In this document: positions 1 through 62,208 of the stretch, piece after piece
How the letters are laid out: each line of letters starts with the position of its first letter
How positions within the stretch are numbered: position 1 is the first letter of the stretch
Assembly (NCBI GenBank): GCA_021779195.1
Contig: JAJYBB010000017.1
Span: forward strand, 1-62,208
DNA length: 62,208 nucleotides
Direction: 5' to 3'
Source: Bacteroidota bacterium
GTDB lineage: Bacteria > Bacteroidota > Bacteroidia > Bacteroidales > Paludibacteraceae
Notes under the pieces: model-generated
The model's input: only the letters and a program-made list of their open reading frames with translations
The model's database searches: none
What the model was told of the DNA's origin: nothing
Translations under genes and position numbers: made by a program

Positions 1-45
1 CATCAAACCGTTACTTGCAGGGGTTTATCGATTTTAAAATTTTTT

Positions 46-61
46 TGGCACAGCTATTGAA
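46..61 (+). promoter_or_regulatory. Possible sigma-54-like promoter upstream of lon
   Basis: The sequence reads TTGGCAC, five bases, then TTGAA. This fits the -24 half of the sigma-54 consensus (TGGCAC) and keeps the TTG of the -12 half, but has A where the conserved C of TTGC is expected. It lies about 130 bases before the lon start codon on the same strand. No activator gene is in the window. A chance match is possible. Confidence 0.3.
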
Positions 62-191
62 ATAATAGAAAGCTTGATACTGAAAATTTTGATAAATGTT
101 TTAAGATTAGATATTTAAATTTTCAGTAGTGCCTTCATAAAATTTTAAAACAAACACAAAATGCCATTATGGCAGCAAAAATATCCAATTT

Positions 192-2603
192 ATGCGTAAT
201 TCTTTCGATAAATTTTTCCAAGATGAAATGATAGGCTCTTCCGAGATGTTCCCAATTGTTTCGATTGAACAATCCTCCTCCGATTTAAGAGTAAATTCGG
301 GCGATGTATTACCTATACTTTCATTGCGAAATATGGTTCTTTTTCCCGGAGTTTTGCTTCCGGTATCGGTTGCAAGAACTAAATCGTTGAAATTAGTACG
401 TAAAGCCCATGAAAATGATATGCCCATTGGTGTTTGTACGCAAATGGATAAAAAAATTGATGATCCTACGATCGATCAGTTGTTTCAATTGGGAACCGTA
501 GCTCATGTGGTGCGTATTCTTGAAATGCCAGATAACTCGACAACCGTAATATTAGAGGGAAAACAACGTTTTATACTTGGTGAACTTCAGACCGAAAGAC
601 CTTTCATGAAAGCCCGTGTAAATTTAGTTCGAGATATCTATCCTTTGGATGAAGATGAAATTTTTGGAGCATTGGTTTCGTCAATTAAAGATCTGTCTAT
701 TAATATAATTAATGATTCAGGTGCTATGTCGCCTGAGATGTCTTTTGCGATACGAAATATTGAGAATCCCGTTTTTTTGATTAATTATGTTTGTGTCAAT
801 TTTGGTTTAAGTGTTGAAGAAAAGCAACGATTACTTGAATATGACAACATTACAGATCGTGGATATCAATTGTTGGAATTGCTCAATAAAGAAGCACAAC
901 TTCTTGAATTGAAAATGTCAATCCAAAATAAAGCGAAGGAAGGTATTGACCAACAACAACGCGAATATTTTCTGCAACAGCAGATGAAAACCATTCAGAA
1001 TGAACTCGGTGGCGTGTCGCCTGAACAAGATTTAGCTGATTTTAAAGAGAGGGCAAAACATAAAAAATGGAATAAAGCTACAAATGCTATTTTTGAAAAA
1101 GAGTTGAAGAAGTTTGAACGCTTAAATCAACATTCACCCGATTATTCCACGCAGCTTAACTATATTGAAACGATGCTCGATTTGCCTTGGAATGAATATA
1201 CCAAAGATAATTTTAATCTGAAAAATGCAAAAAAGGTATTGGATAAAGATCATTTTGGTATGGAAACAGTTAAAGACAGAATTCTGGAACATTTAGCTGT
1301 ATTAAAACTTAAAGGAGACATGCGTTCTCCTATTTTATGTTTATATGGACCTCCGGGCGTCGGAAAAACTTCATTGGGAAAATCAATTGCTACTGCTTTG
1401 AACCGGAAATATACCCGTGTATCATTAGGTGGTTTACATGACGAAGCAGAGATTCGTGGACATAGACGGACTTATATAGGCGCATTGCCAGGAAGGATCA
1501 TGCAAAATATTGAGAAAGTCGGTTCATCAAATCCCGTTTTTGTGCTCGACGAAATTGATAAAGTGAGTACTGATTATAAAGGAGATCCTTCATCGGCGTT
1601 GCTTGAGGTTCTTGATCCTGAGCAGAATACAGCATTTCACGATAATTATTTAGATGTTGATTTCGATTTATCAAAAGTATTGTTTATTGCCACAGCCAAT
1701 AATTTAAGTACCATTCCGCGTCCGTTACTCGATCGAATGGAATTGATAGAAGTAAGCGGTTATACGCAGGAAGAAAAAATCGAAATTGCTTATCGTCATT
1801 TAATTCACAAAGAACTTGAAAACCATGGATTAAAAGATACACAATTTGTATTGAATAAGTCAGTTATTTCTAAATTGATCGATGCTTATACACGTGAATC
1901 TGGAGTTCGAGATCTTGATCGTCAGATTGCATCACTCATGCGTAAAGTGGCAAAAAAAGTGGCAACGAACGAAAAATATAATGTTGATATTGCCGTAGAG
2001 GATTTGAAAAAATATTTAGGTGCTAATCGGTATAGCAGTGAAAAATACCAAGGGAATGAGTATCCTGGCGTTGTTACCGGATTGGCATGGACACAGATGG
2101 GTGGCGAAATTTTATTTATCGAATCGAGCCTTAGCAAAAGCAAATCACCTCATTTGACGCTTACGGGTAATTTAGGCGATGTTATGAAAGAATCGGCTAT
2201 GTTGGCGTTGGAATACATTAAAGCGCATGCCGATAATTTAGGGATTGATAGTCAAATGTTTGAAGAATGGAATGTACATATTCATGTACCTGAAGGTGCT
2301 ATTCCTAAAGATGGACCTTCTGCCGGAATTACAATGACTACTGCGCTGGCTTCGGCTTTTACTAAGCGAAATGTGCGAAAAAATCTTGCCATGACGGGTG
2401 AAATTACGTTGCGCGGTAAAGTTCTACCGGTTGGAGGTATAAAAGAAAAAATTCTGGCTGCAAAACGGGCTGGAATTACTGATATTATTTTATGTGCTGA
2501 TAATCAGAAAGATATTGAAGAAATTAAGCCAATCTATCTGAAAGGTTTAAAATTTCATTATGTGAAGGATATCATGGAAGTCCTTAGTTTTGCTTTGTTG
2601 TAA
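192..2603 (+). CDS. lon: ATP-dependent protease Lon
   Basis: Lon is a cytoplasmic AAA+ serine protease that degrades misfolded and short-lived regulatory proteins. The 803-residue product has the family's usual length and order: an N-terminal substrate-binding LON domain (about 40-245), a helical linker, an AAA+ module with Walker A GPPGVGKT at 386-393 and Walker B near VFVLDEIDK (about 450), and a C-terminal protease domain. The catalytic dyad is visible as Ser710 in DGPSAG and Lys753 in GGIKEK; the 43-residue spacing equals Ser679/Lys722 of E. coli Lon. The ATG at 192 gives an acidic N-terminal extension before the first LON strand; no ribosome-binding site is evident, as is usual in Bacteroidota. 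A TetR-type gene follows after 49 bases, probably co-transcribed. Identification is very secure. Confidence 0.97.
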
Positions 2604-2652
2604 TTTTCGATGAATATTCATTGAACAGAAAAATTAGTTAATAAATATCTTT

Positions 2653-3363
2653 ATGTCCGAAGTTGAAAAGAAGGAACGAAGGAAACGTAGAACCAAATTA
2701 GCTATTGAAAAAGATGTTTTAGCTGCCGTGTCTTCAATGATTGAAGAAGTTGGTTTTAAAAACGTTACGCTTACAGGTGTGGCACAGCGCGCACAAATCG
2801 AACCGATCGTTTTTTACAGACGTTATACCAATTTGGAAAATTTATTTGATTTATATACCAGTAAATTTGATTATTGGTTAAGTAATATTACTGACACTAT
2901 GCCCTCCGGTTTGAATGACGAGGAGACTTTCCAATGGATAATGCGTAACTTAATATTTGCCTTGAATAAAAATAAAGGTATGCAGCAATTGCTTATCTGG
3001 GAATTATCGGATAATAATTCAGTAACTCAAAAAACTGCGATGAATCGTGAAATTTCCAACCAGATGTTAATCAAGGTATTGGAAGAAAAATTCAAATATA
3101 CCGGAATTGATATCAATGTGATTGCTTCGCTCGTAATATCAGGAATCTACTATTTAATTTTGCATAAGGATATTTCGACGTTTTGCAATGTCGATTTTTC
3201 AAAAAAAAACGGAATGGAACGCCTTGAAAATGCAGTTGATTCATTGGTTTCTTTTCTTTTCTCAATTATTAAATTACAGAACGAAAACCTCCAAATTGCC
3301 GAACGATTGAGGGCTGAAGGCGTAAGCGAAAGTGTTATTGCCAAGTGCATCGGCAATATGTAA
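2653..3363 (+). CDS. TetR/AcrR family transcriptional regulator
   Basis: This is a 236-residue putative DNA-binding regulator. A very basic N-terminus (KKERRKRRTKLAIEKD) leads into a TetR-type helix-turn-helix at about 20-65, with the family pattern GFKNVTLTGVAQRAQI followed by FYRRYTNLENLF, where the recognition helix and the YxxFxxxxxL helix normally sit. The rest is a helical ligand-binding and dimerisation region with no recognisable specificity. It lies 49 bases after lon on the same strand and is followed by a terminator-like hairpin, so lon and this gene probably form one unit. Whether it controls lon, itself or a distant target cannot be read from the sequence. Confidence 0.85.
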   Translation: MSEVEKKERRKRRTKLAIEKDVLAAVSSMIEEVGFKNVTLTGVAQRAQIEPIVFYRRYTNLENLFDLYTSKFDYWLSNITDTMPSGLNDEETFQWIMRNLIFALNKNKGMQQLLIWELSDNNSVTQKTAMNREISNQMLIKVLEEKFKYTGIDINVIASLVISGIYYLILHKDISTFCNVDFSKKNGMERLENAVDSLVSFLFSIIKLQNENLQIAERLRAEGVSESVIAKCIGNM

Positions 3364-3460
3364 TATCATTTAAAATTAATTTAAATTCGGTTTCTCAATA
3401 TCATAATATTTTCAGTTCAATAATTTAATCTGAAGGACAACTTTCATGATTTTTATTTTA

Positions 3461-3495
3461 AAATCCCGTTGTAAATTACAGCTGGATTTTTTTTT
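3461..3495 (+). terminator. Rho-independent terminator after the lon-tetR unit
   Basis: An AAATCC arm pairs with GGATTT across an inner TGTA/TACA stem. The second arm runs directly into a stretch of nine T. It lies about 100 bases past the TetR stop codon on the same strand. Confidence 0.65.
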
Positions 3496-3623
3496 ATGAA
3501 CAACTAAGTTGTATAGTAAAGCTTTTGGTATGAAAAATTAAATGTTCTATTTATTGTAAATTGCACATATTGAGTGTGATATAATTTTTAATTATTTAAT
3601 TTTAAAATTATAAGCAAAATGTA

Positions 3624-3653
3624 TTGTATATAGATATTAATATTGTACTTTTG
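3624..3653 (+). promoter_or_regulatory. Bacteroidota-type promoter, TTG-N19-TACTTTTG
   Basis: TTG at 3624-3626 is followed by exactly 19 bases and then TACTTTTG at 3646-3653. This fits the Bacteroidota vegetative -33/-7 consensus (TTTG, N19, TAnnTTTG). Transcription would start near 3660, with no reading frame close by, so the product is either a non-coding RNA or a long leader for the gene at 4308. Confidence 0.6.
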
Positions 3654-3659
3654 TGGCAT

Positions 3660-3857
3660 GATTCAGGTTCAATATTAACTGTTGTGTATTGATTTACGTT
3701 AATTTTTTAAATGGACTCAATAGTAATTTTTATAATAATTTACCACCTTAACTATTTAATCTTTTGGTTTACTTGATTAGAGAAAATTCAAGACTAAAAG
3801 CTGCTTATCGGAGATTATTTGTACACTGTTACAAGGTTTCTGTGGCAGCTTTTTTTA
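3660..3857 (+). ncRNA. Candidate small RNA or leader RNA of about 200 nt
   Basis: A consensus promoter begins about 7 bases upstream. The segment ends in an 8-bp stem, AAAGCTGC (3797-3804) with GCAGCTTT (3845-3852), running into seven T. The 40-base loop of this stem has only short internal pairing (ACAC/GTG). No reading frame of useful size lies between. The length is in the range of 6S RNA, but the 5' and 3' ends do not pair, so I do not call it 6S. It could instead be a terminated leader of the proline catabolism gene about 450 bases downstream. Confidence 0.4.
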
Positions 3858-4307
3858 TGATACCAGTTATATATACCGATTGTACACTTTTGAGTGATGT
3901 TTCCTTCAAATGAATAGATATTATTGGTTAAATAATTGCATATAATACATTATAAATTCTGAAAATTCTTGCCATAAAGTTCCAGCGAAATTGTTTTAAT
4001 CCTCTTAACCAATCACTTCCTTCACTTTATTCAATTATGAACGTATAAAGATTTTTTTTTAGCGTTTAATTTTGAGTTTTTTCAATTTTAACCGTAACCT
4101 TTGTAGGAATTAATTGAACCTTTAATGTTATTGCAGTATAAACCGAAAGATAACCGCGCTTTTTTCTGATAAAATTATTAAAATTACCACCTTAAAAAAT
4201 CAACAGGAAATAATATAAAATTTGTGCTAAATATTTTTCCGATAATTATACAGAATTCATTCTTTTCTTTTATCTTTCGCAAGAATTCAAATCTAAAATA
4301 CATATAT

Positions 4308-7300
4308 ATGGACAAGATCAGCATTACCGAGGTACTTGAATGGGCAAAAGATTTTTTATTAAAATCTGAAATTGAAATTACCGATGACGAATTGAAAGAA
4401 CAAAAAAAATACGCTATTCTTATTCAGCATCCAAGTGACAAGATATTGTTATCCAAAATGTTGGATGAATCTTCGCAGATAAGAGATCAACGAAAGTTGG
4501 CTCGTCGAATGAAATTATTGATTGATCGTTACGGTGTACCTGAATTTTTTAGCTCGCGCGATGCATTCTTGCTTAAATTATTCACAACTTTTGGTTATTG
4601 GTTTGATTTTATTTCGATACCTATTTTTAAAAAACAACTCCACCGTGATACTGCCAAGGTAATCATCAATGAAAAGCCGACGTTGCTTAATGAGCATCTT
4701 AACCAACGAAACAAACAACATATCGGTCAGAATGTGAACTTGTTGGGAGAAGTGGTGTTGGGTGATAGGGAAGCCGATCACCGTTATTTTCATTATTTAG
4801 ATGCGTTGAAAGATCCCCGAATTAATTATATTTCTATTAAAATTTCAGGAATATATGCGCAAATTAATCCTCTTAATTATGAAAAAAATAAAACCGATCT
4901 GTGTGAGCGAATCCGAGTTATTTACCGCCAATCGATGATTTTTCCTTTTGTCGACGAAAATTCACTATCGATCCCGAAATTTGTAAATCTTGATATGGAG
5001 GAATACAAAGATACAGAACTCACCCTCGATGTATTTCTGACAGTTCTAAGTGAACCTGAATTTAAAAATTATACTGCGGGAATTGTTGTTCAAGCCTATT
5101 TGCCTGATGCATGGAATTTTCAAACGCGTTTGTTGGAATTTTCACACAAACGGGTTGCTGATGGTGGAGCTCCGCTTAAAATGCGTTTGGTAAAAGGAGC
5201 CAATTTGCAAATGGAGTCGGTTATCTCATCTCTGAAAGGATGGGAAAATCCAGTTTTGCACTCTAAAGTTGAGGTGGATGCCAATTATTTACATATCCTT
5301 GATCGGGCACTTGAGCCCCAAAATGCAGCTGCCTTGCGAATTGGCGTTGCTTCACATAATTTTTTCAGCATTGGTTATGCTTATTTATTAAGTAAAAAAA
5401 ATGAAGTGGAAGATTACATTACTTTTGAGATGCTTGAAGGAATGGCTAATCATTTGCCACGGGTAATGCGAAAACTTGAAAAACAAATCATTCTCTACAC
5501 GCCAGTTGTGAAAGATGAACATTTCCTGAATGCTGTTTCTTATTTAGTCCGCCGGTTGGATGAAAATACTGGAAAGGATAATTTTCTGAGTTATTCATTT
5601 AATTTGAAATTTAACAGCCCGCAATGGATATTTTTGCAACAGCAATTTGAAGAAGCTTATCGATTGAAAAAAAGTATTTTAGCTAAACCGTACAGAGCTC
5701 AAAATCGAAACATAGAGCCTGAAATGAGCATAGAGCAAGAAAATATTGGAGCTGATGATAGAAGTTTTGAGTTGTCATCTTTTAAAAATGAACCGGACAC
5801 CAACTTTGATTTAGCACCGAATCGGTTGTGGGCAGATTCGATTCGAAATAAATGGAAAAAATCGTCAGAAGATAAACCGTATCAAATTCCCGTACAAATA
5901 GGGAATAGGGTAGTTGAAACTTCAAATAAGTATCGTTATTTCGATCGAAGTCAACCAAACGAAATTTGCGTTTGTGAAACTTCGTTATCCAATCTCTCTC
6001 AAATAAAGGAAATTATTGAAATTGCCGAAAAAGATGAATCGAAATGGCGAAATACAACGATGCAAGAACGCATTCAAATTTTAGATCGCACGGCTTATAA
6101 TTTGAATAAAAGCAGAGGAAATTTAATTGGATGCATGTCGGCAATTACCGGAAAAACTTTTCTTGAGGGTGATGTTGAAGTCTCCGAAGCTACTGATTTT
6201 TGTCGATTTTACCCACTTTCCATGAAAGTTTTTGACGATTTGCAAACTGTTCGGTATACGCCGAAAGGAGTAATATTGGTGATTCCGCCTTGGAATTTTC
6301 CATTAGCCATTCCAACCGGAGGTGTGGCAGCAGCTTTGTCGGGTGGTAATACCGTGATACTCAAACCTGCAACAGTGGCTTTGCCCGTAGCTTGGGAATT
6401 TGCAAAATGTTTTTGGGACGCAGGTGTACCCAAAGATGCCTTACAAGTGGTTTGTACCGATGGACGTGAACCTTTGAGTTATCTGACTTCGCATTCATCG
6501 ATCAAACATATAATTCTTACCGGAGGAACCGATACGGCGTTCCGATTACTGGAAAATAATCCAAAATGTCCACTATCAGCCGAAACTGGAGGGAAAAACT
6601 CCATTATCCTCACGGCAAGCGGCGATCGTGATCATGCTATTCAAAATATTGTAACTTCAGCTTTTAGTAATGCAGGTCAAAAATGTTCAGCTTGCTCACT
6701 TTTATTGGTCGAGAAATCTGTTTATTACGATCCTGACTTTAAATCAAAACTTATAGATTCTGTAAAAAGTTTGCAAACCGGTGGTGTTTGGAACGGAGGA
6801 AACATTGTCGGTCCAATGATTACGTCTCAAAACGATAAATTGCTTTATGCTGTGGAGCATTTGGAACCTGGAGAATCATGGTTGGTTGAACCTGAATTTG
6901 TTGATGATAAACATTTTATACTGAAACCTTGCGTAAAATGGGGCGTTAAACCGGATAGTTATACTTTCAAAACTGAATTATTCGGTCCCTTATTGGCTGT
7001 GGTTTGTATAGATAATTTAGACGAAGGGATTGAATTGATGAATACTCATACAGAATACGGCTTGACTTCTGGGCTTCAAAGTCTCGATGAGGATGAACAA
7101 TTGAAATGGAAAAATAATATTGAAGCCGGAAATCTATATATCAACAGGGGTATTACCGGAGCAATTGTAAACCGACAGCCATTTGGTGGCATGAAACGTT
7201 CGGCTTTTGGTGGCGGTCTTAAAGCCGGCGGCAAAAATTATGTCAGTTCGTTTGTTAATTTCACCGAAGTAAGACAAATTAAGCCGATAACGCAAAATAT

Positions 7301-7859
7301 CAAATTGGTTGATTCTTTAGGCGTATTTCTTAATCCAAACGAAAAGTTACAATTACTGGCAGCAATGCAAAGCTATATTAAAAATTGGGAGGATGAATTT
7401 TCGCGTTCAAATGATACACATCATCTTATTGGTGAGCAAAATATTTTCAGGTATTTGCCTTTGAATAAAATGGCTTTACGAGTGGAATTGAACGATAATC
7501 TGCTTGATATCTTCATGATTTTAGTGGCATCTTTCATTGCAAATACTCCTGTAACTGTTAGCATCAATCCGAATGATTATAAATTGGAAACTTTTAAAAA
7601 AGTTAAAGGGCTTCATTTTACGATTTTTTTGCAGGACGAAAAACAATTCTTGTCGGAAATTGAAAATTATGAGCGAATTCGAACTTGTAACAACGCTTTG
7701 TCAGCAGAGTTTATTCATCAGGCTGCAAAAACGGGTAAATATGTTGCTACAGCAAAGCCAATTGTTGAAGGGCGTATAGAAATGCTTCATTACCTCAAAG
7801 AACAGAGTATCGCATTTGAATATCACCGGTATGGCAGCATTGTCGACATGGTGGAATGA
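4308..7859 (+). CDS. putA: Bifunctional proline dehydrogenase / 1-pyrroline-5-carboxylate dehydrogenase
   Basis: This protein oxidises L-proline to glutamate in two steps, an FAD-linked proline dehydrogenase step and an NAD-dependent aldehyde dehydrogenase step. From the ATG at 4308 it is 1183 residues. The first third is the PRODH barrel, with conserved stretches RLVKGAN and TPVVKDEHFLNAVSYLVRR. The ALDH domain follows with PPWNFPLAIPTGG (about 655-670) and the catalytic Cys793 in GQKCSA. A tail of about 180 residues after the ALDH domain is typical of long PutA forms, but I see no N-terminal ribbon-helix-helix domain, so it is probably not an autorepressor. The frame stays open back to a GTG at 4224, but that adds a low-complexity hydrophobic stretch, and a possible -7 element (TATCTTTC near 4271) lies inside it, so 4308 is preferred. 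A strong hairpin follows the stop codon. Confidence 0.93.
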   Translation: MDKISITEVLEWAKDFLLKSEIEITDDELKEQKKYAILIQHPSDKILLSKMLDESSQIRDQRKLARRMKLLIDRYGVPEFFSSRDAFLLKLFTTFGYWFDFISIPIFKKQLHRDTAKVIINEKPTLLNEHLNQRNKQHIGQNVNLLGEVVLGDREADHRYFHYLDALKDPRINYISIKISGIYAQINPLNYEKNKTDLCERIRVIYRQSMIFPFVDENSLSIPKFVNLDMEEYKDTELTLDVFLTVLSEPEFKNYTAGIVVQAYLPDAWNFQTRLLEFSHKRVADGGAPLKMRLVKGANLQMESVISSLKGWENPVLHSKVEVDANYLHILDRALEPQNAAALRIGVASHNFFSIGYAYLLSKKNEVEDYITFEMLEGMANHLPRVMRKLEKQIILYTPVVKDEHFLNAVSYLVRRLDENTGKDNFLSYSFNLKFNSPQWIFLQQQFEEAYRLKKSILAKPYRAQNRNIEPEMSIEQENIGADDRSFELSSFKNEPDTNFDLAPNRLWADSIRNKWKKSSEDKPYQIPVQIGNRVVETSNKYRYFDRSQPNEICVCETSLSNLSQIKEIIEIAEKDESKWRNTTMQERIQILDRTAYNLNKSRGNLIGCMSAITGKTFLEGDVEVSEATDFCRFYPLSMKVFDDLQTVRYTPKGVILVIPPWNFPLAIPTGGVAAALSGGNTVILKPATVALPVAWEFAKCFWDAGVPKDALQVVCTDGREPLSYLTSHSSIKHIILTGGTDTAFRLLENNPKCPLSAETGGKNSIILTASGDRDHAIQNIVTSAFSNAGQKCSACSLLLVEKSVYYDPDFKSKLIDSVKSLQTGGVWNGGNIVGPMITSQNDKLLYAVEHLEPGESWLVEPEFVDDKHFILKPCVKWGVKPDSYTFKTELFGPLLAVVCIDNLDEGIELMNTHTEYGLTSGLQSLDEDEQLKWKNNIEAGNLYINRGITGAIVNRQPFGGMKRSAFGGGLKAGGKNYVSSFVNFTEVRQIKPITQNIKLVDSLGVFLNPNEKLQLLAAMQSYIKNWEDEFSRSNDTHHLIGEQNIFRYLPLNKMALRVELNDNLLDIFMILVASFIANTPVTVSINPNDYKLETFKKVKGLHFTIFLQDEKQFLSEIENYERIRTCNNALSAEFIHQAAKTGKYVATAKPIVEGRIEMLHYLKEQSIAFEYHRYGSIVDMVE

Positions 7860-7887
7860 ATGGTTCTATGGTGATCATTTCGATTCC

Positions 7888-7927
7888 ATTATAAACGGCT
7901 TTTCATTTTTGAAAAGCCGTTTATAAT
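7888..7927. terminator. Bidirectional terminator between putA and the MATE gene
   Basis: A perfect 17-bp inverted repeat (7888-7904 with 7911-7927) has a 6-base loop, ATTTTT. The arms contain AAACGGCTTTTC. It lies between two convergent genes, 28 bases after putA ends and about 110 bases from the end of the MATE gene, and can serve both. Confidence 0.85.
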
Positions 7928-8039
7928 TCTTCAACGAATATGGATTACCTCCCGGATTCATGATAAGCTGATCATAATTGATTCATTTTATCATAAATCT
8001 TGATTCCTGAAAAAAGAACCAATAATTTTCAAATTCACT

Positions 8040-9362
8040 TTATATTTTTTTCGTCTGCCAGTTTCCTTTTTGCAGATACAAATAACCCAATCCTCCGATG
8101 ATTGTCCAGTAAACAAATTCTGACATCCATACCACGAAAACCGGCTGACGGTTGACCATTGAAGTGTAATATACAAACGAAATATAAAAAAATAGAGTTA
8201 ATACTTCAATATAAAACGCCACTTTTGTACTTCCTGTTCCCGAGACGGAATTGATAATTACATTGCCGACTGCAAAAAAAACCACCGCCACTGCAACCAC
8301 TTTAATTACCGGAACTGCGGCAAGGATAAGCGAAGGGTCATCAGTATAAATATGAGCAAATAGTTGTGGAAAAACCCACGCAAATATAAGGAAAGGAGCT
8401 ACAAATACCAATGCAATTCCAATTATTTTATGTACAGTTTGCATAACGTTATGTCTGAAATCTGCTCCAATCAAATTGCTTACCAACGTACTGGCAGTTG
8501 TCGAAAGCGCTGAAGCCGGAATCATTAAAAGTATGTACATGCTTCTACCAATATTTGTTACTGCCAATGGTCGCTCGCCCATACGTTCTATAAAAATGAA
8601 AAACATAAACCAGGTAGAAATTGAAATAAAAAACTGAAACATGATAAAAACCGAAAGATGAAGTATTTGAATAGTAGTTTGAACTCCGACTCTAAATTGT
8701 TTGAATAACTGATACTTATTCAGGTCAGTAAACAAAAGTGTATGAACAATCAAGTAAAATAATGAAACTCCTTCAGCGATTACCGAAGCGATGGCAGCAC
8801 CCGCAATTCCCCAAGCCGGAAATCCAAATTTTCCGAAAATCAATAGATAGTCCAATATTATATTCACTACTGCCGTAATTACTGCAGATATGGTTAATAC
8901 CTTCGTATCAGTGATACCCACATAAAAAGCACGAAAAATTACACTTAAAAAAACGAAGAAAAAGCCAAATATCCTCCAATGCAAAAATTCCAGTGCTGCC
9001 TCATAAACATGATCTGAACTGACTAATACTTTAAGCAATGGCGGGACCCCATATTCCGAAGCGATGAAAATTAAAATTGCAAGTATAAAATTGAAAATCA
9101 ATCCATTATTGAAAATTACTCCAATCTGTATGTAATTTTTCTCGCCATTACGACGCCCAATTAAAATTTGTACACCTTGGCTAAATCCGAAGCCAACCAT
9201 ATAAACTGCAAAATAAAACACGCCGGCAATGGCTGAAGCTCCCAACGCCACTTCACTTACGTGACCCAGAAAAGCAGTGTCGGTTACATTGATAAAATTT
9301 TGAGCTATTAGCGTCAGAATAATCGGATACGAAATGGAAAGAATATTTTTTGTTGAATTCAC
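8040..9362 (-). CDS. MATE family multidrug/cation antiporter
   Basis: This is a 440-residue inner-membrane protein with about twelve hydrophobic segments and the MATE layout of two six-helix halves. The N-terminus (ILSISYPIILTLIAQNFINVTDTAFLGH) carries the first-helix pattern of the family, with the NVTDTAFLG stretch typical of Bacteroidota members. The family exports cationic drugs or metabolites in exchange for Na+ or H+. Substrate cannot be told. It is convergent with putA and appears monocistronic, with a TATCTTTG promoter element about 86 bases upstream of its start codon. Confidence 0.92.
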   Translation of the reverse strand: MNSTKNILSISYPIILTLIAQNFINVTDTAFLGHVSEVALGASAIAGVFYFAVYMVGFGFSQGVQILIGRRNGEKNYIQIGVIFNNGLIFNFILAILIFIASEYGVPPLLKVLVSSDHVYEAALEFLHWRIFGFFFVFLSVIFRAFYVGITDTKVLTISAVITAVVNIILDYLLIFGKFGFPAWGIAGAAIASVIAEGVSLFYLIVHTLLFTDLNKYQLFKQFRVGVQTTIQILHLSVFIMFQFFISISTWFMFFIFIERMGERPLAVTNIGRSMYILLMIPASALSTTASTLVSNLIGADFRHNVMQTVHKIIGIALVFVAPFLIFAWVFPQLFAHIYTDDPSLILAAVPVIKVVAVAVVFFAVGNVIINSVSGTGSTKVAFYIEVLTLFFYISFVYYTSMVNRQPVFVVWMSEFVYWTIIGGLGYLYLQKGNWQTKKI

Positions 9363-9447
9363 AAGGATAATTTTTTTTCGATAGGGGAAAGTTGTTGAAG
9401 TAGTTGGAGTTCAATTATATATTTTGATCATTCAAGGGTTTTTCAGA

Positions 9448-9455
9448 CAAAGATA
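9448..9455 (-). promoter_or_regulatory. -7 element of the MATE gene promoter
   Basis: Read on the minus strand this is TATCTTTG, a perfect match to TAnnTTTG. The position where the -33 TTG is expected is not well conserved. It lies 86 bases upstream of the MATE start codon. Confidence 0.4.
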
Positions 9456-9898
9456 ATCAAATTTTAAATAATACGTCGATTAAGGCAGAAATCGAATTTA
9501 ATGGAGAATAGGGTGGGGTGGAGGTGTATAAGAAAATGGAACTATCTAATGGCGTATGATGTTGAGTTTCTTTGAGCCTTGAGTCTTAGTGGTCAGAAAA
9601 ATAGCCTACAAAAGCTTCCACTAATTAATTGTAAAATCAGGAAAGAATAATCAAAACGATATAAATTCGTTTGTATGATCAATTGTTCATTTTAAGTCAT
9701 ATTTTGAATGCTAAATCGCAAGGTATCTATCAGATAGATATTATAAGACTCCGTCTTTGCGTTAAGATTATTTTTGAAAATTGGTCTTTGTATTGAGATT
9801 GGATTTTTAAAATTTATTTCTTTGATTATCAATATATAATGCTATTTTATAACGAATTATTGATTATAACTGTTGCAAAATATTCGAATTATAAACGA

Positions 9899-9926
9899 AG
9901 GAGGCTGTCTAAATAGACAGCCTCCT
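9899..9926 (-). terminator. Terminator of the leftward T9SS-protein gene
   Basis: A perfect inverted repeat has AGGAGGCTGTCTA at 9899-9911 and its complement at 9914-9926. It lies 28 bases beyond the stop codon of the gene ending at 9955. The stem is GC-rich. The T-run is better on the plus strand than on the minus strand, so factor-independent termination is likely but not textbook. Confidence 0.7.
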
Positions 9927-9954
9927 TTTCTGAAAATCAAATCAATCAAATTTA

Positions 9955-12429
9955 TTATTCAATCAAAACTTTGGTAACTAAATTGTCGTTACCTGAAATA
10001 ACTTTTACAATATAAACGGCTGGTGAAGCAATTTTCTGAGTGTAAATATTCGATGAAGAAACTGTGCTTGATATTACACGTCCCATCAAATCAACAACCA
10101 TAATTTTAGCACCGGCTTGTATGTTTCTAACAGTCAGCATTTTATTAAAACCATACGCTTTTATATTCGATGATTTTATGTTATTTGTTGCCGTCAACGG
10201 TAACGAGAAATAACCATCGTTAACGAACGTACGATAATCGTAAGCTCCATCTCCTAAATCGGTATAATTAATTGTTTGATAGTAATAATTTCCAGCGGGC
10301 AATTGACAGGTATAATTCATACTTGTTCCATTGCTATACCCTTCTGATACTCTAGTCCATTTATCTTCAGCGCGATAAACCGTAACATAATTTGCCGTAT
10401 AAGGAGCTCCACTAATCATAATTGTATCAATTCCAACGCTATCAATTGTATAGCTGTATTTTGTACCCCAATCGGTTGGGTCGGGTACCTGATAAGCAAC
10501 ACCTAAGTTTGTATAGTCAGAATAGGTGGCTGCCACTGTAGCTGCATCATATCCAGGTTGATAGGGGAAACCTGTCCAACTGAACATCGGATAATAAATC
10601 TTAGCCATATCAATGGTTGCTGTGTCATTGATACTTACCGAATCCATATCTACGGGAATAAATTGAAGCATATCCATTGTAATACTTGCCCCATTTTCAT
10701 TATTTACCGAAATTTTCAACAAATGCGATCCGGTATTAGTACTTACTGAACCAAGATAGTTCATTGCCATACTGTTGGAATTAGATTTTGCGTTCCAGCG
10801 GCGTTTTGAATTTGAAGCATCCCATGAACGGAACCAGCGACCGTACATTTCTTGGCTTGGGTAATAACACTCTTTCCCATCTAATGTTACACTGTTAATA
10901 TTAATTCTATTTCCAGTAGTATTTACGCGATGCGAAATATAAATATTGTAACTACCGGCATTTAACCATGGAGTCTTAATTTTGACCGAAAGCGGACGGC
11001 TGCTTCCAAGGGGTACAATAATATTATCGGCATTATTATAACAGTTGTCAATTTTATCATAAGTGGTTCCCAGCGCATTGTACTGAACCTTAAATGCATT
11101 ATTTATGGTATCGGTAACTGTTATGCTTGGTAATGAATCAGTTCTGAAAGAAAACGAATATGGACGAGTTTTAACTCCATTTTTATTGGCAAGAACATTA
11201 AATTGTCTGATTTCAGGTTCTTGACCTAAATCAAAATAAACAGGATAGGGTTTAACGGTTGAAGTAGAGGCAGTGATGGTAAGGCTCGTTGATGCTGTAT
11301 CACTGTCTAAATAATCAACTTTATTTCCTATATAAACCGCTTTAAAGTTTTCTGTTCCAACCAACAAGTTAGGAAATACAACCGAAGCGTTTCCAAGAGA
11401 ATCTAAAGGAAGATTGTTTTTTGCGATATTATTCACAAAAAGAATCACATTGCCTTTATTTACGATTCCATCTGTCGAAGTCTTGGCTGTAACATTTATA
11501 GTTACGTCTTTATATAGCTCCGAAGTAGTAGGAGTAGTAATTAAAACTTTTGTTGGTTTTGCATTAAGTGATGGCCCTACAGTCAACGTAATAGTTGAAT
11601 CTTGTGGCCCATAATTTACATCTCCGGTATAAACTACCGTAAATTTTTCGGTTCCATAATTTAATCCATTATAAGTAAACGATCCATTACCTGAAGCATC
11701 TAGACTTAATGTATCGATTAAGGAAGTTCCATGATAAAGCAATGTCAATCCTAATAAATCGGTAGCACCTTTGGTTACTGCTGCATTTAATGTTACATTT
11801 CCTCCGGCATTAAAAGTTGTTTGAGTTGTTCCCAAACCCATAGAAGGAGTATTAATCACAGTTTTGGGTTGTGGACCTTGACGTGGTACAAATTTCCAAC
11901 CCTGGAAGCCGGTTTTGATATTAATTACTCCAGTGGCGTCATTAAAAAACTCTGAACCCCCGTCATCAATATAATAATAATACGTGTTTTTATTATCTGT
12001 TCCCTGATTAATCAGCTGAAAATCCTTCACACCATTGTTCGGGTCGTTCAGAGGTGCCAAATATCCAACTTTAGTCGTACCTCCATTTAAACCTTGATAA
12101 AGATATTGTCCTGTTTTTACATTAATAAAACGAACCCGAGGCGTTGTTCCAAGCGCCACTCCTTTAACAATTCGCCAGGTGATAGAATCACCTGCAGCAT
12201 AAGGAGAAGGAAGCCCCATAGCTGCCAATCCATTCGTAAGTGAGCTTGAATACATTGCCTGGTATTTACCATTACGGCATGAAATGCCTACGTACATGGT
12301 ATCGGAGCTCATACTGTAATTCCCGGTACCTGCAATGGAAGTTACCTTGTAATTATTCCAGGCTGTTTGTGCCGGAGCAAAACAAGTAATTGTCAATAAG
12401 ACAATTAAAGTGGTAATAATTTTTTTCAT
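9955..12429 (-). CDS. Secreted multidomain protein: beta-trefoil-like, Ig-like repeats, shared C-terminal module, T9SS tail
   Basis: This is an 824-residue exported protein of unknown function. A signal peptide (MKKIITTLIVLLTITCFAPAQ) is followed by a region of about 150 residues with a ricin-like pattern (VRFINVKTGQYLYQG ... GWKFVP). Two Ig-like repeats of about 95 residues come next (each with an FTVVYTGD- or FKAVYIGN-type strand). A module at about 390-600 contains QEPEIRQF, SYNIYISHR, NYLGSVS and MLQFIPVD. The C-terminal 70 residues resemble a type A T9SS sorting domain (IMVVDLMGRVISS ... VYIVKV), predicting release or attachment at the cell surface. The module also appears in the FAS1 lipoproteins at 19439-21205 and 17753-19423. 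The gene is the last of the SusCD locus but is separated by 217 bases with its own promoter. A surface carbohydrate-binding role is plausible; no catalytic residues are recognisable. Confidence 0.7.
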   Translation of the reverse strand: MKKIITTLIVLLTITCFAPAQTAWNNYKVTSIAGTGNYSMSSDTMYVGISCRNGKYQAMYSSSLTNGLAAMGLPSPYAAGDSITWRIVKGVALGTTPRVRFINVKTGQYLYQGLNGGTTKVGYLAPLNDPNNGVKDFQLINQGTDNKNTYYYYIDDGGSEFFNDATGVINIKTGFQGWKFVPRQGPQPKTVINTPSMGLGTTQTTFNAGGNVTLNAAVTKGATDLLGLTLLYHGTSLIDTLSLDASGNGSFTYNGLNYGTEKFTVVYTGDVNYGPQDSTITLTVGPSLNAKPTKVLITTPTTSELYKDVTINVTAKTSTDGIVNKGNVILFVNNIAKNNLPLDSLGNASVVFPNLLVGTENFKAVYIGNKVDYLDSDTASTSLTITASTSTVKPYPVYFDLGQEPEIRQFNVLANKNGVKTRPYSFSFRTDSLPSITVTDTINNAFKVQYNALGTTYDKIDNCYNNADNIIVPLGSSRPLSVKIKTPWLNAGSYNIYISHRVNTTGNRININSVTLDGKECYYPSQEMYGRWFRSWDASNSKRRWNAKSNSNSMAMNYLGSVSTNTGSHLLKISVNNENGASITMDMLQFIPVDMDSVSINDTATIDMAKIYYPMFSWTGFPYQPGYDAATVAATYSDYTNLGVAYQVPDPTDWGTKYSYTIDSVGIDTIMISGAPYTANYVTVYRAEDKWTRVSEGYSNGTSMNYTCQLPAGNYYYQTINYTDLGDGAYDYRTFVNDGYFSLPLTATNNIKSSNIKAYGFNKMLTVRNIQAGAKIMVVDLMGRVISSTVSSSNIYTQKIASPAVYIVKVISGNDNLVTKVLIE

Positions 12430-12473
12430 AACATTTTTTTTAAAATTAATATTTGTGTTGATTTATAGTGATA

Positions 12474-12504
12474 CAAAACTATTGACATTTACTAAGAACT
12501 GCAA
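12474..12504 (-). promoter_or_regulatory. Promoter of the T9SS-secreted protein gene
   Basis: On the minus strand, TTG (complement of 12502-12504) is followed by 20 bases and TAGTTTTG (complement of 12474-12481). This matches the Bacteroidota consensus and lies 45 bases before the start codon at 12429. The gene can therefore be expressed apart from the SusCD operon. Confidence 0.55.
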
Positions 12505-12585
12505 TGGAAAATTGTATTTTAAAATGGAAAATCATACTATTTTTCTTCCATCCATGTATGAATAACGCATTATAATCAAATTAAA

Positions 12586-12629
12586 GTATACTTTCTGTTA
12601 AATTTTTTTATGACAAACAGCAAGTATAC
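12586..12629 (-). terminator. Hairpin after the second SusD gene
   Basis: Two 14-base arms (12616-12629 and 12586-12599) pair at 13 of 14 positions around a 16-base loop. The minus-strand arm begins GTATACTTGCTGTT. It is followed on the minus strand by TTTAATTTG. It sits 17 bases after the SusD stop codon and before the next gene's promoter. It may end the operon or act as a partial terminator or mRNA-stabilising element. Confidence 0.55.
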
Positions 12630-12646
12630 CTTCTTTTAAGTCAACA

Positions 12647-14524
12647 TTATTGTTTCATTGGAAGAAACAAATTAGCATCAGTAATTGGAGCGCCACTGCC
12701 ACCATCAGCATTATATTTATGCATAATTGCATTGTTCATAATGGTAGCCACTGAACCACTTCCATCCAAATTTTCGCGACGAGCAATACGTAGTAAATCG
12801 CCCCAACGATATCCTTCAAATGCACATTCGAGTGCTTCTTCTTTGAGCAATGCTTTCTCAATCCACTGAATAGAATCGGCTGTAGTAACTACCCAGCTTG
12901 GTTTTGAAATATTCACTAAATATGCTCGGTTTCTGATTCCTGAATTATCACGCCATGGAGATCGAAGGAATGTATAAGGAGCATCATTTTGACGGGCGTC
13001 TAAATAAAAGGGTGCCGGATAAGGAACTGCAGCGACTGAATCGCTTGCCGGCGGATAACTTGTATATTGCACCCCTTCTTTATCAACCCGCAACGAACCA
13101 TTACTCATCGCCCAATCATAATTTGCTTTTATTCCATTGTTTAATAAAGCATAAGCCAAACGAGGATAACCAGCGCGATTAGCTGCTTCGGCAAATCGTA
13201 AATGGAGCAAAGCCGCTCTGTATAAAAACCATTTACCAGGTTTTGAATAGGCATTTGGTATAGAATAATAATTTAGATGAATTGTTTTGTTCATGTCAGT
13301 GGTATAATTTGCATAGTAATCATACAAATATTTTAAAACGACCGGCTGACCATTAATCGAATCGTAAGAAGCTTCACGACCACGACCATCAAATACGAAT
13401 CCATTTGACTGCTGGACCTGTGTATTCCAAAGACTATCAATTACATAAGCGGAAGGTCGCAATTGATATTGACCTTGTCCCGTATTTGCAAATAATTTAA
13501 TAAACGGACTTGAAGAAGTGGAGGATCCGCTAAAACTGATCATCCAAATCATTTCATCTTGCAACCCGACACCACCTGACGAGCCGGCATCTGTAGAGCT
13601 GCGGAAAAAGATTTCTTTCCACATATTCCGGTAAGAATTAACATCTTGATCTTTAAAGCGTTGATAACATATTTGGAATCGAGGTTCATTTGAGCCGCTC
13701 CATACCCATCCACTTACTTTATTTTTAATTTGTGGTTTTGAAGTATTTACATCGGCTGCATCCATAAAAGCTTTATACTGAGTAGCTGCTTCGACATATT
13801 GATTATTCCAAAGATACAAATCGCCTAACAAGATATGTTTATCAATAAATTGCATATTTAAGTAGAATGATTTGCCATTGTCTGAAATGGTTTGTCCATA
13901 AAAAGATGAAAGCGTATTTGTTTCGAGTGTAGGCACACTTTGCATATCGGCAATGAGCAACGGAATAATTTCATCAATGTTCTTTTTAGGAAACAAGGCA
14001 CTGTTATTTAGATCGCTAAGTGATTGCAACGGATTCGTAACATAGGGTATATTTTTAAATTGAATTGCCAATTGTAAATATGCCCAACAGCGAATTGCCA
14101 TCACGTCGGAATAGCGTGGTCCAAAATTATCTTGCGAAATTTTATTTTCGGCTAACATTTTTTTGAAATTATACAGCATGTCGTTGGCATTCAAAATAAC
14201 ATCATAAAATGGAGTCGGGTCACAATACTTATTGGTAGCATCTTCGGTATGATTGTTAATCGCAACCTGATCAGGGGTTGCATTAGCAGTTACATCCATT
14301 AGATCGGCTCTCAATTCGTTTAATACCACGACATTTTCGGCTAATTTTGTTACTTTTCCGTATAATCCCCAAATGGCATTATCAGCATCGTACACATTAT
14401 GGTAATTTTCCGATTGTTCGACAACCTCTTTAGCGTTTGTATTTAGCATATCCTGACACGAAGTAAATGCTCCGACCATGAAAAGACCAATTGTTGCTAC
14501 AGTTGTTATATGAATTAATTTCAT
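12647..14524 (-). CDS. SusD/RagB family outer-membrane lipoprotein (second pair)
   Basis: SusD proteins cap the SusC channel at the cell surface and bind glycan or peptide ligands. The 625-residue product has a lipoprotein signal ending in FTSC, early SusD motifs (YHNVYDADNAIWGLYGKV, RADLMD), the helical TPR-like core (YSDVMAIRCWAYLQLAIQFKNIPYV), and the C-terminal KEEALECAFEGYRWGDLLRIARR pattern diagnostic of the family. It is longer than the 531-residue SusD at 21219-22814 and not obviously a recent duplicate of it. It follows its SusC partner by 35 bases. Ligand specificity cannot be read. Confidence 0.93.
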   Translation of the reverse strand: MKLIHITTVATIGLFMVGAFTSCQDMLNTNAKEVVEQSENYHNVYDADNAIWGLYGKVTKLAENVVVLNELRADLMDVTANATPDQVAINNHTEDATNKYCDPTPFYDVILNANDMLYNFKKMLAENKISQDNFGPRYSDVMAIRCWAYLQLAIQFKNIPYVTNPLQSLSDLNNSALFPKKNIDEIIPLLIADMQSVPTLETNTLSSFYGQTISDNGKSFYLNMQFIDKHILLGDLYLWNNQYVEAATQYKAFMDAADVNTSKPQIKNKVSGWVWSGSNEPRFQICYQRFKDQDVNSYRNMWKEIFFRSSTDAGSSGGVGLQDEMIWMISFSGSSTSSSPFIKLFANTGQGQYQLRPSAYVIDSLWNTQVQQSNGFVFDGRGREASYDSINGQPVVLKYLYDYYANYTTDMNKTIHLNYYSIPNAYSKPGKWFLYRAALLHLRFAEAANRAGYPRLAYALLNNGIKANYDWAMSNGSLRVDKEGVQYTSYPPASDSVAAVPYPAPFYLDARQNDAPYTFLRSPWRDNSGIRNRAYLVNISKPSWVVTTADSIQWIEKALLKEEALECAFEGYRWGDLLRIARRENLDGSGSVATIMNNAIMHKYNADGGSGAPITDANLFLPMKQ

Positions 14525-14559
14525 AAGTATTTTAAATTAAATAATTAAATATCATTACA

Positions 14560-17500
14560 TTATAAACCTATTTTCACACCAAGCAATACCGTTCGAGGTT
14601 GTGCCGTAACTCCACCATCAATTCCATAATACAAAGGATTTGAACTGATATTGAATTCAGGATCGTATCCCAGATAATGGGTGAAAGTGAGTACGTTATT
14701 ACCGGTAACATAAATTTGAGCATTACTGATAAATCCTGATTTTAAAGGTAAATCGTAGGATAAAGTAACGGTTTTTAAACGAATAAATGAACCATCTTCA
14801 ATCCAACGATCGGAGAAGCGGGAGTTTTGCATCGGATCACCCCACACTGCTTTTGGCATTGCAGTTACTTGTCCGTCGACCTGCCAGCGATATTGTGCTG
14901 CCACTGTTTGATTATCTGTATTTGACATGGATTCCAAATTTGCTCTTAATGCATTATACACTTTATTTCCGACCGAGAAATTAAACATAGCATCCAATGT
15001 AAACCGTTTCCATTGAATTTTATTGGTATATGTTCCAATAAATGATGGATTTGGATCCCCAATCACAGTCATATCAGCCGAATTAATGATGTGGTCATTG
15101 TTGCGATCGACAAAATGTACATCGCCGGCAGTAAATGGAGTTAACGATCCATCTGAATTTTGAATGCTTAAACCTGCAGCTGCAGCTTCCGCTTTTGAGC
15201 TAAATACACCTTGTGTTTGATAACCCCAGAATTGTCCGATAGGTGCACCCACTTTTGTGCGGACAATACCTCCATCAATCGTCGTTAATGTTTCGTTGTT
15301 CGACATCGAAAGCAAGGTATTTTTATAGGTTGAAAATATCAACCCCATATCCCATTTGAAATTTGAATGATCAACTATTCGACCAGAGACATTCAAATCG
15401 ATGCCTTTATTTTGAAGACTACCATCATTGTAAATTGCAAATGACATTCCGGATGCAGCAGTTATGTTTTTAATCGAGAGCAGATCCTGAGTAACTGATG
15501 AAAATACATCCAGTGATAAATTCAATCGTTCGTTCAAAAAAGATGCATCAATACCGGCATTTATTTTTTTGTTTGTTTCCCATTGAAGTTTTGAATTTGG
15601 AATGTTTCCACGAACCAATCCATAGGCACCAAGCAAATTTTGTGGTACGTAATAATAGCGTGAGGAATAATTTCCAATATCATCGTTTCCTGTTATTGAA
15701 TATCCGACTCTTAATTTCAGAACATTAATTGCATTCAAATTTTTCATAAATTCTTCGGAACTAATTAACCAAGCTGCATTTACTGATGGGAAAAGCCCAA
15801 ATCGATTATTGAAAATCAACAACCCGTTCGCATCCTTTCCAAAACGAGATGAACCATCGAGTGCAGCATTAACCGACACAAAATATTTATTTAAATACGA
15901 ATAATCGCCATTGAAATAATTCGAAATCGTGTTCCAGTTGCCTAACGAACCTCCCATTTGGGCTAAAGCATTCAAACCATCGCCAAGAGTTTTCATTTCG
16001 TCGCTTGCGGTATTATATGCTTTACCCCAGTCAAGTTCAGCATTACTCGATTGATAACGAGAGCCTAAATGAAGTTTTACATCATGAATATAATTGAAAG
16101 TACGCTGATAATTCAGCCGTACATCAGCATTTACTTGTAACAAATGATTTCTCATCTGTTGAGCTTCATTTGTAATTGCCGAAGCCGGCAATGCGTCATG
16201 ATTAAGTCCTGCCTGCGGAAGAAAAATCCTTTCGGTAGCTTTATCGGTTGTTAGCCCACCTAAAATGCTTAAATCAACATATTTAGAAAATGTTATGATG
16301 CCATTTAAGTATCCAAAAAATCGAAAACGATTTGAAGCGGTTAAGCTATTGTCGATAATAGCACGCGGATTTGAAACATTAAAAACATCGACATCTTCCA
16401 AATTAGGTGTTTGCTGTCCTGAAACATTATATACATTTGGAGACATAAACGGAGCTTTAATCAATGCAGAATATACCGGACTAAAATTGCGGTTTAAACC
16501 TTCAAAAGAAATATTTCTTTCGGCGTACACAAAACTCATATTAGCATTTAATTTGAACCAATCAGTCAATTTAATACCTGCATTCACCCGGGTAGTATAT
16601 CGTGAATAAGAAGTATTATCGACCGATCCGCCTTGATTGAGATATCCAAAAGAAATTGCATAAAGTGCCGCATCATTACCTCCGGTAACATTTAAATGGT
16701 AATTTTGATCCATCGATGTTTTAAAAACCTGATTTTGCCAATTAGTCGATTGATTATAACGGTAATAATCAGGATTTCCCGAAATGCCCCAGTTTTCAAC
16801 TACGGGTAATTGGCTATTGATATAAGGCAACGCCTGAATTTGGTTCGAACTAAGTCCTTCGCTATTAAGCATATCGGCCAAATATGATTTATAGTTCCAT
16901 GCATCCATCATTTTGTATTGCGTATTAGGTGTAAAATTCACACCCGAATAGGCATAAAAATTAATACGGGTTGCCGGATTTTTAGCACGCAATGTATTAA
17001 TTAAAATTACACCGTTGGCAGCTCTTGAACCATATATCGAAGCCCCATCTTTCAAAACAGTAATATTCTCAACATCTTTAATGTCAATATCAGTAAGTGG
17101 AGAAAGATTATTACCGGTGATGAGTGAGTAAATAGGTTGATTTTCGTATGGAACACCATCCAATACAATCAAAGGTTGTGAATTAGCATTCAGCGTATTA
17201 AAACCATCTAAATACATATTGGCACCTGCACCGGGAGCACCTGTTTTTGGAACGACATTTAAGCCTGCAAGCGAAGTTTCAAGAACAGGATCAATGGTTG
17301 CAGCCCCCAGTTTATAATCCGTCCTGTTTTCATGAGTCGAAACGGCTTTCTCAACTTTGTAATCATTTTTCATGTCAAAAGGCATGGCAATGTCTTCAAA
17401 TTTACCTTTAAAAGATTCATCAAGCAAGCGAATGATCAATCCATTATTTTTAAGTAAAGCAACGTGTTTCGAAGCAAAACCGGGTGCACTAACCACAAGA

Positions 17501-17727
17501 TATGCTCCTTGAATAGACTTATTCAACGTAAATTTACCATCATCGCCAGTTAATGCAGAAATAACATTCGGAATTTCGACTCTTGCACCTGACAATGGTT
17601 TTCCGGTAGCCGATTCGAGTACGACACCTGATATCTGCACTTTTTGAATTCCTTTCTGAGCCATCCCTTGAATGGCAAATCCCATAACAAGGAAAAGGAT
17701 TGCAACTATATATTTCATTTGTTTCAT
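14560..17727 (-). CDS. SusC/RagA TonB-linked outer-membrane transporter (second pair)
   Basis: This is a TonB-dependent active importer in the outer membrane, 1055 residues from the ATG at 17727. A signal peptide (MKQMKYIVAILFLVMGFAIQGMAQ) precedes a carboxypeptidase-D-regulatory-like domain (about 30-105), the plug with PLIVLDGVPYE and ENITVLKDGASIYGSRAANGVILI, and a 22-strand barrel ending in a short amphipathic strand. The frame is open 12 codons further upstream, but that start would overlap the end of the preceding FAS1 gene; 17727 leaves 25 bases and begins a proper signal peptide. The N-terminal domain and plug differ clearly from the SusC at 22835-26128, suggesting a different ligand rather than recent duplication. 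Confidence 0.94.
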   Translation of the reverse strand: MKQMKYIVAILFLVMGFAIQGMAQKGIQKVQISGVVLESATGKPLSGARVEIPNVISALTGDDGKFTLNKSIQGAYLVVSAPGFASKHVALLKNNGLIIRLLDESFKGKFEDIAMPFDMKNDYKVEKAVSTHENRTDYKLGAATIDPVLETSLAGLNVVPKTGAPGAGANMYLDGFNTLNANSQPLIVLDGVPYENQPIYSLITGNNLSPLTDIDIKDVENITVLKDGASIYGSRAANGVILINTLRAKNPATRINFYAYSGVNFTPNTQYKMMDAWNYKSYLADMLNSEGLSSNQIQALPYINSQLPVVENWGISGNPDYYRYNQSTNWQNQVFKTSMDQNYHLNVTGGNDAALYAISFGYLNQGGSVDNTSYSRYTTRVNAGIKLTDWFKLNANMSFVYAERNISFEGLNRNFSPVYSALIKAPFMSPNVYNVSGQQTPNLEDVDVFNVSNPRAIIDNSLTASNRFRFFGYLNGIITFSKYVDLSILGGLTTDKATERIFLPQAGLNHDALPASAITNEAQQMRNHLLQVNADVRLNYQRTFNYIHDVKLHLGSRYQSSNAELDWGKAYNTASDEMKTLGDGLNALAQMGGSLGNWNTISNYFNGDYSYLNKYFVSVNAALDGSSRFGKDANGLLIFNNRFGLFPSVNAAWLISSEEFMKNLNAINVLKLRVGYSITGNDDIGNYSSRYYYVPQNLLGAYGLVRGNIPNSKLQWETNKKINAGIDASFLNERLNLSLDVFSSVTQDLLSIKNITAASGMSFAIYNDGSLQNKGIDLNVSGRIVDHSNFKWDMGLIFSTYKNTLLSMSNNETLTTIDGGIVRTKVGAPIGQFWGYQTQGVFSSKAEAAAAGLSIQNSDGSLTPFTAGDVHFVDRNNDHIINSADMTVIGDPNPSFIGTYTNKIQWKRFTLDAMFNFSVGNKVYNALRANLESMSNTDNQTVAAQYRWQVDGQVTAMPKAVWGDPMQNSRFSDRWIEDGSFIRLKTVTLSYDLPLKSGFISNAQIYVTGNNVLTFTHYLGYDPEFNISSNPLYYGIDGGVTAQPRTVLLGVKIGL

Positions 17728-17752
17728 AATATCACAGCATATTTTAAAGTTA

Positions 17753-19423
17753 TTATTGTTCATCAGCGATACGTGGAACTAACATAATATAATCAAGGAA
17801 TAATAAACCTTGTCGACTGGAAGTTGTACTTCGGGCAGTATTGCAAAGCCATAAAGTCATGTTCCCGGTTTGTGGTACAACCATTAAATCGGCATTTGGT
17901 AGTGTTACCGGAGAGTCTAAGGTTTGCGTCGTGGTAACTAAGTTCCATTTTGATAGTTTTGTCAATTCATGTACTCCGGCCATTCCTTGTCCAACAAAAC
18001 AGGTCAAATCGCCCAAATAGTTGTTGGCTACTCCGCTTTTGTTATCCGAAGTTCCATATTTCAATTTTGGAGCTCCAGGCATCGAAACAAAAAGTTTTTG
18101 AATAACTTTATATACTCCATAACTTGTGTAGGTAGGATCGAAGTGTCCTGAAATATCATCGTATGCTACGTAATAAACATCATAATTGGCTGAATTTACC
18201 TGCGCATTGTATTGAATATAAAAATTTGCATAATTGGCAACCAAATTACTGTTCACAAAATAGGTCTTTGAAGCGACGCTATCACGAATCCCCGTGGAAG
18301 CTCTGAACAAGGTATCCGTTTGTGTTTCGCCGCTTGAGAGCACCACGTCGCGCTGACCGCTTGCCCATAATTTATACCGGGTAAATACATAATTGGCATT
18401 GGTGGCTCCGGTAAAATCTTCACCCTGAATAATTATGGGTTTTATTTTATCTTTTAACCGAATATTTGACTGGTCGATAAAATAAACCTTGCCATTGGAA
18501 GCATTGTACGTTTCGGTAACAACTGAACCTTTAATTGGAACTTTTACGCCATCGACATCAGTAAGCGTATCAAATTTAGAAATATCTACGATTCCTTTGA
18601 ATACAAAATCCTGGCAGATATTAAATCGGGTAACCGAGTCAGTTTGATTTGTGGATCCAAGCCTGAAATACGGTAAATATTTATTATATAGCATATCGAA
18701 TCCTGAATTGCCAACAACCACATACGTATAAATTGAATCCTCATTATCAATTGGATATTTATTTAAGAAATTGTTGTTATTCATCCATACTGTATCAAAT
18801 TTTGTCGATCCGCTTACATCAACACCAATAGCAACGCTTTTATTCGGATCAATTACTTTTTGATTTAAGCCATTGATAAACTTAAATTGTTCGTTATCGG
18901 TTTTGGTAGATAAATATTCCCATATATTATCTTTCCGTTCAACCAATTGATCCGTAATTTGTACCACACCGTTCAATGAACGGATATCCGCTTTTATGAT
19001 GGTAGCTCCGTTAAATGTTTTCGAGGCACTATCATAAAATATGTTTTTACCATTCACGGATTTTAATGAAGTGTAAAGTTTCTGATTGTCAGTAAAATAG
19101 GAATTATACACAATCAACGATCCCATCATTTTGGTCAGTTGAGCGACATTGGTCGTATCTATTCCCGCCCATGCAGTATTGGTTGGGGCAAATACCGTAA
19201 AACTGTTGGCAGTTTTGAGCAGGTTATCATAACCTGTCCGCTTTAAAACGGCTAAGAATATTGATAACTCTGGCTGATTACTTATTGCAATCAACACATT
19301 GTCTTTCGCCAATTTGTCGGGATTAATATGATTTTCCCAGGCATTCTCGTAACATCCTGTCATCATTAATCCAATGATAAATGGAAGAATGAAGAGGCTT
19401 TTAGTGAATTTTATATATTTCAT
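17753..19423 (-). CDS. FAS1 (fasciclin) domain lipoprotein with shared C-terminal module
   Basis: This is a predicted surface or periplasmic lipoprotein of 556 residues (lipobox MTGC). FAS1 domains mediate adhesion and carbohydrate or protein binding in other organisms. A first FAS1 domain spans about 35-155, with PELSIFLAVLKRTGYDNLL and the FAS1 H1-type motif SFTVFAPTNTAWAG. A weaker second copy is around 165-320. The C-terminal 230 residues contain NYDVYYVAYDD, NYLGDLTC and FLDYIMLVP, which line up with the modules of the proteins at 19439-21205 and 9955-12429. It sits 15 bases after the preceding FAS1 gene and 25 bases before SusC, so all are one operon. It occupies the place where a surface glycan-binding protein is usually found. 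Function is inferred only. Confidence 0.8.
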   Translation of the reverse strand: MKYIKFTKSLFILPFIIGLMMTGCYENAWENHINPDKLAKDNVLIAISNQPELSIFLAVLKRTGYDNLLKTANSFTVFAPTNTAWAGIDTTNVAQLTKMMGSLIVYNSYFTDNQKLYTSLKSVNGKNIFYDSASKTFNGATIIKADIRSLNGVVQITDQLVERKDNIWEYLSTKTDNEQFKFINGLNQKVIDPNKSVAIGVDVSGSTKFDTVWMNNNNFLNKYPIDNEDSIYTYVVVGNSGFDMLYNKYLPYFRLGSTNQTDSVTRFNICQDFVFKGIVDISKFDTLTDVDGVKVPIKGSVVTETYNASNGKVYFIDQSNIRLKDKIKPIIIQGEDFTGATNANYVFTRYKLWASGQRDVVLSSGETQTDTLFRASTGIRDSVASKTYFVNSNLVANYANFYIQYNAQVNSANYDVYYVAYDDISGHFDPTYTSYGVYKVIQKLFVSMPGAPKLKYGTSDNKSGVANNYLGDLTCFVGQGMAGVHELTKLSKWNLVTTTQTLDSPVTLPNADLMVVPQTGNMTLWLCNTARSTTSSRQGLLFLDYIMLVPRIADEQ

Positions 19424-19438
19424 ACTGATACAGATTTC

Positions 19439-21205
19439 TTAGTTAAACAAATCGCCAACGCAAGGCTGGTCAGTTGGAGCAATTAATGAACAGTCGGTTC
19501 CCGGATAAATGGCATTACCATCTACATCAAATCGAGGCCAAATTTGGTTTTGATCCACGGGAATAAATTGAATCATATCCCACCATGCCGGTTGACTATT
19601 ACCACTTAAAGCATCGATACGTAAAATATGGCGTCCGGTATATTCAACTTTGATGGCACCGCAATTTCGACTACAAACAACGCTGTTTTCTTGTTTTGCG
19701 TTATATTGTTTCATCCCTTTGTTCAAATTTACTTCGGGTGTAGAACTGGTATCGAAATATTCTCCTAAATCGAATACATTGGGCAATACTTGGTCATCTT
19801 TGCCCGCTTGTTTGAATGTGGTTTTAAACTTATTGTTGTTCCCTCCTCGACGCCAGCAAATCCAAACATTATAAACACCTTCAGTCAAAACCGGGGTTTC
19901 GATTTCCATCCATTGAATAACATTAGGACGAAGTGGAATTTCAAAATAATCATAATGAACATATTGTGTTTTACTATCAAAAGCTGAAGCAACATTATAC
20001 GTGATCGTTGGATTGTTGATTCCACCAAAGTTTAATTCTGATAAATCTCCGGGTTTAAATGTTACCCAAGAACCTTTGCGGCGATATTCTTTCATTTTTT
20101 TAATTTCAGGTTGATCGGTCAATTCCCAATAAACGGCTTCTGCACCCCGTTTAACCGGTTGAATATACCCATCCAAATCAATCAATACCCCATTACTGCA
20201 ACTCATATCAGTCCAATCAGAAGCTTTATCGACCAAAACGCCTTGTTCAAATTTTGTTAAGCTTTTATATTCGTTCAAGATCAACGAATCTTTATCAGTT
20301 TTAACCGTAATTACTTGATTGGGAGCCATTGTTAATTCTGAACTTGACATGGATAAATCAGCCACATATGCTAACCGTTCAATCACATGATATTGAGCAT
20401 ACATTTGAATTAATTTAGTTTCATCATTGGCATAATCGGGCTGAGCGATTTTTAATTTAGCAATCAAACTATCTCGATTTAAAATTCCTTTTGTTGCAAA
20501 TGAAGCATCGCTTTGTAAAATGGCGGTAAACCAGACAGCAGGAGCATTATTTATCTTTAATGAGTCAAGAACTCCTGATTCAGCCATTATTGACTTATAT
20601 AAAGAATATGAGTCCGGTAATGATTCAATCATTTCGCCTACTGTTAAGGCATTTGGGGTTAACACATAATCAATCTTGTGTATAATGCCGTTTGCCACCC
20701 GAATATCTTTCTGAATAATATTCGCTTGTCGGTTGACACGTATGACAGGTGCCGAATCACCGTTTTGAACCGTTTTGGTAGTCAGATATTTCCCAAGCAT
20801 GGTTGCCATGGGTAATCGGCCATCCACAAATTCGGATGATTGTATTGTGTCGCGAACAATATGGTATTTTACGAATTTTTGCAATTCATCAACGGTCAAC
20901 GATTCCATATTTGTAATTCCCCGTCGTTGACAATACACTGCAATGGCTTGATTTGTAGGGATAAAGCAAGTGTTTGTTCCATAAGCATGCAGCATGCCTT
21001 TAAATCCGGCTATATCTGCAATTTTAAGAAATTCGGTCATTGAAGTATCTTTTTGCTCGATATATTCATCAATCATTTTTGAATCAGAGACTAAAAATGT
21101 TTTCCCTTGCATATAATCAACACAAGCAGCCAACACAGAAATCGAGAACCCAAAAATCAGCGCGAATCGAATCGTATTTCGTAGATTTATAGTTTTTGTT
21201 TTCAT
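19439..21205 (-). CDS. FAS1 (fasciclin) domain lipoprotein with shared C-terminal module
   Basis: From the ATG at 21205 this is a 588-residue lipoprotein (signal ending in LAAC). The frame is open 11 codons further upstream, but that overlaps the SusD stop at 21219; 21205 leaves 13 bases and a clean signal peptide. The first FAS1 domain (about 40-155) includes MTEFLKIADIAGFKGMLHAYG and CFIPTNQAIAVYC. A second, degenerate FAS1 domain (about 160-330) starts TVGEMIESLPDSYSLYKSIM. The C-terminal module (about 355-550) has DQPEIKKM, YNVWICWRRGG, GRHILRIDAL and WWDMIQFIPVDQ, closely echoing the T9SS protein at 9955-12429. It lies between the first SusD and the third FAS1 gene, in a tight operon. 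It is probably surface-exposed and ligand-binding; this is inference from position and domain type. Confidence 0.8.
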   Translation of the reverse strand: MKTKTINLRNTIRFALIFGFSISVLAACVDYMQGKTFLVSDSKMIDEYIEQKDTSMTEFLKIADIAGFKGMLHAYGTNTCFIPTNQAIAVYCQRRGITNMESLTVDELQKFVKYHIVRDTIQSSEFVDGRLPMATMLGKYLTTKTVQNGDSAPVIRVNRQANIIQKDIRVANGIIHKIDYVLTPNALTVGEMIESLPDSYSLYKSIMAESGVLDSLKINNAPAVWFTAILQSDASFATKGILNRDSLIAKLKIAQPDYANDETKLIQMYAQYHVIERLAYVADLSMSSSELTMAPNQVITVKTDKDSLILNEYKSLTKFEQGVLVDKASDWTDMSCSNGVLIDLDGYIQPVKRGAEAVYWELTDQPEIKKMKEYRRKGSWVTFKPGDLSELNFGGINNPTITYNVASAFDSKTQYVHYDYFEIPLRPNVIQWMEIETPVLTEGVYNVWICWRRGGNNNKFKTTFKQAGKDDQVLPNVFDLGEYFDTSSTPEVNLNKGMKQYNAKQENSVVCSRNCGAIKVEYTGRHILRIDALSGNSQPAWWDMIQFIPVDQNQIWPRFDVDGNAIYPGTDCSLIAPTDQPCVGDLFN

Positions 21206-21218
21206 GGCAAGTTCAAAT

Positions 21219-22814
21219 TTATTGAGCGTAAAAATCATTTTGTTTTAAATTCTTATTGGTTTGAATATCATTAATATAAATAGGCCAATAATGACTGTTG
21301 TGACGTGGATCCTTATATTTTGCGATCAAACTTTGCTGTTTTTGAGGAGAAGCGCTGCTGATTGCCAAATTAATGAGGTATTGTAAATTTGATCCTCCAT
21401 AGTTATCTCGTTTAGCATAGCGCAACACATCGTACCATCGTTTCCCTTCAAATGCAAATTCACGGGCACGCTCATCAAGTATTGCTTTTTCCAACATTTT
21501 TCCAACCACTGTTCCGGTGAATTTATAATCGGAAGTTTGAACGGCATTTCGGGCTGTTCGCACCTGATTCATTAACGATATGGATTGTTGATAATCGGGT
21601 TGTGCGATTGAATCATTGTTTAAATGAATGCCGATCTGGTTTAAATCTTCGGCTGCCATAAGTAATACATCCGAATATTTATATACAATCCAGGGAGTGG
21701 TATAGTTGGTCGCATCACGCACAATACCCGATCTGCTTGTTCCAACATATTTCCAAACTACGCCCAGCCGATAAGAACATCCAGAGCCACGAATGTCGGT
21801 TGCATCGCTTGCAGTTGCATAAACAGGCGACGGAAAAATTCCACCATCAACGATATCGAGTTTGGGAATTAATTTATTGACTGTAGGGCCTAAAAGCGAA
21901 TAAAATGGATTAGGTTTAAGAGAAGTAAATGGAATCTCGAAAATCGATTCAATACAATCGCCGTTGACATATGTCTGGGTAAACATTTTATCGGCATCCG
22001 ATTCATTTGCCACGTAAACTGAATCGATTACAACACCGTTATCAGCCACAGGAGTTGAGACTCTTTCTACCGGAATCAGGCTATATCTACCGGAATTAAT
22101 AATTTCCTGACACAGCGCCAATGATTCGTTGTATTTTTCCTGCCAAAGATAAATATCAGCTAATAAAGTTTTTGCAGTCCAAGCGGTTATTCTACTTTTG
22201 TTTTTAGCATTGGTATCATACGAAATTGGTGCATAAGTAGCTGCAAATTTCAGATTATTGACTAATGTATCGAGAATGATCGACCCATCCGTTTTAGGAA
22301 TTAAAAAGTTTTGATCATCCGACACGGAAGCATTTAAAACCAATGGCACATCTCTAAATGAACGAACCAGGTAAAAATACATCATCGCCCTAATTGTAAG
22401 AACTTCAGCCTGATAAGCTTTCAGTTGTTTGTCGGTAAAGGTTCCATCGAGCGAAATGACCGAAGGTGCAAATTTCAATACCGTATTGCAATTATTAATG
22501 GTTTGATAGAAATCGGCCCAATTTACGACACTGTTTGATGCTGAAATTTCTCCATCAATAATATCATTATAATTGTTATTTGGTGAAACGCCTTTGTCAA
22601 TCATATCGGCACGAAGTTCGCCCCAAAGAAACATATTTGTTACCGGACCATCCTGCATGGAAGCATAACAACCAACGACGGCAGAATTAACTTGTTCCTT
22701 TGTTTTCCAAAATTCCTGACGGATCACTCCATCTTCAGGAGCGAGATTGAGCCAATTATCGCAAGAACTCAATGTTAAAATGGCTAATAGTATAAAGCCT
22801 ATATTTTTTTTCAT
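21219..22814 (-). CDS. SusD/RagB family outer-membrane lipoprotein (first pair)
   Basis: This is a 531-residue surface lipoprotein (lipobox LSSC, followed by DNWLNLAPEDGV, the classic mature SusD start). Family marks include VNSAVVGCYASMQDGP, LWGELRADMI, the TPR-like AYQAEVLTIRAMMYFYLVRSFRDVPLV and the C-terminal RAREFAFEGKRWYDVLRYAKRDNYGG. The protein would bind ligand at the mouth of its SusC partner, whose gene ends 20 bases upstream. A FAS1 lipoprotein gene follows after 13 bases. Confidence 0.95.
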   Translation of the reverse strand: MKKNIGFILLAILTLSSCDNWLNLAPEDGVIRQEFWKTKEQVNSAVVGCYASMQDGPVTNMFLWGELRADMIDKGVSPNNNYNDIIDGEISASNSVVNWADFYQTINNCNTVLKFAPSVISLDGTFTDKQLKAYQAEVLTIRAMMYFYLVRSFRDVPLVLNASVSDDQNFLIPKTDGSIILDTLVNNLKFAATYAPISYDTNAKNKSRITAWTAKTLLADIYLWQEKYNESLALCQEIINSGRYSLIPVERVSTPVADNGVVIDSVYVANESDADKMFTQTYVNGDCIESIFEIPFTSLKPNPFYSLLGPTVNKLIPKLDIVDGGIFPSPVYATASDATDIRGSGCSYRLGVVWKYVGTSRSGIVRDATNYTTPWIVYKYSDVLLMAAEDLNQIGIHLNNDSIAQPDYQQSISLMNQVRTARNAVQTSDYKFTGTVVGKMLEKAILDERAREFAFEGKRWYDVLRYAKRDNYGGSNLQYLINLAISSASPQKQQSLIAKYKDPRHNSHYWPIYINDIQTNKNLKQNDFYAQ

Positions 22815-22834
22815 AAAACTTTAGAATTAAATGG

Positions 22835-25800
22835 TTAGAATGATACGGTTAATCCGATTGAATAATCACTGGGACGACCTGAACGAGAAGTGTCATATCC
22901 CAAACTGGTTAATCCGCTTCGCATGGTAACTTCGGGATCCATACCTGTATAATTCGTCCAAAGATAAATATTTTGCCAGGTCGACCAGAGTTTTAAATCG
23001 TTTAAGCCGAAACGCCGTACCAATTTCTTGTCAAAATTATAACTTAATGTTAATGATTTGAATCGAAGGAACGAACCATCTTCAACATATCTATCGGAAC
23101 CAAGCCAGTTATATCCACTTGCTAATAAAGCTCTTGGTAAAATATCGGTAGGAGCGGTAGAAACATCATCGTAAGGATGTCTCCAACGACGTAACACAGA
23201 TGTTGCCTGATTATTGAATCCATACATATTTTCCATCTCCATTCGGGTTTGATTAATAACCTTATTTCCGTAACGGAAATAGAAATAAGCGGTTAAACTC
23301 AATCTGTTTTTCCATCTTAAAGTAGGTCCAAATCCTCCTGTAAGCAGTGGATTTACGCTTCCTAGATAAACAATATCTTGCGAGTTGATATTGCCATCGT
23401 GATTAATATCAACATATTTTGCATCACCGGGTTGAAATTGATAACCCACCGATGGATACCAGAATTTCATATAAACAGCTTGCTTATTACCACTGGCATC
23501 ATAGGTATAAATAGGGTTACCACTTGCATCCTGAGCAATGGTTTGTTGTTGATTCAGATAAACGCCTGCATATTTATATCCATAAAACGAACCAAGAGGA
23601 TTACCAATCTGAATTTTAGTTAGATACGTGCCGTTTGTGGCTGTCGGAGTTGAAATTTGAGGTACCATGTCCGAAAGGCTGATGACCTTATTTTGCGACC
23701 TTGCAAACGTAAAGTTTAAATCCAACTGCCAATCTTTGGTGCGGATTGGTTCGGTGTAAATACTTAACTCCCAACCATCGTTATCCATCGTTCCTACATT
23801 TGCTCCAATGCTCGAAAATCCGGAAGTACTTGGAATTTGAACATTTGCAAAATACAAATCATTCGTTCGTTTTTTATACCAGTTGAAATCAATATTTAAT
23901 CGATTATCTAACAGTATTAAATTTGCACCAAAGTTCATATCCGTTACTTTTTCCCAACGCAAGTTCGAAAGTTGAAGGCCGGTTGAATATACACCTTGAT
24001 CGCCAAGATAAGTCCAATTGTACGTTCCATAATTATTATAGTACAAATAATTTTTATTTACAGGGTTTCCACTGACTCCTGTCGATGCACGCAAACTAAA
24101 ATCATTAATAAATTTCAAGTTGCTCATAAATTTCTCGCCCGAAACGCGCCAACGTAAAGAAACGCTTGGGAAAAATCCATATCGGTTTTTTTCACTATAT
24201 TTCGAATCGCCATCGCGACGAAGGGTACCGTTTACGATATACCTGTCCAAATATTTATATTGTACCATGCCTAACATGGATAGTGAGCGTGCTTGCGAGC
24301 TTCCTGAATTCAATCCCAACCCTGTTCCTACAGTTTGAGCCGGTATTGAAGGATCCTGAAGATATGTTGAAGCACTTAAAGCGCTGATTTCTTGAAAGGA
24401 AGTATATCTGGCATCATAGGTACTGTATTGTAATAATGCCAATAAATCACTTTTATCGCCCAATTTAGGAGTGAAAATTAATTTATTAAATGTTTGCACT
24501 ACGAAAGCCTCTGAAGCCATATCTGTTGCACGATTCACACTTAATTCCGGCCACAATCTGCCGGTAGCAATCTGAGGAAGGAACCGGTTGTCTTTCGAGG
24601 TATTAATATCGAATGCCAAATCACCCTGATATTTCAACACTTCAGGAATCACCCAGTATTGGATATTAAATTTTGGCAAAATGCGCTCACTAATTACCTT
24701 CCAATAGCCTGTATTAGCCATGGCTACCGGATTATAAATGCCACTGTTCGATGAAGCGCTCCAATAACCCTGAGGTGTAGTTACCGGCGACAAATAGTTT
24801 GGAGTTATTTGACCAAGCGTATTGTATTCGTAAATCGACATGTCAGGCATTTTCGTGTAAGCCGAATTTAGCAAATCAGTCGTATAGTTTTTATCCTGAT
24901 CCCCATGAGTATAGGCTAAATTTACCTGAAATTTCAAATAATCGGAAACGTTATAATCAAGATTTAAGGATGCTGTTACCCTCGAATAAGCTTGACCGAT
25001 AACAGTTCCTGTTTGATTGTAATATCCAAGTGAAGTACGATATTGCGCTTTTTCTCCTCCACCCGAAACGGAAATGGTATGATCCTGGGTATACCCGTTT
25101 TTAGTTAAAGCACTATACCAATCGGTATTTTGACTGTAATTATAGTAATAATACGGATTATTAGGATCGTACGTAAATTGAGGATAAGAAGTTGTACTTA
25201 ATGGTGTTCCAGCATTTTGAGCTTCTTCGAGCACCAACGTACTATATTGATCTCCATTTAAAGTGCTGATTTTGGGTGCCGGCGTATCTAACGATCCTTT
25301 AAAAGTATATGAAACGATTGGTTTACTGATACCTCCACGTTTGGTAGTAATTAATAGCACACCATTTGCTCCACGGTTTCCATAAAGGGCACAAGCCGCA
25401 GCATCTTTAAGAACAGTAATCGACTGAATATCCGAAGGCGAAATATTTAAAAGTTGAGCGTAATTTTCTTCATCGGCGGTAGCAAAGTCAAAATCTGAAC
25501 CGATATTTGTATCATAAGGAATTCCATCAACAACAATCAATGGGTCGGAACCGTTATTGATTGAAGTCGTACCACGAATACGTATCGACATACCGGCACC
25601 AGGTTCTCCACTGTTGGCCACGATATCAACCCCCGACATACGACCCTGAAGTGCTTCATCAATCGAAGCCACCTGAAGACCTTCCAGATCTTTGGTGTCA
25701 ATTTTTTGAACAGCATAAGTCATATCGCGCTCTGCAATATTGGCTACGCCCGTATTAACTTGTTTATGGGCAATTACCGAAACCTCGTTTATAGTATGCG

Positions 25801-26128
25801 TATCATCTTCCATGGTAACATCAATTCGCTCATTTTGACCGATTGATTTGATAACTTTTTTATATCCTACATAAGAAAAGGTGATCGCTGCACCAGGACG
25901 TCCACTTACTTTTAAAGTATAATTTCCGTCCAGGTCTGTTGTAGTTCCATTTAAAATTCGATTATTTTTGTCATATTCAGCCACGGTAACGCCTATCAAC
26001 CCTTGTTTATCAGTGGCCGAAATCACTTTTCCCCTTATTATCGTTTTCGATTGTGCTGAAGCTAATGTGCTGAACAGCAACATTACAAATGTCAGAAAAG
26101 ATATGATGGTATAATTTGTCTTTTTCAT
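22835..26128 (-). CDS. SusC/RagA TonB-linked outer-membrane transporter (first pair)
   Basis: This is a 1097-residue TonB-dependent importer. A signal peptide (to about residue 26) is followed by a carboxypeptidase-D-regulatory-like domain (IIRGKVISATDKQGLIGVTV ... ITFSYVGYKK), then the plug with SIDEALQGRMSGVDIV, PLIVVDGIPYD and SITVLKDAAACALYGNRGANGVLLIT, and a beta-barrel ending in YSIGLTVSF with a terminal aromatic residue as expected for barrel insertion. It is 24 bases after the FAS1 lipoprotein gene that opens the operon. The imported ligand is unknown; the neighbouring CAZymes suggest a pectic oligosaccharide, but a peptide or other substrate is not excluded. Confidence 0.96.
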   Translation of the reverse strand: MKKTNYTIISFLTFVMLLFSTLASAQSKTIIRGKVISATDKQGLIGVTVAEYDKNNRILNGTTTDLDGNYTLKVSGRPGAAITFSYVGYKKVIKSIGQNERIDVTMEDDTHTINEVSVIAHKQVNTGVANIAERDMTYAVQKIDTKDLEGLQVASIDEALQGRMSGVDIVANSGEPGAGMSIRIRGTTSINNGSDPLIVVDGIPYDTNIGSDFDFATADEENYAQLLNISPSDIQSITVLKDAAACALYGNRGANGVLLITTKRGGISKPIVSYTFKGSLDTPAPKISTLNGDQYSTLVLEEAQNAGTPLSTTSYPQFTYDPNNPYYYYNYSQNTDWYSALTKNGYTQDHTISVSGGGEKAQYRTSLGYYNQTGTVIGQAYSRVTASLNLDYNVSDYLKFQVNLAYTHGDQDKNYTTDLLNSAYTKMPDMSIYEYNTLGQITPNYLSPVTTPQGYWSASSNSGIYNPVAMANTGYWKVISERILPKFNIQYWVIPEVLKYQGDLAFDINTSKDNRFLPQIATGRLWPELSVNRATDMASEAFVVQTFNKLIFTPKLGDKSDLLALLQYSTYDARYTSFQEISALSASTYLQDPSIPAQTVGTGLGLNSGSSQARSLSMLGMVQYKYLDRYIVNGTLRRDGDSKYSEKNRYGFFPSVSLRWRVSGEKFMSNLKFINDFSLRASTGVSGNPVNKNYLYYNNYGTYNWTYLGDQGVYSTGLQLSNLRWEKVTDMNFGANLILLDNRLNIDFNWYKKRTNDLYFANVQIPSTSGFSSIGANVGTMDNDGWELSIYTEPIRTKDWQLDLNFTFARSQNKVISLSDMVPQISTPTATNGTYLTKIQIGNPLGSFYGYKYAGVYLNQQQTIAQDASGNPIYTYDASGNKQAVYMKFWYPSVGYQFQPGDAKYVDINHDGNINSQDIVYLGSVNPLLTGGFGPTLRWKNRLSLTAYFYFRYGNKVINQTRMEMENMYGFNNQATSVLRRWRHPYDDVSTAPTDILPRALLASGYNWLGSDRYVEDGSFLRFKSLTLSYNFDKKLVRRFGLNDLKLWSTWQNIYLWTNYTGMDPEVTMRSGLTSLGYDTSRSGRPSDYSIGLTVSF

Positions 26129-26152
26129 AAAAATCTGTATTTTGAATTAAAG

Positions 26153-28558
26153 TTACTGTGGTTTGCTATATACAAAATAGTCGCCAATTTCATGCATAAC
26201 TGCCTTTGCTCCAAAGTAGTTACTGTGTTTCAAACCACGAATAACCATAGCTGACTTCACTACATTTGATAATTTTTTACCGGTCGATGATGATTGAGTT
26301 GAGACTATCAAATCACCGTTTATATCTTTGCTCACTGATAAATAGGTGTTATCGACGACATCTTTCAATACCGTAGGCCAAGTTTCTTCACTTATAACCT
26401 GATCATTAGGCATGATATAGCTTAACCCGTCATCCACAAATTCTTTTCCTTTGATCATGTGGTAAAGAATAAAATTGGTGGCTTTCATGCGAGCTGCGGC
26501 ATCGGCATTGACCTGAGCCAATGTCGGTAAATCTCCATTAGCAATTGCCTTATTAATGGCAATATTATTCGGCATAAAAATAGTGAGGACCATGTCGGCT
26601 GATAAACCGGCTAAATCATTACTTGCATCGCCTTTTAAACAGGCAGCCAAATAATTTTTAAATAATGCGACGTTGGTATTTTGTAACCCGGAAGCCATAT
26701 TCAAAATGTATGTATATAAATCTTGCGATTTATACCCTTCGGGAGCACTGGGGTACGTAGTCCGACGAGAATACTGAAGCATTTTATCAATTTTAAAAAC
26801 CTGTCCATTCGAAAATGTTTTGTATGGAGTGGCTGTAACCCAATTGTTTTCATCGTAATTACCAAGCATTTGGATTTTGTTGTCCTTGTACCGAATCATA
26901 TCTCCATATTCGTTTACGGCATACGAATAGCCACCGTAAGCCGAGGTAAATGCCGGATCGGTAGTGAAACTTGTTATGGCGCAGTTTACCTGGTCGTTTT
27001 TAATTCTTTTGAATATATGAGATGCTACTAAACGCTGCATACGTCCTGCAACATCAAAATTTCCAAGTGAACTTCCAGAATTTGAATTGGCAAATCCGTA
27101 GGCATTAGAACCCGACAACCATACCCAACTGAACCCATCTGCCTTCAATAAATCGTCAGATGGCATTAATACGGTATAGTTTTCTTGTGTATAGCCGTTC
27201 AATTGACACTTTAACAACTCTTCTTTTAAAGTTGCATCAAAATAAGCTTCGAGTGCTTGATTAAATAAAGAATACGATGAGTTTAGAAGAATTTCTGTAT
27301 AAACCGTTTCAAAATACCGGCTTTTAACATAATCATTTGAACCATAAAAAAGTCCGTTGCTTGCAGGTGCAATTTTTGAATAGTTTGCAGGATTAAAATC
27401 GTTTCCTCTATTTCCTAATCCATTAAAGAATTCACCCTGTGAATTCATACTGCCTTTATAATCACCCGGCCAAACTAATTCGCCAATCATTTGGGCATTA
27501 ATAAAATAACTAAGTACATTCATTGGAACTGTTTGAATGCCATTGGGGAAATAGTCTTTCAGCTTTTCATTGTAGAATTTTTCGACCGCAGCATTATTAG
27601 GTGCGAAAACTGTAAATCCTCCTTTTTCAGCTTGACTAATACCCGAACCGTAACGTTCTCCATTCAAATTTACAGCAATTCCAGTATATTGTTTCAAATA
27701 TACTTGATCGATGTTCTTGGTAGGCATCGCTTTTTGAAAATAATCGGTGAGTGATTTGTTATAGGAATATGTTATAAAATATGGCTCACCGGTACTTCCG
27801 GTTTCATTCAGGAGTGCCCTGAATTCCGAAAAATTGGGATCATTCAGCAGTTTTTCGAGTGTAGGTAAGGGCTCCAATACCTGATCTATTTCATATGCTA
27901 CTCCATTTTCGGACATCATATCCTGAGTTAAAATTGAAGCACTTTGAATATTCTTACCAGTATAAGGAGTAGAATAAAAAATACCATAATCAGAAGCAGC
28001 TTGAGCAGCCGTCCTTGAACGTTCAAAAACCTGACTTAAATAAAAAGGTACATATTTATAGTTTTGATCGCCTAATGTAAAATAAGGCATATCGAAAACC
28101 CATATCTTGTTTCCTTTATAAACTTCCTGATGAATGGGTTCATAGTAAGTTGTTTTCTTTTTAATGCTGGTTAACGAATCCCAACCGGCACTTAGTACAT
28201 CGCCCAAATGTCCAAAAGTGTAACTATTATACACAATAGAATAACTGACGATCTGATTTACCAGTGAATCGGGCATGTCGGCTACTGAAGTATACCCTTT
28301 ATTAGCCAAATACGATTTGAATGCATCGTCATTGGGTGCAAAAACGGAATAATACCCTCCGGTTTTAAGCGTTTTGGCATAAAGCGTTCGATCGACGCAC
28401 TTCAGGTAATTTGTAAAATTACCTTTTTTCTGGAGAACTTCATAAATGGGAGATTCTAACCATCCCGGACGTTTAAAATAGACTTCTTTGTCGGTGCAAC
28501 TTACCATGTGAAAAAGGAGCACGGAAAAGATGATGAGAATTTTAATAGGATTCTTCAT
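26153..28558 (-). CDS. Multi-FAS1 (fasciclin) domain lipoprotein, first gene of the operon
   Basis: This is an 801-residue lipoprotein (lipobox MVSC) made almost wholly of FAS1-like repeats. I count four. The first is at about 35-235, starting IYEVLQKKGNFTNYLKCVD and including YYSVFAPNDDAFKSYL. The second is at about 235-420, with LEKLLNDPNFSEFRALLNETG and FTVFAPNNAAVEKFY. The third is at about 425-615, with YTVLMPSDDLLKADGF. The fourth is at about 620-800, with TIFMPNNIAINKAI. Unlike the two smaller FAS1 proteins of this operon it ends with its last FAS1 domain and lacks the shared module. Being promoter-proximal to SusC is unusual, since accessory binding proteins normally follow SusD. FAS1 domains in other organisms bind extracellular matrix or glycans; the role here is unknown. 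Confidence 0.82.
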   Translation of the reverse strand: MKNPIKILIIFSVLLFHMVSCTDKEVYFKRPGWLESPIYEVLQKKGNFTNYLKCVDRTLYAKTLKTGGYYSVFAPNDDAFKSYLANKGYTSVADMPDSLVNQIVSYSIVYNSYTFGHLGDVLSAGWDSLTSIKKKTTYYEPIHQEVYKGNKIWVFDMPYFTLGDQNYKYVPFYLSQVFERSRTAAQAASDYGIFYSTPYTGKNIQSASILTQDMMSENGVAYEIDQVLEPLPTLEKLLNDPNFSEFRALLNETGSTGEPYFITYSYNKSLTDYFQKAMPTKNIDQVYLKQYTGIAVNLNGERYGSGISQAEKGGFTVFAPNNAAVEKFYNEKLKDYFPNGIQTVPMNVLSYFINAQMIGELVWPGDYKGSMNSQGEFFNGLGNRGNDFNPANYSKIAPASNGLFYGSNDYVKSRYFETVYTEILLNSSYSLFNQALEAYFDATLKEELLKCQLNGYTQENYTVLMPSDDLLKADGFSWVWLSGSNAYGFANSNSGSSLGNFDVAGRMQRLVASHIFKRIKNDQVNCAITSFTTDPAFTSAYGGYSYAVNEYGDMIRYKDNKIQMLGNYDENNWVTATPYKTFSNGQVFKIDKMLQYSRRTTYPSAPEGYKSQDLYTYILNMASGLQNTNVALFKNYLAACLKGDASNDLAGLSADMVLTIFMPNNIAINKAIANGDLPTLAQVNADAAARMKATNFILYHMIKGKEFVDDGLSYIMPNDQVISEETWPTVLKDVVDNTYLSVSKDINGDLIVSTQSSSTGKKLSNVVKSAMVIRGLKHSNYFGAKAVMHEIGDYFVYSKPQ

Positions 28559-28609
28559 GAAACATATTAAATTTAAGTTGATGATATTATTTTACAATAA
28601 TTAGTGTTG

Positions 28610-28617
28610 CAAAATTA
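28610..28617 (-). promoter_or_regulatory. -7 element of the FAS1-SusCD operon promoter
   Basis: On the minus strand the sequence is TAATTTTG, a perfect TAnnTTTG match, 52 bases upstream of the first operon start codon. The expected -33 position carries TAC rather than TTG, so the promoter may depend on an activator or ECF sigma factor. Confidence 0.45.
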
Positions 28618-28898
28618 CAATGTTCAAGTCAATCTTGTAATGTCAAATTGTACAAATGAATAGAAAAACATACTTTTGAGGGTTAACAGTTGAGAAAAAT
28701 CATGTACTTTCATTCACGAATTTAGTTGGTTTGTAGTGTCTTCCATTTAATAATCGGCTGCAATATTATATTATATATACTGATTAATTGCATTTTAAAT
28801 GTTAATTTTACAGCGCGCTAACATTTATTTCATTTTTCAACCGTTCAAAAGGTTTAAACCATTAACATTATTTTATACTTAAGCATCAATTTGCAATT

Positions 28899-28929
28899 TT
28901 GATGTAGAATAAAAGTATTACTAATTTTG
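28899..28929 (+). promoter_or_regulatory. Promoter of the divergent GH43 gene, TTG-N20-TAATTTTG
   Basis: TTG at 28899-28901 is followed by 20 bases and TAATTTTG at 28922-28929. The predicted start near 28936 leaves a leader of about 205 bases before the GH43 start codon. That leader contains the perfect 14-base palindrome GTGAAAGCTTTCAC and a small GTCC/GGAC hairpin. Confidence 0.5.
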
Positions 28930-29142
28930 CTGAAATTTAATATAGGAGTCTTGGATAAAATTTGTTTTAAATTCGTTGTGAAAGCTTTCACCGGTAACTT
29001 GTTTTTTATGTGAAAATTTACGGGTCGAGATTTAATTTAATATCACTGAGAGGTCCACTTTAATAGGACGAATTACATTACAAATCATCATTATATATAG
29101 TTTCAAATTAACAAAATACTTCATTTAAACTTCGATCACATC

Positions 29143-30162
29143 ATGATGTCAACATTATTATCTTTAATTTTAGTTCTGCAAGTTTCGTTGGGTGGGTCTG
29201 CTTCAACCGGAAATGGCACTCTATTTTCAAACCATCAAAATTCGACAATGGATCAGCAAGATTCCAATCAAACGGATAAACGCCCCGAAATCCTAAAAAA
29301 CTACTATGTATTCTGTTATTTCAATAACAATGGTAAAGATGGTCTGCATTTAGCGGGTAGTCGTGATGGTTTTCATTGGAATGCATTTAAAAACGACCAA
29401 TCCTTTCTGAAACCTACTGTCGGGAAAGATAGCCTTATGCGCGATCCTTGTATTATCCAAGGAGCCGATCATCTTTTTCATGCAGTTTGGACAGTAAGTT
29501 GGACCGACAAAGGAATCGGATATGCAAGTTCAACTGATTTGATACATTGGTCGCAGCAACAATTTATTCCGGTAATGGCAAATGAAGAACGTGCACGAAA
29601 TTGCTGGGCTCCGGAAATTACCTATGATCCGACGAAAAATGAGTACATGATTTATTGGGCGACAACAATTGCCGACAAATTTGCCGAAACCCTTTCGAAT
29701 GCCGAAAATGGCTACAATCATCGCATTTATTATGTTACAACTAAGAATTTCAATTCTTTCAGTGCCACACACTTATTATATGATCCTGGATTCAATGTGA
29801 TTGATGCCACCATCGTACATAATAGCGGACGATATTTAATGTTTATGAAAGACGAGACACGTGAGCCTGTACAAAAAAATCTGAAAATTGCCTATTCCAA
29901 AAATCTTACGGGTCCTTATTCTACTGCCAGTATGCCTATAACCGGTAATTATTGGGCTGAGGGACCAACTACGCTTAAAATCGGAAAACGTTGGCTCGTT
30001 TATTTCGATAAATACCGCGAACATAAATATGGGGCAATTGAATCGACCGACTTAAAACATTGGGATGATATTTCTAATCTCATTTTTGTTCCGAAAGGCA
30101 TTCGGCACGGGAGTATTTTTAAAGTAAATAAGAATGTTTTTGAAAAGTTGGCGAAGGAATAA
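29143..30162 (+). CDS. GH43-type five-bladed beta-propeller glycosidase
   Basis: This is a 339-residue exported enzyme with a short signal-like N-terminus (MMSTLLSLILVLQVSLG). The three-acid GH43 pattern is visible: a base-type Asp in RDPCII, a second Asp in VIDATIV and the proton-donor Glu in WAEGPTT. Blade repeats such as HLAGSRDGFHWNAF and GIGYASSTDLIHWSQ, and the ARNCWAPEI stretch, are typical of arabinosidase/xylosidase-type members. It probably removes arabinose or xylose units from plant polysaccharides. It is transcribed away from the SusCD operon, from a shared control region, which is the best positional link between that operon and the CAZyme island. Exact activity is uncertain. 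Confidence 0.82.
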   Translation: MMSTLLSLILVLQVSLGGSASTGNGTLFSNHQNSTMDQQDSNQTDKRPEILKNYYVFCYFNNNGKDGLHLAGSRDGFHWNAFKNDQSFLKPTVGKDSLMRDPCIIQGADHLFHAVWTVSWTDKGIGYASSTDLIHWSQQQFIPVMANEERARNCWAPEITYDPTKNEYMIYWATTIADKFAETLSNAENGYNHRIYYVTTKNFNSFSATHLLYDPGFNVIDATIVHNSGRYLMFMKDETREPVQKNLKIAYSKNLTGPYSTASMPITGNYWAEGPTTLKIGKRWLVYFDKYREHKYGAIESTDLKHWDDISNLIFVPKGIRHGSIFKVNKNVFEKLAKE

Positions 30163-30963
30163 TTGCAATCTGGTTTTAAAAACTAAGTAGAATTAAAATT
30201 TTGGATGTTTGAACGTGCTACAAAGATTTCAGGTTTGCATTCTATTAACAGATTCATTTGTTTGGCTAAGAATGAGTGATACTGCGTGCAGAAGTTAATT
30301 TAAATATCCCAATCCTTCACGCTACAAACAAAGAAGAGAACAAGAATCCTGTTAATTTTATAATTCTTCTCATCCTATCTGAAAAAATAAAATCGGTATG
30401 CTCAGAAGTAGAGTTTCAGCGGTATGCCAATAAACCATGATTGATTATTCGCATATTTTCGATACGATATGTTTTTTTGTTTTTAAGGTCTGCTAAAATT
30501 GCAACTTTTGAGTGTGCTTTTGTTAAAAAATACTTGACTTGTTTTTTTGGTTTATAATATTTATAATGCTGAAATACAATGGATTGAAAAATGCCTTATC
30601 TCGCTTTTTTTTGTCCCGATATTTGGCGATATTCATGAATTTGTTTATTTAATTTTGTGCCGATAATATACAGGACTTGCATATATGACATGAAATTTTA
30701 TGTATAAGATTTACAAGATACATATCCCCGTTGAGTTGGATATGTCTCGATAATTAAATGAGCAAAAGATAACGCTGGTTGGTGGTAACCAAAAGTCATG
30801 ACTAAAGGGAAATAATTTTGGAATCCCGTCAAACCAACACAGCTCGAACATTTCAGGGTTTATCAAGGAGGACGGATTTTTTTACATCGAAAATTTATTT
30901 TAAATTTATCTAAAACACTTAATTCAACTGTTCGAATGCAGTAAACTGTTTAATGATATATAT
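30163..30963. other. Intergenic region of about 800 bases with a structured segment
   Basis: I find no protein gene here. The first 480 bases are AT-rich and featureless. Between about 30700 and 30890 the sequence becomes less AT-rich and carries several local inverted repeats (described separately). The remainder leads to the end of the PAP2 gene on the other strand. Confidence 0.5.
30650..30893 (+). ncRNA. Candidate structured RNA of unknown class
   Basis: A TAATTTTG element at 30650-30657 could start transcription near 30664, although no -33 TTG lies at standard spacing. Downstream is a perfect 8-bp hairpin (ACATATCC/GGATATGT around 30719-30744) and a helix of two 4-bp parts, GCTG-TTGG with CCAA-CAGC (about 30774-30843). 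The latter encloses AGTCATGACT and a GGGA/TCCC stem flanked by GAC/GTC. A run of seven T ends the segment near 30893. The multi-stem plan resembles a riboswitch or small RNA, but I recognise no known family and no gene follows on this strand. Confidence 0.25.
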
Positions 30964-31566
30964 TTATTTTTTGTTGATGTTTTTTCGAAGTAAATAATTT
31001 TCAATTTTTACATAGATACTTTCAATGACCTTATTGATCTGAATTAGTTTTGATTGCGATTGAAAAATAATAAAGGAGGAAATTCCAGCTACTAAAAATG
31101 ACCCCATTATATCAAAAGGATAATGAATCCCTGTAAAAACTCTTGCGGTTCCACCAATCAATGATAGTGATAAAAGTAAAATACCTAAAAACCTTGTGTT
31201 TTTAAAATACAAAAGCATTAAAGCTGTTGAGGTCATAAATGTCGTGTGGTCGGAAGGAAAAGATGTTTCAGGAACATGTTGAATGAGTATTATACCAATT
31301 TTATCCATAAAAGGTCTTGGGTGAAAGTAAAAGAGAGTGATGATGTAATTTAAAATCAATCCCAAAATTGCGGAGTAAAAACAATATAGAATTGAGTTTC
31401 GAAGTCCATTATTTTTCAACCAATAATAAATTAGTATAAAAATAAAAATTACAGGTAAATATTCAGCAATTATTATTGCAGTTTTATCTAAAATTACATT
31501 ATTTCCTGCAAAATGATTTATGCTGTTAAAAATGCTTTTGTTTAAATTATCAAATACTGTTTCCAT
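30964..31566 (-). CDS. PAP2 family membrane phosphatase, probably undecaprenyl-diphosphatase BcrC type
   Basis: This is a 200-residue integral membrane protein with about five hydrophobic segments. It carries the three PAP2 signature motifs: HPRP at 82-85, PSDH at 104-107, and Arg142 with His148 and Asp152 in ARVFTGIHYPFD. His107 and His148 would be the catalytic pair. BcrC-type enzymes recycle undecaprenyl pyrophosphate to the monophosphate carrier used in cell-wall and O-antigen synthesis, and can confer bacitracin tolerance. The N-terminal METVFDNLNKSIFNSINHFAG matches the BcrC-like start. It sits alone within the CAZyme island with no functional link to its neighbours. Confidence 0.85.
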   Translation of the reverse strand: METVFDNLNKSIFNSINHFAGNNVILDKTAIIIAEYLPVIFIFILIYYWLKNNGLRNSILYCFYSAILGLILNYIITLFYFHPRPFMDKIGIILIQHVPETSFPSDHTTFMTSTALMLLYFKNTRFLGILLLSLSLIGGTARVFTGIHYPFDIMGSFLVAGISSFIIFQSQSKLIQINKVIESIYVKIENYLLRKNINKK

Positions 31567-31894
31567 TTTTTTTATAACAAGAATAAGCTGATATTTTAGT
31601 AAAGTAAAAATATTATATAAGGTCTGATAAAAGCTCCAACATCATTGATTTTAATAGAATAATGCCGAATTTTAAAAAAAAAGAACAGAATGCAGATATT
31701 TATTGATGAAGCGGATATACACGGATTATACCTAAGCATATTTAATGCTGATAAGACCGTAAATATTTGATAATCATTTTGATAAGTCGAAATAAGTTTT
31801 CGTTTTTCCCCTTTGCTTCAGGTATAGCAATATCCGTAAATATCTGCGTGCTATTCTTCATTTTTTGATACTATTATTTATGATAGATACTGTA
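31567..31894. other. Intergenic region holding an inverted repeat element
   Basis: This 328-base stretch lies upstream of the PAP2 gene and downstream of the pectate lyase gene, both on the minus strand. No reading frame is credible. Its main content is the inverted repeat at 31692-31847. The PAP2 promoter must lie near 31570-31690 but no clear consensus stands out. Confidence 0.5.
31692..31847. repeat. Imperfect inverted repeat of a degenerate intergenic sequence
   Basis: The left copy (31692-31740) and the reverse complement of the right copy (31814-31847) share GCAGATATTTA, CGGATAT, TATACCT and AAGCA in the same order. The left copy has extra bases between the blocks. The spacer is about 73 bases. 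The wording (CGCAGATATTTACGGAT, CACGGATTATAC) recalls a family of degenerate repeats around genes in many Bacteroidota genomes, but that resemblance is from memory. Confidence 0.55.
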
Positions 31895-33634
31895 TTAGTA
31901 GAGGCTCTTTTTGCCTTCTAAAGTATCGTGATTATTTTTCGGATCAGTCCAATCTATTTTTTTAGTAGGATCGATACCGTTGATATATTTCTCAATATTT
32001 GTGTACCCATCGCCATTCATATCACCGTTAGCAACTTTCGGATCGTTGATATCTAATCCATATTTCTTTTTCCAGGCATCAGGTATTCCGTCGCCATTCG
32101 TATTTTTGTAAGGAGTTCCTTTGTATTCGGGGTAACCGCCCACCTGACTAATGTCGGTGATGATACCTTCTTTGTAAGTATCTGCCGGCAATCTGCGTTG
32201 TTCGCATTGATAATACTTACGACCATCGGCTTTTTTATCATAATACACTTCACCGGTACGTACTTGATGAATAATCCGTTGGTCAACTATGTCTTGTTTA
32301 GGCAAAGTGGCTCCGGCATGATCCAATACAAAATCATATGCTTCTTTTGCAGGCATGATAGGAAACTGAGGCATAATGAAAGGTTCATTTTCACGCATAA
32401 GTGGGAAATAGTTCTTTTCAGCATCTTCCTGGCTAATTTCTTTCGATTTCAAATCTCTTAGTTGAACTCCTCCTGCACTCCAGTTATCTTTAGAAACTTG
32501 TTCGTTTCCTTCAACAATATTTCCGGTAACATAAAGTCTTCCAAATACAGGACTATCAACTTTACCGCGTCCCTGAATCTGAGGTTCAATGATACGATGA
32601 TCTATCAGAGAATTTTTAGGCGTTGCCGGTCCCGGTTTATAATAGTTGTTGATAATATTAAACATTGCCGTATAATCGCCACCATCAACAGTACGGTTAA
32701 CCCAGTTGTAAATAACATTATTCGCAAAATTAAAAATACCATTCCAACCGATTGACGGATTTCGACTGGTATTATTTGCCCAAAGATTCCGCATAAAAGT
32801 ACAGTTTTCTCCTCCCAGTGTACTTCCGAAAGCATGGTTATAAGTATCCAATGCCTGAGCCGAAATTGTATTCTGAATAGTTACATTTACAGTGGGAAGT
32901 TTATCTTGCGGGCGACCATTCCTTGGATCGAACATGTGGCGATAGAACGAAATGTTTTCGTCAAGTCCCCAGGAGCAGGAACAGTGGTCGATTATAATAT
33001 TACCAATCGGGTCTCCTCCAAAACAGTCATCGCGGCGAGCCGGATTTGTTGCTCCCCTGCGAAAACGCATGAAACGAACCACCACATCGTGTGTATTTGC
33101 CCATACTGTTTCACCAGCAATACAAATACCATCGCCGGGAGCAGTTTGTCCGGCAATTGTGATGTATGGTGCACGAATAATAACAGGAGTTTTCAGATGA
33201 ATGATACCGGCAACATTAAAGACTACAATACGGGCTCCGCCTGTTTCGCATGCTTCACGAAATGTTCCCGGACCACTATCGGCAAGACTTGTTACAACGA
33301 TTACTTTTCCTCCACGGCCGCCAAACGAATATGCTCCACCACCCATAGCTCCCGGAAATGCAGGAATCTTTGCTTGTGGAAGATCGATAGGACGGGCAGC
33401 CCAATTAATATAAGGTTTCCCTTTCATGGCTTCTTCTTTAATTATAGGCAGTGCTTTTACCCAGGCACTATCCGACCGACGTATGCACTCTTTCATCAGT
33501 ACATCTGATGCCCTTTGAAGACTGTCAGTTAATATTTTTGGTTTCTTTTCGCGTGCATTCGCGTTTTGGGGCATTATCAGTACAGATAATAATAATGCAA
33601 ATAAAACCATGTGGAATTTCATAAATTGAACCAT
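31895..33634 (-). CDS. Secreted pectate lyase, PL1 family
   Basis: This is a 579-residue exported lyase that would cleave de-esterified homogalacturonan by beta-elimination with Ca2+. After a signal peptide (core MKFHMVLFALLLSVLIMP; Met5 is an alternative start) the right-handed beta-helix begins with AFPGAMGGGAYSFGGRGG and VTSLADSGPGTFREA. It continues with ITIAGQTAPGDGICI and IIIDHCSCSWGLDEN, the usual phrases of Bacteroidota PL1 enzymes. The C-terminal 60 residues carry two calcium-loop stretches (NTNGDGIPDAWKKKYG and NGDMNGDGYTNIEKYING), a common tail of such lyases. It is divergent from the GH43 gene at 33968. There is no T9SS tail or lipobox, so the periplasm is the likely location. Confidence 0.92.
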   Translation of the reverse strand: MVQFMKFHMVLFALLLSVLIMPQNANAREKKPKILTDSLQRASDVLMKECIRRSDSAWVKALPIIKEEAMKGKPYINWAARPIDLPQAKIPAFPGAMGGGAYSFGGRGGKVIVVTSLADSGPGTFREACETGGARIVVFNVAGIIHLKTPVIIRAPYITIAGQTAPGDGICIAGETVWANTHDVVVRFMRFRRGATNPARRDDCFGGDPIGNIIIDHCSCSWGLDENISFYRHMFDPRNGRPQDKLPTVNVTIQNTISAQALDTYNHAFGSTLGGENCTFMRNLWANNTSRNPSIGWNGIFNFANNVIYNWVNRTVDGGDYTAMFNIINNYYKPGPATPKNSLIDHRIIEPQIQGRGKVDSPVFGRLYVTGNIVEGNEQVSKDNWSAGGVQLRDLKSKEISQEDAEKNYFPLMRENEPFIMPQFPIMPAKEAYDFVLDHAGATLPKQDIVDQRIIHQVRTGEVYYDKKADGRKYYQCEQRRLPADTYKEGIITDISQVGGYPEYKGTPYKNTNGDGIPDAWKKKYGLDINDPKVANGDMNGDGYTNIEKYINGIDPTKKIDWTDPKNNHDTLEGKKSLY

Positions 33635-33967
33635 TTTACAAATTAATAATTATAAGCTTTAGTACGTGTTGTGAATAAATTTTTGGATATGTTTTAGTAG
33701 ACGATATCTACATTGGTTTGTACCTGCTATTAATAATTTCTAATACTTAATGATAATGATTATCCGAAAGATTCTTAAAGACATCAAATACAAGTATTTT
33801 GTAATCTAATCTGAAACTGATTTTCAATTGTTTTAATTTTATTCAATAAAGTAGTGGATTTTATTCAACAATCGAAATTTATTTATAGTTTTGTGGCTCA
33901 ATTATCTTAAATTTATTCAATCTCAATTATCAATTCTTCTACTAATATTTAAAATCTAATTAAATAA
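33635..33967. other. Divergent promoter region between the pectate lyase and GH43 genes
   Basis: This AT-rich stretch of 333 bases carries the rightward -7 element at 33886-33893. I found no equally good leftward promoter and no clear inverted repeats. Confidence 0.5.
33886..33893 (+). promoter_or_regulatory. -7 element for the GH43-GH95-GH27 group
   Basis: TAGTTTTG is a perfect TAnnTTTG match. At the standard 19-base distance upstream is TTC instead of TTG. The start codon of the GH43 gene lies 74 bases downstream. Confidence 0.45.
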
Positions 33968-35665
33968 ATGAAATTCAACACGTTTATAATTGTTATAATT
34001 GTAATTCTTTGTGGTTCACAAGTAAAAACCAATGCCACCACCGATCAGAAAAATAACATTGATAAAGCAAATTTAATTCCGGCTCCCGATTCAAAAGCTG
34101 ATGGAACGCTTTCCAAAGTATGGGTGCCTGACAATGGAGATGGAACTTATAAAAATCCGATTTTAAATGCCGATTATTCCGATCCGGATGCGATTCGTGT
34201 AGGGGATGATTATTATCTTGTATCATCGAGTTTTCAGTGTGCACCCGGATTGCCAATTTTACATTCGAAAGATTTGGTAAATTGGTCGATAATCAATTAT
34301 GCTTTTATACAGCAAAGACCGCTCGACGTGTTTGATAAACCCCAGTCCGGAAAAGGCGCTTGGGCTCCTTCCATCCGTTTTTATCAAGGAGAGTACTATA
34401 TTTTTTATCCCGATCCGGACTATGGCATTTATGTGGTCAAGACGCATGATATTTTTGGAAAATGGGATGATCCCATTTTAATTTTGCCAGGAAAGGGTTT
34501 AATTGACCCGTGCCCTCTTTGGGACAATGATGGCAAAGCGTATCTTGTTCATGGTTTTGCCGGAAGTCGCGCCGGAATTAAAAATATAATTGCAGTTTGC
34601 AAAATGAGCACCGACGGAACAAAAATTCTTGACGAGGATGCGATTGTTTATGACGGTCATGATAAACACGAAACTGTAGAAGGACCAAAATTTTACAAAC
34701 GAAAGGATTATTACTACATTATGTTGCCTGCCGGAGGTGTCCCTACCGGTTATCAATTAATTTTACGTTCCAAAAATATTTATGGACCTTACGAAGAAAA
34801 AGTTGTACTTGCGCAGGGCAATACACTTATAAATGGACCTCATCAAGGGGCTTGGGTGGAAACTCAAACAGGTGAATCCTGGTTTTTGCATTTTCAGGAT
34901 AAAGGAGCTTATGGACGCGTGGTTCATTTGGAACCGGTGAAATGGATAAATGACTGGCCTGTCATCGGGAACGATCCGGATGGAGATGGAAAAGGCGAGC
35001 CGGTTTTAATGTTCAAAAAACCAAATGTCGGTAAAACCTGGCCAATTGCTACACCTGCATCATCGGACGAATTTAATGAATCGAAACTTGGATTGCAATG
35101 GCAATGGAATGCAAATTTTAAAAGTTGGTGGGCTTTCCCGATCCCCGAAAAAGGAGTCTTGCGAATGTATACGGTGGCAGCACCCGAAAATTTCACGAAT
35201 CTTGCAGATGTTCCTAATTTATTATTACAAAAATTTACTGCCGAAGAATTTACGGCTACCACAAAAGTTACTTTTCACACTTCAGCTAATACCAAATCCG
35301 GAGAACAATTTGGACTTGTCGTTATGGGACTCGATTATGCAACTGTTTTTCTTAAAAAGGTGAATGATAAATTATTTATTTCGCAAGCCGAATGTTTGAA
35401 TGCCACAAAGAAAGGACATGAAAAAGAGAACGAAACGATTGAATCACAAAGTAATACTGTGTTTTTTCGTGTTAAGGTCTCAAAAGGTGCTATATGCAAT
35501 TTTAGTTACAGCTTGAGTGGTCATACTTTTACTCCAATCGGAAAACCGTTTTCGGCAACACCGGGTGGATGGATTGGCGCCAAAGTCGGTATGTTTTGTT
35601 TGCGCCCCGATTTTACAAATGATCCTGGATTTGCCGATGTTGATTGGTTTAGAATTGATAAATAA
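33968..35665 (+). CDS. GH43 family glycosidase with C-terminal beta-sandwich (xylosidase/arabinofuranosidase type)
   Basis: This is a 565-residue exported enzyme with a signal peptide to about residue 24. The N-terminal five-bladed propeller (about 45-340) shows the GH43 triad: Asp in YSDPDAI, Asp in LIDPCPLW and Glu in TVEGPKF. A C-terminal concanavalin-like domain (about 365-565) starts DEFNESKLGLQWQWN and ends PGFADVDWFRID, as in two-domain beta-xylosidase or alpha-arabinofuranosidase members of GH43. It would trim side chains of pectin or xylan. It heads the rightward group of glycosidases, followed after 168 bases by another GH43. The true substrate (arabinose, xylose or galactose linkage) cannot be decided by eye. 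Confidence 0.9.
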   Translation: MKFNTFIIVIIVILCGSQVKTNATTDQKNNIDKANLIPAPDSKADGTLSKVWVPDNGDGTYKNPILNADYSDPDAIRVGDDYYLVSSSFQCAPGLPILHSKDLVNWSIINYAFIQQRPLDVFDKPQSGKGAWAPSIRFYQGEYYIFYPDPDYGIYVVKTHDIFGKWDDPILILPGKGLIDPCPLWDNDGKAYLVHGFAGSRAGIKNIIAVCKMSTDGTKILDEDAIVYDGHDKHETVEGPKFYKRKDYYYIMLPAGGVPTGYQLILRSKNIYGPYEEKVVLAQGNTLINGPHQGAWVETQTGESWFLHFQDKGAYGRVVHLEPVKWINDWPVIGNDPDGDGKGEPVLMFKKPNVGKTWPIATPASSDEFNESKLGLQWQWNANFKSWWAFPIPEKGVLRMYTVAAPENFTNLADVPNLLLQKFTAEEFTATTKVTFHTSANTKSGEQFGLVVMGLDYATVFLKKVNDKLFISQAECLNATKKGHEKENETIESQSNTVFFRVKVSKGAICNFSYSLSGHTFTPIGKPFSATPGGWIGAKVGMFCLRPDFTNDPGFADVDWFRIDK

Positions 35666-35833
35666 AAGCTATGCTCATGTGTAAAGGTTAATTTTTTAAT
35701 AGAACCGATTTCTTCTCATTTCTTTAATCGGGATTAAATCGACTGAATGAGTTATGATTATTTCTGTGTACTGTCCTTCATTTTTATAAGAACTTTGTTG
35801 TGGACAACTTACTAAATATCAACATATTATTCT

Positions 35834-36886
35834 ATGAAATATCAATTTGTTATTATTTTTGCCGGATTATTTCTCCACTTCCCGTTTTTAGTACATGCTT
35901 CACATCCCGATTCCTTAAAAAGCATAACCGTTGAAACAAAACATCGGACTCTTCCTTCAAATGCTGTACACGATCCGGTAATGATAAAAGAAGGTAATAC
36001 CTATTATGTTTTGGGTACGGGACGTGGTATTTTAGTGAAAAGATCAACCGATAGGGTTCATTGGACGAATATCAAACCGGTGTTTGTGGATTCAATTAAT
36101 TTTCCGGCATGGCATCGGATTGATATTCCCGATCAAAATCGGCAACTTTGGGCTCCAGATATTCATTACAGCAATGGATTGTTTCATCTGTATTATGCAG
36201 TATCGGGATGGATGAACTTTAAGTCGAGTATTGGCTATGCCACAAACAAAACACTTAATCAAAAATCTCCTGACTATCATTGGGTTGATAAAGGAAAAGT
36301 AATAGATTTTCGAAATGGGGGTCAAGGTGTTAACTGTATCGATCCAAATATTTTTATTGATAATGATGGCAAAGAATGGCTTTTTTATGGTTCGTTCAAA
36401 TCAGGATTAAGAATGGTTGAAATAAATCCAAAAACAGGAAAACTTTTTAATCAACATCCTAATTTATATACAATTACAACTGGTCTTGGCGAAGGTGTAT
36501 TTGTAATTAAAGCCAACGGTTTTTATTATATCTTTGCTTCACGCGGAAAATGTTGCGCCGGACTTGAAAGTACGTATGAAATAGTTGTGGGCAGATCTAA
36601 AAAACTGAAAGGTCCCTATTTAAACAAGAAAGGTGAAAGCTGGCTCGATAATCATTATACTGTTTTTCTGGCTGGTGATTATGATGAACCGGGTCGCGGA
36701 CACAATGGATTTTTTTCTGAACGCGATACTACTTTTATTGTATACCACGCTTATACTCGTTCGGCAAATGGTGCTTCATTGCTTAATATCAAGCCAGTAT
36801 ATATAGGTAAAGATGGTTGGCCTACAATGGAACCAACCGGAAAAATATTTTTTGCACATTCCAACTTAATTAATTTAGTTCAATGA
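35834..36886 (+). CDS. GH43 family enzyme, endo-1,5-alpha-L-arabinanase type
   Basis: This is a 350-residue exported enzyme (signal peptide to about residue 22, ending VHA) expected to cut the arabinan backbone. The propeller begins at [20 protein letters not shown], with the Asp base in HDPV. A second Asp is in NCIDPNIF and the Glu donor in GEGVFVI. The phrases [27 protein letters not shown] and GRGHNGFF are those of bacterial arabinan endo-1,5-alpha-L-arabinosidases. Its stop codon overlaps the next start in ATGA (36883-36886), indicating translational coupling with the GH95 gene. Confidence 0.9.
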
Positions 36887-39321
36887 AACCTTTAAAATTT
36901 TTTTTACTTGTCGGTTTTCTGACATTCGGTATTTTGATAGTTAAAAGTGAGGGATTGCAATCTCCTCCCAATGCTTCAACACTTTGGTATACCCGACCTG
37001 CAAAAAATTGGGATGAAGCTCTTCCCCTTGGTAACGGACGTTTAGGGGTCATGGTTTTCGGTCGGGTTGATCAGGAACTGCTGCAATTAAACGAACAATC
37101 ACTTTGGACAGGTGGTCCTGTGAATCCCGATCCAAATCCAAAAGCACCTGATTTTTTACCGCTTGTACGAAAGGCGCTTTTCAGTAACAATTATGGTGAA
37201 GCGACCAAATTATTGCGTAAAATGCAGGGTAACAACTCGCAAATGTATCAACCACTTGGCGATTTGATTATCAATCAACCGTTTAAAGATTCTGTATCAG
37301 CATATTATCGCGATTTGGATTTAACGAAAGCACTCGCTACAACACGCTTTAAGGTGGATGGCGTAGTCTATTCCCGTGAAATATTTTCATCAGCTCCCGA
37401 TCAGGTTATTGTTTTGAAATTGACATCGAGTGAGAAAAAAAAATTGAATTTCAGTCTTACATCTCGCAATGAGCTTAAATATTCTCAGAAAATTACTGCC
37501 GATGATGAGATGATTCTTTACGGTAATGCCCGCATCACATCAGATAGTAGGCGTGCTCCAAAACCTTTAATTTACGAGGATTCAGCAAAATGTAAAGGGA
37601 TGCGTTATCAATTCAGGGTAAAAATTGTTTCGACTGACGGGAGAGTTGCAACTGATAGTATGCTTCATGTTTACGATGCTTCGGAAGCTGTGATTTTAAT
37701 CTCTGCGGCAACCAGTTTTAACGGTTTTGATAAATGTCCCGTGAAAGATGGAAAAGACGAACAGGCTATTGCACAAAAGTATATGGATGCAGCATCGCAT
37801 AAAACCTTCGATCAATTATTGAAAGCGCATATAACTGATTATGAAAATTTGTATAATCGGGTGCAATTGTCAATTACCGAAAAACCAATAAATACTAAAC
37901 CTACCGACGAGCGTTTGTCTGAATATAAAAAAGGAACCGATGATCCATCGTTGGAAATGCTGTATTTTAATTTTGGACGGTATTTGTTGATTTCTTCAAG
38001 TCGTCCGGGTGGTTATCCTGCTAATTTGCAAGGTATTTGGAATGCTAACATTCGACCATCATGGAATAGCAATTATACGACCAATATTAATCTTGAAATG
38101 AATTATTGGCCTGCTGAGATTTTAAATTTGTCGGAATGTGCTGTCCCGCTTTTTGATCAGATCCAGCGCTTATCAATTACAGGTAAAGCCATTGCCGAAA
38201 ATTTTTATCATTGCCATGGTTGGGCTGTTCATCATAATTCTGATATCTGGGCGTTGGCAAATCCTGTGGGCGAAGGTGTCGGCGATCCGAAATGGGCAAA
38301 TTGGGCGATGGGTAGTCCATGGTTATGTCAGCACTTGTACGAACACTATCGTTACACGGGTGATAAAAAATTCTTGAAAGAAAAGGCATATCCTTTAATG
38401 AAAGGAGCAGCCGATTTTTGTGTCGATTGGCTTGTGGAACATGATGGTTATTTGGTTACGGCACCTTCCACATCGCCCGAAAATGATTATTATTTGCCCA
38501 ATGGACAAAAAACAGCGATCACCATTGCATCAACCATGGATATGGAAATCATTTGGGATTTATTCACAAACATGATTGAAGCATCGAGAATTTTGGGGGT
38601 AGATTCAGCTTATCGGAAAATGTTACTTGAAAAACGGGCTAAATTATACCCTTTCCATATCGGGAAAAAAGGAAATTTGCAGGAATGGTATGGCGATTAT
38701 CAGGATGTAGATTCCTTGCACCGACATGTTTCTCATTTGTTTGGTTTGCATCCAGGTCGTGAGATTTCACCCTTGCTCGATGCGAAAATTGCCAATGCAT
38801 GCCGGCGAACCCTCGAAATTCGAGGTGATGGCGGTACCGGTTGGAGTAAAGCTTGGAAGATCAATTTCTGGGAACGTTTACTCGATGGTGATCATGCTTA
38901 TAAAATGTTTCAGGAATTATTAAAACAATCGACACTGAATAATTTATTTGATTCACATCCCCCTTTTCAGATTGATGGAAACTTTGGCTCTATTGCCGGC
39001 ATTGCCGAAATGTTTGTTCAGAGTCAGTTGGGATTTATACAATTGCTTCCGGCTTTGCCTTCAAAATGGGAGACAGGATTTGTGAAAGGATTATGTGCCC
39101 GAGGCGGATTTGAAGTGAATATTGACTGGGAAAAGGGGAAGTTACAAAAAGCTTTATTAAAATCAAATATTGGTGGAAAATGTGTATTGCGAACCGATAT
39201 CCCGATTGATGTTGATGGAATTAAATCAACAATCCAGACAGTGCCATTCAATAATCAAATAAATTTCATAACAACCTTTGATACAAAAGCCGGTGAAACG
39301 TACAAAGTGGTTGCTAAATAG
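36883..39321 (+). CDS. GH95 alpha-L-fucosidase or alpha-L-galactosidase
   Basis: This is an 812-residue exported enzyme of the inverting GH95 family, acting on terminal alpha-1,2-L-fucose or, in some pectin loci, alpha-L-galactose. After a signal peptide the N-terminal beta-domain begins [22 protein letters not shown], the family hallmark, with EQSLWTGGP. The (alpha/alpha)6 barrel carries Asn401 and Asn403 in [13 protein letters not shown], and Asp698 in QIDGNFG. These correspond to the base-activating asparagines and the catalytic Asp of characterised members. The C-terminal beta-domain contains [23 protein letters not shown]. The start overlaps the upstream GH43 stop, and the GH27 gene follows after 46 bases. 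Fucose versus L-galactose specificity cannot be decided from what I can see. Confidence 0.94.
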
Positions 39322-39367
39322 TCTTAATTACTGATAATGAGTAATTTTAATATTCAAATTAAAAAAA

Positions 39368-40744
39368 ATGAAACACGGTTCTAAATTCGTATATTTATTA
39401 ATTATGTGGCTGTGTGTAGCCAATGCAAATGCACAAAACAAACCCACCTTTCTCGATTGGGCAAAAACGCCTCCAATGGGCTGGAATAGTTGGGATTGTT
39501 ATGGTCCTACGGTAGTAGAATCTGAGGTGAAAGCTAATGCCGATTATATGGCAAAATACCTGAAAAAATCTGGTTGGAAGTATATAGTTGTAGATATTCG
39601 TTGGTATGTTGAAAACGATAAAGCGCACGGATATAACGAGAAAAATGCCATTTACGTAATGGATAAATTTGGACGTTTGCTGCCAAGCCCTGTTCGTTTT
39701 CCTTCTGCCGCACATGGAAAAGGCTTCAAGCCGCTGGCCGATTATATTCATAGCAAAGGATTAAAATTTGGAATTCATATTATGCGTGGCATTCCCATAG
39801 AAGCTGTTAAGGAAAATACTCCTGTATTAGGTACCAACGTAACCGCACGGGATATTTACAATACAAATCAACTGTGCAAGTGGTTGAAAGATATGTATAC
39901 TGTCGATGCTAAAAAGAAGGGTGCCCAAGCGTATTACAACTCTTTGTTCGATTTGTACGCTTCTTGGGGTTTAGACTTTGTTAAAGTGGATGATTTGTCG
40001 TTTCCATACCATAAAGATGAGATTGAAATGATTCGAAAAGCCATTGACCGTACCGGACGTAAAATTGTGTTCAGCACATCTCCTGGCGAAACTCCGATTG
40101 AGGATGCAAAACATATTATGAATCATGCCAATATGTGGAGAATTGTGGGTGATTTTTGGGATAATTGGACTCAAATTAAAGAGCATTTTGATGTTTGTAA
40201 CCGTTGGTCGCCTTATATTGGTAACGGACATTTCCCCGATGCCGACATGCTTCCACTAGGTCGGATTGGAATTCGTGCCGAACGTGGTGATAACAGAATG
40301 TGTAAATTATCTAAAAATGAGCAATTTACGCTTATGTCTTTGTACGCAATTTTTCGTTCACCTTTAATGTTTGGGGGCAATTTGCCGGATAATGATGCAT
40401 TTACACTTTCTTTGTTAACCAATAAGGATATGCTTTATATCAATAAATTTAGTAAAAATAACCATCAACTTTTTCGTATAAATGATTTGATAGCTTGGAC
40501 TGCTGATGATTCTAAATCGAATGATAAATTCTTAGCGGTTTTTAATGCACAGGATTTAACGTCGGGCACTATACCCGCAACTTCAACAGCAATTACTGTT
40601 AAACTTAAAGACCTCGGCATTTTCAGAAAATGCAGTATTAAAGATGTCTGGAACAATAGGATTTTAGGTACATTTAATGATGAGTTTTCTCCAACTATTC
40701 CCAGACATGGAGCCGGCCTATATCGGTTATCACAAATTAAATAG
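39368..40744 (+). CDS. GH27 family alpha-galactosidase-like enzyme
   Basis: This is a 458-residue exported retaining glycosidase (signal peptide ending ANA). The barrel starts with TPPMGWNSWDCYGP, the GH27 signature. The nucleophile is Asp208 in WGLDFVKVDD, and the acid/base is Asp262 in RIVGDFWDNW; the 54-residue spacing is as expected for the family. An Asp (VDD) replaces the Asn-Cys that usually follows the nucleophile in plant-type alpha-galactosidases (YDNC), so specificity may differ, for example towards beta-L-arabinopyranosides, also a GH27 activity. The C-terminal beta-domain ends PRHGAGLYRL. It is the last gene of the GH43-GH95-GH27 group. Confidence 0.9.
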   Translation: MKHGSKFVYLLIMWLCVANANAQNKPTFLDWAKTPPMGWNSWDCYGPTVVESEVKANADYMAKYLKKSGWKYIVVDIRWYVENDKAHGYNEKNAIYVMDKFGRLLPSPVRFPSAAHGKGFKPLADYIHSKGLKFGIHIMRGIPIEAVKENTPVLGTNVTARDIYNTNQLCKWLKDMYTVDAKKKGAQAYYNSLFDLYASWGLDFVKVDDLSFPYHKDEIEMIRKAIDRTGRKIVFSTSPGETPIEDAKHIMNHANMWRIVGDFWDNWTQIKEHFDVCNRWSPYIGNGHFPDADMLPLGRIGIRAERGDNRMCKLSKNEQFTLMSLYAIFRSPLMFGGNLPDNDAFTLSLLTNKDMLYINKFSKNNHQLFRINDLIAWTADDSKSNDKFLAVFNAQDLTSGTIPATSTAITVKLKDLGIFRKCSIKDVWNNRILGTFNDEFSPTIPRHGAGLYRLSQIK

Positions 40745-41243
40745 CGTTTGGATTTAAAAGTGAAATCGGCTAAAAAATTAAATTAATTCCCGCCGTAATT
40801 TTTTTATAAATGACTGAAAAATATGCGTTTCAGCCGTTTCATTACCTGTTTGATTGTTGAATGCGAGAGCCTGTCAATTCGTACACGAATGACATGCATG
40901 GAGGCGTTATCCTGTTTTCGCCCTGTAATTTAATCTCATGGCAAATTCCGAACGGAATACCGGTCAGAATCATATCATCGAACGCAGTTGTGCTTTCAGC
41001 ATTGCAAGTAGAGTAGGAGAGGATCAGCCCGAAAAAACATCAGTTTTTTTATAACGTGGCGAATTGATTGAAATTGAGTCTGTGATTTGAGTGCACTTTG
41101 ACTGAAAGATTATTTTGATTATTGAATAAGTCCTGTTTGTGTATATTTCTACTAAGAAAATGTACAATTATCTATTTTATAGATTAAACAGATTTCTTTT
41201 CTTTGTCGGGTGAAAACATATAATTACTTTAAATTCAAAGTTA
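40745..41243. other. Intergenic region with two palindromes and a less AT-rich patch
   Basis: This 499-base gap precedes the rhamnogalacturonan lyase gene. Between about 40860 and 41030 the base composition becomes noticeably richer in G and C than other gaps here. Two inverted repeats lie in the patch: ATTCGT-AC-ACGAAT with flanking GTC/GAC (40873-40893), and ATTCCG-AA-CGGAAT (40945-40958). On the minus strand about 60 codons are open without a good start codon; I do not recognise the peptide. It may be an operator region or a gene remnant. Confidence 0.4.
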
Positions 41244-44200
41244 ATGAAAAAAATTACCCTAATTTGCTTCGTTTTTTTATTTTCGTTCAATTTTTCTGTT
41301 TTTTCTCAACGCCAAATGGAAAAACTTGATCGTGGTTTGGTGGCGGTTCGTACTTCTTCAAGTTCAGTTTTTCTTTCGTGGCGGTTGTTGGGAAACGACC
41401 CTGACAGTATCGGATTCAATTTATACAGAGATGGAATAAAAATCAACTCAACTCCAATCACCACAGCTACAAACTATACCGACAATTCGAGCACCACGGC
41501 TTCAGTCTATACAGTAAAACCCGTTATTCATAATTTGGAAACCGGAGAAACGAATGACGCCTCGGTTTGGACAAATAATTATCTAAATATCCCGCTCAAT
41601 GTTCCGGCACCAATGACAATGCCCGATAATTCCGTATGCACTTATTCACCAAATGATTGCAGTGTCGGTGACGTTGACGGTGATGGTCAGTATGAAATTG
41701 TTGTGAAATGGGATCCTTCGAACTCCAAAGATAATTCGCAATCGGGCTATACCGGTGATGTGTATATCGATGCATATAAACTAAACGGTACCCAGCTTTG
41801 TCGCATTGATTTGGGTAAAAATATTCGAGCTGGAGCTCATTACACCCAATTTATGGTTGCCGATTTTGATGGAGATGGGAAAGCCGAAATTGCATGCAAA
41901 ACTGCCCCGGGAACGAAAGATGGACTTGGAAACTTTCTCAGCAAAGGACCTGCAGCTTCCGATAATGATGCAGCAGATTACCGAAATTCAAGTGGTTATA
42001 TTTTATCAGGACCGGAATATCTGACAGTTTTCAGCGGACTTACCGGAGCCGAACTTGCCACTGCCAATTACAATCCTCCTCGAGGAACGGTTTCATCATG
42101 GGGTGATAATTACGGCAATCGCGTCGATCGGTTCTTGGCTGCTGTTGCTTATTTGGATGGGGTTCATCCAAGTATTATTATGTGCCGTGGATATTATACC
42201 CGTGCAGTTGTGGCTGCTTGGGATTTCAAAAATGGTAATTTAACACAACGTTGGACGTATGATTCAGGAAATACATCCGGCGTAGGTGCATATGGTCAAG
42301 GCAACCACAATCTCAGTGTGGGTGATGTTGACGATGACGGGAAAGATGAAATTATTTACGGTGCATCAGCTTTTGACGATAACGGAACGTTAATGTACCG
42401 TACAGGTTATGGACATGGAGATGCTATGCATCTTTCCGATCTTGACCCCGATCGAAAAGGACTCGAAGTTTGGGAAGTACACGAAGATACCAACCAACCT
42501 TATGGGTATGAAATGCACGATGCCCGCACCGGAAAAGTTTTATGGGGAGGACCCATTACAGGCGATAACGGACGAGGACTTGCAGCAAACGTTGACGGTT
42601 CCGTACGCGGTTTCGAAATGTGGAGTGCACTCAATTCATCCGTTACAAGTTGCAAAGGCAACCCTGTTTCAACAAGTAAAGTATCGATGAATTTTAGAAT
42701 ATATTGGGATGCCGATTTGGAAGACGAATTATTGGATGGTACTTCGATTACAAAATACAAAGTAGGTACATTATTTACGGCTGCCGATTGTTCTTCAAAT
42801 AATAGCACCAAATCAACGCCTTGTTTATCAGCTGATATTTTCGGCGATTGGCGTGAAGAAGTCATTTTCAGAACTTCTGACAATAAAAATCTACGAATTT
42901 ATACCACTACCATTCCTACCAACAATAAGCTCTACACTTTAATGCACGATGCGCAGTATCGCAACAGTATAGCATGGCAAAATACTGCTTATAATCAACC
43001 ACCTCATTGTGGATTTTACGTGGGTGATGACATGGATCCAGAACCGGTTTCGGCAATATACAATGGAGAAAAACGTTGGACAGGTGGAACCATCTGGGAC
43101 AACAATTCTTCGACTGCATGGACCGATAGTTTGGGTGCTTCTTCTACTTTTAAAAATGGAGATAAAGTCCTTTTTGATATCACTTCGGGAGCGAATGCAA
43201 ATATTAATATTAACGGAAATCTACAACCTGAACGCATGAAAGTCAATTCTCCATATAATGTAACGCTTTCAGGTTCAGGAATATTGAGTGGAACGATGGA
43301 TTTGAAAAAGATCGGTGCTGGTTCGCTTACACTCAACAATACCAATAACTTCACCGGAACGACCATGATTTGGGATGGTGATTTTTATAACAATGGAAAT
43401 CTGGCAAACAGTTCCGTAAGCATATTTTCTTTCGTTAAATTGGGTGGAAATGGCATTTTTGGGAATGATGTTTCGATGGGAATCAATAGTTCGATTGATC
43501 CGGGCACTGCTGCGGGTACTGTTTCAAAACTTTCTTTCCTTAAAAATTTAACCGATAAAGGAGCTGTTTCATATATTTATGATGTGCTGATAAATACAAA
43601 TCAAATCGTTTCCAATGATACCCTTGCAATTGGTGGAAATTGGACAATAAATAATCAAAGTTCGTTTAATTTTAATATTAAAGGCGGAATAGTACCTTTT
43701 GGAGATTATGTTATTGCACAATGTGATGGAACTATTTCGGGCGATATAAATAATATCAAAGTTTCAGGATTACCAACAAATTGTAGCTATTCATTTGTAT
43801 TTCAAAACAAAAACTTAATTCTTCATCTTCAGGCACCTTCCAAATTGATTTGGAACGGAACCATTGATTCAAAATGGGATAACAATTCGACGAGCAACTG
43901 GTTAGTTGATAAAGCTTCGCGAACTTTTCTTTCAAACGACTCTGTTCTTTTCAACGATATCGCCATCAATAAATCGATAATAATCAACACAAATTTACTA
44001 CCGGCAATGGTTACTGTTGATGCAAATTCAAATTATACCTTTAGCGGGTCGGGATCTGTTACCGGCACAACAAACGTTGTTAAAAACGGCACGGGAAATT
44101 TATTCATTTCAAATTCGAACAATTATAATGGAATTACCTTCATCAATAATGGGTCTATTGAATTAAATACAATTTCAAACGGTGGCGTGGCATCACCGAT

Positions 44201-45797
44201 TGGTGCCGCCACCAATGCTCCCGGAAATATCCAGTTTAACGGTGGAAAATTAAATTATACAGGTATCTCAGCATCAACAGATAGAGGGTTCACTTTAGGT
44301 CAAAATGATGGAACAATATCTGTTAATAACATTGCCACCACACTTACCCTTTCAGGCAAAATTACCGGAGTCGGAAAATTAATAAAAGATGGAAGCGGAC
44401 GAATCGCTTTGACCTCTGCCAACGATTATGCCGGTGGCACTTTAATCAAAGGAGGTTCAATTATTCTCACCTCCGATGCAGCGAACACTTCGGCTTTAGG
44501 AAGCGATACAATTACTTTTCAAAATGGTTCGCTTATTATGTTCGATAGTAACACCACAAGCAATACTTCCAATTGGAATTTAAATATTCCTTCCGGTTTT
44601 TCGGGAAATTTAAACGTTGATGGAATGTCGACCCTGACAGGGTCAATTGTTGGTGGTGGCATTTTAAATTATTTTACCAACTTTACCGGCAATATACTAT
44701 CATCCAATGTTTCAAAATACAATGGAACAATTAATGTAACAACCGATGCAACAGGAGGTAATTTTGTGGTTTACAATGATAATGGGTATGGAAACTCAAA
44801 AATTAATCTCAACAATAATGTTACAATGATGTACCGGTTGACCAAGAACATTACGTTACCAATTGGCGATTTGACTGGCAATATCAATGCTGTTCTTGGT
44901 GCCGGTGGCACAGGTCCTTGTACTATCACTTGGGAAATTGGGGCAAGAAATGCAAATTCAACCTATAATGGTTTAATCACCAATACTCAATATAGCGGTT
45001 CGGGTGCGGTAGCTGCCATTCATAAAGTAGGTTCGGGCATTTGGACACTTACAAATGCAAACACTTATTCAGGCGGTACAACCATCGATGGAGGCACTTT
45101 GTTAGTAAATAACACTTCGGGAAGTGGAACGGGTTCAGGAAATGTAATTGTTAATTCCAATGGTTCACTTATCGGATCGGGAATAATCTCCGGAAATGTA
45201 ACTGTTAATGCAGGAGGTATGCTTTCAGCGGGGAATGGCATCGGAACTATGACTTTGGGAAATGTGAATATCCAAAATGGCGGTAGTTTGTTCGTCGATT
45301 TGAATAAATCAAATGCGACAAACGACTTATTAAACATTACCGGAACATTAACAATGAATGGAACCTTGCAAATCAATAAGATAGATGACTCTGCATTTGC
45401 AAATGGCGATTCAATTAAATTTTTCAATGGATTGATTTCAGGGTTACCATCGGCCATTATCCCAGCTTCACCAGGTTCAGGGCTTACATGGGATTTGTCA
45501 GATTTTTCGAGCTTAGGCGTAGTAAAAGTCAAAACAATTACCGCACTTTCAAGTCCACAAATTACATCAAAGATGTATCCAAATCCTTGTAAAAGTTGGC
45601 TTAGAATTGATTTGTCCGAAACAGCTGAAAAAACCAATATAACTGTATTCAATTTGATTGGTGAGAAAGTTCTTTTCCGAACTTTTAATCGAAATTCTCA
45701 AGTAACGCTGAATATTGATACACTTCCAAGAGGAATTTATATATTGCAGATTGATATTGATAATCAATCTATTACGAAGAAGTTTATTAAAGAGTAA
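41244..45797 (+). CDS. PL11 rhamnogalacturonan lyase fused to autotransporter-type beta-strand repeats and a T9SS tail
   Basis: This is a 1517-residue secreted protein. A signal peptide (MKKITLICFVFLFSFNFSVFS) leads into a full PL11 domain (about 22-605), opening with RQMEKLDRGLVAVRTSSSSV and carrying VGDVDGDGQYEIVVKWDPSN, DFDGDGKAEIACKTAPGT, EMHDARTGKVLWGG and GDWREEVIFRT. These Ca2+-binding loops and substrate strands are typical of lyases cutting the rhamnogalacturonan-I backbone. About 830 residues of beta-rich repeats follow, with several autotransporter-associated strand motifs (LTLNNTNNFTGTT, LTSANDYAGGTLIKGGS, LTNANTYSGGTTIDGGTLLV). The last 75 residues (MYPNPCKSWLRIDL ... GIYILQI) form a type A T9SS sorting domain. 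Most PL11 enzymes end after the catalytic domain, so the long stalk is unusual. It probably holds the lyase at the cell surface. Confidence 0.92.
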   Translation: MKKITLICFVFLFSFNFSVFSQRQMEKLDRGLVAVRTSSSSVFLSWRLLGNDPDSIGFNLYRDGIKINSTPITTATNYTDNSSTTASVYTVKPVIHNLETGETNDASVWTNNYLNIPLNVPAPMTMPDNSVCTYSPNDCSVGDVDGDGQYEIVVKWDPSNSKDNSQSGYTGDVYIDAYKLNGTQLCRIDLGKNIRAGAHYTQFMVADFDGDGKAEIACKTAPGTKDGLGNFLSKGPAASDNDAADYRNSSGYILSGPEYLTVFSGLTGAELATANYNPPRGTVSSWGDNYGNRVDRFLAAVAYLDGVHPSIIMCRGYYTRAVVAAWDFKNGNLTQRWTYDSGNTSGVGAYGQGNHNLSVGDVDDDGKDEIIYGASAFDDNGTLMYRTGYGHGDAMHLSDLDPDRKGLEVWEVHEDTNQPYGYEMHDARTGKVLWGGPITGDNGRGLAANVDGSVRGFEMWSALNSSVTSCKGNPVSTSKVSMNFRIYWDADLEDELLDGTSITKYKVGTLFTAADCSSNNSTKSTPCLSADIFGDWREEVIFRTSDNKNLRIYTTTIPTNNKLYTLMHDAQYRNSIAWQNTAYNQPPHCGFYVGDDMDPEPVSAIYNGEKRWTGGTIWDNNSSTAWTDSLGASSTFKNGDKVLFDITSGANANININGNLQPERMKVNSPYNVTLSGSGILSGTMDLKKIGAGSLTLNNTNNFTGTTMIWDGDFYNNGNLANSSVSIFSFVKLGGNGIFGNDVSMGINSSIDPGTAAGTVSKLSFLKNLTDKGAVSYIYDVLINTNQIVSNDTLAIGGNWTINNQSSFNFNIKGGIVPFGDYVIAQCDGTISGDINNIKVSGLPTNCSYSFVFQNKNLILHLQAPSKLIWNGTIDSKWDNNSTSNWLVDKASRTFLSNDSVLFNDIAINKSIIINTNLLPAMVTVDANSNYTFSGSGSVTGTTNVVKNGTGNLFISNSNNYNGITFINNGSIELNTISNGGVASPIGAATNAPGNIQFNGGKLNYTGISASTDRGFTLGQNDGTISVNNIATTLTLSGKITGVGKLIKDGSGRIALTSANDYAGGTLIKGGSIILTSDAANTSALGSDTITFQNGSLIMFDSNTTSNTSNWNLNIPSGFSGNLNVDGMSTLTGSIVGGGILNYFTNFTGNILSSNVSKYNGTINVTTDATGGNFVVYNDNGYGNSKINLNNNVTMMYRLTKNITLPIGDLTGNINAVLGAGGTGPCTITWEIGARNANSTYNGLITNTQYSGSGAVAAIHKVGSGIWTLTNANTYSGGTTIDGGTLLVNNTSGSGTGSGNVIVNSNGSLIGSGIISGNVTVNAGGMLSAGNGIGTMTLGNVNIQNGGSLFVDLNKSNATNDLLNITGTLTMNGTLQINKIDDSAFANGDSIKFFNGLISGLPSAIIPASPGSGLTWDLSDFSSLGVVKVKTITALSSPQITSKMYPNPCKSWLRIDLSETAEKTNITVFNLIGEKVLFRTFNRNSQVTLNIDTLPRGIYILQIDIDNQSITKKFIKE

Positions 45798-45821
45798 TTG
45801 AAAATTAATAAATTAGACATA

Positions 45822-45862
45822 TCACCTGACAAATTCATTGATATTTGTCAGGTGAAATCATT
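45822..45862 (+). terminator. Terminator after the PL11 gene
   Basis: A perfect 13-bp inverted repeat (TCACCTGACAAAT at 45822-45834 with its complement at 45843-45855) has an 8-base loop and is followed shortly by ATCATTTT. It lies 25 bases after the stop codon. Confidence 0.75.
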
Positions 45863-45911
45863 TTAAACATATTACTTTCTAGAAATCAATACGTTGACAT
45901 TTGAAAATAGG

Positions 45912-45939
45912 TTGGTGTTCTGTAGGTCGGGTAATTTTG
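45912..45939 (+). promoter_or_regulatory. Promoter of the PL26-esterase-PL4 operon
   Basis: TTG at 45912-45914 and TAATTTTG at 45932-45939 are separated by 17 bases, slightly short of the usual 19-21. The element lies 131 bases before the PL26 start codon and after the PL11 terminator. Confidence 0.4.
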
Positions 45940-46070
45940 CATTGATTTAATAAAAAAACATTGATTCATTTAATTTTCAACTAATTTTTTCAAGCTAAAA
46001 AATGCCTGCTTTTTCGAGTCGAATTTCGACATAATGATTCTTTTCGACCTTTAAATAAAATCATTTACGC

Positions 46071-49000
46071 ATGAAAACAAATCATAAATTTCACTTTCTT
46101 CCATTCAAAATAGCTATTTTTGGAATATTTTTTTTATCAACAACCCATCTTAATGCTGAAAACAAATCAGTTACATTGAAATGGAACGGAAAGCTTCCTG
46201 AATTGCCAGCCGGCATCAGTTGGGGTGTTCCATTTGAGGAAGGAATTATTAAAAGGACACAACAATTTGTATTATATGCCGATGATAAAATCATTCCACT
46301 TCAACATTGGAACTTAGCTTATTGGCCCGATGGCAGCCTGAAATGGGTTGGATTTGCAACGGTTACCAATCATGAAACCCATTTTAGATTAGAACCGATA
46401 TCTAACTCCACATCAACTAAAGGGATTACTGTTCAAAATAATCCAACTTCAATTTTAGTCGACAACGGTGCATTGCAATGTATTTTTAATAAAAAAGGAA
46501 ATCATTTCATCAAAAGTATTACCAGTAATAATAAGCTCATTGCAATAAACGGAATGTTAGTTTGTTCGCTTGAGGATAAATCGGAGATAAACCAAAATAT
46601 ATTAAAATTCAATGATTTTGAATCGAATATTGATAGTGTTCTAATTGAGCAGCAAGGTTCAGTTAGAGTTGTTATAAAAATTAATGGACAATTCAAATCG
46701 CTTAATTCTGACCGAAAGGTTTTTCCATTTATTGTTCGGCTTTATTTTTATAACAAACTGAAAACTATCAAGATGGTTCATACATTCATTTATAATGGAG
46801 ATCAAAATCGCGATTTCATTAAAGGATTGGGAATCAGATTTGAAGTACCCTTCCGCGAAAAAATTCAGAACCGTCAAGTGAAATTTTCGGGTGAAAACGA
46901 TGGAATTTGGAGTGAACCGATAAAACCGCTCATCGGTAGATCGCCATTCAATTATAGAGGCAATTTTTCTATCCCTAAAAATCAAATCGAAGGACAAAGA
47001 ATCCCCGATATTTTACCAGATGATTCGGTGGCTTTCAACTATTTTAATCATTTTGCTGCCTGGAACGACTTTAAATTGCTTCAGCTCAATCCCGATGGAT
47101 TTACCATTCAAAAACGAACAAATTCTGAAAGTTCCTGGCTTTTTTCAAATGCAGGAAAACGTGCTTCCGGTTTCGTGATGGTTGGTGATGTTTCAGGCGG
47201 ATTGGGTGTTTCGCTTCATGACTTCTGGCAATCTTATCCCACGGCTCTTGAAGTTAATAATGCTCGGTCAAACACGGCAAAACTTACGGTTTGGTTATGG
47301 CCTAAAGAAGCTGAAGCTATGGATCTTCGACATTATGACACCATTGCTCATAACTTGGATGCAACTTATGAAGATGTGCAACCCGGATTGAGTACCCCCT
47401 ACGGTGTGGCGCGAACTCACGAACTTTCACTTTTTATCCTTGACAGTTTGCCATCGAATCAACAGGCAGCTCAAATGGCTAATTTTGGAACAGATAATCA
47501 TTTGCTTACCTGTACTCCCGAGTATTTTCATCAGGTAAAAGCATTTGGCATTTGGAGTTTGCCAAATATATCTACCCCAACCCGTCAATGGATTGAGAAT
47601 CAGTTGGACAGTTCGATCGTTTATTATCAACAAGCCATAAACGAAAGATATTGGTACGGATTCTGGAACTTCGGCGATATTATGCATACCTACGATCCGG
47701 TTCGTCATGTATGGCGATACGACATTGGTGGTTTTGCGTGGGACAATACCGAACTGGCACCAAATGATTGGCTTTGGTATTCGTTCTTGAGGACAGGAAG
47801 ATTCGATATTTTCAAAATGGCTGAAGCGATGACTCGACATACCGGTGAAGTAGATGCCTATCATTTGGGCGATTTAAAAGGATTAGGTAGCAGGCATAAT
47901 GTATCGCATTGGGGTTGTGGCTCGAAAGAAGCCAGAATTGGTCAAGCAGCATGGAAACGGTTTTATTACTATTTAACTACTGACGAGCGTTGCGGCGATT
48001 TGATGCATGAATCGCTTGATGCCGAAAAAGCAATTGTAAAATTCGATCCGTTACGAATTGCTCAGCCTCGTTCGAAATTCCCGTTCGATGCTCCTGCCCG
48101 ATTACGATGGGGACCCGATTGGTTAGCATTGGCCGGAAATTGGATGACAGAATGGGAAAGAACGGGAAATACTGTGTACAGAGATAAAATTTTGTCAGGT
48201 TTGAAAAGTCTTTCGAAATTACCCGACAATTTATTTACAGGTCCGAACGGACTTTGCTATGATCCGGCTTCAGGTAAAATATGGTACAATGGAAAATCAA
48301 ATATTGTAAATAAAAACCATCTCGCAACGATTATGGGAGGATATGAAATTTTGTCTGAACTATTTAATCTCATTGATTACAAGCCATTTATAAAAACATA
48401 TACAGAATATTGCCGATTTTATAGCATGCCTGCCAATGATCCTCATAGAAATGATAAAACCCGTAATTGGGGAGATATAAACTTTTTGAATCCCCGTTTG
48501 ACAGCCTTTGCTGCTCACGAATTAAATGATACAGCGCTTGCTCGAAGAGCCTGGAATGAGTTTTTTGTACCCCATCGTCAATTCAATTCATCTATCGGAT
48601 TTAAAAATATATTCGGTTCGAAACAAATTAAAACACCCGAAGTGTTAAATCCTGTTCATGAAAACCCACTGATTAGTACGAATTCAACAGCTCAATGGGG
48701 TTTAAATGCCATTATTTTGCCTGAGTTAATCGGTAATTTAATCGATGAATTACATCCAACAAATGATGCATTTTTATTTCAATCAATTGAAAATCAACAT
48801 TGGAAAATTTTAATGCAAGATTCGTTCGAAAATTTAAATAAATATTGGTTTCTTGATGGCAAAAAATCCTCATTATCAACTACAAACGATAAACTTTTTT
48901 TTAAAGCCGGACCTACACCAGCATCGGATGCAGATCATTCCGTACTTTGGACAAAAAGTATTTTTAAGGGGAATTTAAAAATCGAATTTGATTTTACACG

Positions 49001-49514
49001 AAAAGACTCTGCCATAAAATATGTTAACATAATTTATCTCATGGCGAATGGCAGCAATATAAATGGCTATAGTAAAGATATTTACGATTGGAATGAGAAG
49101 CGCAAGATTCCTGCAATGAAAATATATTTTGATCATATGGATGCATATCATATTAGTTTCGCTGCTTTTGATAATGATAACGTAAACCCATTAGCCGATT
49201 ATGTTAAAGCCCGACGCTATTTGCCAGAACGTGCCAGCGGATTAGAAGGTACAAGTTTGAAACCCGACTATTACCATACAGGTCTGTTCATACCGAATGA
49301 AAAATATCATTTTACCATTATTAAAGCAGGTAATCAATTGTTTATGCAAGTGAAAAATAAGAACAAGAAGCAACTATTTCATTGGGATACTTCCAATTTC
49401 CCAACCTTAGATGCTGGTAGAATAGGTTTACGATTAATGGGATCAAGAGCATCCGAATTTGAAAATTTTAAGGTTTACACATTAAATCAACCCATTCAAA
49501 ATCAATTAAAATAA
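46071..49514 (+). CDS. PL26-like exo-rhamnogalacturonan lyase (PcRGLX/YetA-like) fused to a YesU-like domain
   Basis: This is a 1147-residue exported protein. After the signal peptide (ending LNA) the N-terminal beta-domains begin VTLKWNGKLPELPAGISWGVPF and HWNLAYWPDGSLKWVGFA, the hallmark of the PcRGLX/YetA family whose characterised member is an exo-acting rhamnogalacturonan lyase (PL26). An alpha/alpha-toroid follows, to about residue 900 (RYWYGFWNFGDIMHTYD, GGFAWDNTELAPNDWLWYSFLRTG, GSRHNVSHWGCGSKEAR). The last 230 residues (from about 913) match the DUF1961/YesU pattern: NIIYLMA, KIYFDHMDAYHISFAAF, KARRYLPER, PDYYHTGLF and GRIGLRLMGSR. In B. subtilis YesU and YetA are separate products of the rhamnogalacturonan gene cluster; here they are one chain. 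It heads a tight operon with the esterase and PL4 genes. Confidence 0.85.
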   Translation: MKTNHKFHFLPFKIAIFGIFFLSTTHLNAENKSVTLKWNGKLPELPAGISWGVPFEEGIIKRTQQFVLYADDKIIPLQHWNLAYWPDGSLKWVGFATVTNHETHFRLEPISNSTSTKGITVQNNPTSILVDNGALQCIFNKKGNHFIKSITSNNKLIAINGMLVCSLEDKSEINQNILKFNDFESNIDSVLIEQQGSVRVVIKINGQFKSLNSDRKVFPFIVRLYFYNKLKTIKMVHTFIYNGDQNRDFIKGLGIRFEVPFREKIQNRQVKFSGENDGIWSEPIKPLIGRSPFNYRGNFSIPKNQIEGQRIPDILPDDSVAFNYFNHFAAWNDFKLLQLNPDGFTIQKRTNSESSWLFSNAGKRASGFVMVGDVSGGLGVSLHDFWQSYPTALEVNNARSNTAKLTVWLWPKEAEAMDLRHYDTIAHNLDATYEDVQPGLSTPYGVARTHELSLFILDSLPSNQQAAQMANFGTDNHLLTCTPEYFHQVKAFGIWSLPNISTPTRQWIENQLDSSIVYYQQAINERYWYGFWNFGDIMHTYDPVRHVWRYDIGGFAWDNTELAPNDWLWYSFLRTGRFDIFKMAEAMTRHTGEVDAYHLGDLKGLGSRHNVSHWGCGSKEARIGQAAWKRFYYYLTTDERCGDLMHESLDAEKAIVKFDPLRIAQPRSKFPFDAPARLRWGPDWLALAGNWMTEWERTGNTVYRDKILSGLKSLSKLPDNLFTGPNGLCYDPASGKIWYNGKSNIVNKNHLATIMGGYEILSELFNLIDYKPFIKTYTEYCRFYSMPANDPHRNDKTRNWGDINFLNPRLTAFAAHELNDTALARRAWNEFFVPHRQFNSSIGFKNIFGSKQIKTPEVLNPVHENPLISTNSTAQWGLNAIILPELIGNLIDELHPTNDAFLFQSIENQHWKILMQDSFENLNKYWFLDGKKSSLSTTNDKLFFKAGPTPASDADHSVLWTKSIFKGNLKIEFDFTRKDSAIKYVNIIYLMANGSNINGYSKDIYDWNEKRKIPAMKIYFDHMDAYHISFAAFDNDNVNPLADYVKARRYLPERASGLEGTSLKPDYYHTGLFIPNEKYHFTIIKAGNQLFMQVKNKNKKQLFHWDTSNFPTLDAGRIGLRLMGSRASEFENFKVYTLNQPIQNQLK

Positions 49515-49572
49515 AATTATTCTTTTGATAAAGTTTTGTAATCCAAAATTTTGTATTTAATTTTTTATATTT

Positions 49573-51006
49573 ATGAAAATAATGTTCGCCTTCATTCTTT
49601 TAGTCTTTATTTTTTTACCGCTAAATGCCGAAATCGTTTTACCTAAAATACTTACTGATAACATGGTTCTTCAGCGAGAAAAACAGGTTGCTATCTGGGG
49701 GACGGCTTCAGTAGGAGAAAAAATTACAGTCAAATTTGCTGGACAAATTAAATCTACAAAAACTGACAAAACCGGAAATTGGCGCATTAAACTAGATGCC
49801 ATGAAGGCAACAATTCAGCCTCAAAATATGACAATTCTAGGATCTAACACGTTGATTATAAAAAATATAGTTGTAGGAGATGTGTGGTTATGTTCAGGTC
49901 AATCAAATATGGAATATCCACTCGACCGCATGCTTCATCATTATATTGCTCCTGCAAAATGTTCCGATTCAGCTGCCATTGTGCTGCGTTCAAAGCGAAA
50001 TCCCCTTGTTCGATTTCTATATGTTGAACACAAATTGGCACCCATTTTACCTACACTTGGCTGGAAAGAAAGTAGCGACAGCACATTGAAATTTGTATCA
50101 GCAGTAGGATATTTTTTTGCCGACAATTTAGCTAAACAGTTAAATATTCCGATTGGGATTATATCAAGTTCATGGGGGGGCACGCGTGTTGAGCAATGGA
50201 CTCCATTTTCAGCATATCAAACTTCGCCAATATTTAAAGACAGTACTGCAGGAAAATCAAATTTCAAAATAGATGGTCTGATTCCAGGTAAAATGTTTGA
50301 AGGAATGATTCATCCCTTGATTCCTTACACATTGAAGGGAATAATATGGTATCAGGGAGAGTCAAATGTGATGATTCACGATACTGCTACCTTTGTGGCC
50401 AAAACTAAGCTAATGCTTGATACCTGGAAAAGTTTGTGGAATGATCCGACATTATTTTTTAATTTTGTTCAAATAGCCCCATATCATTACAGTAAACGAA
50501 AAGATAAATTAAAACATGGGACTGACCTTTTGCCCTATTATTGGGAAAATCAGGCTAAATGCCTAGCTTTTCCACGAGCAGGTATGACTGTAACAACCGA
50601 TTTGGTCGATAATTTAAATAATATTCATCCAAGTTACAAATGGGAAGTAGGTCGTAGGTTGGCACGTTGCGCATTAGCAAAAAGTTACGGTCAAAAAATT
50701 GTTTATTCCGGCCCAATTTATCAAAATATGAAAATATTAAACCATGCCATCGAATTAAACTTTAAATTTACCGGGAGTGGTTTGAAAAGTAGCGACCATA
50801 AACCGCTCACATGGTTTAGTATTGCGGGGAAAGACCGAAAATTTTTTCCTGCTCATGCCGAAATTAGAGGGAATAAAGTCATTGTCAATTCAAAAAATGT
50901 ACCATTCCCCGTAGCGGTTCGTTTTGGTTGGGACGAATCGGCCATGCCTAATTTTTGTAACAATGAAAAATTACCTGCATCTCCTTTTCGTACGGATCAT
51001 TGGTAA
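49573..51006 (+). CDS. Sialate-O-acetylesterase-type SGNH esterase, probably pectin acetylesterase
   Basis: This is a 477-residue exported esterase. A signal peptide (to about residue 19) leads to the N-terminal beta-domain (ILTDNMVLQREKQVAIWGTA). The SGNH core contains the nucleophile Ser111 in CSGQSNME, the GISSSWGGTRVEQWTP-like block, IWYQGESN and the Asp/His region NIHPSYKWEVGRRLA. Family members remove O-acetyl groups from sugars. Lying 58 bases after the PL26 gene and 28 bases before the PL4 gene, it most likely deacetylates rhamnogalacturonan-I so that the lyases can act. The exact acetyl position and substrate are inferred from context, and no sialic acid genes are nearby. Confidence 0.88.
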   Translation: MKIMFAFILLVFIFLPLNAEIVLPKILTDNMVLQREKQVAIWGTASVGEKITVKFAGQIKSTKTDKTGNWRIKLDAMKATIQPQNMTILGSNTLIIKNIVVGDVWLCSGQSNMEYPLDRMLHHYIAPAKCSDSAAIVLRSKRNPLVRFLYVEHKLAPILPTLGWKESSDSTLKFVSAVGYFFADNLAKQLNIPIGIISSSWGGTRVEQWTPFSAYQTSPIFKDSTAGKSNFKIDGLIPGKMFEGMIHPLIPYTLKGIIWYQGESNVMIHDTATFVAKTKLMLDTWKSLWNDPTLFFNFVQIAPYHYSKRKDKLKHGTDLLPYYWENQAKCLAFPRAGMTVTTDLVDNLNNIHPSYKWEVGRRLARCALAKSYGQKIVYSGPIYQNMKILNHAIELNFKFTGSGLKSSDHKPLTWFSIAGKDRKFFPAHAEIRGNKVIVNSKNVPFPVAVRFGWDESAMPNFCNNEKLPASPFRTDHW

Positions 51007-51034
51007 ATAACGAGCGAAATTAATATTTATCGAC

Positions 51035-52783
51035 ATGAATAAAATTGCAACGCTGATTCTAATATTTTGGACTATTTTCTCAAACGCTACTCTTGTTGCA
51101 TCTAATTTATTGAATATTAAAGATGATAATTCAATTATTACCTTGTCAAATCAATTTCTTTCATTTTCATTCAATAAAAAATCAGCCATTTTAACTGCCA
51201 TCATCCAAAATGGAGTTAACTTGCTTGGAAATGGATATGGAAGCGGATATTTAATGGGACCAGGGTTTTCAATGCGGTCATCAACCTTTCAATTAGTTCG
51301 GAAAACCAATGAGTTGATTGAAATTTCCTTCACACACGAAGCGGCAAATGGATATTATTTCGAACTACATTATGTATTACCAGTCCATAAAAGTGGCATT
51401 TACTGTTTCCTCGAACAATATCATCATGATGGTTCACCCCAAGCCGGTTTTGCCCAGATTCGCTGGGGATTACGGGCAGATTCAACATTATTCGACTATC
51501 ATCTTGTACGGGATAATATGCAGGGTCGAATGCCGCAATTTTCAGAATTCAAAAAGAAAATACAAGATTGGACATATCAATTGGCAGATAGTTCATATTA
51601 CACAAAATATGATTATTCCGACTACATTGAAGGACGGCATGTTCATGGATTTGCAGGTACAAAATCAGGAAAAGGCATTTTTGTCATTCAAGCGAGCCAC
51701 GAATATCTGAACGGAGGACCCACCAAGCAGTACAACACCGTGCACACTTCGCCCTTTTTGATAATGATGTTTCAATGTAACCATTTTTTGCTCGATACAA
51801 GAATATCAGATGGAAAAGTGAACGGAGAATGGCGTAAATTAGGTGGACCATTTTTTCTTTATATTAATTCAGGTAAAAATATTAACGAAATTTGGGCTGA
51901 TGCTAATAGACAGGCAAAGATGGAACTATTACAATGGCCCTATAAATGGATGAAACATCCTGATTATCCGCTAAAAAGAGGTGTCGTTACAGGACAATTA
52001 TTCGTTGATGGGAAACCTGCTGCTAATGCGCATATTATTTTGGCTGCACACGGTTTCGACTGGCAGGCTCAAACGCTTGGATATATATTCGCAAAAAGAG
52101 CCGATGCTTCGGGTAACTTTTTAATTCCAAATGTTCGTGCCGGAAAGTATACATTATATGCTTATACTGATGATGTTACGGAAGAATTTTTAAAAAACAA
52201 CATTCAAGTATCAAAAAATAACATTACTCAGTTGAATCAATTAAAATGGATTCCTCGAAGATACGGCGATCTTCTTTGGCAAATTGGCAAAGCTGACCGT
52301 ACTACAAAAGGTTTTAAACTTAGTGATCACAATCGATATTATGGTGTTTTTAATGATGTCCCTGCAAATTTAACGTATATAATCGGTCAGAGTATTCCAT
52401 CTCAAGATTGGTATTATGCTCAAACAAAATCGGGGGAATGGGATATAAAATTCGCGGTCCATCATCCTTCAAACGACACTTGTACGCTCACACTGGGTAT
52501 TGCCGGCTCTGCCAAAAATCCACGGTTGGAAATAAAAATTAATAATTTTGAAATCGGTAATTTCTATTTTGGAAATGATCATTCGATTTACCGTTCGGCA
52601 ATACTTAGCGGTTATTATCAACAAAAAATTATTCGATTTCCTGCTTCCTTGCTTCGAAAAGGAGAGAATATTCTTTCGCTTGTCTTACCTTCAGTTAAAT
52701 ATGGTGGCGGAATAATGTATGATGTTCTGAAATTAGAAATGAAGAACCAAAAGTATGATTCCATTCAGAAAAATCAGTTTTAA
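51035..52783 (+). CDS. PL4 rhamnogalacturonan lyase
   Basis: This is a 582-residue exported lyase expected to cleave the rhamnose-galacturonate bond of rhamnogalacturonan-I. A signal peptide (ending VAS) is followed by three regions in the PL4 order. The catalytic super-beta-sandwich spans about 25-305 (HGFAGTKSGKGIFVIQASHEYLNGGPTKQ split across the substrate face, and DTRISDGKVNGEWRKLGGPFFLY). A small fibronectin-like domain follows at about 315-395 (RGVVTGQLFVDGKPAANAHI, FLIPNVRAGKYTLYAY). The C-terminal carbohydrate-binding-like jelly roll begins LLWQIGKADRTTKGFKL and ends with YGGGIMYDVLKLEM. It is the third gene of the PL26-esterase-PL4 operon. Confidence 0.9.
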   Translation: MNKIATLILIFWTIFSNATLVASNLLNIKDDNSIITLSNQFLSFSFNKKSAILTAIIQNGVNLLGNGYGSGYLMGPGFSMRSSTFQLVRKTNELIEISFTHEAANGYYFELHYVLPVHKSGIYCFLEQYHHDGSPQAGFAQIRWGLRADSTLFDYHLVRDNMQGRMPQFSEFKKKIQDWTYQLADSSYYTKYDYSDYIEGRHVHGFAGTKSGKGIFVIQASHEYLNGGPTKQYNTVHTSPFLIMMFQCNHFLLDTRISDGKVNGEWRKLGGPFFLYINSGKNINEIWADANRQAKMELLQWPYKWMKHPDYPLKRGVVTGQLFVDGKPAANAHIILAAHGFDWQAQTLGYIFAKRADASGNFLIPNVRAGKYTLYAYTDDVTEEFLKNNIQVSKNNITQLNQLKWIPRRYGDLLWQIGKADRTTKGFKLSDHNRYYGVFNDVPANLTYIIGQSIPSQDWYYAQTKSGEWDIKFAVHHPSNDTCTLTLGIAGSAKNPRLEIKINNFEIGNFYFGNDHSIYRSAILSGYYQQKIIRFPASLLRKGENILSLVLPSVKYGGGIMYDVLKLEMKNQKYDSIQKNQF

Positions 52784-52953
52784 TAGAAAATTCTTGAGTC
52801 TTTATTTGATTCAAAAAGATAAAACCATTAAAATAAATAAAATAGAGTAATAGAGCTTTGTTTGTGTTGAATAAATTTCTTTTTCAGACTACACACAAAG
52901 GATATATTTTCAACATTTCGAGCGATAATTTTTATTGGTTTGTGAATTTAGAT

Positions 52954-52961
52954 TACCTTTG
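52954..52961 (+). promoter_or_regulatory. -7 element upstream of the transaldolase gene
   Basis: TACCTTTG matches TAnnTTTG exactly and lies 28 bases before the start codon. A TTG at 52935-52937 is 16 bases upstream, shorter than the usual spacing. Confidence 0.45.
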
Positions 52962-52988
52962 TAATTCATTTCAATAAACATCAAAATT

Positions 52989-53663
52989 ATGATTTATTTA
53001 GCTGATACAGCCAATATTGAAGAGCTCAAGGATCTTTTCTATTATTTTCCGATTGCCGGAGTAACCACAAACCCTACCATTATCGGAGCTGAGAAAAAAC
53101 CGCTTTCGTTGATTTTGCCTCAGATAATCGATATCGTAGGAGATAAAAGAATGCTCCACGTTCAAATGATAAGCAACATCGCCGAGGATATGGTGCGCGA
53201 AGCCAAAACTTACAAAGCAAGATTTGGTTTAGGTGATAATTTTTTTGCTAAAATTCCTGTTTCGAAAGAAGGCTACCGTGCCATGCCAATGCTCAAAGAT
53301 GCCGGTATAAACGTTACTGCAACAGCGATTTTTACTCAACAACAAGCCCTTTTAGCTGCCCGTGCCGGTGCTGATTGGGTGGCTCCGTACGTCAATCGGT
53401 TAGACAATATTTCATCACACGGAATTGAAGTAGTGAAACATATTGTAGATAATATCCGTGAGTTTAAATTACACACCAAAGTACTGGCAGCCAGTTTTAA
53501 AACCGTCGATCAGGTTCATCGGGTAAGTATGGTTGGAAGTCACGCTGCCACCATTGGTCACGAAATTATTGAGCGACTTAGCAGTCATCCCATGACGGAT
53601 ATGAGCCTTGAATGGTTCGAGAGAGACGGCAAAGATTTGTATGACATTGAGATAAACGATTAA
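52989..53663 (+). CDS. Fructose-6-phosphate aldolase / small transaldolase (TalC/FSA type)
   Basis: This is a 224-residue cytoplasmic class I aldolase-fold enzyme. It has the short single-domain form of the FSA/TalC subgroup, starting MIYLADTANIEELKDL with Asp6. The Schiff-base Lys88 lies in FAKIPVSKEGYRA, matching Lys85 of E. coli FSA. VTTNPTII and VAPYVNRLDN are also present; the latter carries the Tyr typical of the fructose-6-phosphate aldolase subgroup rather than the Phe of true transaldolases. It handles sugar phosphates in the non-oxidative pentose phosphate pathway or cleaves fructose 6-phosphate. Many genes of this type are annotated as transaldolase, so the physiological activity is open. 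A polysaccharide deacetylase gene follows after 14 bases. Confidence 0.92.
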   Translation: MIYLADTANIEELKDLFYYFPIAGVTTNPTIIGAEKKPLSLILPQIIDIVGDKRMLHVQMISNIAEDMVREAKTYKARFGLGDNFFAKIPVSKEGYRAMPMLKDAGINVTATAIFTQQQALLAARAGADWVAPYVNRLDNISSHGIEVVKHIVDNIREFKLHTKVLAASFKTVDQVHRVSMVGSHAATIGHEIIERLSSHPMTDMSLEWFERDGKDLYDIEIND

Positions 53664-53677
53664 AATTTTTTTAAAGC

Positions 53678-54553
53678 ATGAAAACAAGATATTTATTCCA
53701 ATTTTCAATTTGTTTTGTTGGTTTATTCTTGACGACTTGTTTTGTTAATGCTCAAGATGCTGCTTATTATCGCAATCCTAATTTTCTGAAAGTTTTGAAT
53801 CGCGATACTTCGTATACTAATCTGAAAAAGAAGGTAGTAAACGAGTTTTTGCATGCAAGTCCCGGTGCATGGGGCGAATTTATCAAAGGAGTCGATGAAG
53901 ATTTCTACACAAAACACAAATACATTGCTTTCACTTTCGATGCTTGTGGCGGTCCGCATCGAAACGGTTACAATGCCAAACTCATTGATTATTTAAGAAA
54001 AGAACGGATTCCAGCCACTTTTTTTATTACCGGTTTGTGGATTGATGCCAATTTCAAAACGTTCATGGAATTAAGTAGAGATACGTTGTTCGAAATTGAA
54101 AATCATGGGTTTAACCATCGACCTTGTTCTATCGATGGCGAAAGCAAATATGGCGTTCAAGGCACCAAAGATGCTTCACAGGCTTTTGACGAATTAGAGG
54201 CAAATGAAATAAAAATTGAAGCTTTGACGCATCGCCGACCGATCTTTTATCGCTCCGCAACTGCTTTTATGGATGAATCGGGTGTAAGAATGGCGCATCA
54301 ACTCGGAATACAACCAATTAGTTTCCAGGTGCTTTCTGGCGATGCTGTTCCTTTTACGGCACCTTCGGTCATCGAAGATTGTGTTTTGAAGAATGTGAAA
54401 CCTGGTGTCATTGTTATCATGCATATCAATCATCCCGAGTGGTATACCTACGAAGCAATGGAAAAAATCGTACCCAAACTTCGGAAAGAAGGATATGAAT
54501 TTGTACATTTAAAAAATCTACACTTGTACAATGGAATTTTAAATAAAAAATAG
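53678..54553 (+). CDS. Polysaccharide deacetylase (NodB/CE4-like) with altered first motif
   Basis: This is a 291-residue exported protein (signal peptide ending VNA) with a NodB-type fold. The catalytic-base position is Asp88 in AFTFDACGGPHRNGYN, and the zinc-binding pair is His143 and His147 in ENHGFNHRPC. Further NodB blocks are RKERIPATFFITGLWID, FYRSATAFMDESGVRMA and the late GVIVIMHINHPEW. In most CE4 enzymes the first motif is TFDDG, with the second Asp binding the metal; here it is Ala. Such TFDACGG variants may use a different metal site or substrate. It lies between the transaldolase and AlaX-like genes in a tight operon. The substrate (peptidoglycan, other glycan or N-acyl compound) is unknown. 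Confidence 0.85.
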   Translation: MKTRYLFQFSICFVGLFLTTCFVNAQDAAYYRNPNFLKVLNRDTSYTNLKKKVVNEFLHASPGAWGEFIKGVDEDFYTKHKYIAFTFDACGGPHRNGYNAKLIDYLRKERIPATFFITGLWIDANFKTFMELSRDTLFEIENHGFNHRPCSIDGESKYGVQGTKDASQAFDELEANEIKIEALTHRRPIFYRSATAFMDESGVRMAHQLGIQPISFQVLSGDAVPFTAPSVIEDCVLKNVKPGVIVIMHINHPEWYTYEAMEKIVPKLRKEGYEFVHLKNLHLYNGILNKK

Positions 54554-54575
54554 CTATTTTTTTATAATAATCCAA

Positions 54576-55034
54576 ATGGAAATGCCTATCCTTAACGAGC
54601 CAAAAAAATGTTACAATGAACCGATGCATACTTGCGAGCATATTTTGAACCAGACCATGGTACGTATGTTTGGATGTGGGCGGTCGATAAATGCACATAT
54701 TGAGCGACGGAAAAGCAAATGTGATTACCTATTGGCACAACCCCCAACTGAAGGGCAATTAACTGAAATTGCAAGAAAAGTGAATGAAATTATAGACAGT
54801 CATCTGCCTGTTTATGAACAATTGATCAGTAAAGAAAAGGCTGCAAAAATCGTCGATTTGTCAAAATTACCTGCCGATGCTTCTGACACTTTACGTCTTA
54901 TCCATGTTGGCGATTATGATGCCTGTGCCTGCATCGGACAGCATGTTGAAAATACGGCAGAACTTGGACATTTTGAAATTATCAGTCATGATTATGAAAA
55001 TGGTCGTTGGCGGGTTCGCTTCCGGTTAGTGTAA
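54576..55034 (+). CDS. AlaX-like alanyl/threonyl-tRNA editing domain protein
   Basis: This is a 152-residue cytoplasmic protein containing only the second, metal-binding part of the alanyl-tRNA synthetase editing domain. Zinc ligands are visible as His18 and His22 in MHTCEHILNQTM and Cys119 and His123 in CIGQHVENT. Both the HxxxH and CxxxH motifs needed for trans-editing of mischarged tRNA are intact. The N-terminal glycine-rich barrel found in full AlaX proteins is absent, and the protein starts only 17 residues before the first motif, so it is a minimal form. It is 22 bases after the deacetylase gene and 25 bases before mtgA. Activity on tRNA-Ala or tRNA-Thr is inferred. Confidence 0.75.
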   Translation: MEMPILNEPKKCYNEPMHTCEHILNQTMVRMFGCGRSINAHIERRKSKCDYLLAQPPTEGQLTEIARKVNEIIDSHLPVYEQLISKEKAAKIVDLSKLPADASDTLRLIHVGDYDACACIGQHVENTAELGHFEIISHDYENGRWRVRFRLV

Positions 55035-55059
55035 TCAATTGTAAACTAAAATATTATTT

Positions 55060-55812
55060 ATGCAATCAATGGAGATTCAACAAACATCTACTCCTGAACT
55101 CGCGCCAAAAAAAAATCCGAGAAAATTCTGGGTTCGTATAAAAAATATTATTCGTAAATTAATTGTACTTTTTCTGATCATTAGTGTGAGTTGGGTAGTT
55201 ATCGACCGATTTACACCGGTGTGGATCACTCCCCTTATGCTGATTCGGTCTGTGCAATCTCTGACGAATGGTGAGATGCCTAATAACAGTAAAAGATGGG
55301 TACCGATAAAGCAAATTTCGCCCAACATGGTTCAAGCCGTTATCGCTTCGGAAGATAATCTTTTCATGACTCATCACGGTTTCTCTTTTGAAGATATGTG
55401 GAAAGCATTTCGGCATAACCAAAAAGGAAAAAGAATCCATGGCGGAAGCACCATTTCACAGCAAACTGCTAAAAATGTTTTTCTTTTTCCTGCACGATCG
55501 TACATTCGAAAAGCTGTTGAAGCATATTTCACGGTATTAATTGAACTGATCTGGGGGAAAAAACGTATCATGGAAGTTTATCTGAATACCATCGAAATGG
55601 GCAAAGGTATTTATGGCGTCGAAGCAGCATCGCTCGAATTTTATGGTATTCATGCTTCGGCACTTTCAGCTTCGCAGGCGGCAGGCATAGCAGCGTGTTT
55701 ACCTAATCCGCGCCGATACAAGCCGAATGGCTCATCATCTTATATCCGGAATCGAAAAGCTCATATTATCAATCTCATGTATAAAATTCAACAGGTAGAT
55801 TTTCAAAAATAA
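55060..55812 (+). CDS. mtgA: Monofunctional biosynthetic peptidoglycan transglycosylase
   Basis: This is a 250-residue GT51 enzyme that polymerises lipid II into glycan strands at the inner membrane. A positively charged cytoplasmic tail is followed by one transmembrane helix (about 32-50). The GT51 domain shows all the main motifs: Glu98 in ASEDNLFMTHHGF (catalytic), GGSTISQQTAKN, KKRIMEVYLNTIEMG and AAGIAACLPNPRRY. There is no transpeptidase domain, so it is the monofunctional type. It is the fourth gene of the transaldolase-deacetylase-AlaX-MtgA run. Confidence 0.95.
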   Translation: MQSMEIQQTSTPELAPKKNPRKFWVRIKNIIRKLIVLFLIISVSWVVIDRFTPVWITPLMLIRSVQSLTNGEMPNNSKRWVPIKQISPNMVQAVIASEDNLFMTHHGFSFEDMWKAFRHNQKGKRIHGGSTISQQTAKNVFLFPARSYIRKAVEAYFTVLIELIWGKKRIMEVYLNTIEMGKGIYGVEAASLEFYGIHASALSASQAAGIAACLPNPRRYKPNGSSSYIRNRKAHIINLMYKIQQVDFQK

Positions 55813-55974
55813 GTCCGTTACGAAAAATCGATTTCAATAGAAAATTATTCATTTTTAAAGATAGAACATAAAAATGAACCTATTGTAGAAGTGATTCGTT
55901 GTCTTTGTGTTGACAAAATCTCTTTTTCAGCAAACACTCAAAAAAAATATTTTTTCAAAAAGAATATAGCGATT

Positions 55975-56646
55975 ATGATACAATTTTCAGATTGGGGCTT
56001 AGTGGAATATAAAGCAGGATGGGACAAGCAAGAAGCCTTGTTTTCATCGGTTATCGACCGGAAGTTGAAGTCGCTATCAACGACTAATTATCTAATTTTG
56101 TGTGAGCATCCACATGTTTACACGCTGGGTAAAAGTGGGGATGAACAAAACTTGTTGATCAACTATATTCAACTTCAGGCAAAAAATGCGCAATTTGTGA
56201 AAACAAACCGTGGTGGCGACATTACTTATCATGGTCCGGGTCAGGTAGTAGGTTATCCTATTTTCGACCTCGCAAATTTCGGTATGGGGCTGAAACAATA
56301 TATTTTTTACATTGAAGAAGCTATTATCAATACATTAAACCTTTATGGCATTGCGGGAGAACGGTTGGATGGTGCAACAGGTGTATGGCTTGATACAGAG
56401 AAACCCACCTGCCGAAAAATCTGCGCCATCGGTGTTCGAAGTTCTCATTTTGTTACCATGCATGGCTTTGCCCTGAATGTCAACACACAGTTGGAATATT
56501 TCAATTTTATTAATCCCTGTGGATTTGTTGATAAAGGAGTAACTTCAATGGAAAAAGAATTAAATGCTCCGATAAATATTGATGAACTGAAAGCAATCCT
56601 CAAAGATGAAATTATGAAGCTCTTTATGGAGCATCAATCTCATTAA
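55975..56646 (+). CDS. lipB: Octanoyl-[acyl carrier protein]:protein N-octanoyltransferase LipB
   Basis: This protein transfers octanoate from acyl carrier protein to lipoyl domains, the first step of lipoate synthesis, in the cytoplasm. From the ATG at 55975 it has 223 residues. The RGGDITYHGPGQVVGYPIFDL block is the LipB signature. The catalytic pair is Cys182 in NPCGFVDKGVTSM and Lys148 in CRKICAIGV, spaced 34 residues as in E. coli LipB (Cys169, Lys135). The frame is open upstream to a GTG at 55891, but the extra 28 residues (KKYFFKKN and so on) are not part of the family, so the ATG is chosen. It is 162 bases after mtgA and convergent with murA. Confidence 0.95.
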   Translation: MIQFSDWGLVEYKAGWDKQEALFSSVIDRKLKSLSTTNYLILCEHPHVYTLGKSGDEQNLLINYIQLQAKNAQFVKTNRGGDITYHGPGQVVGYPIFDLANFGMGLKQYIFYIEEAIINTLNLYGIAGERLDGATGVWLDTEKPTCRKICAIGVRSSHFVTMHGFALNVNTQLEYFNFINPCGFVDKGVTSMEKELNAPINIDELKAILKDEIMKLFMEHQSH

Positions 56647-56720
56647 GGAATGAGAACGATACACAAATGTTGCATATTTTGAATTGCTATCTCATTTGAA
56701 TTGTTCAATTTTGAAATTTG

Positions 56721-58025
56721 TCAGATTCTTTGAATATTAGCTCCCAATGCGTTTAACCGTTTATCGATGTTTTCATAACCACGATCAATTTGGTCGATGT
56801 TGTGAATAATGCTAATCCCATCGGCAGCCATTGCCGCGATAAGTAATGCAATACCTGCACGTATATCGGGAGAACTCATGACCGCTGCACGTAGATGCAA
56901 TTGATTTCCCTGTCCATTAACCGTGGCACGATGTGGATCGCAAAGGATAATCTGTGCACCCATATCTATAAGTTTGTCGACAAAAAACAAGCGGCTTTCG
57001 AACATTTTTTGATGAATTAGCACGCTGCCTTTTGCTTTCGTGGCGATCACCAAAAATACACTTATTAAATCGGGAGTCAATCCAGGCCATGGTGCATCGG
57101 CAATATTCATAATGGATCCATCGATAAACGATTCGATAGCATATTCTTTTTGATACGGGATAAAGATGTCATCACCTTTTTGTTCAAGCTGTATGCCCAT
57201 TCGGCGAAAACTATCGGGGATAATTCCCAGTTGATGATAAGCCACATCCCGAATGGTAATTTCAGAGCACGTCATGGCTGCCATCCCGATAAAACTACCA
57301 ATTTCAATCATATCCGGTAAGATGCGATGATCGCATCCATGCAGATTTTCTACGCCTTGGATGGTAAGTAAATTTGATCCTACTCCACTTATTTTTGCAC
57401 CCATATTGTTTAACATAAGGCAAAGTTGCTGAATGTAAGGTTCACACGCAGCATTGTAAATAGAGGTTTTGCCTTCGGCAAGCACAGCTGCCATCACGAT
57501 ATTGGCTGTACCGGTTACCGATGCCTCATCGAGCAACATATAGCAGCCTTTTAGTTTATCTGCTTTGATTTCAAACCTTTTTGCATCGGCATTGTATTGA
57601 AATTCGGCTCCTAATTTCTGAATTCCGAGGAAATGAGTATCTAATCTGCGCCGACCGATTTTATCACCACCGGGTTTAGGTATCATCGCCCAACCGAAAC
57701 GTGAAATAAGTGGACCCACTATCATAATGGATCCTCGTAAAGCTGCACTTTTCTGATAAAAATCGGCGGTTAATAAATAATCCAAGTGAATATTTTTTGC
57801 CGTGAAACGATAAGTGGAAACATTTATTTTTTCAACTATCACACCCATATCTGATAGTAAATGTATCAGATTGTTGACATCTAATATATCAGGCAAGTTA
57901 TTTATGGTAACGGTTTCAGAGGTAAGCAGCACTGCACATATTACCTGCAATGCTTCGTTTTTAGCGCCTTGAGGAGTGATGGAGCCATGCAATTGTAGTC
58001 CGCCCTCGATTTGGAATGATGCCAT
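56721..58025 (-). CDS. murA: UDP-N-acetylglucosamine 1-carboxyvinyltransferase MurA
   Basis: This is the first committed step of peptidoglycan synthesis, transfer of enolpyruvate from PEP to UDP-GlcNAc in the cytoplasm. The 434-residue protein has both inverse alpha/beta domains, with Lys22 in GAKNEALQ, the LRASASLV-equivalent LRAAVMSSPDIRAG and the C-terminal IDRGYENIDKRLNALGANI. The active-site loop reads PKPGGDKIGRRRLDTH, aligning with PGGCTIGARPVDLH of E. coli MurA. Residue 121 is therefore Asp where fosfomycin-sensitive enzymes have the reactive Cys115. Cys-to-Asp at this position is known to give fosfomycin resistance while keeping activity. It is downstream of the DUF4290 gene by 119 bases, an arrangement common in Bacteroidota. 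Confidence 0.96.
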   Translation of the reverse strand: MASFQIEGGLQLHGSITPQGAKNEALQVICAVLLTSETVTINNLPDILDVNNLIHLLSDMGVIVEKINVSTYRFTAKNIHLDYLLTADFYQKSAALRGSIMIVGPLISRFGWAMIPKPGGDKIGRRRLDTHFLGIQKLGAEFQYNADAKRFEIKADKLKGCYMLLDEASVTGTANIVMAAVLAEGKTSIYNAACEPYIQQLCLMLNNMGAKISGVGSNLLTIQGVENLHGCDHRILPDMIEIGSFIGMAAMTCSEITIRDVAYHQLGIIPDSFRRMGIQLEQKGDDIFIPYQKEYAIESFIDGSIMNIADAPWPGLTPDLISVFLVIATKAKGSVLIHQKMFESRLFFVDKLIDMGAQIILCDPHRATVNGQGNQLHLRAAVMSSPDIRAGIALLIAAMAADGISIIHNIDQIDRGYENIDKRLNALGANIQRI

Positions 58026-58144
58026 GTGGTTGGTTTTTTCGAGTTCCGTATTTTTGATTCAAAGCCTCCCGATGCCGGCAACCGGGTGATTTGCCTTATG
58101 TTTTTGCAATTTGAAAAATTTGAAACGGTTCAGCGTTTCAAGTA

Positions 58145-58732
58145 TTATTTTTTCTTACGCGGATTATTTTTTTTGTTGTAAAGCACATCTTTTGATTCAA
58201 CTAATTTCAAAAAGTCATCAGAAATATCTAATTTTCCCTTTGAAAGTTCGCGTAAATCGTCAAATATCTTTCTGTCGTCAACTACTTCCTTGTTCCATGT
58301 CAGAAAACATTTTTTCATTTGGTTGGCAATCAGTTTAATAAGTTCGTTCTTCTCTTCGCCATCGGGATAAATGGCTACCTTCTCAATCATTTCTTCCAGA
58401 GTGCGTCCATAATGTTGATACCGAATCCTGGATTTTTTGTAGGGAATGGAGTCTGGTCGGGTGAATAGATTTTCGGCTTGAAGAATTTCATACGGAAAAT
58501 CTATATCCAACTGAAAATTCGACATGATTGCCAAGTGATCCCACAACTTATGTTTAAAATCATTTACATCGCGCAGGTATGGAAATAAGTTACCCATAAT
58601 ATTGATAATCGTTTTCACGCAACGGGTGCGTTCTTCTCTGTCCTCAATTGTAAGTGCATGACTTACCATTTGTTGTATATTTCTGCCATATTCAGGCATG
58701 ATTAGTTTTCCTTGTAAAGTTGCGTATTCCAT
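58145..58732 (-). CDS. DUF4290 domain protein
   Basis: This is a 195-residue cytoplasmic protein of unknown function, conserved in Bacteroidota. It begins MEYATLQGKLIMPEYGRNIQQMV and contains RCVKTIINIMGNLFPYLRDV and FKHKLWDHLAIMSNFQLDID, the characteristic stretches of the family. It is predicted mostly helical and soluble, with no signal peptide and a very basic C-terminal tail (NKKNNPRKKK). The family is regularly found just before murA, as here, which hints at a link to cell-wall precursor synthesis, but no activity is established. Confidence 0.85.
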   Translation of the reverse strand: MEYATLQGKLIMPEYGRNIQQMVSHALTIEDREERTRCVKTIINIMGNLFPYLRDVNDFKHKLWDHLAIMSNFQLDIDFPYEILQAENLFTRPDSIPYKKSRIRYQHYGRTLEEMIEKVAIYPDGEEKNELIKLIANQMKKCFLTWNKEVVDDRKIFDDLRELSKGKLDISDDFLKLVESKDVLYNKKNNPRKKK

Positions 58733-58936
58733 AATTGTAAGTGGTTGAGAATTGTTGCAAAAGTAATTATTTTTTTCGGGTTCTGCATGGAGTTTTATGA
58801 ATTACTTTGATGCCTTCGATAAACAAAAATTCTGAGCTGATAAAAGTTGTTTGTTGTGAGTCGGATATTTTTAGCGGTTAGAACAGCTATGAATATTTTA
58901 AGTTTTTTCGAATATTCTATTTTAATGTGTTGAAAA

Positions 58937-60706
58937 TCAACTTTCTCTTTTGTTGTTCATGAGCAGATTTACGGCATCTTGCATTGAACCGGCTTTTTGC
59001 ACGTTTCCACCATTGATGAAATAAATATTATCTGCATTTTCAATGGTGTTAAGTCGGTGTGCAATGATGATGCGGGTAGCTGATTGAGGCAATTTTGCTA
59101 AAATTTCATTGAGTAGTTGTTCAGTTACAGTGTCGATGTTGGCTGTTGCTTCGTCTAAAATCAGAATATCGGGACGCCGAATGACGGCGCGGATAAATGC
59201 CAGTAATTGTTTCTGTCCTATACTCATACTCTCGTCGGTAGTATCAATCTTTCCATTCAATCCACCATCAAACCGATTGATTAAATCATCTAATCCCACT
59301 TCTTTAAGTTCTTTCATTAAGTCTTCATTGCTTAGCCCGTAAAAACAAGGATTTCCGTATAAAATATTATCTTTTACGGTTCCACTAAATAAAAAAGTTT
59401 CCTGCAATATGAATCCGATTTTTGCTACACGGGTAGCAGTATCAATAGACCGGATATCAACTCCGTTGAATAAAATCTGACCTGCATTCGGGTCGTAAAG
59501 CCGTGCTATCAATGAGGCAGTTGTCGTTTTACCGCCCCCGGTTGGTCCTACAAATGCATGGGTCATGCCGCGTTCTAAATTAAAACTGACATTGTTAAGA
59601 ACTTTGTTGTTTTCGACATAACCGAAACTCACATTCCTGAACGAAACGATGGCATCGGTTTCTTCTCGGGGGAGCGATGGAATTACCGGCAAGTTATTTT
59701 CTAAATCTAATATCTGTGAAATACGATCCCAACCGGCTAAAGCAACCTGAAAATTTGCCCAGAGCGCGGCAATTTGCCTCAATGGATTATAAAACTGAGA
59801 GACATAAGCTAAAAAACTGATTAATAAGCCAATGCTGAATTCGCCTGCGATAATTAAATAGATGCCAAATGATAATACGATGAGTTGACCGATATTAGCC
59901 AAAAATCCGTAAACCGGAGTGAAAATATTATTGGAAATGCCTGCTTTTACTGCATTTTTATAATTTTCAATATTTACGTTTTCAAATCGTTGACGGAAAT
60001 AATCGCGACGATTAAATGCAACGATCACTTTAAAATTATCTAAGCTTTCTTGTATCTCGGCACTTAAAAGTCCTGTACTTCTCAGGCTCACGGTATTGCG
60101 GTTTTTTACCCAAAGCGAGACCGACCGCGTAAAGATCCAGAGAATAAAAGCGGGAGTTAATGCGGCTAAAGCTAATATGGGTTTGATCGAAAATAAAAAT
60201 ACGCCTGCACCAATCATTGTGAAAATACTGCTCATAAATTGGACAAGCGATTGTGAAAAAAACTGATTAATTTTATCGGTATCATTATTCACCCTTGAAA
60301 TTAGATCGCCGGCTTTGTTTTGAGTGAAAAACTCGAAAGGTAATTCCTGTAATTTATTAAAAACCGTGTTCCGTAAGTTAAAAAGCATCCGTTGTCCGAC
60401 GCGACCCATCAATTGAGCCTGTGCATTTCCGCTGACTAAAGCCAGTACATAAACGACAAACAATAATAGGGCAAAATGTAGTACACCTGTATAATGTTTT
60501 GTAACGATAAAAGTATCAACGGCGTGTCCTAATAAATAGGGCCCAATTAAATTTAAGCCTGAGTTAAAAAAAATGAATATCAGAGCAATATATAAATTCT
60601 TCCGTTCTTTGCCCATCAACGTCAACAATCGTTTTATTGTTGTTGAGGCATTTACTTTTTCGGAGGATTCCGATTTTTCTTTTCGTATACTGAGGTTATA
60701 ATTCAT
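58937..60706 (-). CDS. ABC transporter, fused permease and ATP-binding protein (exporter type)
   Basis: This is a 589-residue half-transporter of the inner membrane, working as a dimer. Six transmembrane helices fill about 35-325. The nucleotide-binding domain follows with Walker A GPTGGGKTTT from residue 387, a Q-loop (FILQETFLFSGTVKDNILYG), the signature SIGQKQ, Walker B ILILDEATANID and the H-loop His in IIAHRLNTI. The signature has Ile in place of the first Gly of the usual SGGQ. Architecture is that of multidrug or lipid exporters (MsbA/MdlB-like). It is 41 bases downstream of the SDR gene and probably co-transcribed. Substrate is unknown. Confidence 0.94.
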   Translation of the reverse strand: MNYNLSIRKEKSESSEKVNASTTIKRLLTLMGKERKNLYIALIFIFFNSGLNLIGPYLLGHAVDTFIVTKHYTGVLHFALLLFVVYVLALVSGNAQAQLMGRVGQRMLFNLRNTVFNKLQELPFEFFTQNKAGDLISRVNNDTDKINQFFSQSLVQFMSSIFTMIGAGVFLFSIKPILALAALTPAFILWIFTRSVSLWVKNRNTVSLRSTGLLSAEIQESLDNFKVIVAFNRRDYFRQRFENVNIENYKNAVKAGISNNIFTPVYGFLANIGQLIVLSFGIYLIIAGEFSIGLLISFLAYVSQFYNPLRQIAALWANFQVALAGWDRISQILDLENNLPVIPSLPREETDAIVSFRNVSFGYVENNKVLNNVSFNLERGMTHAFVGPTGGGKTTTASLIARLYDPNAGQILFNGVDIRSIDTATRVAKIGFILQETFLFSGTVKDNILYGNPCFYGLSNEDLMKELKEVGLDDLINRFDGGLNGKIDTTDESMSIGQKQLLAFIRAVIRRPDILILDEATANIDTVTEQLLNEILAKLPQSATRIIIAHRLNTIENADNIYFINGGNVQKAGSMQDAVNLLMNNKRES

Positions 60707-60747
60707 TTTTTATAATTACAAGTTCATCGGTGATCAATATTCAATCA

Positions 60748-61533
60748 TTATTTATGCAGCATCATTCGGATTAACTTTACCATTAGTCTTCTTTTCGTGA
60801 GAAATTCAATCCGGTCGTACTGTTTTGTGCTTCGAAGTAAGCGTTCCGACAAAAAACGGGTAACTTTTTCAGGATCTTCGGCTAAGAAACGTAGAACTCT
60901 ATCAAATTGTTTTGCCTCTTCCTTTGTTCGCGGGTCAGTCGTGTTTTTTAGAAAATCGGTACGAACCATGCCCGGACTGAGAATGCCTAACTGTACAGGC
61001 GTGCCTTCTAATTCGGCAGAAACGGATTTGCTGAAATAGTGCAATGCTCGTTTGGTGGTTCCGTATAACGACATTTTGTTCATTATCCTGCCATCGCTTC
61101 CAAATCCTTCCATATTGAAAATTTTTCCCCAACCTTGTTTCAACATTTCTCCGGCTGCGGTTTTCGTACCAAGCATTACCCCGATAATATTTGTTTCAAC
61201 ACTCTGTTTGATGTCATTTTCTGAAATTTGAACAAACAACCGGTTTGGCTGAGGCACTCCGGCATTGTTGATCCAGATATCTACTTTCCAAAAAGTCTGA
61301 ATTGCTTTGTCGAACAATTGTTTGTGTGTTTGTTCAATTGTTATACTGCCGCTCACTCCTTCCACTTGTTGACTGATTTTACGAAGTTTGATCAAAGCGG
61401 CATTCAAATGTTCTGGATTTTTCCCATTGATAATTAATTGATGTCCAGCCTGAAGTAACTCCGTGGCAAGTCCGAGTCCGATTCCGCGTGTACTTCCTGT
61501 AATTACAATTGTTTTGGGCTGCATGTTTTCCAT
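60748..61533 (-). CDS. Short-chain dehydrogenase/reductase
   Basis: This is a 261-residue cytoplasmic NAD(P)-dependent oxidoreductase of the classical SDR type. The cofactor motif TGSTRGIGLG is near the N-terminus, NNAG follows in WINNAGVPQP, and the catalytic Tyr157 and Lys161 lie in LYGTTKRAL. The Arg after the glycine motif hints at NADPH use. The C-terminal third contains KYDRIEFLTKRRLM, a basic region not typical of soluble SDRs. The substrate is unknown. The ABC exporter gene lies 41 bases downstream. Confidence 0.9.
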   Translation of the reverse strand: MENMQPKTIVITGSTRGIGLGLATELLQAGHQLIINGKNPEHLNAALIKLRKISQQVEGVSGSITIEQTHKQLFDKAIQTFWKVDIWINNAGVPQPNRLFVQISENDIKQSVETNIIGVMLGTKTAAGEMLKQGWGKIFNMEGFGSDGRIMNKMSLYGTTKRALHYFSKSVSAELEGTPVQLGILSPGMVRTDFLKNTTDPRTKEEAKQFDRVLRFLAEDPEKVTRFLSERLLRSTKQYDRIEFLTKRRLMVKLIRMMLHK

Positions 61534-61839
61534 TGTTTTTTAAATTTTTATGATAAATACAGTTTGAGAATAAGGTGTCAATTTAAAAACTGTAAATTTT
61601 TTTAATAAACGAAAGACATCTTACACGTTGAATTTAATAAATAATTGAAAGTCTTTGTTTTTCAGGCAGTCTTCACTCATTATTACGATTCTCTTTCTGG
61701 CGTTTCCGAGCTTAAGCATTTTGAAAATTACTTTTCATGGGCAATTGTTTACAAAACTATAAAAAAAATCGAAGCGCGATCAATTATTTGAAAGTAATTT
61801 CATTTCTTTGTAATTCATATTTATTTTAAAATACAAGGA
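61534..61839. other. Divergent intergenic region between the SDR and Sir2 genes
   Basis: This AT-rich stretch of about 306 bases has no reading frame or notable repeat. TTTCTTTG at 61803-61810, one base off TAnnTTTG, may be the -7 element of the Sir2 gene. Confidence 0.4.
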
Positions 61840-62208
61840 ATGAAAAACTTAATTGTTTTAACTGGAGCCGGTATCAGTGCTGAAAGTGGACTGGGCACCT
61901 TTCGGGATTCAGGAGGGCTCTGGGAAAAATATCGTGTCGAAGAAGTGGCTACTCCCGAAGCTTGGGAGCAAAATAGAGCTTTGGTTACCGACTTTTACAA
62001 TCAACGCCGAAAACAATTGCTGACCGTTGAACCCAACGAAGCCCACAAAATTTTGGCACAGTTTGAGGAATTTTTCAATGTGCAAATTATTACGCAAAAT
62101 GTTGATAATCTGCATGAACGTGCAGGGAGTAGCCATGTGTTACATTTGCACGGTGAACTGAATAAAATGCGTTCAACCGGACCTGATGCTGAAGTTTTTG
62201 AATTAAGT
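61840..62208 (+). CDS. NAD-dependent protein deacylase, Sir2 family (5' part, cut by the window end)
   Basis: The first 123 codons of a sirtuin are present; the frame is open to the end of the window. The NAD-binding motif TGAGISAESGLGTFRD is at residues 8-23. QNVDNLHERAG and the catalytic His in LHLHGE follow at the expected distance. Bacterial sirtuins of this CobB type remove acetyl or succinyl groups from lysine. The ATG at 61840 is preceded by AAGGA directly adjoining it and gives the standard sirtuin start MKNLIVLTGAG. The zinc-binding and C-terminal parts lie outside. Confidence 0.92.
   Translation, partial: MKNLIVLTGAGISAESGLGTFRDSGGLWEKYRVEEVATPEAWEQNRALVTDFYNQRRKQLLTVEPNEAHKILAQFEEFFNVQIITQNVDNLHERAGSSHVLHLHGELNKMRSTGPDAEVFELS

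What the first reader, a model, noticed from the sequence alone, without database searches (positions are those of the whole stretch)
9955..28558. SusCD operon built around three fasciclin lipoproteins and no enzymes
On one strand, with gaps of 13-35 bases, the order is FAS1 lipoprotein, SusC, SusD, FAS1, FAS1, SusC, SusD, then a T9SS-secreted Ig-like protein. Ordinary polysaccharide utilisation loci place glycan-binding lipoproteins after SusD and include CAZymes. Here FAS1 proteins, usually associated with adhesion, take those positions, one of them ahead of SusC, and no hydrolase, lyase, protease or regulator is encoded. The two SusC proteins differ strongly, so the operon may handle two ligands or two sizes of one ligand. 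This may be a surface capture or attachment complex that is little described.
Basis: partly seen in the sequence, partly recalled or inferred. Interest (0 to 1): 0.75.

Follow-up and report, generated by a model that had tools for sequence, protein, structure and literature searches.

The report
Fasciclin-based double pectin import module
A bacterial gene cluster that seemed to have no enzymes is a fixed seven-gene set of two sugar importers and three fasciclin surface proteins, found in many Bacteroidota and often beside pectin-degrading enzymes, so it most likely captures and imports pieces of plant pectin.

Summary
On the minus strand lie F1 (four predicted FAS1 domains), SusC1, SusD1, F2, F3 (FAS1 plus a C-terminal domain), SusC2, SusD2 and X. 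The gap before X is 217 bases, not 13-35. "No enzymes" holds only for the operon: the divergent neighbour is arabinosidase-like, and 31.9-52.8 kb carries a pectin/rhamnogalacturonan-I cluster.

The seven genes form an old, rigid module. The own genome has three more copies (two cut by contig ends). Of 79 named loci, 65 carry F1-C1-D1-F2-F3-C2-D2 intact, 13 are cut by contig ends, one lacks a recognised F1. Distances of the seven genes correlate at 0.91-0.97. In 13 genomes PL22 (4 of 8) and PL11 (8 of 36) lie near modules (expected 0.3 and 1.8); GH13 (0 of 98), GH10 (0 of 20) and GH92 (3 of 48) are not enriched; GH106 (3 of 27) is unclear. The module is patchy, even within its genus.

Best reading: a pectin capture-and-import system in which FAS1 lipoproteins act as surface glycan-binding proteins on two SusCD transporters. 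Binding and complex formation are inferred. The F2 C-terminal domain matches no Pfam family. Ten paper searches found no description of the module.

The parts
26153..28558 (-). F1: lipoprotein with four predicted FAS1 domains and no extra domain (801 aa)
   Evidence: Pfam Fasciclin 3.9e-24; AlphaFold model pLDDT 78.6, pTM 0.73, the count of four domains is my reading of it; Foldseek aligns over ~790 columns with TGFBIp/periostin, E 6e-20, TM by query 0.29-0.31
22835..26128 (-). SusC1 (1097 aa)
   Evidence: TIGR04056 760 bits; C1 group in tree, support 100
21219..22814 (-). SusD1 (531 aa)
   Evidence: SusD_RagB 1.9e-23, SusD-like_3 6.8e-14
19439..21205 (-). F2: FAS1-FAS1 plus C-terminal beta-rich domain; likely start at residue 12 of the 19439-21238 ORF
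   Evidence: Pfam 3.4e-21; AlphaFold pLDDT 87.2, pTM 0.78; invariant Met12 and Cys39 in 36 aligned rows, numbered from the longer ORF
19484..20143 (-). C-terminal CBM-like domain of F2 (residues 366-585), matching no Pfam family
   Evidence: Pfam 0 hits at E 10; PDB sequence search with its profile 0 hits at E 10; Foldseek hits of the whole model from rank 22 down include MiXBM (TM by target 0.73), Xyn30D and a GH26-CBM35, but the aligned part of the model is not shown
17753..19423 (-). F3: FAS1 lipoprotein with C-terminal extension (556 aa)
   Evidence: Pfam 4.9e-14; C-terminus no Pfam hit
14560..17727 (-). SusC2; ORF begins at 17763, a later start is likely
   Evidence: TIGR04056 636 bits; 28% identical to SusC1; C2 group
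12647..14524 (-). SusD2, divergent SusD (625 aa)
   Evidence: SusD_RagB 2.8e-07; SusD-like_3 under its cut-off
9955..12429 (-). X: protein with two Big_3_5 stretches, an F2-like C-terminal domain and a borderline T9SS tail; among the fetched loci seen only in this subtype of the genus
   Evidence: residues 397-635 match F2 369-589, E 1.7e-11; X-like genes in G001a, G014, G019, G005d, none labelled in the 79 named loci
9898..9927 (-). terminator-like hairpin after X
   Evidence: 13 pairs, 7 G-C; the region as a whole has no excess of such sites (10 found, 14.0 expected)
29143..30162 (+). divergent arabinosidase-like gene (GH43 label recalled)
   Evidence: PF22847 9.7e-08; NF052546 1.9e-24, under its equivalog cut-off
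31895..33634 (-). PelZ-like pectate lyase
   Evidence: NF041900 6.4e-40, 137 bits against an equivalog cut-off of 840; no Pfam hit
33968..52783 (+). pectin/RG-I enzyme cluster: GH43, GH43 arabinanase-like, GH95, melibiase, PL11 with T9SS tail, PcRGLX lyase, SASA esterase, PL4

Best explanation
It is the surface half of a pectin-utilisation locus: a conserved seven-gene capture-and-import module with two different SusCD transporters. F1, F2 and F3 are lipoproteins that do the work of surface glycan-binding proteins. In F2 and F3 the membrane-side FAS1 domains serve as stalk and docking part, and the C-terminal domain binds pectin fragments released by secreted lyases. F1, four FAS1 domains in a row, is probably a scaffold. 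The two SusCD pairs then import two classes of fragment (by size or decoration) for periplasmic enzymes. In this window the cargo is most likely rhamnogalacturonan-I/arabinan; sister modules in the same genome serve other cargo, one beside oligogalacturonate-lyase-like and PelZ-like genes. Shown: gene order, conservation, co-inheritance, FAS1 make-up, pectin context. Inferred: binding, docking, scaffold, division of labour.
For: Same order in 65 of 79 loci, none of the other 14 contradicting it in order; a loose lipobox pattern in F1, F2 and F3 in 68, 64 and 74 of 84 modules, against 17 and 9 of 84 for SusC1 and SusC2; pairwise-distance correlations 0.91-0.97 between all seven genes over 84 modules; C1 and C2 separate groups in the tree. 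PL22 4 of 8 and PL11 8 of 36 within 25 kb of modules in 13 genomes (expected 0.32 and 1.76); GH13 0 of 98, GH10 0 of 20 and GH92 3 of 48 not enriched. Gene after SusD2 in 65 loci (families may overlap in one protein): PL11 11, GH88 6, GDSL 6, SASA 5, GH2 5, GH106 4, GH43 4; gene before F1 in 66: two-component/AraC domains in 6-7, FGGY kinase in 5, SusCD in 6. Within one genus, F2 FAS1-1 keeps 29% identity between subtypes while the C-terminal domain falls to 19% although it is 84% within this subtype; F3 25% against 15%.
Against: No binding, expression or structure data. GH106 enrichment is weak (3 of 27, P 0.08). G060 and G241 show no pectin enzyme by my markers within about 12 kb on either side, and two of three GH92 genes near a module are in G060. 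Many flanking genes carry none of my markers, and some neighbours are unrelated to pectin (LpxB; GH20, GH97, MG2). The tests ignore relatedness of genomes and used estimated borders for modules in fragmented contigs. The module is patchy: F2 matches in 9 of 23 same-genus genomes and in 0 of 5 other genera of the family. The CBM-like reading rests on low-ranked Foldseek hits whose aligned part is not shown; in the other two subtypes the F2 C-terminus is not clearly better kept than FAS1-1 (61 against 54%, 58 against 62%).
Confidence: 0.65

Rival explanations
1. Surface attachment: the FAS1 lipoproteins are adhesins that hold the cell to plant wall or neighbours, and the SusCD pairs are ordinary importers that happen to be co-transcribed.
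For: FAS1 is classically linked to adhesion; F1 shares a four-FAS1 layout with periostin/TGFBIp. The FAS1 review PMC6032426 (passages read) cites links of plant FAS1 proteins with pectin. PMC10199937 (passages) reads a highly transcribed FAS1 protein of a Bacteroidota symbiont as adhesion.
Against: Unshuffled order and mirrored divergence with both SusCDs suggest function tied to transport; C-terminal parts vary with subtype. The same review warns that 'cell adhesion' may mislead for hard-shelled cells.
Confidence: 0.15
2. Transport of something other than pectin glycans (protein, glycoprotein or other plant-wall glycan), with pectin enzymes as frequent neighbours only.
For: Some loci lack pectin enzymes nearby by my markers (G060, G241); one own-genome copy (C10) is beside a GH-catalytic-core protein with T9SS tail rather than a lyase; two GH92 genes lie 15-19 kb from the G060 module.
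Against: PL11 and PL22 enrichment against three control families and the neighbours.
Confidence: 0.13
3. Only one SusCD pair transports; the second pair or D2 is a sensor or non-transporting partner of the complex.
For: D2 is a divergent SusD and both pairs are kept in all 65 complete loci; upstream regulators are seen in some loci.
Against: C2 keeps plug and SusC/RagA signature; nothing else points to sensing.
Confidence: 0.07

Closest known systems
SusCD/SGBP systems and 'utilisomes' (levan and dextran PULs of B. thetaiotaomicron; PMC7618045, abstract and discussion read)
   Same: SusC barrel, SusD lid, extra surface lipoproteins encoded beside them
   Different: FAS1 domains, a lipoprotein ahead of SusC, two distinct SusCD pairs in fixed order, no enzyme in the operon; complex formation untested here
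DUF1735 lipoproteins as membrane-bound spacers in PULs (PMC11216935, abstract read)
   Same: N-terminal spacer domain on a lipoprotein with variable C-terminal domains
   Different: FAS1 fold, not Ig-like; fixed seven-gene neighbourhood
Pectin loci of Bacteroidota (Gramella flava, PMC5306329, passages read; pectin-induced SusC/D operons of Flavobacterium johnsoniae, PMC8056085, passages read)
   Same: pectin enzymes and SusCD together; in F. johnsoniae induced by pectin
   Different: no FAS1 protein named (the listing counts 'fasciclin' 0 times in both texts); the G. flava pectin PUL is described with one SusCD system
[quoted passage not shown]
   Same: FAS1 protein in a locus with SusD
   Different: one label in a legend, different predicted substrate; the figure itself was not seen
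Periostin / TGFBIp
   Same: four FAS1 domains in a row (F1)
   Different: 13-15% identity, animal proteins, no transporter

Membership tests
Polysaccharide utilisation locus (PUL) | adjacent susC and susD | tested here: met
   two pairs
Polysaccharide utilisation locus (PUL) | carbohydrate-active enzymes clustered with the pair | tested here: met
   not in the operon but divergent and nearby; across 13 genomes PL11/PL22 enriched
Polysaccharide utilisation locus (PUL) | co-regulation by a glycan | not testable with these tools
   no expression data
Surface glycan-binding protein (SGBP) | lipoprotein encoded beside susCD | tested here: met
   lipobox pattern in F1/F2/F3 in 68/64/74 of 84 modules, 17 and 9 of 84 in the SusC controls
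Surface glycan-binding protein (SGBP) | surface exposure and glycan binding | not testable with these tools
   inferred only
FAS1 (fasciclin) proteins | PF02469 over its cut-off | tested here: met
   three of three; models of F1 and F2 match FAS1 structures; F3 not modelled
CBM35/CBM6-like module | sequence match to a CBM family | tested here: not met
   no Pfam hit at E 10, no PDB sequence hit at E 10; CAZy/dbCAN models not available
CBM35/CBM6-like module | beta-sandwich fold of that type | tested here: inconclusive
   carbohydrate-binding proteins among Foldseek hits ranked 22 and lower, aligned part not shown
Utilisome | stable complex of transporter and lipoproteins | not testable with these tools
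   no complex prediction offered; co-inheritance only

The most novel reading that the evidence does not exclude
The seven proteins form one heteromeric outer-membrane machine in which FAS1 lipoproteins bridge two different SusCD transporters, and the C-terminal domains of F2 and X (perhaps F3) found a new family of pectin-binding modules.
Probability: 0.28. Interest if true: 0.82.

Novelty: new variant of a known kind. Interest (0 to 1): 0.62.

Why it matters
PULs usually reshuffle (recalled); a seven-gene surface module kept in order in Chitinophagaceae, Pedobacter, Mucilaginibacter, Pontibacter, Echinicola and Belliella as well as in the window's own group implies strong constraint. The utilisome paper (PMC7618045, discussion read) states that whether complex PULs mix and match their parts into several utilisomes is unknown; this module, two pairs with three partners, makes that testable. 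It also suggests a role for FAS1 in bacteria other than assumed adhesion and a possible marker for pectin use.

Tried and rejected
Enzyme-free locus: rejected from the window itself. Chance assembly of FAS1 genes: rejected by recurrence. Standalone FAS1 elsewhere in the own genome: none found, all 14 hits fall in the four modules. A recalled Bacteroidota promoter pattern was at chance level (7 found, 4.1 expected); sigma-70-like sites likewise (90 found, 81.8 expected). Rfam: no hits. Distribution, own genome included in each count: F2 at E 1e-8 in 13 of 40 relatives; at E 1e-40 in 37 of 393 own-order genomes and 9 of 395 class genomes; in the 296-genome phylum sample 123 match at E 1e-8, with full-length F2 in 6 genomes beside the own one, while the other listed matches cover mainly the FAS1 part (its list is cut). 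Rearranged or partial relatives: G003 has three F2-like genes displaced upstream of F1; G308 lacks a recognised F3; G004 has an atypical last SusD. The 79 loci are the best 80 of 189 confirmed matches, biased towards the query. Bacteroides ihuae, one of the control genomes, is not among those with FAS1. Rows merged or dropped before counting: PL11 37 rows to 36 frames; PL22 12 rows, 4 under the cut-off dropped; GH13 138 to 98, GH106 51 to 27, GH92 50 to 48, GH10 26 to 20, by merging pieces of one frame. Recalled leads not tested: B. thetaiotaomicron RG-I PULs with more than one SusCD pair; CBM35 binding of unsaturated uronates; CAZy numbers where only a Pfam name is given. Papers looked at that did not help (passages): PMC7661554, PMC10061750. 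Paper searches: (ten of ten); none of the listed papers described the module.

Full report
What is there. The window is contig C34 of a 3.12-Mb draft genome in 48 contigs. On the minus strand, from 28558 down to 9955, lie F1, SusC1, SusD1, F2, F3, SusC2, SusD2 and X. Pfam and NCBIfam confirm three FAS1 proteins, two SusCs and two SusDs; X has two Ig-like Big_3_5 stretches and a T9SS tail exactly at its cut-off. With later starts for F2 and C2 the gaps within the seven genes are 13-35 bases; X follows after 217 bases and is followed by a terminator-like hairpin.

Surroundings. The operon has no enzyme, but the divergent gene at 29143 is arabinosidase-like, 31895-33634 is PelZ-like, and 33968-52783 encodes GH43, an arabinanase-like GH43, GH95, a melibiase, PL11, a PcRGLX lyase, an esterase and PL4. 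Pfam scans of 29 of the 33 larger ORFs (ORFs) found no other SusC or SusD. This is a pectin/RG-I set with the FAS1-SusCD operon as its only SusCD candidate here.

Copies in the same genome. All 14 FAS1 hits of the genome fall in four places. Each has F1-C1-D1-F2-F3-C2 as far as its contig reaches; two are complete to D2 (this window and C16), C11 ends inside C2 and C10 after F3. By bit score, same-position genes match each other (for example C1 with C1 at 36-66% identity, F2 with F2 at 24-53%) better than other positions do. C16 adjoins an oligogalacturonate-lyase-like and a PelZ-like gene.

Spread. A scan of one genome per species with an F2 alignment gave 79 named loci, the best of 189 confirmed matches, mostly Chitinophagaceae, with Pedobacter, Mucilaginibacter, Arcticibacter, Pelobium, Pontibacter, Echinicola, Belliella and a Prolixibacteraceae MAG. 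In 65 of 79 the seven genes stand in order on one strand; 13 of the other 14 are cut by contig ends and L182 lacks a recognised F1. Median gaps are 15-43 bases. The module is patchy: F2 matches in 9 of 23 same-genus genomes, 0 of 5 genomes from other genera of the family and 37 of 393 of the order, own genome included.

One unit. Over 84 complete modules the pairwise distances of the seven genes correlate at 0.91-0.97; shared species history contributes to this, so it shows joint inheritance, not contact. In a quick tree of 90 SusCs, the 41 C1 rows form one group with support 100 and the 41 C2 rows one group with support 62 (99 if one SusC of the partial locus G308 is counted in); only 8 other SusCs were available for contrast and the program warns of long branches.

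Pectin context. In 13 genomes chosen because they hold modules, PL22 lies within 25 kb of a module in 4 of 8 cases (expected 0.32, P 1e-4) and PL11 in 8 of 36 (expected 1.76, P 2e-4), while GH13 does so in 0 of 98. GH106 is weak (3 of 27, P 0.08); GH92 (3 of 48) and GH10 (0 of 20) are not enriched. These P values treat related genomes as independent. The gene after SusD2 (65 loci, either strand) has PL11 in 11, GH88 in 6, GDSL in 6, SASA in 5, GH2 in 5, GH106 in 4, GH43 in 4; families can overlap in one protein and only 25 of 53 families are shown. My own phmmer labels add PelZ-like genes in 7. The gene before F1 (66 loci) carries two-component or AraC domains in 6-7, an FGGY kinase in 5, SusCD in 6, and also GH20, GH97 and MG2 in 2-3 each. 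Rhamnose-catabolism genes beside G292a and G072 were recognised by eye only. G060 and G241 have no marked pectin enzyme within about 12 kb.

Structure. F2 (pLDDT 87) has two FAS1 domains and a C-terminal, strand-rich domain of about 215 residues. F1 (pLDDT 79) reads as four FAS1 domains and aligns along its length with TGFBIp/periostin. The F2 C-terminal domain matches no Pfam family and no PDB sequence; MiXBM, Xyn30D and a GH26-CBM35 appear among the weaker Foldseek hits, but the output does not say which part of the model they cover, so the CBM-like reading is an inference. X shares this domain by sequence.

Which part sets specificity. Within one genus, three subtypes in different enzyme contexts were compared (13 members, 55 between-type pairs). 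FAS1-1 of F2 and F3 is the best kept part of these proteins between subtypes (29% and 25%), the C-terminal part the least (19% and 15%), although the F2 C-terminus is 84% identical within this window's subtype; in the other two subtypes it is 61% and 58%. That is what a conserved docking part and a ligand-specific tip would give; it is an inference.

Mechanism proposed. Secreted lyases (the window's PL11 has a T9SS tail) open the polymer; F2, F3 and perhaps X hold fragments; F1 and the FAS1 parts place them over the two SusCD gates; periplasmic enzymes finish. Every step after gene content is inferred.

Known or new. PULs, SusCD and SGBPs are known; FAS1 is known. The fixed seven-gene double-SusCD arrangement is not described in the papers that my ten searches listed, of which I read passages or abstracts of nine (reading); the nearest trace is a figure legend naming a FAS1 protein in a Gramella PUL (PMC4891872). 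Most subscription papers and all preprints were not searchable. I therefore file it as a new variant of a known kind.

Noticed in passing
window 41244-45797 (+): PL11 rhamnogalacturonan lyase carrying passenger-type PATR repeats and a T9SS tail in one 1517-aa protein; a PATR plus T9SS protein also lies at L013:8445-10541 (-).
   Followed up: no
L144 and L145 ([Flexibacter] sp. ATCC 35208): Two divergent module copies on one contig with equal match values: an inverted duplication or an assembly artefact.
   Followed up: no
L153: Record titled as a Williamsia MAG carries a full Bacteroidota-type module; probably a mislabelled or mixed assembly.
   Followed up: no
L107/L108 (G003, same genus): Rearranged relative with three F2-like genes upstream of F1, one on the other strand.
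   Followed up: partly
window 30964-31566 (-): PAP2 phosphatase gene sits between the divergent arabinosidase-like gene and the PelZ-like lyase.
   Followed up: no
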